Part shown: positions 1-64,000 of the stretch, piece after piece
How positions within the stretch are numbered: the first letter of the stretch is position 1
Layout of the letters: the number at the start of each line of letters is the position of its first letter
From: Bathymodiolus japonicus methanotrophic gill symbiont
GTDB lineage: Bacteria; Pseudomonadota; Gammaproteobacteria; Methylococcales; Methylomonadaceae
Length of the DNA stretch: 64,000 bases
Assembly: GCF_019721995.1 (NCBI RefSeq)
Contig: NZ_BLYC01000001.1
Coordinates: 310,001-374,000 of the forward strand
Direction: 5' to 3'
Position numbers and translations under genes: made by a program
Notes under the pieces: generated by a model
The model's database searches: none
Seen by the model: only the letters and a program-made list of their open reading frames with translations
Told to the model about the DNA's origin: nothing

Positions 1-276
1 CGTGTTGCGGCGACTAAAAAGTATGATGCGATAATCGCAGTTGGTGCTGTTATTCGGGGTGCGACACCACATTTTGAATATGTGTCTAATGAATGTGTTA
101 AAGGAATAGCTCAGGTTTCGATGCAGTATGATATTCCGGTTAGTTTTGGGGTGTTAACGGTTGATAGTATAGAGCAGGCAATTGAGCGCGCTGGAACTAA
201 AGCAGGGAATAATGGTGCGTCTGCGGCCTTGTCTGCAATAGAAATGGTGAGTTTGTTTAATAATCTGGAAGCTTAA
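1..276 (+). CDS. ribH: 6,7-dimethyl-8-ribityllumazine synthase, C-terminal part (cut by window start)
   Basis: The reading frame is open from base 1 and ends with TAA at 274-276. It condenses 5-amino-6-ribitylamino-uracil with dihydroxybutanone phosphate in riboflavin synthesis. Visible family signatures are [16 protein letters not shown], the substrate-binding loop with the catalytic His, and [20 protein letters not shown] near the C terminus. About 91 of the usual ~155 residues are present; the start lies upstream of the window. The stop overlaps the nusB start (TAATG), the common ribH-nusB pairing. Confidence 0.96.
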
Positions 277-713
277 TGAGTTCAGCAAAGACTAAAGCTA
301 GGCAATGTGCAGTACAAGCCTTGTATCAATGGCAAATGACCGGACAAAACCTGAGTGCTATTGAAGCACAGTTTAAGGAAGACCAGCGCTTAAAAAATGC
401 GCAAAAAAGTTATTTTGCTGACTTATTTCATGGTGTGCCAAAGCATTTAGACAAAATTGATGCATCGATGACTGATTTTGTCGATCGTGATGTAGAGAAG
501 ATTGACCCGGTTGAGCGTGCCATATTAAGAATTGGAGTGTATGAACTATTGCATAAGCCTGAGACTCCTTATCGTGTGGTGATTAATGAAGGAGTGGAGT
601 TAGCTAAATCATTCGGTGCTGATGGTAGTCATCGCTATGTCAATGGTGTGCTGGATAAAGTCGCGCAGGTGCAGCGTAAGCAGGAAATTGAAGCTAAACT
701 AAAGAAAAATTAA
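276..713 (+). CDS. nusB: Transcription antitermination factor NusB
   Basis: 145 residues, the normal length. NusB binds boxA RNA with NusE (S10) during rRNA transcription antitermination. Family features are KARQCAVQALYQWQMTG at the N terminus, the central VEKIDPVERAILRIGVYEL block and VINEGVELAKSFGADGSHRYVNGVLD near the end. Its ATG overlaps the ribH stop by one base, which implies translational coupling. The sequence after the stop is a REP-like palindrome. Confidence 0.97.
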   Translation: MSSAKTKARQCAVQALYQWQMTGQNLSAIEAQFKEDQRLKNAQKSYFADLFHGVPKHLDKIDASMTDFVDRDVEKIDPVERAILRIGVYELLHKPETPYRVVINEGVELAKSFGADGSHRYVNGVLDKVAQVQRKQEIEAKLKKN

Positions 714-717
714 GAGT

Positions 718-775
718 TAGAGCGGACTTTAGTCCGCTATTCAGATGTACTATATTGCGGACTAAAGTCCACTCT
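718..775. repeat. REP-like bimodular palindrome, copy 1
   Basis: Two inverted GCGGACTTTAGTCCGC-type modules are separated by a short spacer, with AGAG/CTCT ends. Each module is itself palindromic and the whole unit is an inverted repeat of about 58 bp. Further members are at 39991-40048, 41015-41074, 43714-43793 and 59069-59131. A related palindrome with a different core is at 34043-34101. It fills most of the nusB-phosphohexomutase gap. Confidence 0.85.
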
Positions 776-806
776 ACAGTAAGTCAGACATTTAGAACGG
801 GGTAAA

Positions 807-2258
807 ATGAACAATAAGGTTAAGTTTGGTACCAGTGGTATACGCGGCTTAGTCAGCGATATGACTGATAAAGTCTGTTATGCCTATACATTGTCCTTTT
901 TACAATATCTGCAATCCATAGACGCGATACAGGATGGACACTCTGTTGGCATAGGCGGCGACTTACGCAGTAGCACACCGAGAATAATGAATGCAGTGGC
1001 TTCCGCAGTAGTTGATGCAGGCTATCAGCCGGTTAATTGTGGATTGCTAGCGACGCCGGCCTTGACACTGTATGGAATAAGCCAGGGGATAGCTACTATT
1101 ATGGTGACCGGCAGTCATATTCCAGATGACCGTAACGGTATCAAGTTTAATAAGCCGGAGGGTGAAGTTCTCAAACAGGATGAACATGGTATTTTAGCGC
1201 AAGATCCAGCACTTAACGATGCATTATTTGATGACGAAAATTTACTGAGAAATGATTATTTACTGGCTATTAATAATACAGCTGAGCAACAATATATCAC
1301 GCGCTATTTAGATTTTTTTGCAGAAAATGCCCTGGCGGGTTTAAAAGTCGGGGTTTACCAGCACTCATCAGTTGCGCGGGATGTATTGCTTACGATATTC
1401 TCCAGTCTGGGGGCAGAGGTTGTTCCACTAGGCCGCTCGGATCATTTTATTTCGGTAGATACTGAAGCCATACGCGCAGAAGATATCATGCTCGCAAAGC
1501 AGTGGTCTGAGCAATATGCTTTAGACTGTATTATCTCCACCGATGGTGATGCAGACCGTCCTTTAGTCAGTGATGAGTTGGGGATATGGTTACGCGGCGA
1601 TGTTGCCGGAATTCTGGTTGCGAGGTTCCTACAGATTGATGCGGTGGTAACGCCGGTAAGTAGTAATAGCGCGTTAGAAAAATGCGCCAGCTTTTCCCAG
1701 GTAGTGCGTACAAAAATAGGCTCACCCTATGTGATTTCGGCAATGCAGGCGCTTGGAAATGCGCAGCATGTGGGTGGATATGAAGCTAATGGCGGCTTTT
1801 TGCTAAATACTTCAGTTACTATAGATAACAGACAACTCGCAGCTTTACCGACACGTGATGCTGTTATCGTGCCATTGTGTATTTTACTTGCGGCACAGCA
1901 GGAAAATTGTACAATTTCACAACTCTTACAAACTTTGCCAGAACGTTACACATTCAGCGATAGAATTAAAGATTTTCCTACTGAGCTGAGTCAGTCGGTG
2001 TTAGCAAAAATCCAGATGGATGATTTGCATAACAATGCCGCAGTGTTTGCACAATTATTTGCGGGGGAGTTAGAGCCTGCGGCAGGTTCTGATTTTACCG
2101 ATGGCGTACGGGTTACTCTGGCTAATGACGAAGTAGTTCATCTGCGTGCTTCGGGGAATGCGCCTGAATTACGTTGTTATACAGAAGCGGACAGTTATAG
2201 CCGGGCAAAAGCCTTAAATGAATTATGCATACAGCATATGCGTAGCTGGAAAGCTTAG
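807..2258 (+). CDS. Phosphohexomutase (phosphomannomutase/phosphoglucomutase family)
   Basis: 483 residues. The alpha-D-phosphohexomutase fold is clear from FGTSGIRGLV at the N terminus, the phosphoserine loop VTGSHIPDDRNG (Ser near residue 102), the metal-binding loop DGDADRP near residue 247, GGYEANGGF in domain 3, and the phosphate-binding RASGNAPELR near the C terminus. It should interconvert hexose 1- and 6-phosphates for surface polysaccharide or glycogen metabolism. The substrate (mannose, glucose or glucosamine) cannot be fixed from sequence alone. It stands between a REP repeat and ftsK. Confidence 0.88.
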   Translation: MNNKVKFGTSGIRGLVSDMTDKVCYAYTLSFLQYLQSIDAIQDGHSVGIGGDLRSSTPRIMNAVASAVVDAGYQPVNCGLLATPALTLYGISQGIATIMVTGSHIPDDRNGIKFNKPEGEVLKQDEHGILAQDPALNDALFDDENLLRNDYLLAINNTAEQQYITRYLDFFAENALAGLKVGVYQHSSVARDVLLTIFSSLGAEVVPLGRSDHFISVDTEAIRAEDIMLAKQWSEQYALDCIISTDGDADRPLVSDELGIWLRGDVAGILVARFLQIDAVVTPVSSNSALEKCASFSQVVRTKIGSPYVISAMQALGNAQHVGGYEANGGFLLNTSVTIDNRQLAALPTRDAVIVPLCILLAAQQENCTISQLLQTLPERYTFSDRIKDFPTELSQSVLAKIQMDDLHNNAAVFAQLFAGELEPAAGSDFTDGVRVTLANDEVVHLRASGNAPELRCYTEADSYSRAKALNELCIQHMRSWKA

Positions 2259-2309
2259 TATGTAGTTTGCGCATAGTATCTGATTTTGACTTAAATTAAG
2301 TGATAGACA

Positions 2310-5138
2310 GTGAATAGAAGAAAATCCATAAAAAAAGATTATTTTGCCATCTTTTCCGCTCACTCCGGAAAGCGGCTAGCGTGGTCAGGACTTTTTATTA
2401 TCGCAGCGGCAGCGCTAAGCTGGGTTTTTCTGAGTAGTGGCGATATGGCAAGTGAGGATATTGTCGCTTTATTAGCCATTATTATCATACCTCTGGCCAT
2501 CATCTTTGCAACCCTGGCAGCTTTTGAAAAAATCACCGGGTTTACTATTATTTCAGGTGTTGAATGGATAGGTAAAAACACGCTAGACGTAATCGCCTGG
2601 TGTATGCGTAATATTAAACAAGGACTAGGTCTGGAAACCAGACAAAGCAATCATCGGGTTACTGTCAGGAAAAAGTCTAGAGCCAGAGTACAAACACAGA
2701 CTCCACCACAAGCAGATGTTATAACCGCTTTGCGGGATAGTAATGCAGAAATGAGTTTAGATGCCACTACAGAGCCTGTTTTTTCAGGTTTTAATAATGC
2801 AAAAACAGCGCAAAGTGAGTCCGGTTTTGGTTTTTCTGCTGCAGAAGCTGCTATTGAAACCGGCGTTATCGCTAGTTCACAAGTAGCAGTTGACCCTGAT
2901 AAGCATGAAGACTTAGCTGAAGCTAAAGAGCCTGAAGTTGGAATGAGTCTAGATATTTCCAGCCTGGTTACAGATACAGCAGTACATTCGGCCGAGTATC
3001 CAGAGGGCGATGCATTTAATGAGTATGAAACTGAATTAAACACGTTTTTCCCTGAGCAGGATGAAAGACAAGGAAATATAAGCATTGAAAACCCTGCTGA
3101 TGCGGCGGCAGTGGAGATGGAAGAGCGACACAATACGCAAATTATCAATGAAAATATGCCCGAGCCCGATTATACGGACCAGGTACAACAAGCGGAAATT
3201 AGCAGTGCACTCAAGGTTGATAGTGATCAACAGTTACTGGATGATATTAGTAAAGCCTGTGAATCAGAGGCTGATATTCAGGCACAACAAGAGCAGCCGG
3301 AAGATGGCGCTTTTAGAGCTGATTCGCTGGCGAATGACGCTGATTTTATTAGCCGGGCATTACAGGCAGCGAATAATAATGTAAGTCATGCATTAGAACA
3401 TACTGAGATAGATGTCGAGCCAGACACGGATTCAGATGAGCAGGCACAGGATAATAAAGAGGCTAACTTGTTTAAAGAGCCTGATTATATGATTCAGGCA
3501 CTGCAGGCTGCGAAAGACAAAATGCTCAATAGTCAGTCTGATGAAGCTGGAGCCCCGGATTCCCATGCATCATTACTGGATCAGGCTGAAAAAGCAGCGG
3601 CAAATATTATTTCCTCATTTACGCAACGGTTTTCTCAATCACTCAGCTTTCCCAAGCCTGCCTACCAATTACCTTCCGTAGCATTATTACAGCAGCACCA
3701 GCAATCTGTACATGCTTATACTACGGATGAATTGGATACCATGTCACGTAGTGTTGAGCGGGTACTAAAAGATTATAAAGTCATTGCCGAGGTAGTTGGT
3801 GCGTATCCGGGGCCAATTATTACTCGCTTTGAATTATCTCTGGCGCCAGGGATTAAAGTAAGTCGGGTGAGTGGGCTGGCGAAAGATTTAGCCCGTGCCA
3901 TGCTGGTGAGCAGTGTGCGTGTGGTAGAAATTATTGAAGGTACACCCTATATCGGTCTGGAAATTCCAAACCAGGAGCGCGAGTTGGTTTCCTTTCGTGA
4001 AATTATCGCATCAGATCAGTTCCAGCAAGCAAAATCGCCCCTGACCCTCGCTTTGGGTAAAGATGTTTCAGGTCAGACTGTAGTTTATGATTTAGCCAAA
4101 ATGCCGCACTTACTAGTGGCCGGAACCACAGGATCAGGTAAGTCGGTGGCTATTAATACCATGATTCTAAGTATGCTGTATAAGGCAAGCCCTGATCAGG
4201 TGCGTATGATAATGGTGGACCCAAAAATGCTGGAATTGTCGGTTTACGAGGGCATTCCGCATTTACTAACCCCAGTTGTTACCGATATGAAACAAGCGCA
4301 AAATGCCTTGCGCTGGGCTGTTGCAGAGATGGAGCGTCGTTACAAACTGATGTCTAAAGTAGGCGTTAGAAATCTTGCGGGGTTTAACCAGAAAATAACT
4401 GATGCAGAGGCCAGAGGAGAGCCTATTAGGGATCCTTTGTTTGAACTGCTAGAGCCTTTAGAAGAAGGCGAGACTTTTCCAGTATTAACAACACTGCCCA
4501 ATATCGTGATCGTGATCGATGAACTAGCCGATATGATGATGATCGTAGGTAAAAAAGTTGAGGAGCTGATTGCACGCTTAGCGCAAAAAGCCCGTGCAGC
4601 TGGAATCCATTTAATTTTAGCAACGCAGAGACCGTCAGTCGATGTGCTTACCGGGCTGATTAAAGCTAATGTGCCGACCCGAATTTCGTTTCAGGTTTCT
4701 TCACGTATTGATTCACGGACTATTCTAGACCAGGGGGGGGCGGAAGCATTACTGGGTAATGGCGATATGCTGTTTTTACCTTCAGGTACAAATATGACCA
4801 TGCGATCTCATGGAGCTTTTGTAGATGATCATGAAGTCCATGCGGTGGTTGATTATTTAAAATCTCAGGGTAGAGCTGACTACTTATCTGTGATTACCCA
4901 GGATGAACCAGCGGTAAATCCTGCAGGTGCGGATAACGGCCAGAGTGAAGTTGATGCACTTTATGATGATGCCGTGAGCTTTGTGATGGAGACTGGTAGA
5001 GCCTCTATTTCAAGTGTGCAGCGCCGCTTTAAAGTGGGTTATAATCGTGCCGCCAGAATGATAGACCAGATGGAAGACGAGAATATCGTTAGTGAACCGG
5101 AAGGTAATGGATCCAGGCGTCTGCTTGATAGAGAGTAG
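2310..5138 (+). CDS. ftsK: DNA translocase FtsK
   Basis: 942 residues with a GTG start. FtsK is the septal DNA pump that clears the chromosome terminus and activates XerCD at dif. The N terminus has two clear hydrophobic segments (about residues 25-42 and 52-72), fewer than the four of E. coli FtsK. A long acidic, low-complexity linker (about 100-440) contains repeated ALQAA-type motifs. The RecA-like motor has Walker A (AGTTGSGKS, about residue 603) and Walker B ([13 protein letters not shown], about residue 730). The last ~60 residues form the gamma winged helix that reads KOPS ([20 protein letters not shown]). No second family member is visible. Confidence 0.96.
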
Positions 5139-5215
5139 CCTGCAATAAGGCAGTGGCGGCGCGGTTGCATGATAAATATTGCAGCGTTTTATTATAATAA
5201 AAAAACTAATAGCGT

Positions 5216-5722
5216 ATGTTAAGAGATTACTTAGAGCTGTGTTGGTTAAGTGGTTACCCCGAAGAGTTACCGACAAGTCGAAAATTTCTATTTATTAATT
5301 TAGCTGTTTATTTATTGCTGGGCTTGTTTATTCAGGCGAATATCAGTGATCCAATAGAAGCGATTGTACAGATATTTATCGAGGTGATTATTACCGTTCT
5401 GTTTATGGGCGGATTGTTAATAAAAGATGGCAGTACCTATAATTTCGAACGATTATTAACCGCTATTCTTGTTTGTGAAAATGTTGTCTATGTGTTCGCT
5501 CTGCCCCTGGCATTCTGGTTTGTTTTTGCCAAAGGCTCTGCATCTGCTGGTTACCCTATCTATATTGGAGTGATACTGATACTGTGCTCAGTGGTGATTA
5601 TTGCTTATTTAATAAAAGGCCTTTTTGATTACAACTGGAGGGATAGCACTCTTCTGTCAGTCATTTATTTTATATTGACTTACTTTGGCTCATTTGGCAT
5701 TTTATTGATGGCAGGTATGTAG
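5216..5722 (+). CDS. Hypothetical inner-membrane protein
   Basis: 168 residues, mostly hydrophobic, with about five predicted membrane segments (near residues 27-42, 52-68, 83-105, 115-135 and 147-167). I do not recognise the family. Some similarity in style to Yip1/YIPF-type membrane proteins is only an impression. It follows ftsK by 77 bases and could be cotranscribed with it. The sequence downstream is repeat-rich and non-coding. Confidence 0.7.
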   Translation: MLRDYLELCWLSGYPEELPTSRKFLFINLAVYLLLGLFIQANISDPIEAIVQIFIEVIITVLFMGGLLIKDGSTYNFERLLTAILVCENVVYVFALPLAFWFVFAKGSASAGYPIYIGVILILCSVVIIAYLIKGLFDYNWRDSTLLSVIYFILTYFGSFGILLMAGM

Positions 5723-5862
5723 GGTTTAGTAAGGCAGTTTGATGGAATAAAGTTACCAAGTTTGCGAAGAAGTTTGATTCTGGCCAAACTCTCTCAAGAG
5801 GAGCATAGTCATTCTACGTAACGATTGAGATCGTTTGCTCAGGAGCAAAAAGGCAAGTAAGG
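5723..5862. other. Short intergenic stretch without a recognised feature
   Basis: I see no credible gene. A short imperfect palindrome (AACGATTGAGATCGTT, about 5820-5835) lies just before the R280 copy. Confidence 0.5.
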
Positions 5863-6142
5863 CAGGCGCGCCATGCTACCTCACGAAATTCCTGGACTCC
5901 TGTCGCCATAATTCGTTCACCTACGCAGCGGATGGGAGATGCCCTGAACGCCCTGCGTCCGCAACGACTACGCACAAAAGCAGCTTCGTCATTACTACCT
6001 CACTGGCTGGACGGCTATTCGGAATGCAATTCTTGCTCCTCTCGCGTGCTGCTAGCACACGTCGAATCAGCGAATTGCCCTGTCGCCTATCAGGGACTAA
6101 AAATCACCACTTCGCTAAGCTACGTTTCCATGATTTTCAGCG
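5863..6142 (-). mobile_element. R280 repeat, copy 1 (reverse orientation)
   Basis: A 280-bp unit. On this strand it runs from CAGGCGCGCC to GATTTTCAGCG; forward orientation is defined as CGCTGAAAATC to GGCGCGCCTG. It contains a chain of hairpins, including the CGTGTGCT/AGCACGCG stem. Open frames across it are artefacts of the repeat and recur at every copy. Confidence 0.9.
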
Positions 6143-6395
6143 TTGGTAGTTTGTTTTCGTTAGACGGCCTAAGTATGAGTATTAACTAAGTAACTTCAAG
6201 CATAAAAAGCCATGGGCTTTGTCGAGGCGATGTAAATAAGCTCTTCCGTTCCGTGTACAAAATTCTTTTGAGAAGTTGCTGAACCAGACAAAACTCACCA
6301 TGAAGACCGCAATGATCATAAAGAAAAAGAAATAAACTTCGTGCTCAGCTGCGGTTTCTACGGTTGGTGAATTTGTATAGCAGGGTCGTTTACTT
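6143..6395. other. Intergenic; weak possible small reverse-strand reading frame
   Basis: A reverse frame over about 6186-6380 encodes a hydrophobic stretch (VYFFFFMIIAVFMVSFVWFS) and then unremarkable sequence. There is no convincing start or ribosome binding site, so I do not call a gene. Confidence 0.3.
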
Positions 6396-6552
6396 AGGGA
6401 GATGGAAACACATGACCCAAAACTGCTGGTCTTTTTGTCCGTTTTCTGCGTTGTAGTAACTTTACATAGCCTGCTATGCGCCTGTTACTACGTCTTGAAT
6501 ACGAACTAAAACCCTACCCCATAATGTTGGACAATTATTTATTTCTGGCTCC
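6396..6552. repeat. P130 palindromic repeat, copy 1
   Basis: An imperfect inverted repeat of about 150 bp centred on ACATAGCCTGCTATGCG and ending ATTATTTATTTCTGG. The same unit is at 20281-20435 and, truncated and reversed, at 49952-50064. It is probably a non-autonomous mobile palindrome or large bidirectional hairpin. Confidence 0.75.
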
Positions 6553-6612
6553 TCAATAAGTGCACATGTTGCAATTTTTCCATGGATGATGATTTACATA
6601 CGACAAATATAA

Positions 6613-6650
6613 GCCGAGAAAAGTGCCGTTATTTTCTCGGAGTATTTTTT
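6613..6650. terminator. Rho-independent terminator-like hairpin
   Basis: CCGAGAAAA pairs perfectly with TTTTCTCGG around a 9-base loop and is followed by a T-rich run. No gene directly upstream explains it. A second short palindrome (AAATAAACAACTTGTTTATTT minus its ends, 6671-6691) with a T run lies just before trhO. Confidence 0.55.
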
Positions 6651-6732
6651 AAACATGTAAAGATATTGTAAAATAAACAACTTGTTTATTTTTTGCTCCG
6701 GATTTACGTTCCGGCTCGCTCACAGGTGTTAT

Positions 6733-7725
6733 ATGTCTAATATTGTAGTATCCGCATTATATAAGTTTGCCACGCTCGATGATTTTAAAGAGCTAAGAAA
6801 ACCCCTATTACAACTGATGCAGGCGCATCAGGTAAAAGGCACTTTATTACTAGCTAAAGAAGGTATTAATGGCACCATTGCAGGTGATCGTGAAGGAATC
6901 GATGCTGTTATGGCTTGGTTACGTGCTGATGCCCGCCTTAGAGATATTGAAAGCAAAGAGTCTTATGAGCAGGAAATGCCCTTTTATCGTACTAAGGTCA
7001 AACTCAAAAAAGAAATTGTGACTATGGGCGTAGCTTGCATCGATCCTAAGAAAATTGTCGGTACTTACGTCAAGCCGCAGGACTGGAATGCACTGATTTC
7101 TGATCCGGAAGTCTTGCTGATTGATACCCGTAATGATTACGAAGTACAGATAGGTGGATTTAAAAATGCGATTAATCCGGCAACAGATGCTTTTCGCGAA
7201 TTTCCGGAATATGTCAGGCAGCACCTGGATCCGCAGAAACATAAAAAAGTCGCCATGTATTGTACGGGTGGCATACGCTGTGAAAAGTCAACCGCATACC
7301 TAAAAGAACAGGGCTTTGATAATGTTTATCATCTACAAGGTGGTGTATTGAAATATCTTGAAGAAATACCGATTGAGCAGTCACTTTGGCAGGGAGAGTG
7401 TTTTGTATTCGATAATCGGGTGGCGGTAAATCACGCGCTGGAAAAAGGTCAGTATGACCAGTGTTATGCCTGTCGTTATCCGATTACAGAAGCAGAAAAG
7501 GCCAGTGAATTTTATCAAAAAGGGGTTAGCTGTCCGCATTGTTACGACAAGCTCAGCGAGCAGCAACGTCAGCGCTTTGCCGAACGGGAAAAACAGGTAC
7601 AACTGGCAAAGCAGCGGGGTGAAGAACATATAGGCTCTTCGGCTAGTGCTATTTCATCTAAGCGGCGCGCTTTAAAGTACCAGGAAAAAAGTCTGCAACG
7701 ACAAAAGCGTGAAGCTGCTGGATAG
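6733..7725 (+). CDS. trhO: tRNA uridine(34) hydroxylase TrhO (rhodanese-domain, YceA/UPF0176)
   Basis: 330 residues from ATG 6733. The 17-residue upstream extension of the frame is unlike the family, whose proteins begin close to VVSALYKF. TrhO makes 5-hydroxyuridine at tRNA position 34 using oxygen. The N-terminal acylphosphatase-like domain has [16 protein letters not shown]. The rhodanese domain carries the active Cys in [12 protein letters not shown], and the C-terminal zinc-like cluster has CYACRYP and CPHCYDK. It is a stand-alone gene after a repeat-rich gap. Confidence 0.93.
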
Positions 7726-7768
7726 TCAGATACGCAATATTACTCACTCAATCTAAAGGAAAAGAATC

Positions 7769-8028
7769 ATGCACTCAGTACCACAGCATAAATTATGTTC
7801 ATCACTGTTATTCGCTATTTCACTAAGTTTTGCAGCTACTGTCACTGCTGAAAGTTTAAGTCTGGACTCTGTGAGCGAGTGTTCGAATAGCGTACAAAAG
7901 TCGGCTGCAACTGCCCAGCAAACAGTCGATACTGGTAAGCAAATATCGACATTAGGAGCAACTGCTGCTGATGTGGTGTCTGGCGCTAACCTGACAGATA
8001 CGCTAGTTAATAAATTGGGTATTTCATC
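7769..8028 (+). pseudogene. DUF2780-type secreted protein, 5' part (gene split by R280/R260)
   Basis: The start at 7769 encodes a signal peptide (hydrophobic core ~12-25, then TVTAES) and the beginning of a mature domain ending LTDTLVNKLGISS. Coding sequence stops at 8028, where repeat 8029-8571 begins. The rest of the gene is 8572-8920. Removing the repeat joins TCATC to TGCTCAGG and gives a continuous 202-residue frame (GISS-AQAAGG), so the gene was intact before insertion. As it stands the frame ends within the first 10 bases of the repeat. The function of the family is unknown. Confidence 0.82.
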
Positions 8029-8571
8029 CGCTTAAAATCAGGGAAACGGAGCCTAAGCGGAGTGATGATTTTTAGTCCCTGGTAGGCGACAGTGCAATTC
8101 GCTGATCCGAAGTGCGCTAGTAGCGCGCGAGGGAGGCAAGAATTGCATTCCGAATAGCCGTCCAGCCATTTGAGGTAGCCTTAACTGAGCAGGGTTTTGT
8201 GCGTACGCTATCAGCCCCGGACGGGCTGATAGTCTCCAGAAGGCGCAGGGAAATTTGCCAATCCGAAGTGCGCGATAGCGCGCGAGGGAGGCTAAAATTT
8301 TATCCCGAATAGCCGTAGAGCCATTTGTGGTAGCCATGACTGAGCTGCTTTGTGCTCAGTCTGTGGCGGACGCAGGGCGGCTGGAGCATCTCCTATTCGC
8401 TGCGTAGGTGAACGAATTACGGCGACAGGAGTCCCGGAATTTCGTGAGGTAGCATGGCGCGCCTGGTTGAGACGGACGCAGGGCGACCAGGGCATCTCCC
8501 ATTCGCTGCGTAGGCGAATGAATGTTGGTGACAGGAGTCCCAGAATGTTGTGAGGTAGCATGGCGCGCCTG
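8029..8571 (+). mobile_element. R280 repeat, copy 2, itself split by R260
   Basis: Outer R280 copy made of 8029-8205 and 8466-8571 (283 bp without the insert). It starts CGCTTAAAATCA and ends GGCGCGCCTG. Its terminal hairpin matches the R295 version more closely than the other R280 copies do. It lies inside the DUF2780 gene with no target duplication. The insert is the R260 unit 8206-8465. Confidence 0.9.
8206..8465 (+). mobile_element. R260 repeat, copy 1, nested in R280
   Basis: A 260-bp unit that starts CGCTATCAGCCCC and ends GGCGCGCCTG. It begins with a perfect CAGCCC/GGGCTG hairpin in place of the GAAAATCA hairpin of R280. Comparison with the R280 copy at 33480-33761 shows that the outer repeat was cut between GTGCGTA and GTTGAGACGG, with no bases duplicated. 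Confidence 0.9.
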
Positions 8572-8920
8572 TGCTCAGGCAGCAGGTGGGGCAGGGGCAA
8601 TTTTTAAAGCCGCACAAGGTCAGCTTGATGCAGGACAATTCGCGCAGTTAAGTTCAGCAGTCCCTGAAATGGATAGTTTATTAAGTGCGGCGCCAAAGCC
8701 ATCGGGTTCTACAGCCAGTTTGATTGGCGGCGCATCGTCACTGTTAGGAGAGAATGCGAGTAGTTATGGTAATTTGGCAACCTTAGCCTCGTCATTTAAA
8801 GACCTGGACCTGTCTGCGGATATGGTCGATCAATTTGTGCCAGTAGTCGTTGATTATGTGAAACAGCGTGGCGGTGATATGACGGGGGACTTATTACAGT
8901 CGGCCTTATATAGTAATTAG
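8572..8920 (+). pseudogene. DUF2780-type secreted protein, 3' part
   Basis: Continues the gene begun at 7769: QAAGGAGAIFKAAQGQLDAG, then a Gly/Ser-rich middle, then DMVDQFVPVVVDYVKQRGG, ending at TAG 8920. The DUF2780 pattern of an alanine-rich helical region and a C-terminal VVDYVKQ helix is visible. Combined length with the 5' part is 609 bases, an exact multiple of three. A local ATG (8522) lies within the repeat and would give a leaderless product. Confidence 0.8.
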
Positions 8921-9028
8921 ATAGTAATGGAATGCGTATTAATTGAGAGCCATTTCGAGCACGGCCTTGCAATAAATTGGCTGACTCTTTGTGCTAAGCA
9001 AGTTGGATAATCTATTATTTATGGCTCT
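8915..9028. repeat. 114-bp direct repeat, left copy
   Basis: Identical or nearly identical to 12612-12725. It starts at the end of the DUF2780 gene and includes most of a small MITE with GAGAGCCAT/ATGGCTCT ends. The two copies abut exactly the outer ends of two inverted IS-alpha elements (9029 and 12611). Confidence 0.88.
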
Positions 9029-10569
9029 CATCAGTGTTCCCCTATCAATTGAGGCCGTGAAACTAACCTCGCCACAAGAGAGCTCATAAAGCACTGTAAA
9101 GACATTCCTGTTATTATTGCGTTTTGAACTGCCCGAATGGTATACGAGCTGATACGAGATATTCTTGCCTGGAAAAATATGGATTCACAAAACGATCTCG
9201 TTTTTGGGCCTGTTGTTGCCTTATCTCCAGAGCCTCGCTATATTTTTTATCCGATGGATGAATCAATTCTGGCTGTTGTGTTTTTGAAATCTCTTCAAAC
9301 ACGCGCATTAAATTATAGCTCATTGCAGTCAGACGCATTTGATCTTCAAGTGAGCGGGTATTGGAAGACCAAGCTTTAGTTTCCTTGAAATTACTTTTAG
9401 TGTTATTGAATGTCTTTTCAATCGTCCATCGCTTGAAATACAGCATGGCAATGGTTCCAGGGTTAATAGTCATTGGCAAGGTTGTCACAAACCGGTGAAG
9501 TTTTCCGGTTTCTGGATCACGGTAATCCACCACGTTAAATTTGATGCCCTTGTTTTCGTACACACTGTATGCTTCAACCCCTGTATTGATCTCATGGTGG
9601 GAGTCAAAAGGGATAGACTCAACCAGAGGCGCAATTGAATTTTCTTTTAGCATTGAAATCATGTAATTAGCATGTCGTTTCTGCCGATCCCACCAGACAA
9701 AGTCGGTGACGGCTTTATCGTAGACATAGAGATGTTTCTGAGAGCTGTTATTTCCCTTGTTTTGCTTTTCAATATGATCTCGTAACACAGGTATTTCTTG
9801 ATGCCTCTGAGTTCCGTTTGTCACCAGACAAAGAAATCTGAGCAACCCACTTCTGAGATTCAACGCGTAAATCCCCCCGGCCGCATAAACTTTCCCCTTG
9901 CTGTTTTTTTCAGTACGGCAGGCATGATCAATAAAATGTCCATCCGCTGCTTCTATGGTGTATTCGTCAAGTTCCGGTAATGCTTTAAGATAATCAATGT
10001 CTTGCGATAGCAGTGTTTCAGAGTGAAGATGGTAGCTCTGCTGTTCAAATGCCTCAAGCATACTTGTTCGTCTATGCGACTTCAGTGATTTAAAATACGT
10101 TGAGTGGGGAAGCAGCTGGCCATAAATCTGTTCATTGGTTTGGAGGAAATGGCGACCACTATCGACTACACTGATACAGCGTAATAACCCAAGGCGAATA
10201 AAGTCGATATCCTTCAACTCTGGGCATGAACGAGCCCACAAAGGATGACGCTCTGCTAACAGGGCAACAGGGCACGTTCCATACTTTCATTGCAGTGTTG
10301 GTGAATATGTTCAGAGAGTGGTAGGTCTTTAAGCATGGGTGATATCCGTTTATGAGGTGATTAAAACGGGAATTTTTAGAAAATTTTTTTCGGTAATTGC
10401 AAGCTTTATTTGAAATTATTTGTTGTTTTTTTACGGTGCCTACAGAGTGTCTATTTGCTGTTATAAGTGATTAAAATCAAAAATATGGAAATATTCGAGT
10501 GGTGCTACCTTCAGGTAGGTTATAGGCTGCTTTGTTTAGGTACTTCTTCTTTCAATGGGAACACTGATG
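9029..10569 (-). mobile_element. IS-alpha (IS4-like), copy 1, broken transposase
   Basis: Terminal inverted repeats CATCAGTGTTCCC and GGGAACACTGATG bound about 1541 bp. The transposase frame spans 9031-10336 on the minus strand. It has an 8-base duplication near 10260 (GGCAACAG) and a one-base deletion near 9179, so the product is truncated at both ends. The DDE-type core is otherwise preserved, including the YFKRWTIEKTFNNTK signature. It is inverted relative to copy 2. Confidence 0.9.
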
Positions 10570-10850
10570 GTAAAGCTAGAAACTTACTGGAAAGGCTGAT
10601 TAATTATGAAGAGGATGTCTTGCGCTTCATGACAAATACCTGGGTGCCATTTACCAATAATGCCGCAGAAAATTCGATTCGGATGGCCAAGGTTCAACAG
10701 AAAATATCCGGCTGCTTTCGTAGTACCAAGGGTGCAGAGATATTTTGTCGTGTCAGAGGGTATTTATCAACGTGCCGTAAACAAGGTCTAAGTGCAACTC
10801 AGGCAATGACCTTGGTCTTTGAGGGAAAGTTACCTGAATTTGCTTTATAA
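10570..10850 (+). pseudogene. IS66-family transposase, C-terminal fragment
   Basis: Encodes GKARNLLERL...VPFTNNAAENSIRMAKVQQKISGCFRS..GYLSTCRKQG, the typical end of IS66 TnpC with the catalytic Glu in NNAAEN. The 5' part is missing because IS-alpha copy 1 joins at 10569. A perfect CTACTCAGC/GCTGAGTAG hairpin follows at about 10861-10881. Confidence 0.85.
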
Positions 10851-10896
10851 TTTCATTGAACTACTCAGCGAAGCTGAGTAGTTACGAAATTGAAGG

Positions 10897-11060
10897 TATA
10901 CTTCGCGCGGTCACGGATGCGGAATTTATAGTACACTGATTTTTGTCGAGGGCAAGGCACTAAAACAGGCGCATAGCTGGCTACGCAACTGTTTAAGCAA
11001 CGCCGCTATCGGCAAAAACTCAGTCGTTAGAAATCCGCAGTCGTGACCGCGCGAAGTATA
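10897..11060. repeat. 164-bp MITE with perfect 19-bp terminal inverted repeats
   Basis: The left end TATACTTCGCGCGGTCACG is matched exactly by its reverse complement at 11042-11060. The interior is a large imperfect palindrome with GGCGCATAGCTGGCTACG at its centre, reminiscent of the P130 repeats but strongly diverged. It lies between an IS66 fragment and IS-alpha copy 2. Confidence 0.82.
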
Positions 11061-11077
11061 TGTAGTATTGTCTTCAT

Positions 11078-12611
11078 CATCAGTGTTCCCATTGAAAGAA
11101 GAAGTACCTAAACAAAGCAGCCTATAACCTACCTGAAGGTAGCACCACTCGAATATTTCCATCTTTTTGATTTTAATCACTTATAACAGCAAATAGACAC
11201 TCTGTAGGCACCGTAAAAAAACAACAAATAATTTCAAATAAAGCTTGCAATTGCCGAAAAAATTTTTCTAAAAATTTCCGTTTTAATCACCTCATAAACG
11301 GATATCACCCATGCTTAAAGACCTACCACTCTCTGAACATATTCACCAACACTGCAATGAAAGTATGGAACGTGCCCTGTTAGCAGAGCGTCATCCTTTG
11401 TGGGCTCGTTCATGCCCAGAGTTGAAGGATATCGACTTTATTCGCCTTGGGTTATTACGCTGTATCAGTGTAGTCGATAGTGGTCGCCATTTCCTCCAAA
11501 CCAATGAACAGATTTATGGCCAGCTGCTTCCCCACTCAACGTATTTTAAATCACTGAAGTCGCATAGACGAACAAGTATGCTTGAGGCATTTGAACAGCA
11601 GAGCTACCATCTTCACTCTGAAACACTGCTATCGCAAGGCATTGATTATCTTAAAGCATTCCCAGAACTTGACGAATACACCATAGAAGCAGCGGATGGA
11701 CATTTTATTGATCATGCCTGCCATACTGAAAAAAACAGCAAGGGGAAAGTTTATGCGGCCGGGGGGATTTACGCGTTGAATCTCAGAAGTGGGTTGCTCA
11801 GATTTCTTTGTCTGGTGACAAACGGAACTCAGAGGCATCAAGAAACACCTGTGTTACGAGATCATATTGAAAAGCAAAACAAGGGAAATAACAGCTCTCA
11901 GAAACATCTCTATGTCTACGATAAAGCCGTCACCGACTTTGTCTGGTGGGATCGGCAGAAACGACATGCTAATTACATGATTTCAATGCTAAAAGAAAAT
12001 TCAATTGCGACTCTGGTTGAGTCTATCCCTTTTGACTCCCGCCATGAGATCAATACAGGGGTTGAAGCATACAGTGTGTACGAAAACAAGGGCATCAAAT
12101 TTAACGTGGTGGATTACCGTGATCCAGAAACCGGAAAACTTCACCGGTTTGTGACAACCTTGCCAATGACTATTAACCCTGGAACCATTGCCATGCTGTA
12201 TTTCAAGCGATGGACGATTGAAAAGACATTCAATAACACTAAAAGTAATTTCAAGGAAACTAAAGCTTGGTCTTCCAATACCCGCTCACTTGAAAATCAA
12301 ATGCGCCTGACTGCAATGAGCTATAATTTAATGCGCGTATTTGAAGAGATTTCAAAAACACAACAGCCAGAATTGATTCATCCATCGGATAAAAAATATA
12401 GCGAGGCTCTGGAGATAAGGCAGCAACAGGCTCAAAAACGAGATCGTTTTGTGAATCCATTATTTTTCCAGGCAAGAATATCTCGTATCAGCTCGTATAC
12501 CATTCGGGCAGTTCAAAACGCAATAATAACAGGAATGTCTTTACAGTGCTTTATGAGCTCTCTTGTGGCGAGGTTAGTTTCACGGCCTCAATTGATAGGG
12601 GAACACTGATG
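11078..12611 (+). mobile_element. IS-alpha (IS4-like), copy 2, complete
   Basis: Bounded by CATCAGTGTTCCC at 11078 and GGGAACACTGATG ending 12611 (1534 bp), with one intact transposase gene (11311-12609). With copy 1 it forms an inverted pair around an IS66 fragment and a MITE. Confidence 0.92.
11311..12609 (+). CDS. IS-alpha transposase (IS4-like DDE), intact
   Basis: 432 residues; the only intact copy of four in the window. It is an RNase-H-fold DDE transposase: candidate first Asp in EAADGHFIDH, a middle block LYVYDKAVTDFVWWDR, and a Glu in the Y-R-E-K type signature YFKRWTIEKTFNNTK. The start was chosen because all four copies share MLKDLPLSEHIHQHC just inside the left end. The stop lies within the right inverted repeat. 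Assignment to the IS4 group rests on the signature, not on a database match. Confidence 0.9.
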   Translation: MLKDLPLSEHIHQHCNESMERALLAERHPLWARSCPELKDIDFIRLGLLRCISVVDSGRHFLQTNEQIYGQLLPHSTYFKSLKSHRRTSMLEAFEQQSYHLHSETLLSQGIDYLKAFPELDEYTIEAADGHFIDHACHTEKNSKGKVYAAGGIYALNLRSGLLRFLCLVTNGTQRHQETPVLRDHIEKQNKGNNSSQKHLYVYDKAVTDFVWWDRQKRHANYMISMLKENSIATLVESIPFDSRHEINTGVEAYSVYENKGIKFNVVDYRDPETGKLHRFVTTLPMTINPGTIAMLYFKRWTIEKTFNNTKSNFKETKAWSSNTRSLENQMRLTAMSYNLMRVFEEISKTQQPELIHPSDKKYSEALEIRQQQAQKRDRFVNPLFFQARISRISSYTIRAVQNAIITGMSLQCFMSSLVARLVSRPQLIGEH

Positions 12612-12725
12612 AATTAGATAGTAATGGAATGCGTATTAATTGAGAGCCATTTCGAGCACGGCCTTGCAATAAATTGGCTGACTCTTTGTGCTAAGCAAGT
12701 TGGATAATCTATTATTTATGGCTCT
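12612..12725. repeat. 114-bp direct repeat, right copy
   Basis: Second copy of 8915-9028. Here the enclosed small MITE is complete (about 12636-12734), with ends near TAATTGAGAGCCAT and ATGGCTCTTAATTA. The start of the VTT gene follows immediately. Confidence 0.88.
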
Positions 12726-12730
12726 TAATT

Positions 12731-12964
12731 ATGATCACTTTACTTCGACATAGCTATACATCGCGACGAATTCTTACGTCTTTAGTCGTTATTATCAGTG
12801 TGATATTTATCGGCTATTGGCTGGAAAGTCATGTTGCACTGATTGAAGCAGGTTTAACTGAATTAGGTCCCTGGGCGCGAGCGCAGGGTTTATTGCACTA
12901 TTTATAGTGCTTACGCCGTTGTTTTTTTCAGTCGATGTCTTATGTGTGACTGAAGTTTCTTAGA
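12731..12964 (+). pseudogene. VTT/DedA-like (TVP38-type) membrane protein, 5' fragment
   Basis: ATG 12731 begins MITLLRHSYTSRRILTS, then a membrane segment (VVIISVIFIGYWL) and an ESHVALIEAGLTELGPWA region typical of TVP38/TMEM64 N termini. A frameshift near 12886 is needed to continue into GFIALFIVLTPLFFSVDVL. The frame then runs out and R295 begins at 12983. The matching 3' part is 15836-16211. About 2.9 kb of mobile DNA separates them, and the middle of the protein is missing. Confidence 0.7.
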
Positions 12965-12982
12965 AATTCATCAAGCAACCAT

Positions 12983-13277
12983 CGCTGAAAATCAGGGAAA
13001 CGGAGCCTAAGCGAAGTGATGATTTTTAGTCCGCGATAGCCGTAGGGCCGTTGTTTTGTCGGAGTCTGAGCGTTAGCGAAGGTGGAGACAAAATAAAAGG
13101 CCATCCGACACGGCGTCAAGTCATTTGGAGCCTATGTTCCGACCCCTTGTTGGGTCGGGACGAGGTGACGAGGACGAATCGGGGCCGCCGGAGGCATAAG
13201 TGGTCGCGTTAAGTTTTTGCCGCTTGCTTGGGCTGGGATGCCCAAAACAAGCTTTCGCAAAAATAGCGACTCCCCGA
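12983..13277 (+). mobile_element. R295 repeat, copy 1
   Basis: 295 bp from CGCTGAAAATCA to GCGACTCCCCGA. Internal hairpins include CCGACCC/GGGTCGG and a long 3'-terminal hairpin (GTCGC..TTTTTGC..GCTTG pairing with CAAGC..GCAAAAA..GCGAC). It forms the junction between the VTT gene fragment and an IS-delta fragment, so it looks like a recombination junction, not a simple insertion. Confidence 0.88.
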
Positions 13278-14288
13278 TCGCAATAAAACGGCTACCACCG
13301 AATTTACAGGGGAGCTGCTGTATTTGGGGCAAACCCTTTCAAAATCCGGATCCAAAGCCGCTTCGGCAATGATGCGGCGGATATCTGAAAATGCGAAACT
13401 GGCTCGCCCCTTCACTTTGTGCCGACGTTCCGGATCGGTTTTTAAACGATCCGCGTAAATCCACGTCAGCGTTGTTGCCATCATACAGAAGTTCAAATGG
13501 TTGGTCACTGCCTGCGCATTTCGACACTGACTTTTCTGACTCCCTATGTCTTGCTTGAGCTCTTTGAACCCGGATTCGATTTTCCATCGCGCACCATAAT
13601 ACTCAATAATCTGTGTGACGGATAAACTTAGATCGGTCGTAAACAAAGCAATCCACTGTGTGCGACGAAACACCCAGACAACCTGAACGGTTCGTTTCAA
13701 TGTTTTCAGCATGACAACGCGACTATAAGCCCTGACTTCACGCTGTTTTCCATAGAGATTCACGGCATACGATCAGGCCTTTTGTTGTACTGTTTTTGCC
13801 ATGTCTGTGGCTGACCCTAGACGCTGCCCGTACTTTTTATTCCGCCCCCTCTGCTTGGGTTTTCTTTTTTCTGGACGATCGTACAGTACATTATTGCACC
13901 TTAACCTAGAGAGAATATTAAACCGGCTTCCGATAGCTTTGTAAACAGGTTTCCATAGGCCATTGTTGCCAAACCAGCTATCAGTGACTGTCAATATCGG
14001 AGCGGTGGAAAAATGTTCTGCAATTGCAATCAGCATTTGAGCCGCCTGAGCCATCTTGGTCTGGAAAGGAACGACATCACCTCTTATCGTGGCGGTTTCT
14101 TTTTTTGCCTGAATTGTTTTTAAGGGCAGATAAAGTCGGAAATCTAAAAATAAGCACGCCCAGCGACCTTTGACCTGTTTCAGCAACCCTACCGATACAA
14201 TGTTTTGTGCCCATGGATATTTGCTTTGATTCGATTTGGCCGCGTGGTCAAAAATGGCTTCACAGCCGAAGATCTTCTTGCCTACTTT
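13278..14288 (-). pseudogene. IS-delta (IS4/IS701-like) transposase remnant, copy 1
   Basis: Reverse-strand transposase lacking its N terminus. Conserved parts are APILTVTDSWFGNNGLW and the C-terminal YGARWKIESGFKELKQDIG (DDE Glu region). An in-frame TGA at 13773-13775 splits the frame into 13776-14186 and an open part downstream. The 3' end is cut by R295. The 5' end (near 14288) abuts a 12-base scrap CGCTGAAAATCA and then IS-alpha copy 3. A second copy is at 27235-28327. Confidence 0.8.
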
Positions 14289-14300
14289 CGCTGAAAATCA

Positions 14301-15835
14301 CATCAGTGTTCCCATTGAAAGAAGAAGTACCTAAACAAAGCAGCCTATAACCTACCTGAAGGTAGCACCACTCGAATATTTCCATCTTTTTGATTTTAAT
14401 CACTTATAACAGAAAATAGACACTCTGTAGGCACCGTAAAAAAACAACAAATAATTTCAAATAAAGCTTGCAATTGCCGAAAAAATTTTTCTAAAAATTT
14501 CCGTTTTAATCACCTCATAAACGGATATCACCCATGCTTAAAGACCTACCACTCTCTGAACATATTCACCAACACTGCAATGAAAGTATGGAACGTTCCC
14601 TGTTAGCAGAGCGTCATCCTTTGTGGGCTCGTTCATGCCCAGAGTTGAAGGATATCGACTTTATTCGCCTTGGGTTATTACGCTGTATCAGTGTAGTCGA
14701 TAGTGGTCGCCATTTCCTCCAAACCAATGAACAGATTTATGGCCAGCTGCTTCCCCACTCAACGTATTTTAAATCACTGAAGTCGCATAGACGAACAAGT
14801 ATGCTTGAGGCATTTGAACAGCAGAGCTATCATCTTCACGCTGAAACACTGCTGTCGCAAGGCATTGATTATCTTAAAGCATTCCCGGAACTTGACGAAT
14901 ACACCATAGAAGCAGCGGATGGACATTTTATTGATCATGCCTGCCATACTGAAAAAAACAGCAAGGGGAAAGTTTATGCGGCTGGGGGGATTTACGCGTT
15001 GAATCTCAGAAGTGGGTTGCTCAGATTTCTTTGTCTGGTGACAAACGGAACTCAGAGGCATCAAGAAATACCTGTGTTACGAGATCATATTGAAAAGCAA
15101 AACAAGGGAAATAACAGCTCTCAGAAACATCTCTATGTCTACGATAAAGCCGTCACCGACTTTGTCTGGTGGGATCGGCAGAAACGACATGCTAATTACA
15201 TGATTTCAATGCTAAAAGAAAATTCAATTGCGACTCTGGTTGAGTCTATCCCTTTTGACTCCCGCCATGAGATCAATACAGGGGTTGAAGCATACAGTGT
15301 GTACGAAAACAAGGGCATCAAATTTAACGTGGTGGATTACCGTGATCCAGAAACCGGAAAACTTCACCGGTTTGTGACAACCTTGCCAATGACTATTAAC
15401 CCTGGAACCATTGCCATGCTGTATTTCAAGCGATGGACGATTGAAAAGACATTCAATAACACTAAAAGTAATTTCAAGGAAACTAAAGCTTGGTCTTCCA
15501 ATACCCGCTCACTTGAAAATCAAATGCGCCTGACTGCAATGAGCTATAATTTAATGCGCGTGTTTGAAGAGAGTTTCAAAAACACAACAGCCAGAATTGA
15601 TTCATCCATCGGATAAAAAATATAGCGAGGCTCTGGAGATAAGGCAGCAACAGGCTCAAAAACGAGATCGTTTTGTGAATCCATTATTTTTCCAGGCAAG
15701 AATATCTCGTATCAGCTCGTATACCATTCGGGCAGTTCAAAACGCAATAATAACAGGAATGTCTTTACAGTGCTTTATGAGCTCTCTTGTGGCGAGGTTA
15801 GTCTCACGGCATCAATTGATAGGGGAACACTGATG
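14301..15835 (+). mobile_element. IS-alpha (IS4-like), copy 3, frameshifted
   Basis: 1535 bp with ends CATCAGTGTTCCC and GGGAACACTGATG. The transposase starts at 14534, but a two-base AG duplication near 15572 shifts the frame after MRVFEE; the remainder continues in another frame to 15833. Its right end abuts the surviving 3' part of the VTT gene. Confidence 0.9.
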
Positions 15836-16211
15836 ATTAGAGCAGCACCCCAGACTGAGTACGCTTTCGCAGATGATCGATGAGAACGGCTTTAAAGTGA
15901 TGTTCCTGTTGCGCTTGCTACCCATCCCGTTTGCTCTGTTGAGCTATGTTTTTGCAATGAGTCGTAGCGGATTTTCCCCCTACTGGCTAGCAACAACGGG
16001 CTTGTTTGTTTATAACACGGCACTGGTTTATTTTGGTTATCTGGCTGCGCATATTTCAGACCAGTTAACACAAGGGGAAAATTATACCGGGCCGCATAAT
16101 ATATTTTTGGCCGGTGGTGTTATAGCCAGTACCTTGGTGATTCTGCTTATATCAAAAATAGCCAAACATCAACTTGCACTTATGCATCCGAATGCTGATT
16201 TGATGCTGTAA
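15836..16211 (+). pseudogene. VTT/DedA-like membrane protein, 3' fragment
   Basis: Open from the IS-alpha end: EQHPRLSTLSQMIDENGFKV, followed by FLLRLLPIPFALLSYVFAMS, the conserved VTT-domain block with the R-L-x-P motif, and two further membrane segments. A start at 15873 would make a 112-residue piece lacking the N-terminal half. The 5' part is 12731-12964. VTT/TVP38 proteins are polytopic membrane proteins implicated in lipid transport. Confidence 0.8.
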
Positions 16212-16261
16212 AAGTTGATATTTATTGTAGTAAAAATGAATTGAGGCGGGCATAAGCTAAC

Positions 16262-18451
16262 TTACCTGCCCTCGAATACGAGCACTGATTTCGCTTGTAC
16301 CAGATAGCCGTCTCCTTCTATTGGATTTTGATTTTCTGGCTTGAGGGTACCCTGAGCTGAATCCATGGCGGTATTGATGGCTAGGTGCCATTTCCGCTCT
16401 CCAACGATTGGTAATTGCATGGCAAGTTCATCATCGGACATATTCAGGATCACATGTAAATCAGCTTCATCATCCTTAAGCGCTGCAAGGGTAAAGCCCA
16501 GAACTCGCGACTCAAAATCTAGCCACTGTGGTGCGCCTAATTGAATACCATGCCACTGGATATCAGGAATATGCCGTCCGGGAACAACTTCGCCGGTGAG
16601 GAAGCGGCGGCGCATAAGTGCAGGATGACGCTTTCGCAATGCGATCATTTGCTGGACAAATAACAGCATATCTGCATTTTTCTCGGTCAGGCTCCAGTCA
16701 AGCCAGGTGAGTTCATTATTCTGACAATAGCCGTTGTTATTACCGTTCTGGGTGTTAAGTACTTCATCACCCGCCAGCAGCATTGGGACGCCCTGGCTTA
16801 ATAACAGGATTGCAATGCTATTTTTTGCCTGTTTTTTGCGTAATTCAAGAATGTGCAAATCATTTGTTTCACCTTCTGCACCACAGTTATAACTTATATT
16901 GTGATCGCCACCATCGCGGTTGTCTTCGCCGTTAGCCAAATTATGGTTGTGGTTGTAGCTAACCAGGTCATTCAGCGTAAAACCATCATGGCAGGTAATA
17001 AAATTAATACTGTTTATTGGTAAGCGATCCTGTTGTTTATACAGGTCACTGCTGGCACAAAGTCGGGTTGCAACCTCAGCGATCAGGCCTTTGTCTCCGC
17101 GAATAAAGCTACGCATGCTATCGCGATATTTACCATTCCACTCGCCCCAGCGATAGCCAGGAAAACTACCTACCTGATACAGCCCGGCTGCATCCCATGC
17201 TTCAGCAATCAATTTAGTTTTAGCCAGTTGTTCGGAAAGTTCTATGCCCCATAAAATAGGTGGATCCTTCAGTACTTCACCATTCTGACCACGCGCGAGA
17301 GCACTTGCCAGGTCAAAGCGGAAACCATCAACATGCATTTCGCGCACCCAGTATTCCAGACAGCTGATAATAAAATTGGCAACCACAGGGTGGTTAGCAT
17401 TCACCGTATTACCACAGCCAGTGTAATCACGATATTTGCTTTTATCGTGCTCATCCAGGTGATAAAAAATATCGCTGCCTATACCTCTAAAGTTAATCAC
17501 CGGTCCGTCAGCACCTGCTTCGGATGTGTGATTAAACACCACATCCATGACTACACCGATTTCGGCTTTGTGTAGCGCTTTTACCAGGTCACGAAATTCC
17601 TTTAAATGAGTCCCCTTGTCGGGTGTTACACAATACCCCGGGTGCGGACTAAAAAAACTGTGCGTACTATAGCCCCAGTAATTTTTTAAGCCAAGAGCAG
17701 CCGTTCCACGAGGGATATCCTGTTCATCAAAAGCCATGACCGGCAATAGCTCAACATGAGTAATGCCCAGCGCCTTAAGATAAGGTATTTTTTCAATTAG
17801 CGCAGAAAAAGTACCGGGATTTTTGACGTTTGCTGACTTATTACGAGTAAAACCGCCGACATGCAATTCATACAAAATTGCATTTTCACTTTTAAAGGAA
17901 AAGGGCGTGTCACCTTCCCAGTCGTAACTTTGATCGACTACCTGGCTACGCATGGCAGTATGGCCATTATCCCCTGGCAAACAGGCTTTACTTCTATTCC
18001 AGAGTTTATCGCTGACCACCCGTGCTAATGGATCCAGCAGATGTTTTTCTTTATCAAAGCTGAAACCGCTTTCAGCCGCGCAATCTGGGCCGTCCATACG
18101 CCATGTATACCATATTCTAGGAGGAAGTTCATGTAAATGAACATGCCATGAGTAAAAGGTTTTATGTATATCATTTTCCAGGTGGATAACCTGAATCGGT
18201 TCCAGGCTATCAGCGCTACTATAAATTAACAGCTCTACAGAAGTTGCGTGGCGACTGAAAATAGAAAAATTTACACCATCGTGTTTTAATTTTGCCCCCA
18301 TGGGGTACGGAGAACCTGGTGAGGTTTTAAATGTCTTATTCACGGTGGCTGTTGTTTTTTTAAAGTTAAAATGGCTAATTAACCTTGTCTTCAAGCGGAG
18401 AAAACTAGCGGTCATGAAGGGAGTATGCGCATCCAAAATAAAGTCTATCAA
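16262..18451 (-). CDS. glgX: Glycogen debranching enzyme GlgX (isoamylase type)
   Basis: 729 residues. It hydrolyses alpha-1,6 branches of phosphorylase-limited glycogen. The order is an N-terminal CBM48 domain (PGSPYPMGAKL..VNFSIFSRHA), then a GH13 barrel with DVVFNHTSE, nucleophile Asp in VDGFRFDLASALA, acid Glu in LIAEAWDAAG and Asp in FITCHDGFTLNDLVSYN, then a C-terminal beta domain. The ~35 residues before the CBM48 domain are unusual for GlgX, so translation might begin at a later Met. No other glycogen gene is adjacent. Confidence 0.94.
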   Translation of the reverse strand: MIDFILDAHTPFMTASFLRLKTRLISHFNFKKTTATVNKTFKTSPGSPYPMGAKLKHDGVNFSIFSRHATSVELLIYSSADSLEPIQVIHLENDIHKTFYSWHVHLHELPPRIWYTWRMDGPDCAAESGFSFDKEKHLLDPLARVVSDKLWNRSKACLPGDNGHTAMRSQVVDQSYDWEGDTPFSFKSENAILYELHVGGFTRNKSANVKNPGTFSALIEKIPYLKALGITHVELLPVMAFDEQDIPRGTAALGLKNYWGYSTHSFFSPHPGYCVTPDKGTHLKEFRDLVKALHKAEIGVVMDVVFNHTSEAGADGPVINFRGIGSDIFYHLDEHDKSKYRDYTGCGNTVNANHPVVANFIISCLEYWVREMHVDGFRFDLASALARGQNGEVLKDPPILWGIELSEQLAKTKLIAEAWDAAGLYQVGSFPGYRWGEWNGKYRDSMRSFIRGDKGLIAEVATRLCASSDLYKQQDRLPINSINFITCHDGFTLNDLVSYNHNHNLANGEDNRDGGDHNISYNCGAEGETNDLHILELRKKQAKNSIAILLLSQGVPMLLAGDEVLNTQNGNNNGYCQNNELTWLDWSLTEKNADMLLFVQQMIALRKRHPALMRRRFLTGEVVPGRHIPDIQWHGIQLGAPQWLDFESRVLGFTLAALKDDEADLHVILNMSDDELAMQLPIVGERKWHLAINTAMDSAQGTLKPENQNPIEGDGYLVQAKSVLVFEGR

Positions 18452-18533
18452 TGATAATCAGCTAGCACCTGAATGTCCAGTGATTACGCAGTATGAATTA
18501 ACTTAAATAGATTATGGTAAGCCCCATTCTGCG

Positions 18534-19217
18534 TTATTTTAAGTGATGTACTGGGCACTGCTGATCACGCAAACTGATGACAGGCCAGTTTGCATTTTGG
18601 GCATGCTGCCTTAAATGTTCGTCAGGATTGACAACAACCGGGTGATCAACTCGCTTTAAAAGTGGTAAATCATTATGTGAATCACTATAGAACCAGCTGC
18701 CGTTAAGATGATGCCCCGTCTCTTTTAACCATTGTTCCAGGCGGGTGATTTTTCCTTCCTGAAAGCAGGGTATGCCTGATACTTTTCCGGTATATCGGTC
18801 GTCGATCATTTCTGGTGTGGTGGCTATTAAATGCGGAATTCCATAGAGATTGACTATAGGCTCGGTAACAAAGCGATTAGTTGCAGTAATAACCAGTAGG
18901 GTATCACCTCGTTGCTTATGTTTGTTGATTAACTCTTGGGCAGAATCGAGTAAAATGGGTTGTATCACTTCTGCAATAAATTGTGTGCGCCACAAAATCA
19001 GGTCGTGCATGGAATTATCAGCAAGTGGTTGTAATGAGAAATCCAGGAATTTCAGAATATCTAATTGACCTTGCTTATATTGCTGATAAAAGCGCTCATT
19101 TTCACGGGCATAATAATCTGCATCGACAATATTCTGATCGACTAAAAATTGCCCCCATAAGTAATCGCTATCATCAGCAAGCAGGGTATTGTCTAAATCG
19201 AAAATAGCTAGGCTCAT
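18534..19217 (-). CDS. HAD-IB family phosphatase (SerB-like)
   Basis: 227 residues from the ATG at 19217. The longer frame upstream adds 31 residues not expected before the nucleophile motif. Motifs are DLDNTLLADDSDYLWG (nucleophile and acid Asp), VITATNRFV (motif II), and FYSDSHNDLPLL (motif IV). It belongs to the HAD-IB subgroup (phosphoserine phosphatase-like). Its substrate is unknown. It is divergent from rppH. Confidence 0.85.
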   Translation of the reverse strand: MSLAIFDLDNTLLADDSDYLWGQFLVDQNIVDADYYARENERFYQQYKQGQLDILKFLDFSLQPLADNSMHDLILWRTQFIAEVIQPILLDSAQELINKHKQRGDTLLVITATNRFVTEPIVNLYGIPHLIATTPEMIDDRYTGKVSGIPCFQEGKITRLEQWLKETGHHLNGSWFYSDSHNDLPLLKRVDHPVVVNPDEHLRQHAQNANWPVISLRDQQCPVHHLK

Positions 19218-19395
19218 GGTATATTCATTTTCCGTTAATTTGTAATTAGCTGATAGCATCACTCCGGTATTTATGGAACAATGGAAACATGAGTAATGCA
19301 TAGGAACCAAACAAGCAACCGTTCCTATATGTTCACGGGCAGAGATTTTATCATTACAGCTCTAGCTACGAACAGTAAAAAATAGGTTTTAAAAA

Positions 19396-19929
19396 ATGAT
19401 TGATTCAAAAGGATACCGATCTAATGTCGGCATCATCCTTTGCAATGCACAGGGACATGTGTTTTGGGCAAAGCGCTCGCGTGTCAATTCATGGCAATTT
19501 CCTCAGGGCGGCGTGGAAAAAGGAGAAGACCCTGAGCAGGCAATGTACCGTGAATTACGTGAAGAAACGGGGCTTGATGAAAAGCATATCGAAATTATTG
19601 GTCGCACTCGCTACTGGTTAAGATATAAGCTGCCAGAAAAATATATACGTCGCAACTCGCATCCCATATGCATAGGGCAAAAGCAGATCTGGTTTTTGTT
19701 AAAGCTGGTCGGAGATGAAGCAAATGTTATTCTGGATCGGCATAATAAGCCTGAATTTGATGACTGGCAATGGGTGGAATATTGGGAGCCATTAAAATCG
19801 GTGGTTTATTTCAAGCGTAAAGTTTACCGTAAAGCAATGATGGAATTAGGTGCATTTTTGATGTTAAATTCCGTAAATGTCAGTGCTTCGAGTTATCTAT
19901 CCAATAAAGATATGAGCGAACATCAGTGA
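19396..19929 (+). CDS. rppH: RNA pyrophosphohydrolase RppH
   Basis: 177 residues. RppH removes pyrophosphate from 5'-triphosphate mRNA ends and so triggers RNase E decay. The Nudix box GGVEKGEDPEQAMYRELREETGL is complete; the long motif is split here only for description. The family-specific RYKLPEKYIRR segment and the KQIWFLLKL strand are present. Length agrees with gammaproteobacterial RppH. Its stop overlaps the GTG of the next gene. Confidence 0.95.
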   Translation: MIDSKGYRSNVGIILCNAQGHVFWAKRSRVNSWQFPQGGVEKGEDPEQAMYRELREETGLDEKHIEIIGRTRYWLRYKLPEKYIRRNSHPICIGQKQIWFLLKLVGDEANVILDRHNKPEFDDWQWVEYWEPLKSVVYFKRKVYRKAMMELGAFLMLNSVNVSASSYLSNKDMSEHQ

Positions 19930-20282
19930 AGTCGTATTTATTTGTGCTGCAAACGGCTGCCTTTTCTGGGGCAAAAGTACAGGAGGTTTTAGACCAGGTG
20001 CTTATTGCCGCCGCTTTCGATCAACGAGTCAGTTTATTGTTACTAGATGATGCGTTTTTTCATTTATCTAACAATCAGCGTAGTGAGCAGCTTGCCAGTA
20101 AAGATATCAGTGCAATTTTTCGCTCCCTGCATATTTATAATATAGAGCACATTTTTGTTGAGCAAGAGTCATTAGCTCGTCATGGCTTGCTACAAGACCA
20201 GCTAATAGTTCCGATCACAATATTAAGCAGGCAAGACGTTGGCGCGACTCTCAGTGCATTTGATGTGGTATTAAGCGCTTAG
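19926..20282 (+). CDS. tusC: Sulfur relay protein TusC (DsrE/DsrF family)
   Basis: 118 residues with a GTG start overlapping the rppH stop by four bases. It resembles E. coli TusC along its length: LFVLQTAAFSGAKVQEVLDQ at the start, LLLLDDAFFHL in the middle and LSAFDVVLSA at the end. TusBCD passes sulfur towards mnm5s2U in tRNA. TusB and TusD are not next to it, so a different DsrE-like role is possible. Confidence 0.78.
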   Translation: MKSYLFVLQTAAFSGAKVQEVLDQVLIAAAFDQRVSLLLLDDAFFHLSNNQRSEQLASKDISAIFRSLHIYNIEHIFVEQESLARHGLLQDQLIVPITILSRQDVGATLSAFDVVLSA

Positions 20283-20435
20283 GGAGAGGGAATACATATC
20301 ATCCAAAACTGTTGGTATTTTTGTCAATCTTCTGCGTTGTAGCAACTTTACGTAGCCAGCTATACGCCTGTTACTACGCCTTGAATACGAACAAAAATCT
20401 GCCCAATATTGGATAATTATTTATTTCCAGATACC
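20281..20435. repeat. P130 palindromic repeat, copy 2
   Basis: Matches 6396-6552: AGGGAGAGGGAATACAT at the left, a GTAGCCAGCTATACGC centre, and ATTATTTATTTCCAG at the right. The tusC stop overlaps its left edge. It fills most of the tusC-lepA gap. Confidence 0.75.
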
Positions 20436-20542
20436 TTAAGTTAAATTTCTTAATACTGCACTTGCAAGTCCTGCTTCTGCTAAAATACTTTATTAAATAG
20501 CGACTACGCACTAGTGACTGAATACATTTTTATAAATACACA

Positions 20543-22345
20543 ATGGATTTACAACATATACGAAATTTCTCGATTATTGCACATATTGATCATGGGAAAT
20601 CTACATTAGCCGACCGTTTTATACAAATCTGTGGTGGCTTATCTGACCGTGAAATGAATGCGCAAGTTCTTGACTCTATGGATATAGAGCGGGAAAGAGG
20701 GATTACCATCAAGGCGCAGAATGTTACGCTGAATTTTACTGCAAAAAACGGTGAAACCTATCAGTTAAACTTTATTGATACCCCGGGACATGTAGATTTT
20801 TCCTATGAAGTCTCGCGCTCTTTAGCCGCTTGTGAAGGTGCTATTCTAGTCGTTGATGCTGCGCAAGGCGTGGAAGCGCAAAGTGTTGCGAATTGCTATA
20901 CAGCGATTGAACTTGGCCTGGAAGTTATGCCGGTTTTAAATAAAATCGACTTACCCTCTGCTGTTCCAGATAAAGTTATTAATGAAATTGAAGAGATTAT
21001 TGGCATTCCGGCCGAAGATGCCTTACGCGTTAGTGCAAAAACTGGGCAAGGGGTTGCTGAAGTATTAGAAGAGCTGGTGAATGTTATTCCCGCCCCTGCG
21101 GGTGACGAAGAAGCACCATTGCAAGCGTTGATTATTGACTCCTGGTTTGATAATTATCTGGGAGTTGTGTCCCTGGTAAAAGTAATTAATGGAACTTTGC
21201 GTAAAAAACAAAAAATCACTATTATGTCCACCGGGATTAGTTTTGTTGCTGAAAGAGTAGGGATATTTACCCCTAAACGGCAAGATGAAGTAGAGCTAAA
21301 AACAGGACAGGTAGGCTTTATCGTTGCAGCAATTAAAGATATCTTTGGCGCGCCGGTCGGCGATACAATCACGCTTGCTGATAGACCTTGCGCAGAGGCA
21401 TTGCCAGGTTTTCAGAAGGTACAGCCGCGCGTTTTTGCAGGGCTATACCCGGTTAGCTCAGATGATTATGAGGCCTTAAGAGAATCTTTAAATAAGTTGC
21501 ACCTGAATGATGCGGCCTTGCAGTTTGAACCTGAATCCTCGCAGGCGCTAGGCTTTGGTTTCCGCTGTGGTTTTCTTGGTATGTTACATATGGAGATTAT
21601 TCAGGAGCGTCTGGAGCGGGAATACGATGTCAATTTAATTACCACTGCTCCGACCGTGGTCTATGAAGTTGAAACCCACAGAGGCGAGGTGTTAAAGGTT
21701 GATAATCCGGCTAATCTGCCCGATGTAGGATCGATAAAAATGATCAGAGAGCCGATCATCCAGGCGAATATATTAGTTCCTCAAGAATACCTAGGGAATG
21801 TGATTAGCTTGTGTATTGAAAAACGTGGCGTACAGACTAATATGCAATATATGGGCAGTCAGGTCTCTTTGCATTATGAACTGCCTCTCAGTGAAGTGGT
21901 ATTGGACTTTTTTGATCGCTTAAAGTCAGTGAGTCGTGGTTATGCATCTTTTGAATATGAATTTAAACGCTTTGAAGAAGCCGCGTTGGTAAAGCTGGAT
22001 GTAATGATAAATGGTGATAAAGTGGATGCATTATCGGTGATTGTGCATAAAGATCTAAGTCAGAATCGTGGCCGTGACCTAGTCGATAAAATGAAAGATT
22101 TAATTCCTAGGCAAATGTATGATGTAGCCATTCAAGCCGCTATCGGTGCTAAAATTATCGCCCGATCCAATGTTAAGGCCTTGCGTAAAAATGTGACGGC
22201 TAAATGTTATGGTGGTGATATTAGCCGCAAGAAAAAACTGCTGGAAAAGCAAAAGGCAGGCAAAAAGCGCATGAAGCTGGTGGGTAGTATAGAAATTCCT
22301 CAGGAAGCCTTTTTGGCCGTTCTGCAAGTTAATAAAGAATCATAG
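20543..22345 (+). CDS. lepA: Elongation factor 4 (LepA)
   Basis: 600 residues, the normal size. This ribosome-associated GTPase aids initiation or back-translocation. G1 is [15 protein letters not shown]2/G3 include ERGITIK and [12 protein letters not shown], and G4 is VLNKIDLP. The LepA-specific C-terminal domain has [20 protein letters not shown] and ends in the lysine-rich [15 protein letters not shown]. It heads the lepA-lepB-DUF4845-rnc-era-recO-pdxJ cluster. Confidence 0.98.
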
Positions 22346-22358
22346 GTATAGTAAAGAC

Positions 22359-23135
22359 ATGAATTTTGATTTTTCATTTTTTTTATTTTCGGCAACTGTC
22401 GTTACCGGAGTTATCTGGGGGGGATATTTATATTATCTCAAACGCACTCATACTGAATATATTGAAGCCAACGAGCCACTTATCGTTGAATACGCCCGCT
22501 CGTTTTTCCCCGTTGTGTTAATCGTATTTATCCTGCGCTCATTTATAGCCGAGCCATTTAGAATCCCATCAGGCTCGATGATGCCAACCCTATTAATTGG
22601 CGATTTTATTTTAGTGAATAAATTCACCTACGGCATACGCATTCCGGTGATCAATAAAAAGATTATTCAGATAAATGAGCCTGCGCGGGGTGATGCCGTG
22701 GTTTTTCGTTACCCTAAAAACCCGTCTGTTGATTATATTAAGCGAGTGATCGGATTACCGGGTGATCATATTAGCTATCAAGATAAAAAACTGACGATTA
22801 ACGGTAAACTCATGAAACAGGTTTCATTAGGTCGTTATCAAGGCGTTGGTCAGGGAAAAACCATGAGCGGGGCAGAAATTTTAACTGAAGACCTGCAGCC
22901 TGTCGAACATGATATTTTAATCAACCATAATGCGCCTAATATAAAAGGAACTTTTATTGTACCGAAGGGGCATTATTTCGTTATGGGTGATAACCGGGAT
23001 AACAGTAATGACAGCCGATACTGGGGCACAGTGCCTGAAGAAAACCTGGTCGGCAGGGCATTTTTTATCTGGATGAACTGGGACTGGGAAAATACGGGGG
23101 TAGGTTTTAGTCGTATTGGTACTGTTATTCAATAA
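22359..23135 (+). CDS. lepB: Signal peptidase I
   Basis: 258 residues. It cleaves Sec and Tat signal peptides on the periplasmic face. Two N-terminal membrane segments (about residues 4-24 and 44-62) precede the catalytic Ser in IPSGSMMPTLLIGDF, the Lys-bearing box DYIKRVIGLPGD, and the GDNRDNSNDSRYWG box. It starts 14 bases after lepA. Confidence 0.97.
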   Translation: MNFDFSFFLFSATVVTGVIWGGYLYYLKRTHTEYIEANEPLIVEYARSFFPVVLIVFILRSFIAEPFRIPSGSMMPTLLIGDFILVNKFTYGIRIPVINKKIIQINEPARGDAVVFRYPKNPSVDYIKRVIGLPGDHISYQDKKLTINGKLMKQVSLGRYQGVGQGKTMSGAEILTEDLQPVEHDILINHNAPNIKGTFIVPKGHYFVMGDNRDNSNDSRYWGTVPEENLVGRAFFIWMNWDWENTGVGFSRIGTVIQ

Positions 23136-23148
23136 GCCAGGAGGAAAG

Positions 23149-23526
23149 ATGCGCACTATGCAACAAAAACAGCAGGGAATAACCTTAATTTCCATGATTT
23201 TCATTTTAGGAATGATTGCTTTTTTTACTTTAATCGTTTTAAAAGTAAGCCCTATATATATGAACCACAGCAAAGTAGTGCATGCACTGGAAACCTTGAA
23301 GCATCGCACTGATATAGAGAAAAAAAGCAAGCGTGAAGTCTGGATCTCGCTTAATAAGCAATTTAATATGAACTATGTCTATGACGTTAAAAAGAAAGAT
23401 GTAAAAATCACCTCGCGGGGTGGCTATTTAAAAGTTCAAATTGTTTATCATGTGAAAGAGCCATTTATTGGTAACTTAAGTGTCTGGGTAGATTTTGATG
23501 ATTATATAGAAGTAGGCGTTAAGTGA
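23149..23526 (+). CDS. DUF4845 domain protein
   Basis: 125 residues from ATG 23149, which sits behind an AGGAGG ribosome binding site; the longer frame from 23116 would overlap lepB. There is one N-terminal membrane segment (GITLISMIFILGMIAFFTLIVLK, pilin-like in style; quoted only to show hydrophobicity). A small soluble domain follows. DUF4845 genes are regularly found between lepB and rnc in gammaproteobacteria; their function is unknown. Confidence 0.88.
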   Translation: MRTMQQKQQGITLISMIFILGMIAFFTLIVLKVSPIYMNHSKVVHALETLKHRTDIEKKSKREVWISLNKQFNMNYVYDVKKKDVKITSRGGYLKVQIVYHVKEPFIGNLSVWVDFDDYIEVGVK

Positions 23527-24206
23527 TAAAAGCACCTGAACAGTTAAGTAAAAAATTAGGGCTAAGCTTTAACCAGCCAGAATGGTTTGTTTTGGCACTT
23601 ACGCATCGTAGTATGGGCGCTAAAAACAATGAACGTCTGGAGTTTTTAGGTGATTCTATTCTGGGCTTTGTAATTGCCCAGGCATTATTCGAAAAATTTC
23701 CGCAAGCGAGTGAGGGGGTTTTAAGCCGCCTTAGGGCGAGTCTAGTTAATCAAGAATCTCTGGCTGAATTAGCTCGGTTGCATAATTTGGGTGATTATCT
23801 GATTCTGGGCTCTGGTGAATTAAAGAGCGGCGGGTATCGGCGTGCATCTATTTTATCCGATGCTGTTGAAGCGATTATGGGTGCAATTATAAAAGATCAG
23901 GGCATAGAGAATTGCAAGGTCTGGATTCTGCATTTATTTGCTGACCGCCTTGCTGCATTACGCCTGGATAATTGGCAAAAAGATCCCAAGACGCGGCTGC
24001 AGGAATATTTGCAAGCCCGGCAACTAGATATTCCACAATATACTTTAGTTAATCAGGCGGGTCTGCCGCATGAGCAGATTTTTAAAGTTGAGTGCGCGAT
24101 TAGCTTATTCGATAAAAAATATATTGGTGCCGGCGTTTCAAGAAAAAAAGCCGAACAACAAGCTGCCGAACTAATGCTTGAACACATTGCCAGGGAACAA
24201 AAATGA
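23523..24206 (+). CDS. rnc: Ribonuclease III
   Basis: 227 residues with a GTG start overlapping the previous stop. It cleaves double-stranded RNA, including rRNA precursors. The catalytic signature NERLEFLGDSILGFVIA is present, as is the second acidic site DAVEAIMGAII. The C-terminal dsRNA-binding domain has DPKTRLQEYLQ and AGVSRKKAEQQAAELML. It overlaps era by four bases. Confidence 0.98.
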   Translation: MIKAPEQLSKKLGLSFNQPEWFVLALTHRSMGAKNNERLEFLGDSILGFVIAQALFEKFPQASEGVLSRLRASLVNQESLAELARLHNLGDYLILGSGELKSGGYRRASILSDAVEAIMGAIIKDQGIENCKVWILHLFADRLAALRLDNWQKDPKTRLQEYLQARQLDIPQYTLVNQAGLPHEQIFKVECAISLFDKKYIGAGVSRKKAEQQAAELMLEHIAREQK

Positions 24207-25084
24207 ATTGTGGATATGTCGCCTTTATTGGCCAGCCTAATGTAGGCAAATCAACCCTGATGAACCATTTATTGGGGCAAAAAATCAGTATTACATCACG
24301 CAAGCCACAAACCACCCGGCATCAGATTCTAGGCATAAAAACCAGTGATAAAGGCCAGGCTATTTATATGGATACCCCGGGTATGCATGAAAGTAACAAG
24401 AAGGCCTTTAACCGTTATCTGAATAGAACTGCTGATACAACGCTATTAGGTGTGGATCTGGTCGTCTGGCTAATAGATGGCCTGGCCTGGCAGGATTATG
24501 ATGATATTATTTTTAAAAAATTACAGCGGGCAAATATTCCGGTTATTCTGGCGGTGAATAAAATCGATCGAGTAAAAAACAAGGAAGCTATCTTTGCTTT
24601 TTTTGCCGATGCGCAAAAGAAGTTCCCGTTTAAGGAAATCGTGCCTATCTCGGCTTTAAAGCAGACTAATCTGGATTTATTAGATAATTTAATTATGCAG
24701 CTATTGCCGGAAGGTAATCGCATTTATCCGCAAGACCAGATTACCGACCGCCCGGAGCGCTTTTTAGTGGCGGAGATTATCAGAGAAAAACTAACCCGTC
24801 GTCTAGGGGATGAATTGCCTTATGCTTTAACGGTGGAAATTGAAAGATATGAAGAGCTAGCGCATATCACTAAAATTTATGCGCTCATCTGGGTAGAGCG
24901 TGAAACGCAAAAGAATATCGTGATCGGCAAACAAGGCGAGTTTTTGAAGAGCATTGGTACTGAGGCCAGAAAAGATATAGAAACGTTAATAGGCAGCAAG
25001 GTGTATTTACAATTGTGGGTCAAAGTAAAATCTGGCTGGTCTGATAACGAACGCGCATTGCAGAGCCTGGGCTTTAAAGAATAA
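24203..25084 (+). CDS. era: GTPase Era
   Basis: 293 residues. It assists 30S subunit maturation by binding the 16S 3' end. G1 is IGQPNVGKSTLMN, G3 is DTPGM, and G4 is VNKIDRV. The KH domain has IVIGKQGEFLKSIGTEARKD. Translational coupling with rnc is suggested by the ATGA overlap. Confidence 0.98.
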   Translation: MNCGYVAFIGQPNVGKSTLMNHLLGQKISITSRKPQTTRHQILGIKTSDKGQAIYMDTPGMHESNKKAFNRYLNRTADTTLLGVDLVVWLIDGLAWQDYDDIIFKKLQRANIPVILAVNKIDRVKNKEAIFAFFADAQKKFPFKEIVPISALKQTNLDLLDNLIMQLLPEGNRIYPQDQITDRPERFLVAEIIREKLTRRLGDELPYALTVEIERYEELAHITKIYALIWVERETQKNIVIGKQGEFLKSIGTEARKDIETLIGSKVYLQLWVKVKSGWSDNERALQSLGFKE

Positions 25085-25231
25085 CCATACCCTACAAGCC
25101 ACAGTTGATCGCTATAATACTATAAGCAAATAAGCACTATATAATGAGCGCAAATATTTGTCACGGGCTGGATGAGGGCGCCACACTGCATGGTTTTGTG
25201 AAGAAATCCATCTACTGCGGTTTCTAGTATT
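25085..25231. other. era-recO gap, no feature recognised
   Basis: 147 bases with no gene or clear repeat. The gap is unusual because the genes on either side are otherwise tightly packed. Confidence 0.5.
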
Positions 25232-25945
25232 ATGCCGCAAAGCTTGCAAGCAGGGTTTTTATTGCATCATCAGAATTACCGGGAAAGCAGCCTGATTATC
25301 GATGTCTTTACTCAGTCAACTGGACGAGTATCTTTGATAGCCAAAGGCGTTAGACAGCAAAAAGCGCAATATATGGGGGTATTACGTCCGTTTATACCAC
25401 TGAATATTAGCTATATAGGCTCAGGTAATCTTAAAACCCTGTGTCATGTGGAAACCGGTCAATCAGACCCAATTCTACCGGGGCTTAATACCTATTGCGG
25501 GTTTTATCTTAATGAACTACTGAGATACTTTATTCCTGCAGGTGAGCCTTATCCTGATGTATTTCTGAGTTATATCGCCTGTTTACAGCAATTAAAATCA
25601 AGTCACGAAATCGAAGCTGCCTTGCGAATATTTGAAACCCGGTTATTACAATCGATCGGTTATGGTTTGCAGTTAGAATTTGATTACCTTACTCACGATG
25701 CTATTCAGCTTGATGCCAATTATCAATATGATATAGAGTGCGGGGCTACATTGAATTTCGACGGACAGATTCATGGTGCGACATTGATCGCTATGCAACA
25801 GGAAAACCATACAAATGAGCGCCAGCTAAATGAAGCCAAGCTTTTAATGCGCCGGATCATAGACTTTTACCTGCAAGGCAAGCCGCTGAAAAGTCGAACT
25901 TTAATTACTCAACTAATACAAAAACAAGCATGCAAGAACAACTGA
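25232..25945 (+). CDS. recO: DNA repair protein RecO
   Basis: 237 residues. RecO loads RecA onto SSB-covered DNA with RecR. The N-terminal OB fold ([20 protein letters not shown], then [11 protein letters not shown]) and the helical C-terminal part ([24 protein letters not shown]) are present. The cysteine-poor C terminus is usual for gammaproteobacteria. It overlaps pdxJ by 16 bases. Confidence 0.95.
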
Positions 25946-26667
25946 TATTATTAGGGGTCAATATCGACCATATCGCGACTTTAAGACAGGCAAGAGGCAC
26001 AAAATACCCGGAACCTATACAGGCTGCACTGATTGCCGAGCAGGCAGGAGCCGATGGTATTACTGCGCATTTGCGCGAAGACCGCAGGCATATGCAGGAT
26101 AGAGATATGTTCTTATTAAAGGATATGATCCATACCCGGCTTAATTTTGAAATGGCAGTGACTGATGAAATGCTTAAAATTGCCAGTGAAGTAAAGCCTT
26201 TTGCCTGTTGTCTGGTACCTGAAAAAAGAGAAGAATTAACTACAGAAGGTGGCCTGGACGTCGCCTCTAGCCTGGATAAAATGCAACGTGCCTGTGCGCA
26301 TCTGGCAGAATCTGATATTGAAGTATCATTATTTATCGACCCGGAAGAACAGCAGATAGATGCTGCGGTCAGTGCTGGCGCGCCAGTGATAGAATTACAT
26401 ACCGGCCGTTATGCCGATGCAATTAATCAACAGCAACGCAATCAGGAACTAGAACGCATCCAGAAAGCGGCAAGCTATGCGCATAGTGCTGGATTACAAG
26501 TGAATGCCGGTCATGGATTAACTTTATATAATGTGGCAGATATTTCTAAAATACCTGAAATGGTCGAGTTAAATATCGGCCATGCCATTATTGCCCAGGC
26601 TGTTTTTTCCGGCCTGGAAACAGCAGTCAGGGATATGAAGCAGACTATGTGTAACGCCCGACTTTGA
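25930..26667 (+). CDS. pdxJ: Pyridoxine 5'-phosphate synthase
   Basis: 245 residues. It condenses 1-deoxyxylulose 5-phosphate with 3-amino-2-oxopropyl phosphate in vitamin B6 synthesis. Signature parts are [35 protein letters not shown] and the phosphate-binding [11 protein letters not shown], then [13 protein letters not shown]. It is the last gene of the cluster. Confidence 0.98.
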
Positions 26668-26752
26668 TTTTACAATACTCACTAGCGCCCAAGCACGCAT
26701 CGCGTGAATAAAAGTAAGCGTCAATTCTCTCCACCTAGACAAGCTACCCCAA

Positions 26753-27030
26753 TTACTTTAGAGGCTTAATTTTTTCAATCAAGTTCCAGGGAAAAAACTG
26801 ATCCAGTGCTTCTGGTTTATAATGCCTACCCAGCTTGGGTAGTTCAGTTAATAGGTATTTCAGGTAATCAAAAGGTTCCAGGTTATTAGCAGCGGCTGTT
26901 TGCACAAGACTGTAAAGTAGTGCGCTGGCATTTGCACCGAGTGGTGTCTGGTTAAGCAGCCAGTTTTTACGTCCAATCACAAACGGTTTGATATGCCTTT
27001 CAGCTGCATTATTATCAATTTGTATACTGA
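26753..27030 (-). pseudogene. IS66-family transposase, C-terminal fragment (second type)
   Basis: Encodes IQIDNNAAERHIKPFVIGRKNWL followed by ASALLYSLVQTAAANNLEPFDYL and ending in LDQFFPWN, the classical IS66 TnpC tail with catalytic Glu in NNAAER. The rest of the transposase is absent; coding homology ends near 27030. It differs from the IS66 fragment at 10570-10850. Confidence 0.85.
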
Positions 27031-27234
27031 AGTTTCCTAGTTTTTAAAGCATAAGAATATCAGCTGATGCTTATTTTTCTGAAATATTAGATGTTACTAA
27101 TATTAATGGCATTCCGTTGACTAAAAGCCTTAAATTCCTTTTAAAAACAACAGGTTAATCGTGAATGAGGCCTAGTTTTACTGTATAATGAAAGTTTATA
27201 ACACATTGATTATACAAATAAAACGACCTCATTC
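27031..27234. other. Junction between IS66 fragment and IS-delta
   Basis: No gene. It presumably contains the left end of the IS-delta element, but its inverted repeat could not be fixed because no second intact end is available in the window. Confidence 0.4.
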
Positions 27235-28327
27235 ATGTTCATTTTACGCGATATTTTACTCCCGCTTCAAGATCATTTTTCCGAAACCACTTTAGGCCGC
27301 GAACGAGCCTCTCTGTTCGTTTACACGATCCTGTCTATTATCGTTCCTTTTACGTCATCAATGACCTCTAATCTTTGGCGTTGCCTTGATACGTTGTTTG
27401 GGTTTGAGATCAAGAATAAGCGCTTTTACACTTTCATGGCTTCTTCAACTTTGCCGTGGGCTGTGGAAAACTATCTGGGAGCTGATTCCGTCTCCTGAAA
27501 CAGATGGGCGCATATTGGTTGCACTGGATGACTCCATTATCACTAAATTAGGTAAGAAGATCTTCGGCTGTGAAGCCATTTTTGACCACGCGGCCAAATC
27601 GAATCAAAGCAAATATCCATGGGCACAAAACATTGTATCGGTAGGGTTGCTGAAACAGGTCAAAGGTCGCTGGGCGTGCTTACTTTTAGATTTCCGATTT
27701 TATCTGCCCTTAAAAACAATTCAGGCAAAAAAAGAAACCGCCACGATAAGAGGTGATGTCGTTCCTTTCCAGACCAAGATGGCTTAGGCGGCTCAAATGC
27801 TGATTGCAATTGCAATTGCAGAACATTTTTCCACCGCTCCGATATTGACAGTCACTGATAGCTGGTTTGGCAACAATGGCCTATGGAAGTCTGTTTACAA
27901 AGCTATCGGGGAGTCGCTATTTTTGCGAAAGCTTGTTTTGGGCATCCCAGCCCAAGCAAGCAGCAAAAACTTAACGCGACCACTTATGCCTCCGGCGGCC
28001 CCGATTCGTCCTCGTCACCTCGTCCCGACCCAACAAGGGGTCGGAACATAGGCTCCAAATGACTTGACGCCGTGTCGGATGGCCTTTTATTTTGTCTCCA
28101 CCTTCGCTAACGCTCAGACTCCGACAAAACAACGGCCCTACGGCTATCGCGGACTAAAAATCATCACTTCGCTTAGGCTACGTTTCCCTGATTTTCAGCG
28201 TCGGAAGCCGGTTTAATATTCTCTCTAGGTTAAGGTGCAATAATGTACTGTACGATCGTCCAGAAAAAAGAAAACCCAAGCAGAGGGGGCGGAATAAAAA
28301 GTACGGGCAGCGTCTGGGGGCAGCCAC
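27235..28327 (+). pseudogene. IS-delta (IS4/IS701-like) transposase, copy 2, multiply broken
   Basis: N terminus MFILRDILLPLQDHFSETT begins at 27235. There is a frameshift near 27460, an in-frame TAG near 27786 (MA-stop-AAQMLIAI, a CAG to TAG change relative to copy 1), a six-base repeat expansion near 27805, and R295 inserted at 27906-28200. The candidate first catalytic Asp is in LVALDDSIITKLGKK and the second in LTVTDSWFGNNGLW. The gene ends at 28327, where R280 begins and IS-delta homology stops. Confidence 0.82.
27906..28200 (-). mobile_element. R295 repeat, copy 2, inserted in IS-delta
   Basis: Runs TCGGGGAGTCGC to TTTTCAGCG on this strand. Comparison with IS-delta copy 1 (around 13935) shows AAAGCTA joined directly to TCGGAAGCC when the repeat is removed, with no duplication. 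Reverse orientation relative to the transposase. Confidence 0.9.
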
Positions 28328-28607
28328 CGCTGAAAATCATGGAAACGGAGCTTAGCGAAGTGGTGATTTTTAGTCCCTGATAGGCGACAGGGCAATTCGC
28401 TGATTCGACGTGTGCTAGAAGCACGCGAGAGGAGCAAGAATTGCATTCCGAATAGCCGTCCAGCCAGTGAGGTAGTAATGACGAAGCGGCTTTTGTGCGT
28501 AGTCGTTGCGGACGCAGGGCGTTCAGGGCATCTCCCATCCGCTGCGTAGGTGAACGAATTATGGCGACAGGAGTCCCGGAATTTCGTGAGGTAGCATGGC
28601 GCGCCTG
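28328..28607 (+). mobile_element. R280 repeat, copy 3
   Basis: CGCTGAAAATCATGG to GGCGCGCCTG, 280 bp. The left flank is IS-delta and the right flank is an unrelated gene remnant, so this is a junction copy. Confidence 0.9.
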
Positions 28608-28850
28608 TTCAACAAAAACCTCATAAACACGCACGCCCCAGTATGCGCCAAAGCTTAGCAATGACACGACAAATGCCGGAATAATCCACGGCCCGATACT
28701 GCGCCCGTGAATGATAGCATTTTGGTACAAATGCAACAATACTCAGTAAAGATAAGTAGGAAATCCAGGCAGGGTAAGCGTCGGATGCTGCTGCGGGTAT
28801 TTCCTGTGCGACTTGTAGGTCTATAGGTTCTAGTGTCTTATCAGCATCAA
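28608..28850 (-). pseudogene. Remnant of an unrecognised membrane protein gene
   Basis: Reverse strand: a first frame reads AYPAWISYLSLLSIVAF; after a frameshift near 28740 a second frame reads NAIIHGRSIGPWIIPAFVVS..YWGVRVYEVFVEQ up to the R280 edge. Both parts have a hydrophobic segment. It is bounded by R280 on one side and R295 on the other, so both ends are lost. Family not recognised. Confidence 0.45.
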
Positions 28851-28851
28851 C

Positions 28852-29146
28852 CGCTGAAAATCCTGGAAACGGAGCTTTAGCGAAGTGAAGATTTTTAGTC
28901 CGCGATAGCCGTAGGGCCGTTATTTTGTCGGAGTCTGAGCGTTAGCGAAGGTGGAGACAAAATAAAAGGCCATCCGACACGGCGTCAAGTCATTTGGAGC
29001 CTATGTTCCGACCCCTTGTTGGGTCGGGACGAGGTGACGAGGACGAATCGGGGCCGCCGGAGGCATAAGTGGTCGCGTTAAGTTTTTGCTGCTTGCTTGG
29101 GCTGGGATGCCCAAAACAAGCTTTCGCAAAAATAGCGACTCCCCGA
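28852..29146 (+). mobile_element. R295 repeat, copy 3
   Basis: CGCTGAAAATCCTGG to GCGACTCCCCGA, 295 bp. Left flank is host remnant DNA, right flank is the 3' part of IS-beta. It is therefore a junction copy. Confidence 0.88.
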
Positions 29147-30007
29147 GATTGCATTAGGCTTATTAAAAGAGTTTAAAGTTGCGCATAGCCTGATTAAAAT
29201 TAAAGGCGTACTGGCTTGATGCGCTGTATGGTGAAAAAGCCTTTATGGACGAAGCCGCTAAAGAATCTGGAGGCTCGCAGGTGATTAGCCAATTACGTAA
29301 AAACCAAAATATTGAATATAGAGGTAGAATAAGGTCAGTCGAGAGCTACTTTAATTCGATTAACAAAGGCATTGATCAGATAATACGTGTACGTGGCGGC
29401 AAAGAGATTAAAGTGACTGTCAGCAGTGCACGATTGAAGGTGAGTTCTCACAGTAAAAAACGCTTTGTCATTGCCTTAAAATATGACGGTGAAAACGACT
29501 ATCGCTATTTAGTGGCGACAGGCCTGACTTGGCGCACACAAGATATTATTCAAGCCTATACGTTGAGATGGCTGATTGAGGTTTTCTTTGAGGACTGGAA
29601 GCTTTATGAAGGATGGGGGCGTGAGGCCAAACAATTAGATGAAGAGGGATCAAGCCGTGGCCTGATTCTGAGTCTTTTGTTTGACCATTGCCTTCTCCTT
29701 CACCCAGAGCAAATAGCCCGCATTGAAAGCAAACTACCTGCGTATACCGTAGGAAGCTTACAGCGCAAGTCTCAAATGGATGTACTGCTTGAGTTCATCA
29801 CGTCATTGCTAGCGTTTCCAGATCCTGGTGATAAGCTGAAAGAGTTAGGTGAATTAATAAAGGATGTGTTTCAACTGATGCCATCAGGAAAACATATGAT
29901 TGGCAGAGATTTAGGGCGCTTAGGGCCAACAGCATCATTAAAGTATTGTTCTGCTGGGTGAAGGTAAGAGTTTGATGGCAATGGGATGGAAAAACTTGAA
30001 CATCGAG
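29147..30007 (+). pseudogene. IS-beta, copy 1, 3' part only
   Basis: Starts inside the IS-beta transposase at GATTGCATTAGG and ends at the right inverted repeat CTTGAACATCGAG. An extra T near 29216 shifts the frame. The open part 29245-29961 encodes the C-terminal half with YTLRWLIEVFFEDWKLYEG. The 5' half is replaced by R295. Confidence 0.88.
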
Positions 30008-30110
30008 TGATAGGCGCTACTAAAAAAAGCAATCAGAATAATGGCTAGAAAAATAATATTCATACGTTATGCTAGTTATTATGATAATACGGGCATGGAT
30101 AGCCTAAATG

Positions 30111-30464
30111 TTATTTGTTATTGCCCAATGACATTACCAGGATAACAAACAGGATAATTAACAAGACTGGCCAAAAATAGGGGACCATGAAAAACACGCC
30201 AAGCATGACAAAGCTTATTGCGCCGATAAAGACAAGCATGCCCACGCCAATAAAAACCAGTACTATCAGTAGCACTGAAAAAATCAGTGAAATAAATAAT
30301 GTAGGTAGCGCAGCAAAACGTACTAAAGGATCAGCTACCGGCTCACCATTAATCATCACTCCAAACTGGCCAACACCCGGATGAAATAAATATAATAGCG
30401 TAGCGATGAGTGTACTCATAATCAGGACTTTAAAAAAGATACTTGATTTTTGTGTCTGTGCCAT
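30111..30464 (-). CDS. Hypothetical small membrane protein
   Basis: 117 residues from the ATG at 30464; the longer frame continues into R260 and is an artefact. The sequence begins MAQTQKSSIFFKVLIMSTL and contains about three membrane segments (residues ~10-28, ~50-72, ~75-110). Family not recognised. It is preceded by R260 at 30516, which probably separates it from its original promoter context. Confidence 0.6.
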   Translation of the reverse strand: MAQTQKSSIFFKVLIMSTLIATLLYLFHPGVGQFGVMINGEPVADPLVRFAALPTLFISLIFSVLLIVLVFIGVGMLVFIGAISFVMLGVFFMVPYFWPVLLIILFVILVMSLGNNK

Positions 30465-30515
30465 AAGGTTAAAGTTCCTGTTGGTAAATTTTATAGGGCT
30501 ATATTTGGCCGCTGT

Positions 30516-30775
30516 CGCTGTCAGCCCCGGACGGGCTGATAGTCTCCAGAAGGCGCAGGGAAATTTGCCAATCCGAAGTGCGCGATAGCGCGCGAGGGAG
30601 GCCAAAATTTTATCCCGAATAGCCGTAGAGCCATTTGTGGTAGCCATGACTGAGCTGCTTTGTGCTCAGTCTGTGGCGGACGCAGGGCGGCTGGAGCATC
30701 TCCTATTCGCTGCGTAGGTGAACGAATTACGGCGACAGGAGTCCCGGAATTTCGTGAGGTAGCATGGCGCGCCTG
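30516..30775 (+). mobile_element. R260 repeat, copy 2
   Basis: CGCTGTCAGCCCC to GGCGCGCCTG, 260 bp. Its right end lies in the 3' end of the cation-efflux gene and supplies that protein's last residues. Confidence 0.9.
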
Positions 30776-31737
30776 TATTGTTTTTGTGTATCCAGGGCAT
30801 CCGGGTGTAGAGTACAGGTATGCAGCGTTGTTCCCTGCTCCATTTGCAGGGTGCTATGCTGGATAGAAAAGCGCTCTTTTAGGGTACAGATAATATCATC
30901 CATAAAAGCATCCCCAGGGTAACCTTGCGGAATAACCAGGTGTGCACTCAAAGCGCCTTCGCTAGTGCTAATGCCCCAGATATGTAAATCATGCACATCA
31001 ACTACGCCGGTACATTGGAGTAGATAGTTTTCCACGGCCGCTACATCGATACCTTCAGGCACGGCGGCTAAAATCAGGCGTAGAGAGTCGCGTAATAAGC
31101 CCCAGGTACTAATGGTAACTATCATCACAATCAGCAGACTCACGACCGGATCCAGCCAGTACCAGCCGGTATACATCATAGCCAGACCAGCGACAACAAC
31201 CCCTAGCGAGACGGCTGCATCAGCCATCATATGTAAATAGGCTCCACGTATATTCAGGTCTTGCTTACTGCCTTTAACAAATAGCCAGGCAGACAGGCCA
31301 TTAATAACAATTCCGACCGCAGCAACAAGAGTCACGGTAAAACCAGCGACCTCGGGTGGCTGACTAAAGCGTAATATCGCCTCCCATGAGATAGCGCCAC
31401 AGGCTAATAGCAGAATCATGGCATTAGCCAGCGCAGCTAAAATAGACGTGCTACGCAGCCCATAGGTGTAGCGCTGGCTGGGGGCTTTACGTGAAAGGAT
31501 TGCTGCCCCCCAGGCGAGGACTAAGCCCAGCACATCGGATAAATTATGCCCTGCATCAGCCATGAGCGCAGTTGAATTGGCAATAAAACCATAACTGAAC
31601 TCAACGCTGACGTAAATCACATTTAATATTATGGCAATAACAAAGGCGCGACCATGATTATCAGGATCGGCATGATGATGAGAATGACCGTGATGATCAT
31701 GGCTATGCGTCTGTTTTTTCTGCTGCTTCATTCCCAT
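30727..31737 (-). CDS. Cation diffusion facilitator (zinc/cobalt-type efflux), with repeat-derived C terminus
   Basis: 336 residues. The His-rich N terminus (HSHDHHGHSHHHADPDNH) and six membrane segments fit a CDF transporter exporting Zn2+ or similar. Metal-site motifs are STALMADAGHNLSDVL and LHMMADAAVSLGVV (HxxxD/DxxxD type), followed by a cytoplasmic domain with VHDLHIWGIS. The native sequence ends around DALDTQKQY. The final RRAMLPHEIPGLLSP is encoded by the R260 repeat that replaced the original stop. The start could be M1 or M3. Confidence 0.9.
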   Translation of the reverse strand: MGMKQQKKQTHSHDHHGHSHHHADPDNHGRAFVIAIILNVIYVSVEFSYGFIANSTALMADAGHNLSDVLGLVLAWGAAILSRKAPSQRYTYGLRSTSILAALANAMILLLACGAISWEAILRFSQPPEVAGFTVTLVAAVGIVINGLSAWLFVKGSKQDLNIRGAYLHMMADAAVSLGVVVAGLAMMYTGWYWLDPVVSLLIVMIVTISTWGLLRDSLRLILAAVPEGIDVAAVENYLLQCTGVVDVHDLHIWGISTSEGALSAHLVIPQGYPGDAFMDDIICTLKERFSIQHSTLQMEQGTTLHTCTLHPDALDTQKQYRRAMLPHEIPGLLSP

Positions 31738-31905
31738 GCTTATATTCCTGAGGATAAGGTATTGATTGTCTGTGTGCCTGTTATTAAATGTGTTGCCGCT
31801 AACAAGCTATTAATTTAAGCCGACAAATTACGTACGCCATTTTATTTTCACATCACTTTGCACATAAGTGTAGTATTAAGTTAATAAATTGCTATTCATC
31901 TTATA

Positions 31906-33435
31906 CTCGATGTTCAAGTTTTTGATATTGAGAAGGTAAAATCAGGTATTCTGAGGTTGTTGTAATTTTATCGGTGTAAGCCCATGTTAATGAATGCCCC
32001 AGCCACCTTTATCCAAAGCTATATTGACGATTTAAATGATGCGCTCAATCAGCTAAAACCCGGAGCCGCTTTGACACGGATTCAAGCCGCTTGGTTGGGC
32101 ACTTGTTTAACGGGCATACTGCTAATGAACTCTGTTTGCTGGGCTAAGTTTGAGCGAGCAAGCCTTGGAGATTGCAAAGTAGCCGCATTATCCTGGGTGT
32201 TTCGTAAAGCAAGTATACCCTGGGACTGGTTGCTACGGGTGAGTGTGGTCTTAATTTTAAAACGTTATGGCATTACTGAAGGTGTGTTGGCCTTTGATGA
32301 ATCAGACCGAGCACGATCTAAGTCTACAAAACGTATTTATAAGGTTTACAAGCAGAAACACAAAGGCTCCGGCGGGTATGTTAATGGACAAACGATAGTA
32401 TTATTGCTGCTAGTTACCTCATCCATTACAGTGCCTGTCGGTTTTTTCTTTTATATGCCGGATCCAGCCTTAAAGCAGTGGGATAAAGAAGATAAACGGT
32501 TGAAAAAGAGCGGTATAGCAAAAAAAGATCGGCCTATTAAGCCTGAACGTGACAGTGCCTACCCTACCAAAACAGAGATTGCATTAGGCTTATTAAAAGA
32601 GTTTAAAGTTGCGCATAGCCTGATTAAAATTAAAGGCGTACTGGCTGATGCGCTGTATGGTGAAAAGCCTTTATGGACGAAGCCGCTAAAGAATCTGGAG
32701 GCTCGCAGGTGATTAGCCAATTACGTAAAAACCAAAATATTGAATATAGAGGTAGAATAAGGTCAGTCGAGAGCTACTTTAATTCGATTAACAAAGGCAT
32801 TGATCAGATAATACGTGTACGTGGCGGCAAAGAGATTAAAGTGACTGTCAGCAGTGCACGATTGAAGGTGAGTTCTCACAGTAAAAAACGCTTTGTCATT
32901 GCCTTAAAATATGAGGGTGAAAACGACTATCGCTATTTAGTGGCGACAGACCTGACTTGGCGCACACAAGATATTATTCAAGCCTATACGTTGAGATGGC
33001 TGATTGAGGTTTTCTTTGAGGACTGGAAGCTTTATGAAGGATGGGGGCGTGAGGCCAAACAATTAGATGAAGAGGGATCAAGCCGTGGCCTGATTCTGAG
33101 TCTTTTGTTTGACCATTGCCTTCTCCTTCACCCAGAGCAAATAGCCCGCATTGAAAGCAAACTACCTGAGTATACCGTAGGAAGCTTACAGCGCAAGTCT
33201 CAAATGGATGTACTGCTTGAGTTCATCACGTCATTGCTAGAGTTTCCAGATCCTGGTGATAAGCTGAAAGAGTTAGGTGAATTAATAAAGGATGTGTTTC
33301 AACTGATGCCATCAGGAAAACATATGACTGGCAGAGATTTAGGGCGCTTAGGGCCAACAGCATCATTAAAGTATTGTTCTGCTGGGTGAAGGTAAGAGTT
33401 TGATGGCAATGGGATGGAAAAACTTGAACATCGAG
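31906..33435 (+). mobile_element. IS-beta, copy 2, frameshifted, with 5-bp target duplication
   Basis: Inverted repeats CTCGATGTTCAAGTTTTT and its complement bound 1530 bp. TTATA occurs directly on both sides (31901-31905 and 33436-33440). The transposase begins at 31984; a one-base deletion in the GAAAAAGCC tract near 32664 splits it into 31984-32712 and 32673-33389. Confidence 0.93.
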
Positions 33436-33479
33436 TTATACAAAGACCTATGTTTTATAAAACGCAAAAATGTACAGGC

Positions 33480-33761
33480 CAGGCGCGCCATGCTACCTCA
33501 CGAAATTCTGGGACTCCTGTCACCAACATTCATTCGCCTACGCAGCGAATGGGAGATGCCCTGGTCGCCCTGCGTCCGTCTCAACTACGCACAAAACCCT
33601 GCTCAGTTAAGACTACCTCAAATGGCTGGACTGCTATTCGGAATGCAATTCTTGCCTCCCTCGCGCGCTACTAGCGCACTTCGGATCAGCGAATTGCCCT
33701 GTCGCCTATCAGGGACTAAAAATCACCACTTCGCTAAGCTCCGTTTCCATGATTTTCAGCG
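33480..33761 (-). mobile_element. R280 repeat, copy 4
   Basis: 282 bp in reverse orientation. Subtype with the GTGCGCT/AGCGCGC stem. It is the best uninterrupted comparison for the R280 copy at 8029-8571. Confidence 0.9.
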
Positions 33762-34184
33762 ATGGAAGGACCGATCCCATCACCTTTGATTAATGTAACA
33801 TTATGTATTTTATCTTAACTCCTAAATTTTAATGATTAGCGCAACTAGGTTTGAGTACAAGTCTTCCAATTTTTATTTTCTGAAAGATACACCAATGCTC
33901 TCCACTGAACATGGGTAGCCCCTTATTTTTCAGCTTCTTTATTAAACTGCAGCCGAATGAAATGACTGATTTTGTAACTAAGAAATTCGAACTTTGACGA
34001 CATAAGTAGTTTCGGCAACTAACTTAAAATGTGACACTCGGTAGGAGTCCAATAGCTTTAGCTATTTCTGAACCAGCAATAGCTAAAGCTATTGGACTCC
34101 TGCTAGTATATTGGCCACCCTTACCACATGTAAAATGGGTAGCTATAGTTTCACCTGATATAATAAGCAACTAATATTATATAT
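33762..34184. other. Non-coding stretch of about 420 bases
   Basis: I see no credible gene on either strand. The only structure is a strong palindrome at 34043-34101. Confidence 0.5.
34043..34101. repeat. Palindrome related to the REP-like repeats
   Basis: AGGAGTCCAATAGCTTTAGC is followed, after a spacer of about 11 bases, by its perfect complement; the arms are 24 bp. The TAGCTTTAGCTA core resembles but is not identical to the GGACTTTAGTCC core of the REP-like family. Confidence 0.8.
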
Positions 34185-34388
34185 CTGAAGTTTCCCAATT
34201 ATTGAGTAGCTGAAATACACAATGCTGGTGTATCGAGGTTTATTTTAGGTGGTTTTGCCATGTTTATAGCAAACCCCTACTTAATTCCCCTTAGGCAATA
34301 GCATTTGAAACGAATGAAAAGACTATTTTTTTCATATAGTTGTAGCATAGTTTCAATTTTACCATAAATAATTATTGGGAAACTTCAG
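34185..34388 (+). repeat. MITE-D, copy 1
   Basis: 204 bp with inverted ends CTGAAGTTTCCCAATTATT and AATAATTATTGGGAAACTTCAG minus its outer bases. ATATAT lies on both sides as a possible target duplication. Other copies are at 48935, 54648 and 57112. Confidence 0.88.
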
Positions 34389-34436
34389 ATATATAAAAAG
34401 TATTATATAACTCGATGTTCAAGTTTTTCCATCCCA

Positions 34437-34696
34437 CGCTGTCAGCCCCGGACGGGCTGATAGTCTCCAGAAGGCGCAGGGAAATTTGCCAATCCGAAGT
34501 GCGCGATAGCGCGCGAGGGAGGCTAAAATTTTATCCCGAATAGCCGTAGAGCCATTTGTGGTAGCCATGACTGAGCTGCTTTGTGCTCAGTCTGTGGCGG
34601 ACGCAGGGCGGCTGGAGCATCTCCTATTCGCTGCGTAGGTGAACGAATTACGGCGACAGGAGTCCCGGAATTTCGTGAGGTAGCATGGCGCGCCTG
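34437..34696 (+). mobile_element. R260 repeat, copy 3, inserted in IS-beta
   Basis: Flanks TTCCATCCCA and TTGCCATCAAAC join exactly as in the uninterrupted IS-beta copy around 52885-52910, with no duplicated base. This is the cleanest direct proof of the insertion mode. Confidence 0.93.
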
Positions 34697-35251
34697 TTGC
34701 CATCAAACTCTTACCTTCACCCAGCAGAACAATACTTTAATGGAGGTAACTAGCGGCAATAATACTATCGTTTGTCCATTAACATACCCGCCGGAGCCTT
34801 TGTGTTTCTGCTTGTAAACCTTATAAATACGTTTTGTAGACTTAGATCGTGCTCGGTCTGATTCATCAAAGGCCAACACACCTTCAGTAATGCCATAACG
34901 TTTTAAAATTAAGACCACACTCACCCGTAGCAACCAGTCCCAGGGTATACTTGCTTTACGAAACACCCAGGATAATGCGGCTACTTTGCAATCTCCAAGG
35001 CTTGCTCGCTCAAACTTAGCCCAGCAAACAGAGTTCATTAGCAGTATGCCCGTTAACCTATCTTCGTCACGTTTATCTCTTCAAGTCATTGATTTATAAT
35101 TCGCATTAAAAACTCATCGTAAAAATCCCTTTAGAATCAATGATGTTCTTTTTGAGGGTCTCTGTAGTGCCATCTTAACTTGCTCTGCCCCTTGATTTTC
35201 CCTGGTTTTTCACCGATGCTAGTGGTATGTATATTCGAAGAACCAAAACAA

Positions 35252-35531
35252 CAGGCGCGCCATGCTACCTCACGAAATTCCGGGACTCCTGTCGCCATAA
35301 TTCGTTCACCTACGCAGCGGATGGGAGATGCCCTGAACGCCCTGCGTCCGCAACGACTACGCACAAAAGCCGCTTCGTCATTACTACCTCACTGGCTGGA
35401 CGGCTATTCGGAATGCAATTCTTGCTCCTCTCGCGTGCTGCTAGCACACGCCGAATCAGCGAATTTCCCTGTCGCCTATCAGGGACTAAAAATCACCACT
35501 TCGCTAAGCTACGTTTCCATGATTTTCAGCG
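35252..35531 (-). mobile_element. R280 repeat, copy 5, in IS-gamma
   Basis: CAGGCGCGCC to TTTTCAGCG, 280 bp. Flanks ACCAAAACAA and AAAGCCTTG join in frame without duplication. Orientation is opposite to the transposase, unlike the copy in the DUF2780 gene. Confidence 0.9.
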
Positions 35532-37146
35532 AAAGCCTTGAAGACGGCTCAGCTTATTTCACTTACCGCATTGTAGAATCTGTGCGTATAGGAAAACAAG
35601 TCAAGCAACGTACATTGCTCAATATAGGTGCGGACTTTACGATTGATAAAAAGTACTGGCCCTTGCTGACGGCCAGAATCGAACAATTACAGCAAGGTTT
35701 GGAACCACATCAGGAAGAGCTATTCAATTTAGCCGATGATTTAAATCAACTTCTGGAAGCAACAGCCCAGCGCTATAGCTCACTGATGACTGCAAAACTG
35801 TCACAACCGCTAGATTCAAAAACAACAACGCGAGATTTTCATCATGTCGATATTAATCATGTCGAAGCCATTAATGCCCGTAGTATTGGTGTTGAAACCC
35901 TGGCACTGCATGCCGCACAGCAGTTACAGCTAGACAAAAGACTCATGGCGCTGGGCTTTAATAAAGTAGATACGGCGACGGCCCTGGGCACTATCATAGG
36001 ACGTATGGTTTCACCCGGCAGTGAACTGCAAACACATGACTGGTTGCAAAATCGAACAGGCCTGGGCGAATTACTGGGTCATGACTACGGTAACACCAGC
36101 CTGACGCGATTATATACAGTCAGTGACAAGCTACTCAAACATCAGGCAACTCTTGAATATTTTCTGGCTGACCGAGAGCAGACGTTGTTCAATTTAAACC
36201 GCAAGATTGTATTGTACGATCTGACCAATACTTATTTTGAAGGCCAGTGCGCCCGAAACCCGAAAGCGAAATTCGGTCGCTCTAAAGAGAAACGCACTGA
36301 TTGCCCGTTGGTTACTCTGGGGCTGGTTCTGGATGGTGACGGCTTTCCATTGAGTAGTCAGGTTTTTCCCGGCAACGCCAGTGAGCCCGCGACCTTGAAA
36401 CTGATGCTTGACGAACTACGAGACAAGGATCCCTTTCATCAAATAAAGCCGGTGGTTATCATGGATGCCGGCATTGCCAGCGCTGACAATATTGCCTGGT
36501 TAATCGAACAAGATTATCATTATCTCGTTGTCAGTCGAGAACAACATGTAAAAAACCCAAGAGATCAGAAAACTCCGGTAGCGGTCAGGGATACCCGGGA
36601 CAGCAATGTTGTTGTTTATCGTGAAGTTGATCAAGAAACCGGGGAAACCCGACTCTATTGTCATTCAGAACAAAAAGCAAAAAAAGAACAAGGTATCCGT
36701 AATCGCTTCCATGCTCGTCTGGAAGAGGTCCCTGGAAAAACTGCACACAGGTCTGAGCAAAAAAGGCACCCTTAAAAAATACGACAAAATACTGGAACGT
36801 ATCGGACGACTACGTGAAAAACATAGCCGTGTTGCTGCAGATTACACCATTAACGTTATCGCGGATGACAAAAAAAACAAAGCCATCGGTATAGAATGGC
36901 AACGTAAACCTGAAAGTGACCAAAAAGATAAGCACTGTGGTGTTTACTGCCTAAGAACGAATATCCCTGACTGGTCGGAAGAACAGTTATGGCTAACCTA
37001 TACCATGCTGACTGAGATTGAAGCGACCTTTAGAAGCCTGAAAACCGAGCTAGGCTTGCGCCCTGTCTATCACAAAAAAGAAGAGCGGGTTACCGGACAC
37101 CTATTCATCACATTATTAGCTTACCACCTGGTACATGTACTGCGTT

Positions 37147-37441
37147 CGCTGAAAATCAGGGAAACGGAGCCTAAGCGAAGTGATGATTTTTAGTCCTCGA
37201 TAGCCGTAGGGCCGTTATTTTGTCGGAGTCTGAGCGTTAGCGAAGGTGGAGACAAAATAAAAGGCCATCCGACACGGCGTCAAGTCATTTGGAGCCTATG
37301 TTCCGACCCCTTGTTGGGTCGGGACGAGGTGACGAGGACGAATCGGGGCCGCCGGAGGCATAAGTGGTCGCGTTAAGTTTTTGCTGCTTGCTTGGGCTGG
37401 GATGCCCAAAACAAGCTTTCGCAAAAATAGCGACTCCCCGT
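37147..37441 (+). mobile_element. R295 repeat, copy 4, in IS-gamma
   Basis: CGCTGAAAATCAGGG to GCGACTCCCCGT, 295 bp. Its left flank CTGCGTT and right flank ATCAAC rejoin as CTG CGT TAT CAA, in frame. Confidence 0.9.
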
Positions 37442-37946
37442 ATCAACTTAGATTGCAGGACATCCATCTAAGCTGGGAAAGCATTCGCAACAGGATGTCG
37501 ACCCAGCAACGCATGACCATTACTTTACCCACGGATAACGATACAATCATTCACCTGCGAACCACAAGCAAAGCAGAAACCAGACAAAAACAAATATACA
37601 CTGCGTTGAATATTAACCCCGACCCGATTGGAAAAGTTAAAACGATCGTTGATATGAAACCTGTAGTGCCAACTGGGGTCGATTGAAAAATTTAACTCAT
37701 TGAAATAATGGGAAATTGACTGTATATGTCACGAAGATAGGTTAAACAAGTGCCCAACCAGGCGGCTTGAATCCGTGTCAAAGCGGCTCCGGGTTTTAGC
37801 TGATTGAGCGCATCATTTAAATCGTCAATATAGCTTTGGATAAAGGTGGCTGGGGCATTCATTAACATGGGCTTACACCGATAAAATTACAACAACCTCA
37901 GAATACCTGATTTTACCTTCTCAATATCAAAAACTTGAACATCGAG

Positions 37947-38108
37947 TATAAAGAAACGCGTGCATATGTTGCAGCAGTTCTGACCTATGCCTTGATTTAT
38001 CAGAGCCGTATGCAGAGTGGTGACATGCGCATGCAAGATTTTATGAGGGATATAAAGAACAGCAACAGGTTAGTGTCGTCTAATTTGACTGAAAGAAGTC
38101 TTAAATAA
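37947..38108 (+). pseudogene. Possible 3' end of an unrecognised host gene
   Basis: After the IS-beta target duplication the frame reads YKETRAYVAAVLTYALIYQS and ends NLTERSLK-stop. There is no start codon with a ribosome binding site and the upstream frame hits a stop before the IS, so it may be a decayed gene end. Family not recognised. Confidence 0.35.
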
Positions 38109-38230
38109 CGCTTATCGCAGGGCTTTATTTAGACGTAAAAACGTATGATAATTTTATTCTACCTTGGTTAATTACAGGGTATAATATCGAAGTTTGAAAA
38201 TATAATTATAAAAAAGAAACAGGATTTGGA

Positions 38231-38746
38231 ATGCAAAAGCAGCAAAGTTATGATCGCGCAGAATTATTAGAATCAGGCCATAACGGTTTGTTTGGCCCTG
38301 GCAATGCTAAATTGCCACTGCCTAATATGTTAATGATGGATCGAATTACGCTGATCACCGATGAGGGTGGCGAATTTGATAAAGGCGAGATGATTGCTGA
38401 ATTAGATATTAATCCGGATCTATGGTTTTTTGATTGTCATTTTCAAGGTGATCCGGTGATGCCGGGATGTTTAGGTCTCGATGCAATGTGGCAACTAGTC
38501 GGTTTTTATCTGGGCTGGAAAGGTGGGCCAGGAAGAGGGCGCGCATTAGGTGTAGGCGAAGTTAAATTTACCGGTCAGGTATTGCCAACGGCAAAAAAAG
38601 TGATCTACCGTATACAATTAAAGCGGGTTATTATGCGTAAGTTAGTCATGGGCATAGCCGATGCAACTATGGAAGTAGATGGCAAAGTGATTTACACTGC
38701 AAAAGACCTACGCGTAGGTTTATTTACCAATACAACAGATTTTTAA
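38231..38746 (+). CDS. fabA: 3-hydroxydecanoyl-ACP dehydratase/isomerase
   Basis: 171 residues. It dehydrates 3-hydroxydecanoyl-ACP and isomerises the trans-2 to cis-3 decenoyl product, the branch point of anaerobic unsaturated fatty acid synthesis. The active His is in [20 protein letters not shown], with the acidic partner in the downstream helix. fabB follows after 10 bases, the usual pair. Confidence 0.98.
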
Positions 38747-38756
38747 GAGGCGAGAT

Positions 38757-39980
38757 ATGAAGAGAATAGTTATCACAGGACTAGGAATTGTTTCTAGTGT
38801 TGGAAATAACAGTGATGAAGTTCTTGCGTCTTTAAAGGATGGGAAGTCAGGCATTAGTTTTGCTGAAGATTATAAAGAATTAGGCTTTCGTAGCCATGTG
38901 CGTGGCGCGATAGATATCAATCTGGATGATTTTATCGAGCGTAAGATCAAACGATTTATGGGTGATGGTGCGGCATTTAATTATATTGCCATGCAGCAAG
39001 CAATTACCGATGCAGGTCTGGAAGATGATGAAGTTTCCAATGTACGTACCGGCTTGATTATGGGTTCTGGTGGTCCGTCGACATCTAATTTAGTCGCTGC
39101 GGCAGATATTTTGCGTGAAAAGGGATTGAAGCGGGTTGGACCTTATATGGTACCACGTACCATGTCGAGCACGAATATTGCCTGTTTAGCAACGCCGTTT
39201 AAAATTAAAGGTATCAACTACTCCATTACTTCGGCTTGTGCGACTAGCGCGCATTGTATTGGTAATGCGATGGAACAGGTTCAATTAGGTAAGCAGGATG
39301 TGGTTTTTGCCGGAGGTGGTGAAGAAGTACACTGGACCATGTCTGTGCTATTTGATGCGATGGGTGCGATGTCATCTAAATATAATGATACGCCAACTAC
39401 AGCTTCTCGAGCTTATGACTTGACCCGTGATGGTTTTGTGATTTCTGGTGGTGGAGGCGTACTGGTTCTGGAAGAACTAGAACATGCTAAAGCTCGTGGT
39501 GCAAAAATTTATGCCGAGCTAACGGGTTACGGTGCAACATCTGATGGCTATGATATGGTGCAGCCTTCAGGCGAAGGTGCGGTGCGTTGTATGCAACAGG
39601 CAATGGCTACGATTCATGGTGATAAAGTGGATTATGTTAATGCACATGGTACCAGTACGCCGGTTGGGGATGAACGTGAAATAGGTGCATTACGTGAGGT
39701 ATTTTCAGCTGCAGAAATGCCGTATATTACCTCGACCAAATCGCTTACCGGGCATGCACTAGGTGCGGCGGGTGTTAACGAGGCGATTTACTCTATTATG
39801 ATGATGCAGAATGATTTTATCAGTGCATCGGCGAATATTACCCAGTTAGACCAAATGGCTGAAGGTATGCCTATTGTTGCAGAACGCAAAGATAATGTGA
39901 CATTAAATACGGTTATGTCGAATAGTTTTGGCTTTGGTGGTACCAATGCCTCGCTGATTTTTCAGCGCTACAACGGCTAA
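38757..39980 (+). CDS. fabB: 3-oxoacyl-ACP synthase I
   Basis: 407 residues. This condensing enzyme elongates the cis-unsaturated intermediates from FabA. The catalytic Cys lies in [15 protein letters not shown]; the two His are in [11 protein letters not shown] and [13 protein letters not shown]. The GFGGTNASL glycine-rich end is intact. It has a good AGAGGCGAG-type Shine-Dalgarno region within the short gap after fabA. Confidence 0.98.
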
Positions 39981-39990
39981 ATGACACAGT

Positions 39991-40048
39991 GTAGGGAGTG
40001 GCTTTAGCTCGCTTTATAGAAGATTAGCAGCCTAAAGTCACGCCCTAC
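39991..40048. repeat. REP-like bimodular palindrome, copy 2 (diverged)
   Basis: GTAGGGAGTGGCTTTAGC at the left and CCTAAAGTCACGCCCTAC at the right form the inverted ends. It follows the fabB stop by ten bases. Confidence 0.75.
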
Positions 40049-40079
40049 AATTATATTTCAATCTAAGCCAATTAAACTA

Positions 40080-40125
40080 AAAGGCGAGAAAGTGCTTATC
40101 AAAATAGCGCTCTCTCGCCTTTTGT
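40080..40125. terminator. Rho-independent terminator
   Basis: AAAGGCGAGA pairs with TCTCGCCTTTT, with an inner AGTGCT/AGCGCT pairing, and the 3' arm ends in a T run. It terminates fabAB and lies just before ttcA. Confidence 0.75.
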
Positions 40126-40146
40126 CGTTATTATTAAGTTGCTTTT

Positions 40147-41004
40147 ATGTCTAATCCAAAAAAAGATCGTACTGAATTTAATAAACTGCACAAGCGCCTA
40201 CGTAGAAATGTAGGGAGTGCGATTGCTGATTTTAAGATGATTGAAGCGGGCGATAAAGTGATGGTGTGCTTATCCGGCGGCAAAGATTCGTATACTTTGC
40301 TGGATATTCTGCTGCACTTACAGAAAACCGCGCCGATCAAGTTTGAGATTCTGGCGGTCAACCTGGATCAGAAACAGCCGGGTTTTCCTAAGCATGTGTT
40401 GCCTGAATATCTAAAAAAACTGGGTGTTGAGTACCATATAATCGAAAATGATACTTATAGTGTTGTCAAACGTGTAATCCACGAAGGGCAGACAACCTGT
40501 AGCCTGTGTTCACGGTTACGCCGTGGATCTTTATATGGCTATGCACAGCAGCAGGGCATAACTAAAATTGCCCTGGGACATCATCGGGATGATATTCTGG
40601 AGACGTTTTTTCTAAATATTTTTTATGCGGGGAAATTAAAAGCCATGCCGCCCAAGTTACTCAGTGATGATGGTAATAATATGGTTATCAGACCGCTAGC
40701 TTATTGCAAAGAAAAAGATATACAGCAATATGCCGATTATAAGCAGTTCCCAATTATTCCATGTAATTTATGTGGTTCACAAGAGAACCTGCAGCGCCAG
40801 GCGATGAAACAGATGCTGGAAAGCTGGGATAAATTATTTCCAGGGCGACTAGAAAGTATTTTTTCCAGTTTGCAAAATATAGCGCCATCGCAACTGGCCG
40901 ATGCAGAGTTGTTTGACTTTATGGGCTTGAAGCTGGATAGACAAGGCAATGAAATGTCGCCTGTATTTACGAGTGATACTGCGGGGCTGGATATATTACA
41001 GTAA
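40147..41004 (+). CDS. ttcA: tRNA 2-thiocytidine(32) synthetase TtcA
   Basis: 285 residues. It thiolates C32 in tRNA with an ATP-activated base and a [4Fe-4S] cluster. The PP-loop is [13 protein letters not shown]; the two CxxC motifs are [10 protein letters not shown] and [21 protein letters not shown] is typical. It stands alone behind the fabAB terminator. Confidence 0.97.
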
Positions 41005-41014
41005 TTATACTCTG

Positions 41015-41074
41015 GTAGTGCGGACTTTAGTCTGCTATGGGTGGCTAGAAATAGCGGACTAAAGTCCGCACTAC
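41015..41074. repeat. REP-like bimodular palindrome, copy 3
   Basis: GTAGTGCGGACTTTAGTCTG at the left and GCGGACTAAAGTCCGCACTAC (last base omitted from the pairing) at the right, with a spacer of about 18 bases. Lies between ttcA and the nucleotidyltransferase gene. Confidence 0.85.
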
Positions 41075-41099
41075 AACAGCAATACAGACGAGACTCGAG

Positions 41100-42041
41100 G
41101 TGGCTATTTCTTTTCAAGCTAAGGATTTTATTCAGACTAAAGAAGGGCTGGTGTTTGCTGTAGTTGAACAAGGCCTGGAAAATGGGAAAGTGCTATGTTT
41201 TTTACGCTATAAGCTAGCAGGGGACGGCTGGCAAAAATTGGCGACGGCTGAGGCTAATCAGTTTCTTCAGCAGAATTACCCACAATACTTATTTTTTTCA
41301 ACGGTAAAATCCGCCCATTTACATGCGGTTTCTGTCGCTGATATTAGTATTCATCACCAGCCGGTACTGCGCTTACAACAAATCCTGGCCAAGCCGAATC
41401 CTGATATTATCGAGCAGGACCTTATTGCCTTATGCCAATTGCTGCGGACTGAAGGCATGCAGTTATACGATTTAGGCATTACTGGGTCTTTATTAATAGG
41501 CGCGCAAAAGGCAGGCTCTGATATTGATCTGCTGGTGTACGATAGAAAGTTATTTGATCAGTTAAGACAACTGATCAAAAAAATGCTTGCAGTGGGTAAA
41601 TTACAACAACTCGATAAGTCAGCCTGGCTTGATTCATATCAGCGCAGACAGGGTGACTTGAGCTATGCCGAGTATGTCTGGCACGAGCAGAGAAAATACA
41701 ATAAGGCGTTAATAAACAGTCGAAAACTTGATTTAAGTTTAAATGTGCTGACTAAGGAATTAAGCAATATCAGTTATCAAAAAAAAGGCATGGTTATTAT
41801 TCAAGCTGGTGTAATCGATGAGCAGCATGCTTTTGATTATCCGGCCAAACTCATCATTGATCACCAGAATATTGCTGAAGTTGTTTGCTATACAGCAACC
41901 TATACCGGTCAAGCGGAACAGGGTGAAACCATTGAAGTAGCGGGGCAACTGGAAATTTCCAGCACGGGGAAGACGCGAATTCTGGTAGGTTCAAGCCGAG
42001 AAGCAGAGGGTGAGTATATTAAAGTGGTTTCCAGTCTATGA
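41100..42041 (+). CDS. Nucleotidyltransferase-fold protein of the H4MPT neighbourhood
   Basis: 313 residues with a GTG start. The central part has the Pol-beta/nucleotidyltransferase signature: LGITGSLLIGAQKAGSDIDL, that is GS followed by the paired acidic DID. No substrate can be named. A small beta-domain follows (residues ~225-313). Its stop overlaps the next start (ATGA). Its position next to beta-RFAP synthase and mch suggests a role in H4MPT cofactor assembly, which is inference only. Confidence 0.75.
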   Translation: MAISFQAKDFIQTKEGLVFAVVEQGLENGKVLCFLRYKLAGDGWQKLATAEANQFLQQNYPQYLFFSTVKSAHLHAVSVADISIHHQPVLRLQQILAKPNPDIIEQDLIALCQLLRTEGMQLYDLGITGSLLIGAQKAGSDIDLLVYDRKLFDQLRQLIKKMLAVGKLQQLDKSAWLDSYQRRQGDLSYAEYVWHEQRKYNKALINSRKLDLSLNVLTKELSNISYQKKGMVIIQAGVIDEQHAFDYPAKLIIDHQNIAEVVCYTATYTGQAEQGETIEVAGQLEISSTGKTRILVGSSREAEGEYIKVVSSL

Positions 42042-42694
42042 TCCCACTTCCAGAATTTAGTGCAGTTATTCTAGACATGGATGGCTTGCTGTTAGATACC
42101 GAAGCCACTTATGTTCGAGCCTGGCAACTTGCAGCTAATGAACTGGGGTATGAGATTAGTAACGATTTTTGTGTGCGTCTTTCGGGTTTGCCTTTTGCTC
42201 TCGTAGACGAGAAATTTGCCGAGTATCTGGGCGCAGATTTTCCGTTGGCTGAGTTTTATACGCGTAGTGGCGAACTTTGGCGAGAGGTGGCAGAAATCGA
42301 GGGGATTGGGGTTAAAAAAGGAGCTTATGATTTATTACGTATACTTGATGAGTCACAAATCCCATATAGCCTGGCAACTAATAGTCCTGAGCTTAATGCG
42401 CGTGAATGTTTACGTTATGCGGGTATTGAGGAATTATTTAGTATTATCGTTTGCCGTGATCATGTTCAGAACCCTAAACCAGCAGCAGATATTTTTCTGC
42501 GCGCAGCGCATTTAATGCAACAGTCTATGCAATCGTGTCTGGTAGTGGAAGATTCTTTAACTGGCCTACGGGCAGCGAAAAATGCGCATGCTTTTTCGGT
42601 ATTGATTCCCTCTATTCCTGACCCTAATGAACAAATGCAGGCTTTAGCGGGTTTAGTGCTTAATGATTTGCTGGAACTATCTAGGCTGGTATAA
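42038..42694 (+). CDS. HAD-superfamily hydrolase (beta-phosphoglucomutase-like)
   Basis: 218 residues. Motif I is LDMDGLLLDTEATY, motif II is SLATNSPEL, and the C-terminal motif is CLVVEDSLTGLRAAKNA. The cap domain between them is helical, so it belongs to the subclass I phosphatases (GPH/PGMB group). Coupled to the preceding gene by a four-base overlap; a phosphatase in H4MPT synthesis is possible but unproven. Confidence 0.85.
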   Translation: MIPLPEFSAVILDMDGLLLDTEATYVRAWQLAANELGYEISNDFCVRLSGLPFALVDEKFAEYLGADFPLAEFYTRSGELWREVAEIEGIGVKKGAYDLLRILDESQIPYSLATNSPELNARECLRYAGIEELFSIIVCRDHVQNPKPAADIFLRAAHLMQQSMQSCLVVEDSLTGLRAAKNAHAFSVLIPSIPDPNEQMQALAGLVLNDLLELSRLV

Positions 42695-42758
42695 GTAATC
42701 AGTACACAATCATGTATAATGCTCATTTTTATTCCTTTCCTGTATTGCATATAGTCCT

Positions 42759-43739
42759 TTGAAAGCCACTCAAAACAAGATCACAGTTATTGCTCCTGCG
42801 CGGCTGCATATGGGTTTTATTGATTTAAGTGGTTCACTAGGACGACATTTCGGTAGCATCGGTGTTGCATTAAATGAAATTAACACACGATTATCCATCA
42901 GCTATGCGGATCAATTGCTATTGACTGGAATACAGTCTGAGCGGGCCTTGCAAAGCATCCGGCAATTATGTGATGCATTAAATGTTCCAGATAAGCTGCG
43001 GCTTGATGTGTCATCAAGCATCCCTGAACATGTCGGCCTAGGCTCGGGAACACAATTGGCTATTGCGCTGGGCCTGGCTCTCAGTGCTTATTATGATTTA
43101 GGCCTGAATGTGCGCGATATTGCCAGGCTAACGGCACGTGGAGCGCGCTCTGGAATTGGTATTGCTATCTTTGAACAAGGTGGTTTGGTCGTTGATGGTG
43201 GGCGTGGTGAGCATACAATAACCCCGCCGGTTATTTCGCGCATGAATGTACCCGAAGACTGGCGGTTTATTCTGGTATTTGACAAGCGAGGGCAGGGATT
43301 GCATGGTGATGCTGAAATTCAGGCATTTAAAGAATTACCAACATTTCCTCAGCAGGAAGCAGCGCGACTATGTTATTTGCTGATGATGCAGGGCTTGCCT
43401 GCTTTGGCCGAGGATGATCTTTCCTTATTTGGTGATGTGATTACGCAGTTACAATCCTCTGTAGGTGCTCATTTTGCCAGTGCGCAAGGTGGTATATTTA
43501 CCAGTAATGAGGTGGCTGCTGCCGTGCAATTTTTACAAGACCAGGGGGCTGTAGCAATCGGTCAGACATCCTGGGGGCCGACCGGATTTTGTGCTGCTCA
43601 GGGTGTTGAGTTAGCTGAGCAGTTAAAAGAGCAAGTTGAACAAAAATTCTCACATTTTGAAAATTTATCGATACTTGTAGCTAGTGCCCGAAATAGTGGC
43701 GGTGAAGTTAAAATAGAGCGGGCTTTAGTCCGCAACTAA
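42759..43739 (+). CDS. mptG: Beta-ribofuranosylaminobenzene 5'-phosphate synthase (GHMP family)
   Basis: 326 residues from a TTG start. The enzyme joins PRPP with 4-hydroxybenzoate or 4-aminobenzoate in the first committed step of (H4)methanopterin synthesis. Visible family blocks are IAPARLHMGFIDL at the start, PEHVGLGSGTQLAIALG (GHMP loop) and GQTSWGPTGF. The last residues (ERALVRN) are encoded by a REP-like repeat, so the native C terminus has been altered. With mch it marks the organism as a methylotroph. Confidence 0.9.
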   Translation: MKATQNKITVIAPARLHMGFIDLSGSLGRHFGSIGVALNEINTRLSISYADQLLLTGIQSERALQSIRQLCDALNVPDKLRLDVSSSIPEHVGLGSGTQLAIALGLALSAYYDLGLNVRDIARLTARGARSGIGIAIFEQGGLVVDGGRGEHTITPPVISRMNVPEDWRFILVFDKRGQGLHGDAEIQAFKELPTFPQQEAARLCYLLMMQGLPALAEDDLSLFGDVITQLQSSVGAHFASAQGGIFTSNEVAAAVQFLQDQGAVAIGQTSWGPTGFCAAQGVELAEQLKEQVEQKFSHFENLSILVASARNSGGEVKIERALVRN

Positions 43740-43793
43740 CACACTTGGTAATGACGCAGTTTTCAGGTACTAGCGGACTAAAGTCCGCCCTAC
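43714..43793. repeat. REP-like bimodular palindrome, copy 4, spanning two gene ends
   Basis: The left module lies in the 3' end of the beta-RFAP synthase gene and the right module in the 5' end of the ATP-grasp gene. It thus encodes the C terminus of one protein and much of the N terminus of the next. Confidence 0.85.
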
Positions 43794-44851
43794 ATGGGGT
43801 GCTGGTTATTGCGCAAGCGGGAAGAATGCTAGCTCACGCTGTAAGGCAGGCGGGTTATACTCCATTAGTTATTGATCTGTATGCAGACCATGATACTGTA
43901 ACGATTGCAGCACGCGTCTGGCAAATAAAAAACTTATCATTAGCAGAGGTGCAGGCAGCTGTTGCAAACCTGTTACTTAATTATAAGATCCAGTGGATTA
44001 TTTATGGCAGTGGGCTGGAGAACTACCCGGAAACTCTCGAGTATCTGGCAAGTTGTAGCCACGTAACTGGGAGTGACTTTGCCATCATCAGGCAGTTAAA
44101 TGCTAAGCAAGCATTCTTCTGGCAGCTGGATACACTGGGTATTCAGCACCCTGAAGTGCAATTTGATCCACCCGGAAATAATGCTGGCTGGTTAATTAAG
44201 CCGGTTAAGCATGTGGGTGGCCTGGGTATCCGTGTCTGTAATGGCGATGCGAAGGACAGCGAATATTATCAGAAATTTTGTACTGGTAAGGTACGCTCGG
44301 CTCTATTTTGTGCGGATGGTGAGCAGTTTCAGCTGATAGGGTTTCACCGGCAATGGACTGTTGCAGAAGATAACTTTGCTTTTGCGGGTATGATAACTGC
44401 CGATTGTTTATCGGTAGGGCAGCGGCAAACTGTGCATCACTGGCTTAAAAAACTGGTCAGATTTTATAGTCTTAAAGGATTGGCGAGCCTGGATTTTATC
44501 AGCAATGATCAGGGTTGTTTTATGTTGGAAATAAACCCGCGACCACCTGCAAGTATGATGCTGTATCCTGAATTTGATTTACTGGATGCACACAGGACGG
44601 GGCGCGTAGAGGTTACTTTTAAAGATAAAGATTTTCGTGCATTGCAGGTCGTATACGCAAGCAGGCCATATAAAATATCCCCAGGGGTCGAATGGCCGGA
44701 GTGGAGCTTTGATCAGCCACAAGCTGCAACTTGCATATTAGTGAATCAGCCAATCTGTAGTATTATGGCGCGTGGAAAAACAGCTGAACAAACGTTAGCC
44801 CGGTTACAGGGGCAACAAACACATATTGAAAATATTATATTAAATAGGTAA
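43751..44851 (+). CDS. ATP-grasp domain protein of the H4MPT cluster
   Basis: 366 residues from ATG 43751; residues ~5-17 come from a REP-like repeat, and native similarity seems to begin at [16 protein letters not shown]. The ATP-grasp fold shows in [16 protein letters not shown] (ATP-binding Lys and glycine loop) and [14 protein letters not shown] (metal-binding Glu and Asn). Related ATP-grasp genes sit near mch in methylotrophs. A ligase step in H4MPT side-chain assembly is likely but not shown here. Confidence 0.82.
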
Positions 44852-44859
44852 TTATCATC

Positions 44860-45843
44860 ATGCAATACACAGCGAGCGTTAATAAGCTGACAGGACCATT
44901 AGTACAGGGGCTCATCGAAAATGCAGACAAATTGAGGCTGCAAGTCGTTAAGCTGCAAAATGGCTGCACTATTATAGATGCCGGAATTAATGTTCCCGGA
45001 GGTTTGGAAGCCGGACGTATAATTACCGAGATTTGCCTGGGTGGCATGAGTACCGTTGCTCTTTCGCATACGCCCTATACTGAAAATTGGCCCTTAACAG
45101 TCAATGTACATACCAGTAATCCGGTGCTAGCCTGTTTAGGAAGTCAGTATGCAGGTTGGAGCCTGGCGCATGAGAAATATTTTGCTTTAGGGTCTGGCCC
45201 GGCGCGGGCAATGGCAACTAAAGTGAAAGATGGCAAAACCCTGCCGGTTGAAGAGCTGTATGCAGAGCTGGAATATAACGATCAGGCAGATATGGCGACA
45301 TTGGTTATCGAAAATGATGCCATTCCGCCGGTAGAAATTGTAGAAAAAATCGCTCAGGCTTGTGGCTTGGCTTGCGATAAACTCACCATTATTGTGACCC
45401 CTACTAGCAGTTTGGCCGGAAGCGTACAGGTCGTTGGTCGCGTACTGGAAGTGGCGATGCACAAAGCGCATGAATTACATTTTCCGTTAGAAAATATTGT
45501 TGATGGCATGGGCAGTGCGCCTTTATGCCCTCCACATCCTGATTTTGTTCAGGCAATGGGGCGTACAAATGATGCAATTTTATTTGCAGGCCAGGTACAT
45601 ATCTTTGTTAAAGGCTCTGATGAAGAAGCTGAGAAATTAGCGACGGCGCTTCCTAGCTCTACGTCTAAGGATTACGGCAAGCCTTTTGCACAGGTCTTTA
45701 AAGACGCGAAATATGATTTTTTCAAAATCGATGGCATGTTATTCAGCCCTGCAAGTGTGATTGTAACTGCAGTGGAATCGGGTAATAGCTTCAGAGCTGG
45801 AAAATTAGATAATGATTTATTAAATCAATCTTTTGGCACATAA
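44860..45843 (+). CDS. mch: Methenyl-tetrahydromethanopterin cyclohydrolase
   Basis: 327 residues. It interconverts methenyl-H4MPT and formyl-H4MPT in formaldehyde oxidation. Strong blocks are [29 protein letters not shown] and [20 protein letters not shown]. Length agrees with bacterial Mch (~320). It lies 8 bases after the ATP-grasp gene and probably ends that operon. Confidence 0.96.
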
Positions 45844-45987
45844 AATTAAATTAGTGATAAGGCTGTATTTTTCCTTATAAATTAAGGTAAAATGGTGGGC
45901 TTTTTAACACTGGGCTTAGTAGTGCTGGATATTACTGATTTAGCTCCATTCAATTGATAAAACATCAATACCTTGTAGAGTACAACA

Positions 45988-48075
45988 ATGACAGATTTAT
46001 CTCTTTATAGAAATATCGGTATTTTCGCGCATGTTGATGCGGGAAAAACCACAACAACGGAACGTATCCTGAAGCTGACGGGTAAAATCCATAAGCTGGG
46101 TGAAGTGCATGATGGTGCTGCAACAACAGATTTCATGGAGCAAGAGCAAGAGCGTGGAATTACGATTCAGTCTGCTGCGACTTCATGCTTCTGGAAAGAT
46201 CATCGCTTTAATATTATTGATACTCCGGGGCACGTTGACTTTACTATTGAGGTATACCGTTCGTTAAAAGTATTAGACGGTGGTATCGGTGTATTTTGTG
46301 GCTCAGGTGGTGTAGAACCACAATCAGAAACTAACTGGCGTTATGCGAATGATTCAGAAGTTGCACGGGTTATTCTGGTTAACAAGCTAGATCGTCTAGG
46401 TGCTGATTTTTACCGCGTTGTTAAGCAAGTTGAAGATGTTCTGGGTGCTAATCCGCTCGTTATGGTTCTACCGATTGGAACAGAAGATGACTTCGTGGGT
46501 GTGGTTGATTTATTAACCCGTAAAGCATGGGTATGGGATAGTTCAGGTGATCCAACAAACTACGAAATACAAGATGTACCTGCAGATATGGTCGATCAGG
46601 TTGAAGAGTGGCGCGAAAAATTAATCGAAACTGCGCTTGAGCAAGACGATGATGCGATGGAAAAATATCTGGATGGTGAAGAGCCAGATATAGAAACTAT
46701 CAAAGCCTGTATCCGTAAAGGTACAATCAACCTTGATTTCTTCCCGACTTACTGTGGTTCTGCATTTAAAAACAAAGGTATTCAACTAATACTGGATGCG
46801 GTTATTGATTATCTGCCATCACCGACTGAAGTTAAGCCACAGCCAGAAGTGGATGAAGAGGGTGAAGAAACAGGTGAATTTGCAATTGTTGATGTCGACA
46901 GACCTTTCCGTGCCTTAGCATTCAAAATTATGGATGACCGGTACGGTGCTTTAACCTTTGTACGTATTTACTCAGGTAAATTGAACAAAGGCGATACGAT
47001 TATGAATAGCTTCACAGGTAAAACTGAACGTGTTGGTCGTATGGTAGAAATGCATGCGGATGAGCGTATTGAGTTAGATAGCGCACAAGCGGGTGGCATT
47101 ATCGCAATTGTGGGTATGAAAAATGTGCAAACAGGACATACGTTGTGTGATCCAAAGAGCCCTGCAACCTTAGAGCCTATGATATTCCCTGATCCAGTTA
47201 TCTCGATTGCGGTATCGCCTAAAGATAAAGCTGGTTCTGAGAAAATGGGTATCGCAATTGGTAAGATGGTTGCTGAAGATCCGTCTTTCCGCGTAGAAAC
47301 TGACGAAGACTCAGGTGAAACGATTCTACGTGGAATGGGTGAGTTACATTTAGATATTAAAGTAGATATTCTAAAACGTACTCATGGTATCGATGTAGAA
47401 GTAGGTAAACCTCAAGTGGCTTACCGCGAAACAATCACTAAATCAATTGAAGATAGCTACACACATAAAAAGCAATCAGGTGGTTCTGGTCAATTTGGTA
47501 AAATTGATTACCGAATTGAGCCAGGTGAGCCAGGGACAGGTTTTGTTTTTGAATCTAAAGTAACTGGTGGTAATGTTCCTAGAGAATTTTGGCCAGCGGT
47601 AGAAAAAGGCTTTAAAAGCATGATTGATACCGGCGTATTAGCGGGTTTCCCATGTTTAGACTTTAAAGTAACTTTATTAGATGGTGGCTTTCATGCAGTG
47701 GATTCATCAGCAGTGGCTTTTGAAATCGCAGCAAGGTCAGCGTACCGTCAATCAATTCCGAAAGCAGGGCCTCAGTTGATTGAACCAATCATGAAAGTGG
47801 ATGTGTTTACTCCAGAAGATCATGTAGGTGATGTGATTGGGGATTTAAACCGTCGTCGTGGCATGATCCAGGGGCAGGAAGCAGGTGTAACAGGTGTACG
47901 CATTAAAGCAGAAGTACCACTAAGCGAAATGTTTGGTTATATCGGTGACTTACGTACGATGACATCGGGTCGTGGACAATTCTCTATGGAATTCTCGCAT
48001 TATCTACCATGTCCTAAAAACGTATCTGAAGAAGTCATTAAAGAAGTTCAGGAACGAGAGAAAGCTAAGAAATAA
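45988..48075 (+). CDS. fusA: Elongation factor G, second type (FusA2/FusB-like)
   Basis: 695 residues. G1 is [17 protein letters not shown]3 is [12 protein letters not shown] and G4 is [11 protein letters not shown]. The [18 protein letters not shown] block and the [16 protein letters not shown] segment resemble the second EF-G of Vibrio, Shewanella and Pseudomonas more than the str-operon EF-G. It is not next to rpsL, rpsG or tuf, which supports a paralogue. It starts after a long AT-rich leader and has its own terminator. Confidence 0.9.
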
Positions 48076-48115
48076 ACGCTGAATGAGCGACTAGCTCAGT
48101 TTATAAGTATTGAAG

Positions 48116-48150
48116 AAGCCACCCGCTTATGTAAGCAGGTGGCTTTTTGT
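48116..48150 (+). terminator. Rho-independent terminator of EF-G
   Basis: GCCACCCGCTTA, loop TG, TAAGCAGGTGGC and then TTTTTGT. Almost perfect 12-bp stem. Confidence 0.9.
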
Positions 48151-48218
48151 TTCTGGTGGATACAGAAGCTTGGGCTTTACTTGTCTATCAAGTTGGCACT
48201 GATATATTGAACTCGACT

Positions 48219-48869
48219 TTATGCAACTTCCTGCCTGTCTTGTATTGTATGTGTGGAACTTATGTTATTACTTGCATTGACTTCAACATCTAGCGCTTTT
48301 AACAATCCATTTTCAATGGAATAGATCCAGCCGTGTACGGTTAAATCTTTATTCTTTCGCCAGGCTCGTTGTACAATCGTGGTATGACATACATTGGCAA
48401 CCTGTTCAATCACATTTTTTTCGCACAATAAGTCTAGTTTTTCCTGCTCCGTCGCTTTGGCATCTATTTCATCTTTGTGTAAGCGATATACATCTTTAAT
48501 ATGTCCTAACCAGTTATCAATCAAGCCCAGCTCTTTTCCATCATAAGCAGCTTTAATACCACCGCAGCCATAATGTCCACAAACAATAATATGCTTTACA
48601 TGTAGCACTTCCACAGCAAACTGAATAACTGACAGGCAGTTTAAGTCAGTGTGGACCATAACATTGGCAATATTGCGGTGTACAAAGACCTCACCGGGGT
48701 TTAAGTCAATGACCTGGTTTGCAGAAACGCGACTATCGGAGCAGCCTATCCAGAGATACTCAGGCGTTTGTTGCTTGGATAAGTTAAGAAAAAAATTAGG
48801 GTTATGTTCCGTCATTTTTCTTGCCCATGTCTGATTTCTTTTTAATAAGTTCTTTAATTGGCGGAGCAT
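48219..48869 (-). CDS. can: Beta-class carbonic anhydrase
   Basis: 216 residues. It interconverts CO2 and bicarbonate. The zinc ligands are in IGCSDSRVSANQV (Cys, Asp) and CGHYGCGGIKAA (His, Cys), with HRNIANVM between. Length matches the Can type. It is convergent with fusA. Confidence 0.96.
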   Translation of the reverse strand: MLRQLKNLLKRNQTWARKMTEHNPNFFLNLSKQQTPEYLWIGCSDSRVSANQVIDLNPGEVFVHRNIANVMVHTDLNCLSVIQFAVEVLHVKHIIVCGHYGCGGIKAAYDGKELGLIDNWLGHIKDVYRLHKDEIDAKATEQEKLDLLCEKNVIEQVANVCHTTIVQRAWRKNKDLTVHGWIYSIENGLLKALDVEVNASNNISSTHTIQDRQEVA

Positions 48870-48934
48870 AAAATTCTCGTTGTTTTTATTATGATTTCTG
48901 GAGTATTGAGCTAACTAAAGAGGCAATTTAGTAA

Positions 48935-49138
48935 CTGAAGTTTCCCAATTATTGAGTAGCTGAAATACACAGTGCTGGTGTATCGAGGTTTATTTTAGGT
49001 GGTTTTGCAATGTTTATAGCAAACCCCTACTTAATTCCCCTTAGGCAATAGCATTTGAAACGAATGAAAAGACTATTTTTTTCATATAGTTGTAGCATAG
49101 TTTCAATTTTACCATAAATAATTATTGGGAAACTTCAG
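48935..49138 (+). repeat. MITE-D, copy 2, with 8-bp target duplication
   Basis: 204 bp, ends CTGAAGTTTCCCAATTATT and complement. TTTAGTAA is present directly before and after. It lies upstream of the carbonic anhydrase gene and may affect its promoter. Confidence 0.92.
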
Positions 49139-49548
49139 TTTAGTAAGACAAGTGGTAATGTAAATTTCGCTAGCACAGCCCGCCACTTACTCCATTATCC
49201 TGAAAAAAAATCTTAATGCCAGATTAATTTCACTTTTGTGATTATGAACATCATGGCAATATTTTGTGTGCGTGCCTGAATGAAATATTCTGGTTTAGCC
49301 TAGAAAGATGCTTTAGTAGTTGTAATTTCAACTAAAAATTAGAATAATAGCAAGTCAGGGGGATTTGTTGGCGCTAAATATTATCATGATGGTAGCGAAC
49401 CTACCGTTAGCCGATAAAGAACCATTGAGATTTTTTTATTAAAGGAATAGTATGGAAAAATAACTTACTTTCTTTAATATTTTCTATGCAGACATTTGAT
49501 ATGCCCAGTGTTTGCTTACTAAAATGAATAGGGCATGGAGACATTGAA
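49139..49548. other. AT-rich intergenic region of about 410 bases
   Basis: No gene seen on either strand. Presumably holds the promoter of the small secreted protein that follows. Confidence 0.5.
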
Positions 49549-49764
49549 ATGAAAAAAATTATCGCTGGTTTAGTAATCTTGTTAGCAAGTACTGCTTCAT
49601 TTGCAGGTACTTATGAATGTAAAGGCTATTTAGATAATGTTCAGGTTGGGCCTGCAGTTAAAGTAAATGCTACAAAAACACCTATTGCTGAAGATAAGTC
49701 TTATGATCGCATGACAAAAGGAGGAGTTAAATTGGATTATGTGAGATGTAAGAAGATAAAATAG
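49549..49764 (+). CDS. Small secreted protein of unknown function
   Basis: 71 residues. A typical signal peptide (MKKIIAGLVILLASTASFAG, cleavage after SFA) precedes a mature part of about 52 residues with two Cys (YECKGY and YVRCKK) that could form one disulfide. A GGAG-like ribosome binding site lies 8-12 bases upstream. Family not recognised. Confidence 0.65.
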   Translation: MKKIIAGLVILLASTASFAGTYECKGYLDNVQVGPAVKVNATKTPIAEDKSYDRMTKGGVKLDYVRCKKIK

Positions 49765-49951
49765 ACTACAAGAAAGCAACTATTTCTAGTGTAGCAGCTA
49801 TTTTGGACGGATTAATAGATGTCTGTATTTTTTATTGTAAATCAACAGTTTATTAAACATCTTATCCATCAAACCTAAATAGGTGCTGCACTAGTATAGA
49901 TAATAATTGCTCTTAGAATCTTTTGCCTCTTTTGAATTTTAATTCGCGGAT

Positions 49952-50064
49952 CTGGAAATAAATAATTGTCCAATAGTGGGCAGGATTTTTGTACGTATTC
50001 AAGGCATAGCAGCAGGCTACGTAAAGGTACTACAATGCAGAAGACGGGCAAAAAGATCAGCCGT
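49952..50064. repeat. P130 palindromic repeat, copy 3, truncated
   Basis: Reverse of the 20281-20435 unit, from CTGGAAATAAATAATTG to GGGCAAAAAGATCAGCC, where R295 starts. Confidence 0.72.
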
Positions 50065-50359
50065 CGCTGAAAATCAGGGAAACGTAGCCTAAGCGAAGTG
50101 ATGATTTTTAGTCCGCGATAGCCGTAGGGCCGTTGTTTTGTCGGAGTCTGAGCGTTAGCGAAGGTGGAGACAAAATAAAAGGCCATCCGACACGGCGTCA
50201 AGTCATTTGGAGCCTATGTTCCGACCCCTTGTTGGGTCGGGACGAGGTGACGAGGACGAATCGGGGCCGCCGGAGGCATAAGTGGTCGCGTTAAGTTTTT
50301 GCTGCTTGCTTGGGCTGGGATGCCCAAAACAAGCTTTCGCAAAAATAGCGACTCCCCGA
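50065..50359 (+). mobile_element. R295 repeat, copy 5
   Basis: 295 bp, CGCTGAAAATCAGGG to GCGACTCCCCGA. Joins a truncated P130 repeat to a truncated IS-beta, hence a junction copy. Confidence 0.88.
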
Positions 50360-50952
50360 CGTTTATCTTCTTTATCCCACTGCTTTAAGGCTGGATCCGG
50401 CATATAAAAGAAAAAACCGACAGGCACTGTAATGGATGAGGTAACTAGCAGCAATAATACTATCGTTTGTCCATTAACATACCCGCCGGAGCCTTTGTGT
50501 TTCTGCTTGTAAACCTTATAAATACGTTTTGTAGACTTAGATCGTGCTCGGTCTGATTCATCAAAGGCCAACACACCTTCAGTAATGCCATAACGTTTTA
50601 AAATTAAAACCACACTCACCCGTAGCAACCAGTCCCAGGGTATACTTGCTTTACGAAACACCCAGGATAATGCAGCTACTTTGCAATCTTCAAGGCTTGC
50701 TCGCTCAAACTTAGCCCAGCAAACAGAGTTCATTAGCAGTATGCCCGTTAAACAAGTGCCCAACCAAGCGGCTTGAATCCGTGTCAAAGCGGCTCCGGGT
50801 TTTAGCTGATTGAGCGCATCATTTAAATCGTCAATATAGCTTTGGATAAAGGTGGCTGGGGCATTCATTAACATGGGATTACACCGATAAAATTACAACA
50901 ACCTCAGAATACCTGATTTTACCTTCTCAATATCAAAAACTTGAACATCGAG
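50360..50952 (-). pseudogene. IS-beta, copy 4, 5' part only
   Basis: Contains the left inverted repeat (ending 50952) and the transposase from its start at 50874 to about ...ALKQWDKEDKR, where R295 replaces the rest; the listed frame then continues into R295 sequence. It was inserted in IS-alpha copy 4, whose 3' part is also gone. Confidence 0.87.
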
Positions 50953-51869
50953 TTTTAGCATTGAGATCATGTAATTAGCATGTAGTTTCTGCCGATCCCA
51001 CCAGACAAAGTCGGTGACGGCTTTATCGTAGACATAGAGATGTTTCTGAGAGCTGTTATTTCCCTTGTTTTGCTTTTCAATATGATCTCGTAACACAGGT
51101 ATTTCTTGATGTCTCTGAGTTCCGTTTGTCACCAGACAAAGAAATCTGAGCAACCCACTTCTGAGATTCAACGCGTAAATCCCCCCGGCCGCATAAACTT
51201 TCCCCTTGCTGTTTTTTTCAGTATGGCAGGCATGATCAATAAAATGTCCATCCGCTGCTTCTATGGTGTATTCGTCAAGTTCCGGGAATGCTTTAAGATA
51301 ATCAATGCCTTGCGATAGCAGTGTTTCAGAGTGAAGATGATAGCTCTGCTGTTCAAATGCCTCAAGCATACTTGTTCGTCTATGCGACTTCAGTGATTTA
51401 AAATACGTTGAGTGGGGAAGCAGCTGGCCATAAATCTGTTCATTGGTTTGGAGGAAATGGCGACCACTATCGACTACACTGATACAGCGTAATAACCCAA
51501 GGCGAATAAAGTCGATATCCTTCAACTCTGGGCATGAACGAGCCCACAAAGGATGACGCTCTGCTAACAGGGCACGTTCCATACTTTCATTGCAGTGTTG
51601 GTGAATATGTTCAGAGAGTGGTAGGTCTTTAAGCATGGGTGATATCCGTTTATGAGGTGATTAAAACGGAAATTTTTAGAGGAATTTTTTCGGCAAATGC
51701 AAGCTTTATTTGAAATTATTTGTTGTTTTTTTACGGTGCCTACAGAGTGTCTATTTGCTGTTATAAGTGATTAAAATCAAAAATATGGGAATATTCGAGT
51801 GGTGCTACATTCAGGTAGGTTATAGGCTGCTTTGTTTAGGTACTTCTTCTTTCAATGGAAAAACTGATG
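50953..51869 (-). pseudogene. IS-alpha, copy 4, 5' part only
   Basis: The left end (degenerate GGAAAAACTGATG at 51857-51869) and the first ~225 transposase codons (start 51636) remain, up to HANYMISMLK, where IS-beta copy 4 begins. Its left end cuts the giant Ig-like gene. Confidence 0.88.
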
Positions 51870-52162
51870 TCCACAATAGCACTCACCTGGAATGCTATTA
51901 ATCCTGCTTTATTACCAGGCACACCTGTATATGCTCGTTTTCGACTTACACGTACCCACTTGACTGATAATGGGGGGACTACTAAAGATGAACGTGCGGA
52001 AGGGGGCGCGGCTGATGGCGAAGTAGAAGATTATGCTATTCTTCCCCCCGTTGCGTCACCTGATGCTTATTCGGTAGCTGAAGATGGAAGCTTGAAAATC
52101 ACCGCAAGCCCGAGAGGTGTGTTAGCGAATGATAATGATCCTGCGAGTAAGCCTCTGACCGC

Positions 52163-52463
52163 CGCTGAAAATCAGGGAAACGGAGCCTAAGCGAAGTGAT
52201 GATTTTTAGTCCGCGATAGCCGTAGGGCCGTTATTTTGTCGGAGTCTGAGCGTTAGCGAAGGTGGAGACAAAATAAAAGGCCATCCGACACGGCGTCAAG
52301 TCATTTGGAGCCTATGTTCCGACCCCTTGTTGGGTCGGGACGAGGTGACGAGGACGAGGACGAATCGGGGCCGCCGGAGGCATAAGTGGTCGCGTTAAGT
52401 TTTTGCTGCTTGCTTGGGCTGGGATGCCCAAAACAAGCTTTCGCAAAAATAGCGACTCCCCAA
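52163..52463 (+). mobile_element. R295 repeat, copy 6, in the Ig-like gene
   Basis: 301 bp because GACGAG is duplicated once internally. It starts CGCTGAAAATCAGGG and ends GCGACTCCCCAA. Deleting it rejoins CTG ACC GC and A GTG CTA GAT (L-T-A-V-L-D) in frame. Confidence 0.9.
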
Positions 52464-52865
52464 AGTGCTAGATACTGATGTCAGCAATGGTGTGCTTGCC
52501 CTGGATCCCGATGGCAGTTTTACCTATACCCCAACTCGATTACTTGATGGGACAGATACCTTTAGCTATCATGCCAATGATGGTACTTTTGACAGCAACA
52601 TCGTGACAGTCACCATCACGGTAAATCACATCAATCATCCACCAATTGCGCAGGATGACGGCTACAAAACACCTGAAGATACGCGGCTCAAAGTTACCTC
52701 AGCCAAAGGTGTTTTACACAACGATACCGACCCTGATGTACATGACACCTTGCACGCCATCAAGGTCACTGATCCTGGCCATGGCTCGCTGACATTAAAT
52801 GCAGATGGTAGCCTGGTTTATACGCCAAATGCTAATTACAACGGTCTGGATAGTTTTACCTATAA

Positions 52866-54396
52866 CTCGATGTTCAAGTTTTTCCATCCCATTGCCATCA
52901 AACTCTTACCTTCACCCAGCAGAACAATACTTTAATGATGGTGTTGGCCCTAAGCGCCCTAAATCTCTGCCAGTCATATGTTTTCCTGATGGCATCAGTT
53001 GAAACACATCCTTTATTAATTCACCTAACTCTTTCAGCTTATCACCAGGATCTGGAAACTCTAGCAATGACGTGATGAACTCAAGCAGTACATCCATTTG
53101 AGACTTGCGCTGTAAGCTTCCTACGGTATACTCAGGTAGTTTGCTTTCAATGCGGGCTATTTGCTCTGGGTGAAGGAGAAGGCAATGGTCAAACAAAAGA
53201 CTCAGAATCAGGCCACGGCTTGATCCCTCTTCATCTAATTGTTTGGCCTCACGCCCCCATCCTTCATAAAGCTTCCAGTCCTCAAAGAAAACCTCAATCA
53301 GCCATCTCAACGTATAGGCTTGAATAATATCTTGTGTGCGCCAAGTCAGGTCTGTCGCCACTAAATAGCGATAGTCGTTTTCACCGTCATATTTTAAGGC
53401 AATGACAAAGCGTTTTTTACTGTGAGAACTCACCTTCAATCGTGCACTGCTGACAGTCACTTTAATCTCTTTGCCGCCACGTACACGTATTATCTGATCA
53501 ATGCCTTTGTTAATCGAATTAAAGTAGCTCTCGACTGACCTTATTCTACCTCTATATTCAATATTTTGGTTTTTACGTAATTGGCTAATCACCTGCGAGC
53601 CTCCAGATTCTTTAGCGGCTTCGTCCATAAAGGCTTTTTCACCATACAGCGCATCAGCCAGTACGCCTTTAATTTTAATCAGGCTATGCGCAACTTTAAA
53701 CTCTTTTAATAAGCCTAATGCAATCTCTGTTTTGGTCGGGTAGGCACTGTCACGTTCAGGCTTAATAGGCCGATCTTTTTTTGCTATACCGCTCTTTTTC
53801 AACCGTTTATCTTCTTTATCCCACTGCTTTAAGGCTGGACCCGGCATATAAAAGAAAAAACCGACAGGCACTGTAATGGATGAGGTAACTAGCAGCAATA
53901 ATACTATCGTTTGTCCATTAACATACCCGCCGGAGCCTTTGTGTTTCTGCTTGTAACCTTTATAAATACGTTTTGTAGACTTAGATCGTGCTCGGTCTGA
54001 TTCATCAAAGGCCAACACACCTTCAGTAATGCCATAACGTTTTAAAATTAAGACCACACTCACCCGTAGCAACCAGTCCCAGGGTATACTTGCTTTACGA
54101 AACACCCAGGATAATGCGGCTACTTTGCAATCTCCAAGGCTTGCTCGCTCAAACTTAGCCCAGCAAACAGAGTTCATTAGCAGTATGCCCGTTAAACAAG
54201 TGCCCAACCAAGCGGCTTGAATCCGTGTCAAAGCGGCTCCGGGTTTTAGCTGATTGAGCGCATCATTTAAATCGTCAATATAGCTTTGGATAAAGGTGGC
54301 TGGGGCATTCATTAACATGGGCTTACACCGATAAAATTACAACAACCTCAGAATACCTGATTTTACCTTCTCAATATCAAAAACTTGAACATCGAG
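52866..54396 (-). mobile_element. IS-beta, copy 5, complete, in the Ig-like gene
   Basis: 1531 bp with CTCGATGTTCAAG ends and TATAA on both sides (52861-52865, 54397-54401). Removing it and one TATAA restores SFTYKANDGHT. Confidence 0.95.
52912..54318 (-). CDS. IS-beta transposase (IS4-like DDE), intact
   Basis: 468 residues; the only intact copy of five. Candidate catalytic positions are Asp in VLAFDESDRARS, Asp in KGVLADALYGEKAF, and Glu in YTLRWLIEVFFEDWKLYEG, matching the Y-R-E-K style of IS4-like enzymes. The start MLMNAPATFIQSYIDD is conserved in all copies with a 5' end. Family placement is from motifs only. Confidence 0.9.
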   Translation of the reverse strand: MLMNAPATFIQSYIDDLNDALNQLKPGAALTRIQAAWLGTCLTGILLMNSVCWAKFERASLGDCKVAALSWVFRKASIPWDWLLRVSVVLILKRYGITEGVLAFDESDRARSKSTKRIYKGYKQKHKGSGGYVNGQTIVLLLLVTSSITVPVGFFFYMPGPALKQWDKEDKRLKKSGIAKKDRPIKPERDSAYPTKTEIALGLLKEFKVAHSLIKIKGVLADALYGEKAFMDEAAKESGGSQVISQLRKNQNIEYRGRIRSVESYFNSINKGIDQIIRVRGGKEIKVTVSSARLKVSSHSKKRFVIALKYDGENDYRYLVATDLTWRTQDIIQAYTLRWLIEVFFEDWKLYEGWGREAKQLDEEGSSRGLILSLLFDHCLLLHPEQIARIESKLPEYTVGSLQRKSQMDVLLEFITSLLEFPDPGDKLKELGELIKDVFQLMPSGKHMTGRDLGRLGPTPSLKYCSAG

Positions 54397-54647
54397 TATA
54401 AAGCCAACGACGGACATACCGATAGCAATGCAGTAACGGTTGATATTACGGTTAATGCGGTTAATGATGCGCCTATACCAAGCGCTGATCACTATACGAC
54501 TGCCGAAGATACAGTGTTAAATATTGATAGTGCACATGGTGTACTGGTGAATGATATTGAGCCTGATGGGGATCAGATGTCTGCAGTTAAATTTAGTGAC
54601 CCAGCTCATGGACCAGTGGTTTTTAATTTAGATGGAAGTTTTGTTTA

Positions 54648-54850
54648 CTGAAGTTTCCCAATAATTATTTATGGTAAAATTGAAAATATGCTACAGCTAT
54701 ATGAAAAAATAGTCTTTTCATTCGTTTCAAATGCTATTGCCTAAGGGGAATTAAGTAGGGGTTTGCTATAAACATGGCAAAACTACCTAAAATAAACCTC
54801 GATACACCAGCATTGTGTATTTCAGCTACTCAATAATTGGGAAACTTCAG
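54648..54850 (-). repeat. MITE-D, copy 3, in the Ig-like gene
   Basis: 203 bp. TTGTTTA is duplicated at 54641-54647 and 54851-54857. Removal restores GSFVYTPATNF. Confidence 0.92.
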
Positions 54851-56673
54851 TTGTTTATACTCCGGCTACTAATTTTACGGGTGATGACAATTTTATCTAT
54901 AAAGTGTCTGACGGAAAACTGGGTTCGGGTGATGTGACTGTCACGATTACGGTCACCCTGGTAAATGCCCCACCTGTCGCTTTGGCGGATGCCTATAGTG
55001 TCCATGAAGATACTGGCATAAGTATTGATGCAGCCCATGGATTACTTCATAACGACTCCGATCCAGAACATAATCAACTGACAGTTAGCTTAGTCAGTAA
55101 TGTTAGCAACGGCACGCTACAGATCAATAAGGATGGCAGCTTTGACTATACCCCCGCAACTAATTACAACGGTCTGGATAGTTTTAGCTATAAAGCAAAC
55201 GATGCTCAACTTGATAGTAACACGGTAACAGTACGTTAAACATTGATGCGGTGAATGATGCACCTGTTGGAGTCAATGATCACTATGTGATCCCTGAAGA
55301 TACAGTATTGCAGATTATTGCGCAGCAAGGTGTATTGGCTAATGATAGTGATATAGACGGAGATAAGCTACGGGCTTTTAAATTTACTAATCCGGCAAAC
55401 GGAATCGTGAATTTTAATCTCGATGGTAGTTTTAGCTATACGCCTAATCCTAATTTTAATGGCCTGGATAGTTTCATCTATAAGATTTCAGATGGCACGT
55501 TAGGGAGTAATGAAACGACAGTCAGCATTGACGTTCATGCAGTTAATGATGCCCCTGTAGCTCAGGCTGATGTCTATAACACGCCTGAAGATACGCCCAT
55601 TAAGGTGACTTCAGCTCAGGGTGTGTTAAACAATGACATCGACCCTGATGGAGACACCTTTGCTGGATTACAAACCAGCGCTCCTGCGCACGGAAAAGTG
55701 AAATGGGTTCCTTGGGATGGTAGCTCTATTTACACCCCAAACACCAACTTTAATGGTACGGATAGTTTTACTTATAAAGCCTGGGACGGACATTTACTGA
55801 GTAATGAGGTAACAATTACCATCAACGTACATCCAGTGGATGATGCGCCTGTGGCAACTGATGATTTATATTCTGTGGGTGAAGATGGTTTCTTGAAAGT
55901 AACTGTAGCCAAAGGACTGCTGGCCAATGACCATGATGTTGATGGTAATATCTTGCGCGTGAATAGTATAGTTTCATCAGTGGCTAATGGTGCTTTACAG
56001 ATGAGTCTTGATGGCAGCTTTACTTATAAACCCAACTTCGGTTTTTTTGGTACAGACAGTTTTACCTACAAAGCGAATGATGGAAAAGTTAATAGTGTCG
56101 TGGCAACAGTCACCATTACAGTAACCCATGTTAACCATCCTGTACTACCGAATGCTGATGCCTATACCATAACTCAGGGTGGCCTTTTAACAGTAACAAC
56201 CGCCAATGGACTGTTAGCCAATGACCTGGATATTGATGGCGATACACTACTGGTAAGCAATATCCCAACTAGCGTCAGCCATGGTACCCTGCAAATGATG
56301 CTGGATGGTTCATTTACCTATAAACCTGATCCCGGTTATAGCGGCCCCGATAGCTTTACCTATATAGTCAATGACGGCAGTATCGACAGCGCCCCGGTAA
56401 CTGTGAGTCTGACCGTAATCCACACCAATCATGAACCTTTAGCTGCAGGTGATGCCTACAGTGTGGTCCAAGATGGCATTTTAACTATTCCAGCTCCGGG
56501 CTTATTGGCAAATGACCTGGATATAGATGGCGATAAGCTGTTTGTTTTGATTCAGACTTTTCCAGCTAATGGCGCATTGCATCAGGACTTAGACGGCGGC
56601 TTCACCTATCAACCGGCCCCCGGTTTTCAGGGCGTTGATAGCTATTCCTATATGGCTAGTGACAGTCACTTAA

Positions 56674-56953
56674 CAGGCGCGCCATGCTACCTCACGAAAT
56701 TCCGGGACTCCTGTCGCCATAATTTGTTCACCTACGCAGCGGATGGGAGATGCCCTGAACGCCCTGCGTCCGCAACGACTACGTACAAAAGCCGCTTCGT
56801 CATTACTACCTCACTGGCTGGACGGCTATTCGGAATGCAATTCTTGCTCCTCTCGCGTGCTGCTAGCACACGTCGAATCAGCGAATTGCCCTGTCGCCTA
56901 TCAGGGACTAAAAATCACCACTTCGCTAAGCTCCGTTTCCATGATTTTCAGCG
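56674..56953 (-). mobile_element. R280 repeat, copy 6, in the Ig-like gene
   Basis: 280 bp. Left flank is Ig-like coding sequence, right flank is an IS3-type end, so it is a junction copy. The Ig frame reads through it, giving about 100 residues of repeat-encoded sequence before a stop at 57008. Confidence 0.88.
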
Positions 56954-57111
56954 TTTGAACAAAACTATCAGTTCGATGGGCTGGAACTACCCCCCCGTGT
57001 CAGGATAGTTTTCGCCTTATTTGAAAAATAATAACTCAAACAAGGGGCGGAAAAATAAAACCATGACAACTCAATACCCAAAAGAAAGAAAAGATGCCAT
57101 CATTAACAAAA
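56954..57111 (+). mobile_element. IS3-family left-end fragment with orfA start
   Basis: A short non-coding end (GTGTCAGGATAGTTTTCGCC region) precedes ATG 57063, which encodes MTTQYPKERKDAIINK, the typical N terminus of an IS3-group OrfA. It is cut by MITE-D at 57112. Confidence 0.65.
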
Positions 57112-57315
57112 CTGAAGTTTCCCAATAATTATTTATGGTAAAATTGAAACTATGCTACAACCATATGAAAAAAATAGTCTTTTCATTCGTTTCAAATGCT
57201 ATTGCCTAAGGGGAATTAAGTAGGGGTTTGCTATAAACATGGCAAAACCACCTAAAATAAACCTCGATACACCAGCATTGTGTATTTCAGCTACTCAATA
57301 ATTGGGAAACTTCAG
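57112..57315 (-). repeat. MITE-D, copy 4
   Basis: 204 bp with both ends. The flanks (ACAAAA, TATTAC) do not match, so it is a junction copy: IS3 scrap on the left, Ig-like coding sequence on the right. Confidence 0.9.
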
Positions 57316-57837
57316 TATTACAGGTTAATGTCGCTAATGGCCTGTTAGCTAACGATTCTGATCCAGATGCCAATATACTGCAGCCCATTATCGTCACTCA
57401 GCCAGCAAATGGCATAGTGCATGTATTAGCCGGTGGCAGCTTTAGCTATCAGCCGAACAGCGGATTTTCAGGTGTGAATAGTTTTACCTACAAGGCCAAT
57501 GACGGCATTGCTGACAGTAATACGGCAATTGTGAAAATTACGGTCAATGCAGTAAATCATGCTCCAATAGCAAAAGCAGGCAACTACTCCACGCCACGGA
57601 ATGTGCCACTACAGGTTAGAGCACCGGGTATATTGACAGGCGTATCCGATCCGGATGGTGACCAACTGACAGCACGTTTAATTACCCCGCCAGCAGAAGG
57701 TTCACTACACATGAACCATGATGGTAGCTTTACCTACACGCCAAAGCCAGCGCCAATTAGAAGAGCAGCGCTCGCTAATCAGGTAAGTTTTACCTTTGTG
57801 GTATCGGATGGAAGTAAAAAAAGTGCGAAAACAGTGA

Positions 57838-58176
57838 TACAAAATTTCCAAGGGGATCATTTTACAGCAAATTGATAGCGGATTTTCGGTATCGATACAG
57901 TCTGGCTATAATGGTGTTGAAGCGGTATTAGTGCTAATCGCGGCCATGCTTGCATTTCCATCGCCCTGGAAATTTAAGTTATGGGGGATAATCACAGGAT
58001 TTTTTGCGGTGGAATTGCTGAATATTGTGCGTATTATTTCCTTGTTTTATCTGGGTCAATGGAATCAGGATATTTTTGAATGGGCGCATTTATATATCTG
58101 GCAGGCACTGATTATGCTGGATGTATTAATTATCTTTTTACTCTGCTCAGGCTCTTACCTGCAGACCAAGAGGTAA
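57838..58176 (+). pseudogene. xrtH: Exosortase H, N-terminally truncated, catalytic Cys replaced by Tyr
   Basis: The frame is open from 57838 (after TGA 57835) to the stop at 58174-58176. It reads GIILQQIDSGFSVSIQSGYN, GVEAVLVLIAAMLAFPSPW, LLNIVRIISLFYLGQWN and FEWAHLYIWQALIM. The family triad is Cys (in SGCNGVEA), Arg (NIVR) and His (EWAH). Arg and His remain, but the Cys position is TAT (Tyr). The first ~50 residues with the N-terminal membrane helix are lost at a junction with the Ig-like gene near 57840. Exosortase H processes IPTL-CTERM proteins. Identification is from motif order and the downstream partner. Confidence 0.78.
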
Positions 58177-58182
58177 GTGTTG

Positions 58183-59071
58183 ATGCCCATGCAAGTTAGT
58201 CCCTCGCTGAAAATCAGGGAAACGGAGCCTAAGCGAAGTGATGATTTTTAGTCCGCGATAGCCGTAGGGCCGTTATTTTGTCGGAGTCTGAGCGTTAGCG
58301 AAGGTGGAGACAAAATAAAAGGCCATCCGACACGGCGTCAAGTCATTTGGAGCCTATGTTCCGACCCCTTGTTGGGTCGGGACGAGGTGACGAGGACGAA
58401 TCGGGGCCGCCGGAGGCATAAGTGGTCGCGTTAAGTTTTTGCTGCTTGCTTGGGCTGGGATGCCCAAAACAAGCTTTCGCAAAAATAGCGACTCCCCGAT
58501 AGTTGCATTTGTTATCAAGGTATTTCTATTTTTACCACTATGTTACTGGGGCAGGTATGCTTTGGCTGAACTGGCAACGTCTGTTGTTGTGTATTGGTCG
58601 GAGCCATTATTACAGCTTTTGTTTCCAGTGCTAATTGCCGGTATTGAGCAAATCGGCTACCGGATTGAGGTGATAGCAGAGGTGACTGTTGCTAGCCAGA
58701 ATGTGCCAAAAGGGATGGTTGCTGAATTACCGATTCCGGTGAATCCTTTGATATACAGTTATGGCTTGCCGCTTGCATTAGCGCTGATTCTGGCTTTTAC
58801 CAGGACGTTGCGGAATATAATTATCAGTATTTTAGTGTTTCTGCTTATTCAGATCTGGGGCATCTGTTTTGAATCCCTGAAAGTGCTGTTTTTGCAAACG
58901 CCAGCCGAATTGCTGGGTAATATAAAACTGCCTGGCTGGCAACTGGATATTATTGCGCTGGGTTATCAGTTGGGTGCATTGATACTTCCGGCTGTGACTC
59001 CCGTTATCATCTGGGTATGGTTTTATAAAGATTTTATAGCCGGTTTTGTACCTGCAATGGGTAAACGGTAG
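58183..59071 (+). pseudogene. Exosortase-H-associated membrane protein, split by R295
   Basis: Start MPMQVSP at 58183, R295 at 58205-58499, then VAFVIKVFLFLPLCYWGRYAL to the end. Without the repeat the gene is 594 bases (197 residues) in frame. There are about five membrane segments and a periplasmic stretch VASQNVPKGMVAELPIPVNP. Position directly after exosortase H supports assignment to the XrtH-associated family. An in-repeat start at 58439 could still give a product with a repeat-encoded leader (MLLAWAGMPKTSFRKNSDSP). The stop lies in a REP-like repeat. Confidence 0.75.
58205..58499 (+). mobile_element. R295 repeat, copy 7, in the XrtH-associated gene
   Basis: 295 bp. Flanks AGTCCCT and TAGTTGC rejoin as AGT CCC TTA GTT GCA, in frame, no duplication. 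Confidence 0.9.
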
Positions 59072-59131
59072 GGCGGACTTTAGGCCGCTATTGTTAATAA
59101 TTGTGTGGTAGCGGACTGAAGTCCACTCTAC
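59069..59131. repeat. REP-like bimodular palindrome, copy 5
   Basis: GTAGGGCGGACTTTAGGCCG at the left and GCGGACTGAAGTCCACTCTAC (last base not needed) at the right. Its first bases supply the stop codon of the preceding gene. Confidence 0.82.
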
Positions 59132-59151
59132 AGTTATTGCAGCACAAGAGC

Positions 59152-61893
59152 CTATTTGTTAATCAGCGTTAGGCCAGGCGGTAGCGCTTCACCAAATATC
59201 TGCTTTTCTTCACTAGCATCTAACTCTTTCACAGACTCAAGCATTGCTATCCATGAGCTAGGCGCTTTGCTTAGCTTTAATTTGGCAATCACTTGAGCGC
59301 GTAGTTCGTCACCTATGTCCCTGACTCTATCACCACTCATGCGAGTAATCAGAGTGGCGGCAAAACCTGCTTGCGGTGTTTTTTTCCAGTTCGTGTTAAG
59401 TATTTGCTGTAACCAGGTTGCTGCTGTCTCGGCCGGGACAACAAAATGTGTACTGGCGTGAAGCGGTACTCGCGCACCAATACGACCGACAGCCCACCAG
59501 GTTTGCGCTGGCTCGCTGGCTTTTTGTAGCCGTTTTAACAGCCATTCACCAAGCTGTGTTTTCTGTGCTATGGGTAAGCGCTCTAGTACTGCTGCCAGAC
59601 GTACCATATCATCATAGCCCCGTTGCTTGCTTTGCTTGGCAGTATTACCCAGGCGTGCAGTGGTAGGATTAAGGTATTTAGCCAGGTCGTTAAAAATAAT
59701 TTCTTGTGCCTCGGTGTCCAGGCCGCCTGAAATTCTGCGCCATAAAGTCCACCATTCGCTCCAGTTCTGGGTTTCATTTACAAACTGTATTTTATTGCCA
59801 TAGCTTTTCCAGAGTTGTTCGACACGCCAGTTATCCAGTTGATAGCCAAAGCCCGGGCGTAAACAATAGCCGATCAAGCTGAGCCAGACGCGTTCATGGT
59901 TGGGCGAGCGGCGATGATTCTTACGCACCTCCAGTAACACATTAAATAATTCGCGCAGTAAATGACTGGACCAATCGCTACGTAAACCTAAACATTTTTC
60001 TAAATCAGCGCGTAAACTTTTGACCAATTTAGGATTAATATTTTTAGATTTTGAGCCGAAAATACTTTCTATAAGTTCGACTGCCTGGTTAAAGCCAGCA
60101 GGTAAATCTTTAGCAAGTAGTGCAGCTTTGCTTTTTCTGATCTGAAATTGCACGTCCCAGCGTTGCTGCGAATCTTGCATTGCGACGCACTGGATTTGCA
60201 ATGTACCTACTTCGGATAAGGTCACAGATAATTGCACTGTGACTTCGGCGCTAGCATGGTCAGTTTCCTGATCAAAGGCAACGGCTAATGGAGGCAGGGG
60301 ATGAAAGTCATCATTTATTGTGACTAGCTCGCCTGCGGTATATGTTTTGCCACCGGTTAATGAGACCAGGTGAAAGCTGACAGGTTGTCCCAGGCGCAAA
60401 GAAAATTGGCGATCTTTTAAGATGATTTCATTACCTTCCTCACTGCCACGCGGCAAGATACAGACGCCTTGCTGCTCTTGCCCGGAACCTATTAACAGGA
60501 AGTAACTGCGCGATGCACCACCACCAATTTTAATTTCCTTATGTTCCCGTGCAACACCATAGCTAACTGCACCATAGGCGACTGATAGCTCAGGGTGCTG
60601 ATTTTCCAGCAGTGTAGGCGGGGCATCGCGCCAGGAACTAAGCAAGTTAATAGTGCGTTGGGTGATCGGTTGACTACGAAAAACACCACCATTTAATAGC
60701 AGTCCATCCGGTACGATTGTGTCTTTGCCTAATGCAGCTTTAGCTGCTTGTTGATGGGTATTTAAAAAAGCGGCAATATGCTTACTGATGGCAGGTTCCG
60801 CAGCATAGGGTAAGCCAAATTCGACCACACCACTGCGTTTTTTATCGGGTAGCTCGTTCAGCTTTGATAAAGGAAAGAAACCATCTAACGCGATTTTCTG
60901 AACTTCACCTCTACGTAAGCTTACCGAACGAGTACCACCGATTAATTTAGCCCCACCCCCTAATAAAGTGACATTGAGTTGTTCGGGTGCATCATCTGCC
61001 AGGAGTCGCTCTTTGGCAATACGGCATTGTTCCAGTAAGTGAGATAAGTCGGTTGCCGAGAGTTTTTTATTATTGGTGCTTAGGCGTGATTCTGCAAGAT
61101 GCGCAAGCGACAGATCGATATTATCACCGCCAAGCATCAGATGATCACCCACTCCGATACGTGAAAGTTGCGGCTCATCAGCACTATGGTCAATTTTAAT
61201 TAGGGTTAGATCAGTCGTACCTCCGCCTACATCACAAACCAGCAGCAGCTTAATATTTTCCAGAGTATTATGAAGATTATCGCTATGGCGGCGTAACCAG
61301 TCATAACAAACCGCTTGCGGCTCTTCCAGTAAGCGCACCTGATTTAGGCCTGCAATATGCGCTGCTTCTAGTGTTAACGAGCGTGCCGCTTCATCAAAAG
61401 AAGCAGGAACAGTGATAACAATATGCTGATTTTCCAGTAGTGATTCAGGAAACTCGTAATTCCAGACCTGGCGTACATGCTTTAAATAACTGGCGCTGGC
61501 ATCCAGCGGGGAAACTTTGAGCACGTCTTCGTGGCTACCCCAGGGAAGAATTGCTGCGGTATGGTCGATAGACGGGTGGGATAACCAGCTTTTAGCACTG
61601 CTAACAAAGCGGCCTTGCGTTTTTGCACTTAAAACACGAGCGGCAGTACCGATAACCACTTTTTCACCAGAGGGTGAGAAAGCCATATCTGCATCAGACA
61701 ATTCACCTTCTGTTGGATGGTAGCGAACCGAGGGTAGTAGATTGCGTGCTGAGACTTCGCCCGGAGCAACCAGCTGTTGTATTGCAAAGATCTTTATCGC
61801 AGCATTTTTTTGCCGCGTTTTTGCATAGGCAACGACAGTATGGGTCGTACCTAGATCTATGCCTATATGATATTGTGCTGGTTTATTGTTCAT
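59152..61893 (-). CDS. Hsp70-family protein with long C-terminal extension
   Basis: 913 residues from the ATG at 61893 (MNNKPAQYHIGIDLG). The longer frame runs into the upstream palindrome. Actin-like ATPase motifs are GIDLGTTHTVVAYA (phosphate 1), LLVCDVGGGTTDLTL (phosphate 2) and LLNGGVFRSQ (adenosine-type). The peptide-binding part is reduced, and the last ~300 residues form an extension not found in DnaK. It is a paralogue of the upstream gene (62086-63999). It has no adjacent dnaJ or grpE. Client or partner unknown. Confidence 0.85.
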   Translation of the reverse strand: MNNKPAQYHIGIDLGTTHTVVAYAKTRQKNAAIKIFAIQQLVAPGEVSARNLLPSVRYHPTEGELSDADMAFSPSGEKVVIGTAARVLSAKTQGRFVSSAKSWLSHPSIDHTAAILPWGSHEDVLKVSPLDASASYLKHVRQVWNYEFPESLLENQHIVITVPASFDEAARSLTLEAAHIAGLNQVRLLEEPQAVCYDWLRRHSDNLHNTLENIKLLLVCDVGGGTTDLTLIKIDHSADEPQLSRIGVGDHLMLGGDNIDLSLAHLAESRLSTNNKKLSATDLSHLLEQCRIAKERLLADDAPEQLNVTLLGGGAKLIGGTRSVSLRRGEVQKIALDGFFPLSKLNELPDKKRSGVVEFGLPYAAEPAISKHIAAFLNTHQQAAKAALGKDTIVPDGLLLNGGVFRSQPITQRTINLLSSWRDAPPTLLENQHPELSVAYGAVSYGVAREHKEIKIGGGASRSYFLLIGSGQEQQGVCILPRGSEEGNEIILKDRQFSLRLGQPVSFHLVSLTGGKTYTAGELVTINDDFHPLPPLAVAFDQETDHASAEVTVQLSVTLSEVGTLQIQCVAMQDSQQRWDVQFQIRKSKAALLAKDLPAGFNQAVELIESIFGSKSKNINPKLVKSLRADLEKCLGLRSDWSSHLLRELFNVLLEVRKNHRRSPNHERVWLSLIGYCLRPGFGYQLDNWRVEQLWKSYGNKIQFVNETQNWSEWWTLWRRISGGLDTEAQEIIFNDLAKYLNPTTARLGNTAKQSKQRGYDDMVRLAAVLERLPIAQKTQLGEWLLKRLQKASEPAQTWWAVGRIGARVPLHASTHFVVPAETAATWLQQILNTNWKKTPQAGFAATLITRMSGDRVRDIGDELRAQVIAKLKLSKAPSSWIAMLESVKELDASEEKQIFGEALPPGLTLINK

Positions 61894-61924
61894 GATAATT
61901 AGGGCTTTCGTTCCCATACTCTGC

Positions 61925-62053
61925 ATCATTGCCATTAAGTTAAGGCGAGAAACATAGGATGTGCTGAGGTACGAAGCGCATCTTTCGGTCGCTTGATGCG
62001 TTTCCTATCGTCAACACATCCTATATCAAAATGCTTAACTTGATGGCAATGAT
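61925..62053. repeat. 129-bp palindromic element with 20-bp inverted ends
   Basis: ATCATTGCCATTAAGTTAAG at the left matches the complement of the right end at 19 of 20 positions. An inner pair ATAGGATGTG/CACATCCTAT continues the hairpin. It occupies nearly the whole gap between the two Hsp70 genes. Only copy seen. Confidence 0.8.
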
Positions 62054-62085
62054 GTTCTGCATGGGAATAATGGAAGTGAAATTAC

Positions 62086-63999
62086 TTACTCATCACCTGA
62101 ACGGACATCAAATTCAATTTTCCAGCGATTATCATCCTGATTGGAAATCGCCTCTAATGCTAATGTACCGATTTCAGTGACGGAGACAGAAAGATGTACC
62201 GGAATCACTTCACCTGCTTTACGGTTTTCTTCAGGTAAGGTGATTTCTATTTCATCCAATTCTTCCAGTTCATCATCAGACCAATAATCCAGACGTGTGC
62301 CAACGATGTCTTCCCTGCGTGTTTTAGAGCCAAAAAAGCGGAAGCGCACAGGTTCACCTACAATCACGCCAAACTCATCATGAGGTAATTCAACTTCAGT
62401 ACCCTCTTCCATCCCAAAAGGGGCGATACATAAGGCTTGAATCTCGGGAGGCATGCCAGGCACAGCAGGCATTGCACTTTCTACGCCAACATAATAAGCA
62501 GCAGCAGTACCGCCTTTAATACGTACACCTTTACCTTTACGTACGTAGCCATAATAAGAGGCACCACGCGCTACCGCCAGATCCAGATCTAGCCCGGTTA
62601 ATAAGCGCGCATCAGGTGCCTGTTCATTGCTTAACCATGAATTGATCACACCCATTAAGCGATCCGCAAAGCGTGTTGCTTTTAAAACACCACCATTAAA
62701 CAGCACGGCAGTAGGGTGGATAAATGTAGCATTTTCCGGCAGACTAATATCATTTAATTCATCGACCGCATTCAGTTGACGTGTTAAAAAACTGGCCAGG
62801 TGACGCGTGATGGCAGCATCCTGAGCATACGGCAATCCGGCTGTGAGCAAACCAGAACGAGCTCGTGTAACCGGCTGTTCACTGCTCATGACTTCGGGTA
62901 GAAAGCCTTGCAATAATACCGTATTGACTTCTTCGCGGTTAAGCTCTGTGCGTAGCGTACCGCCTATTAAAGAAGAACCTCGATTCGGCACCACGATAGG
63001 TATATTATCCGCTTCATCATCACTGAGGATGGTTTCTTTAGCGGCACGACAGGCATGCGTTAAGGCTTGTATTTGCCAGCCTTCCAGACGTTTGCCACCA
63101 TCCTGTTCCAGCTTGGATTTGAGTGTGTAAGCCAAAGCCAGATCCATATTATCACCCCCTAATAACATGTGGTCACCCACAGCAATACGAGTTAGACCTA
63201 GCGTACCATCTTCTTCGGTGACAGCAATCAATGATAAATCGGTAGTTCCACCGCCGACATCAATCACTAAAATAATATCACCGACCTTGGCATGATTACG
63301 CCAATCGCCATCACTTTTCTCGATCCAGCTATATAATGCAGCTTGCGGCTCTTCCAGTAAAATTGCATTTTTTAAGCCAGCTTTTTGTGCCGCTTCAGAG
63401 GTTAATTCCCGGGCGGCGGGATCAAAAGAAGCAGGAACGGTTAGGGTAATTTCCTGATCTTGTATCGGCGCATCCGGGTGCTGCTTATTCCATGCGGCAC
63501 AAAGATGCTCTAAATAAGCGGAGCTAGCCTGAAAAGGTGAAACCCGTGCTACATCCTCTGGCGCTTCATTGGGTAAAATGGCTGATTTACAATCCACTCC
63601 CGCATGGCACAACCAGCTTTTTGCGCTGGAAACTAGGCGGATCGGTGTTTTTGTGCCTAAATTACGCGCAATTTCACCGACTAGATAATCAGGTTTTTCT
63701 ATCCAGGGCAGGGCGGTTTCACCTTCATTAATTTCAGCTTCATGTGCCTGATATAAAAAAGATGGCAATTGTGCTTTGTCTTCAATAACTCCAGGTGCAG
63801 TAAGCTGAGGGATTTGTAACACTTCTTGAAAAATTTCATCCGCGTCTGGGTCAGTAATATCAGCATAGGATAATACGCAGTGCGTCGTTCCTAGATCAAT
63901 ACCAATGGAATAATGTTTGCCATTGTCAGGCTGCTGTTCTGATTGGTGCTGCTCAGGCTCGTGTTGTTCGTGTTTATTATGATTGTCGAATTCACTCAT
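62086..63999 (-). CDS. Hsp70-family protein (DnaK-like)
   Basis: 637 residues; the start ATG is the second to fourth base from the window end. A His/Gln/Glu-rich leader (MSEFDNHNKHEQHEPEQHQS) precedes GIDLGTTHCVLSYA. Phosphate 2 is LVIDVGGGTTDLSLI, and the adenosine motif is LFNGGVLKAT. It aligns with the N-terminal 600 residues of the next gene (both share LVSSAKSWL and GDHMLLGGDN or close variants), so the pair arose by duplication. It lacks the long extension of its neighbour. Role unknown. Confidence 0.87.
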   Translation of the reverse strand: MSEFDNHNKHEQHEPEQHQSEQQPDNGKHYSIGIDLGTTHCVLSYADITDPDADEIFQEVLQIPQLTAPGVIEDKAQLPSFLYQAHEAEINEGETALPWIEKPDYLVGEIARNLGTKTPIRLVSSAKSWLCHAGVDCKSAILPNEAPEDVARVSPFQASSAYLEHLCAAWNKQHPDAPIQDQEITLTVPASFDPAARELTSEAAQKAGLKNAILLEEPQAALYSWIEKSDGDWRNHAKVGDIILVIDVGGGTTDLSLIAVTEEDGTLGLTRIAVGDHMLLGGDNMDLALAYTLKSKLEQDGGKRLEGWQIQALTHACRAAKETILSDDEADNIPIVVPNRGSSLIGGTLRTELNREEVNTVLLQGFLPEVMSSEQPVTRARSGLLTAGLPYAQDAAITRHLASFLTRQLNAVDELNDISLPENATFIHPTAVLFNGGVLKATRFADRLMGVINSWLSNEQAPDARLLTGLDLDLAVARGASYYGYVRKGKGVRIKGGTAAAYYVGVESAMPAVPGMPPEIQALCIAPFGMEEGTEVELPHDEFGVIVGEPVRFRFFGSKTRREDIVGTRLDYWSDDELEELDEIEITLPEENRKAGEVIPVHLSVSVTEIGTLALEAISNQDDNRWKIEFDVRSGDE

Positions 64000-64000
64000 A

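Follow-up and report, generated by a model that had tools for sequence, protein, structure and literature searches.

The 64-kb window analysed here (the whole stretch of 64,000 nucleotides, from the genome of the methanotrophic gill symbiont of Bathymodiolus japonicus) contains short hairpin-rich repeats of three kinds, R280, R260 and R295. The question raised by this locus is how such elements move and which enzyme may cut and join them.

Copies in the window

A preliminary description of the window listed sixteen copies, and every one was found at its given start (Table 1). The fixed lengths of 280, 260 and 295 nt proposed there apply to most copies, but R280 at 33480 measures 282 nt and R295 at 52163 measures 301 nt. 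R280 at 8029 is present as well, though interrupted by R260 at 8206. Eight insertions had been described as reversible; this was re-tested in part, on the 15 unsplit copies, the split R280 being left out. Within the analysed DNA of this genome, an empty version of the site was located for six of these, exact in each case, and none was found for the other nine.

Table 1. R280, R260 and R295 copies in the 64-kb window
Element	Position	Strand	Left flank	Remarks
R280 copy	5863..6142	-	CCAA	
R280 variant, left part	8029..8205	+	CATC	broken by R260
R260 copy within R280 variant	8206..8465	+	CGTA	exact empty site
R280 variant, right part	8466..8571	+		BLAST piece 8473-8571; start set from R260 end
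R295 copy	12983..13277	+	CCAT	exact empty site
R295 copy	27906..28200	-	CCGA	exact empty site
R280 copy	28328..28607	+	CCAC	reference for R280
R295 copy	28852..29146	+	CAAC	
R260 copy	30516..30775	+	CTGT	reference for R260
R280 variant	33480..33761	-	CCAT	282 nt
R260 copy	34437..34696	+	CCCA	exact empty site
R280 copy	35252..35531	-	CTTT	exact empty site
R295 copy	37147..37441	+	CGTT	exact empty site; terminal CCCCGT
R295 copy	50065..50359	+	CCGT	
R295 copy	52163..52463	+	CCGC	301 nt; terminal CCCCAA
R280 copy	56674..56953	-	CAAA	
R295 copy	58205..58499	+	CCCT	reference for R295

Genome-wide census and empty sites

Genome-wide counts cover 2.05 Mb, or 41% of the genome, where 524 full copies were found; hundreds of near-identical copies rule out chance. 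An empty site could be recovered for 209 of them, and 203 of these sites were rebuilt with zero bases gained or lost. Among the six non-exact cases, the element is one base shorter in two, and 3, 6, 18 or 21 extra bases are present in the other four. The earlier statement that insertion causes no target duplication is thus correct for 97% of the testable copies, not for all of them.

The same DNA contains 596 left and 602 right ends. No right end follows within 255-305 nt of 76 left ends, 54 of which have the next right end 306-10,000 nt away. The first 75 bases of each unpaired left end were inspected and four regions were read for genes; the longer, possibly autonomous element with the same ends, which the preliminary description proposed to look for, was not found in the 2.05 Mb. 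One candidate (C2:201545-203771) proved to be an R280 broken by an IS, another (C1:181406) a partial left end adjoining an IS with IS3-like frames. Perfect left-end palindromes of 29, ~48 and 183 bp, in which both strands have C at -4, were considered as intermediates of fold-back extension, which was rejected because a contiguous empty site was found for none of seven palindromes; their appearance is that of joints left by rearrangement between inverted copies. R295 copies with identical bodies differ in their two final bases. Register slip in CCCC is not supported as the origin of these tails, which are mostly R-H and not random.

Target and end rule

The target is C-N-N-N^: 516 of the 524 full copies have C at -4 (478/486 when only distinct left flanks are counted). 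This base alone is fixed, and 54 of the 64 possible CNNN targets are used. At the 478 unique insertions, base use is T196, G149, A114, C19 at -5 and T226, C141, A96, G15 at -1. Positions -5 to -1 of 300 sampled sites are slightly more unpaired (0.529 vs 0.471, p=0.002). The rule extends beyond this genome: named genomes have C at -4 in 53/53 and C at -5 in 0/53 distinct left-end sites among the matches listed, and C occupies -4 in all 15 full-length homologs from six other genera, a set partly overlapping the 53.

The element's own right end is also C-N-N-N, with C at -4 in 522/524 copies. R280 and R260 have G at -1 of this end, and R295, which ends in CCCGA, has C at -5. Right ends breaking the C rule include those of L142 (TCGG) and of one of the eight complete copies in M. 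buryatense (Methylotuvimicrobium; TTTG). The two ends of the element differ in sequence and are not inverted repeats of each other.

Replication strand and fold

The majority orientation tracks GC skew on 13 out of 13 contigs and includes 411 of the 524 copies, although the favoured strand holds fewer eligible sites (46.9%). When skew is taken by 20-kb bins, the bias is weaker than by contig (200:85 and 82:149). With fork direction inferred from GC skew, the top strand would sit on the lagging-strand template. This strand forms a fold over its whole length, with terminal stems at both ends and conserved internal helices; the fold shows compensatory changes across genera. CCGA and CCTG, the tetranucleotides of the right ends, can base-pair with TCGG and CAGG further upstream in a guide-sequence-like manner. 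GTAG, the tetranucleotide that adjoins the hairpin in REP/REPIN-RAYT systems, occurs in R295 at the base of an internal helix, not at the terminal stems.

Empty sites, replication-strand bias and the conserved top-strand fold bear out the original view of R280, R260 and R295 as mobile, hairpin-rich elements, for which a single-strand route is well supported. The C-N-N-N^ target, the C-N-N-N own end, the orientation by GC skew and the end-to-end fold are additions to that view.

Topoisomerase I as a candidate for the cutting enzyme

Our leading hypothesis, and close to an even call, is that host topoisomerase I may make the cuts. E. coli, M. luteus and M. tuberculosis enzymes cleave single-stranded DNA at CXXX^, according to PMC2702276, and PMC7587558 describes cleavage products with a 5'-phosphotyrosine and a 3'-OH. 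The fuller reading, held tentatively, is that a family without transposase could be moved by the host type IA topoisomerase I (TopA), which would cut both the ends of the folded strand and the target at CNNN^ during replication. R280, R260 and R295 would then be transposase-less elements moving as a folded single DNA strand. The lagging-strand template would be bared at the fork, permitting the top strand to fold. TopA might cut this single strand twice, each time four bases 3' of a C: once in the flank on the left (CNNN^CGCTG) and once where the element itself ends (CCGA^ or CCTG^). Each cut would give a 3'-OH and a 5'-phosphotyrosine. Crosswise joining of these strand ends to those of a target cut at CNNN^ would follow, and replication would make the insertion double-stranded.

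The cut rule is matched more closely by topoisomerase I than by the known transposases considered, HUH/Y1 included. The 26 mapped published Topo I sites have T15, G6, A5, C0 at -5 and T10, C9, A4, G3 at -1, so they share with the insertions both the avoidance of C at -5 and the rarity of G at -1. Base preferences of the two sets correlate (r=0.63 over 16 values, permutation p=0.013), with a composition normalisation that is rough because most of the published sites were mapped on GC-rich substrates. By Topo I preferences, insertion sites score above the 12,963 further CNNN of their flanks (p=4e-31). Base use at -5 and -1 is in line with that of Topo I, but at -3 it is not: T occurs there in none of the 26 published sites and in 121 of 478 insertions. 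Also against Topo I, G at -1 in R280/R260 and C at -5 in R295 own ends are both disfavoured in targets.

One type IA topoisomerase was found in the genome, as a 782-aa open frame. PMC7587558 reports that a change of E. coli Arg169 switches the -4 preference of Topo I; the host residue aligned with it is Arg. Tyr and Phe are aligned with E. coli Arg173 and Tyr177, which counts against the hypothesis. A type IA topoisomerase normally closes the break that it has made, and exchange between ends by TopA is an extra assumption of the hypothesis. Another difficulty is the narrow range of the family: a scan matching at least 49 stretches yielded records named for Methylococcales kin or their symbionts, as well as three that bear other names (among the matches listed, a thiotrophic symbiont, a Rhodospirillales MAG and an unclassified gammaproteobacterial MAG). 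As Topo I is universal, a host-only mechanism does not explain this range. Neither a topoisomerase-mobilised element nor this repeat family was found in the open-access literature searched.

Other candidate mechanisms

The main rival, a serious possibility if on balance a doubtful one, is that an HUH/Y1 enzyme acting in trans (RAYT or IS200/IS605 TnpA) mobilises the family on the pattern of PATE or REPIN systems. It shares the strand, the lack of duplication and the terminal hairpins with the topoisomerase hypothesis, and only the enzyme differs. Insertion into single-stranded DNA without duplication and with lagging-strand bias is the habit of Y1 elements according to PMC7290912, and PATEs (IS200/IS605-derived palindromic elements) are likewise short and transposase-less, with terminal stems and single-strand polarity. 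Of 151 relatives, 124 have RAYT-type genes that score above the cut-off, a single uninterrupted Y1/RAYT-like gene (222 aa) is present in this genome, and the pairing of the right ends with upstream tetranucleotides is guide-like. However, Y1 elements have a specific tetra- or pentanucleotide on the 5' side of the insertion point (PMC7290912), whereas one base is fixed here; unlike in PATEs, the fold is conserved over the whole ~290 nt, and no Y1 element with R-element ends was found in the 2.05 Mb. Of the four Y1 matches there, none falls within a span from a left end to the right end that follows it. REP/REPIN repeats mobilised in trans by TnpA-REP are similar in being gammaproteobacterial hairpin repeats present in hundreds of copies, but TnpA-REP cuts at CT or CA, according to PMC8266576, not at CNNN^. 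The R elements are 260-295 nt long. REPINs are about 20-100 nt in size.

Linkage also argues against this rival. Among the best-scoring loci, R sequence occurs at 0/30 RAYT loci, 1/29 loci of the 222-aa type and 3/38 further loci of the Y1 search, as partial pieces only, and RAYT was set aside as the mobiliser for this lack of linkage. The best RAYT-model match of the genome is weak (E 7.9e-19), and the 222-aa protein reaches 65 bits against a RAYT cut-off of 80. Genomes with R295-type matches, G018, G044 and G061 among them, have no match to it at E 0.001 in the matches listed; they carry other RAYTs. The IS200 of the genome was rejected as well, having different ends and C at -4 in just two of four distinct left flanks, with the boundary set from alignment alone. 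Of the initial guess of an IS200/IS605-like HUH mechanism, the single-strand route is therefore retained, while membership is unsupported.

An unknown single-strand or retro-type enzyme, e.g., a reverse transcriptase (RT) system joining the folded RNA or cDNA of the element to the target CNNN-3'OH, appears improbable. The structured-RNA-like internal helices, five RT-domain matches in the genome and the variable last two bases of R295, as untemplated ends would give, speak for it. On the other hand, it is the left (5') end that follows the target rule, presumably not a pattern that target-primed reverse transcription would produce, and no Rfam family was matched in the window at the gathering threshold (positions 28300-30800 gave three chance-level matches, best E 0.97). 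Of 183 copies lying in spanning reading frames, 77 are in sense and 106 in antisense orientation (p=0.04), which argues against this reading too and, along with the Rfam result, excludes a group I/II intron or IStron. A PF04986 search gave no match, and its controls matched nowhere either. Ordinary double-strand DDE-type MITEs with overlooked duplications are hardly credible: they are also short, gene-less and of high copy number, and the four copies with extra bases could be cited in their favour, but the exact empty sites refute this reading, and the strand bias, the one-sided target rule and the unlike ends are against it.

Implications

A one-base target, replication orientation, a conserved fold and hundreds of copies, with no linked enzyme found, already define a single-strand family, and this family falls outside the target rules known to us. 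If topoisomerase I is its engine, R280, R260 and R295 would represent a transposase-free mobile element, which would be categorically new. This would imply a type IA topoisomerase able to exchange strands in cells and would offer a way of accounting for other bacterial repeats that have no known enzyme.

Copies and distribution of the repeats

All 16 copies of R280, R260 and R295, three short hairpin-rich mobile repeats named by length, listed in the preliminary description were found in the window with small corrections. Their boundaries and lengths mostly stood, but an R260 interrupts the R280 at 8029, and two copies measure 282 and 301 nt. The host genome (4.97 Mb, 109 contigs) was read for copies over 2.05 Mb, window included. 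This DNA contains 524 full copies (203 R295, 176 R280 and 145 R260), occupying 147 kb or about 7% of it, and 144 partial pieces. By extrapolation, the whole genome would carry about 1,270 full copies.

R295 matches, some of them short, are present in 106 of the 151 genomes of the family. Among the matches listed, named records with the same repeats are mostly those of methanotrophs (Methylomonas, Methylobacter, Methylotuvimicrobium, Crenothrix and others). In the Bathymodiolus platifrons methanotrophic gill symbiont (loci L313, L315, L316, L337), R280 and R295 copies share 98.6-99.6% identity with those studied here, while long gene stretches of that symbiont matching the read DNA share about 74-79%. 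This difference in sequence identity suggests recent horizontal spread of R280 and R295.

Insertion sites and element ends

An empty site, i.e., the uninterrupted version of the insertion site, could be recovered for 209 of the 524 full copies; the other 315 have none among the read DNA of the same genome. Insertion without any duplicated base, as originally described, holds for 203 of these 209 copies, with the target restored exactly and zero bases gained or lost, but not for four others with 3, 6, 18 or 21 extra bases (in the 18-base case the extra bases repeat the end of the element itself). In the remaining two the element is one base shorter.

C occupies the fourth base before the left end (-4) in 516 of 524 copies, or in 478 of 486 distinct left flanks, and five of the eight exceptions have C at -3. 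C is scarce at -5 (23/524), as is G at -1 (16/524). The left flanks of the 524 copies use 54 of the 64 possible CNNN words, and no fixed base was found on the right side of their sites. The right end of the element itself reads C-N-N-N in 522 of 524 copies: CCTG in R280 and R260, CCGA and tail variants in R295, where the dinucleotide following CCCC varies (GA, AA, GC, GT, AT) even between identical bodies.

In named genomes, the 53 distinct left-end sites among the matches listed all have C at -4 and none at -5. All 15 homologues from six other genera whose left end is intact have C at -4 (three fetched relatives without left end were omitted, and the sites partly overlap with the 53). In relatives, right boundaries were set by alignment alone and some are ambiguous; CCGA, CCGG, CTGA, CTGC and, in seven of eight complete M. 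buryatense copies, CTTG fit CNNN, while locus L142 (TCGG) and the eighth M. buryatense copy (TTTG) do not. These data show a single-strand-type element family obeying a one-base cut rule, C-N-N-N^ (^ is the cut), at both ends and in the target.

Derived and rearranged forms

M. buryatense harbours a sister family combining the left half of R295 with a different right end, GGCGCGCTTG in seven of eight complete copies (L302, L308, L312, L324, L332, L334, L339). A 100-bp internal-deletion form of R280 with the 9-bp repeat GGCGACAGG occupies three sites, all with C at -4. One of them has a contiguous empty site, and the form may itself be mobile. Seven perfect or near-perfect left-end palindromes of 29, about 48 and 183 bp were also found; the flanks they join are contiguous elsewhere in the read DNA in none of the seven cases. 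They appear to mark joints made when inverted copies rearranged at hairpins.

Positions of derived forms on contigs (C) of the symbiont genome
Feature	Coordinates
100-bp R280 deletion form	C1:167260-167359
100-bp R280 deletion form	C3:231466-231565
100-bp R280 deletion form	C4:76363-76462
Left-end palindrome	C3:109943-110125
Left-end palindrome	C6:115593-115775
Left-end palindrome	C8:100568-100750
Left-end palindrome	C2:205075-205103
Left-end palindrome	C3:20752-20780
Left-end palindrome	C1:303494-303541
Left-end palindrome	C1:71278-71325

Fold and strand

The consensus fold of 16 full-length sequences (relatives 76-85% identical to R295) has 90 pairs, with 96.9% of cells pairing. Both sides changed in 20 pairs, compared to 6.8 in shuffles (0/500 reach 20) and 2 to 8 when slid. 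The left stem begins at base 2 of the element, and the final six bases CCCCGA pair with upstream TCGGGG as a helix. G-U pairs at columns 2-48 and 5-45 are invariant in 16/16 sequences and would be C-A on the opposite strand, so the folding strand is the top one. In R280/R260, terminal CCTG pairs with upstream CAGG in 6/6 aligned variants, with no covariation. When each is folded singly as DNA, stability exceeds that of shuffles for R295 and R260 (z -3.0 each) and not for R280 (z -0.4).

The majority orientation matches the sign of GC skew on all 13 contigs read (411 of 524 copies; C6 is a narrow case, 18:15). By 20-kb skew bins, orientations divide 200:85 and 82:149, or 173:53 and 33:115 when limited to bins with skew above 0.03. 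Composition does not explain this bias, since the favoured strand carries slightly less than half of the eligible sites (46.9%). Copies within interrupted reading frames are 77 sense and 106 antisense. Positive skew marks the leading strand; with fork direction taken from GC skew, the top strand would therefore lie on the lagging-strand template. Positions -5 to -1 are predicted to be slightly more unpaired than controls (300 sampled sites, one control CNNN each). The lagging-strand template is the reported target of IS608 and ISDra2 (PMC6006769).

Candidate enzymes

No gene belonging to the R elements was found in the 2.05 Mb read, where none of four Y1 matches is enclosed by a left end and the right end that follows it. 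The single-strand route proposed in the preliminary description, there as an HUH type like IS200/IS605, agrees with the behaviour of the elements, which resembles that of PATEs and REPINs, but R elements differ from these in showing neither a fixed target word nor, at the loci covered, a linked enzyme; both were tested for, and R elements are therefore not classed with them. An HUH/Y1 enzyme acting in trans might still do the cutting, at rather less than even odds, and is a close second to the candidate favoured below. The genome has 22 Y1 matches, of which only one was judged to be a full-length uninterrupted gene; its RAYT-like product of 222 aa scores below the NCBIfam RAYT cut-off (65 vs 80 bits). 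IS200 copies are broken and their ends are unlike those of R elements. RAYT genes above the cut-off occur in 124 of 151 family genomes (with as many as 25 matches counted in one genome) and are scarce in this one (4 matches, best E 7.9e-19). R sequence was near none of the 30 best-scoring RAYT loci fetched and near one of 29 fetched loci of the 222-aa type.

We tentatively favour topoisomerase I, at slightly less than even odds, as the enzyme making the cuts, as the C-N-N-N^ rule is its published rule on single-stranded DNA. By published accounts, CXXX^ is preferred by the E. coli and M. luteus enzymes (PMC2702276), every mapped E. coli and M. tuberculosis site has C at -4 (PMC2702276, PMC7587558, PMC11999072), and the products are 3'-OH and 5'-phosphotyrosine (PMC7587558). 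E. coli Topo III, in contrast, cuts CTT^. At positions other than -4, base preferences in 26 published Topo I sites correlate with those in 478 unique insertions (r=0.63, permutation p=0.013). Scored on these preferences, the insertions rank above the 12,963 CNNN found elsewhere in their flanks (p=4e-31). T at -3, absent from the 26 published sites and present in 121 of 478 insertions, argues against topoisomerase I. A PF01131 search of the genome gave one match, in a TopA reading frame of 782 aa. Its alignment with E. coli Topo I (1ecl) shows Arg169 conserved, Arg173 replaced by Tyr and Tyr177 by Phe. Changing Arg169, and not Arg173, is reported to switch the -4 preference, and reverse gyrases to share Phe at the Tyr177 position and the C preference (both from PMC7587558). 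If topoisomerase I does make the cuts, R elements would be categorically new.
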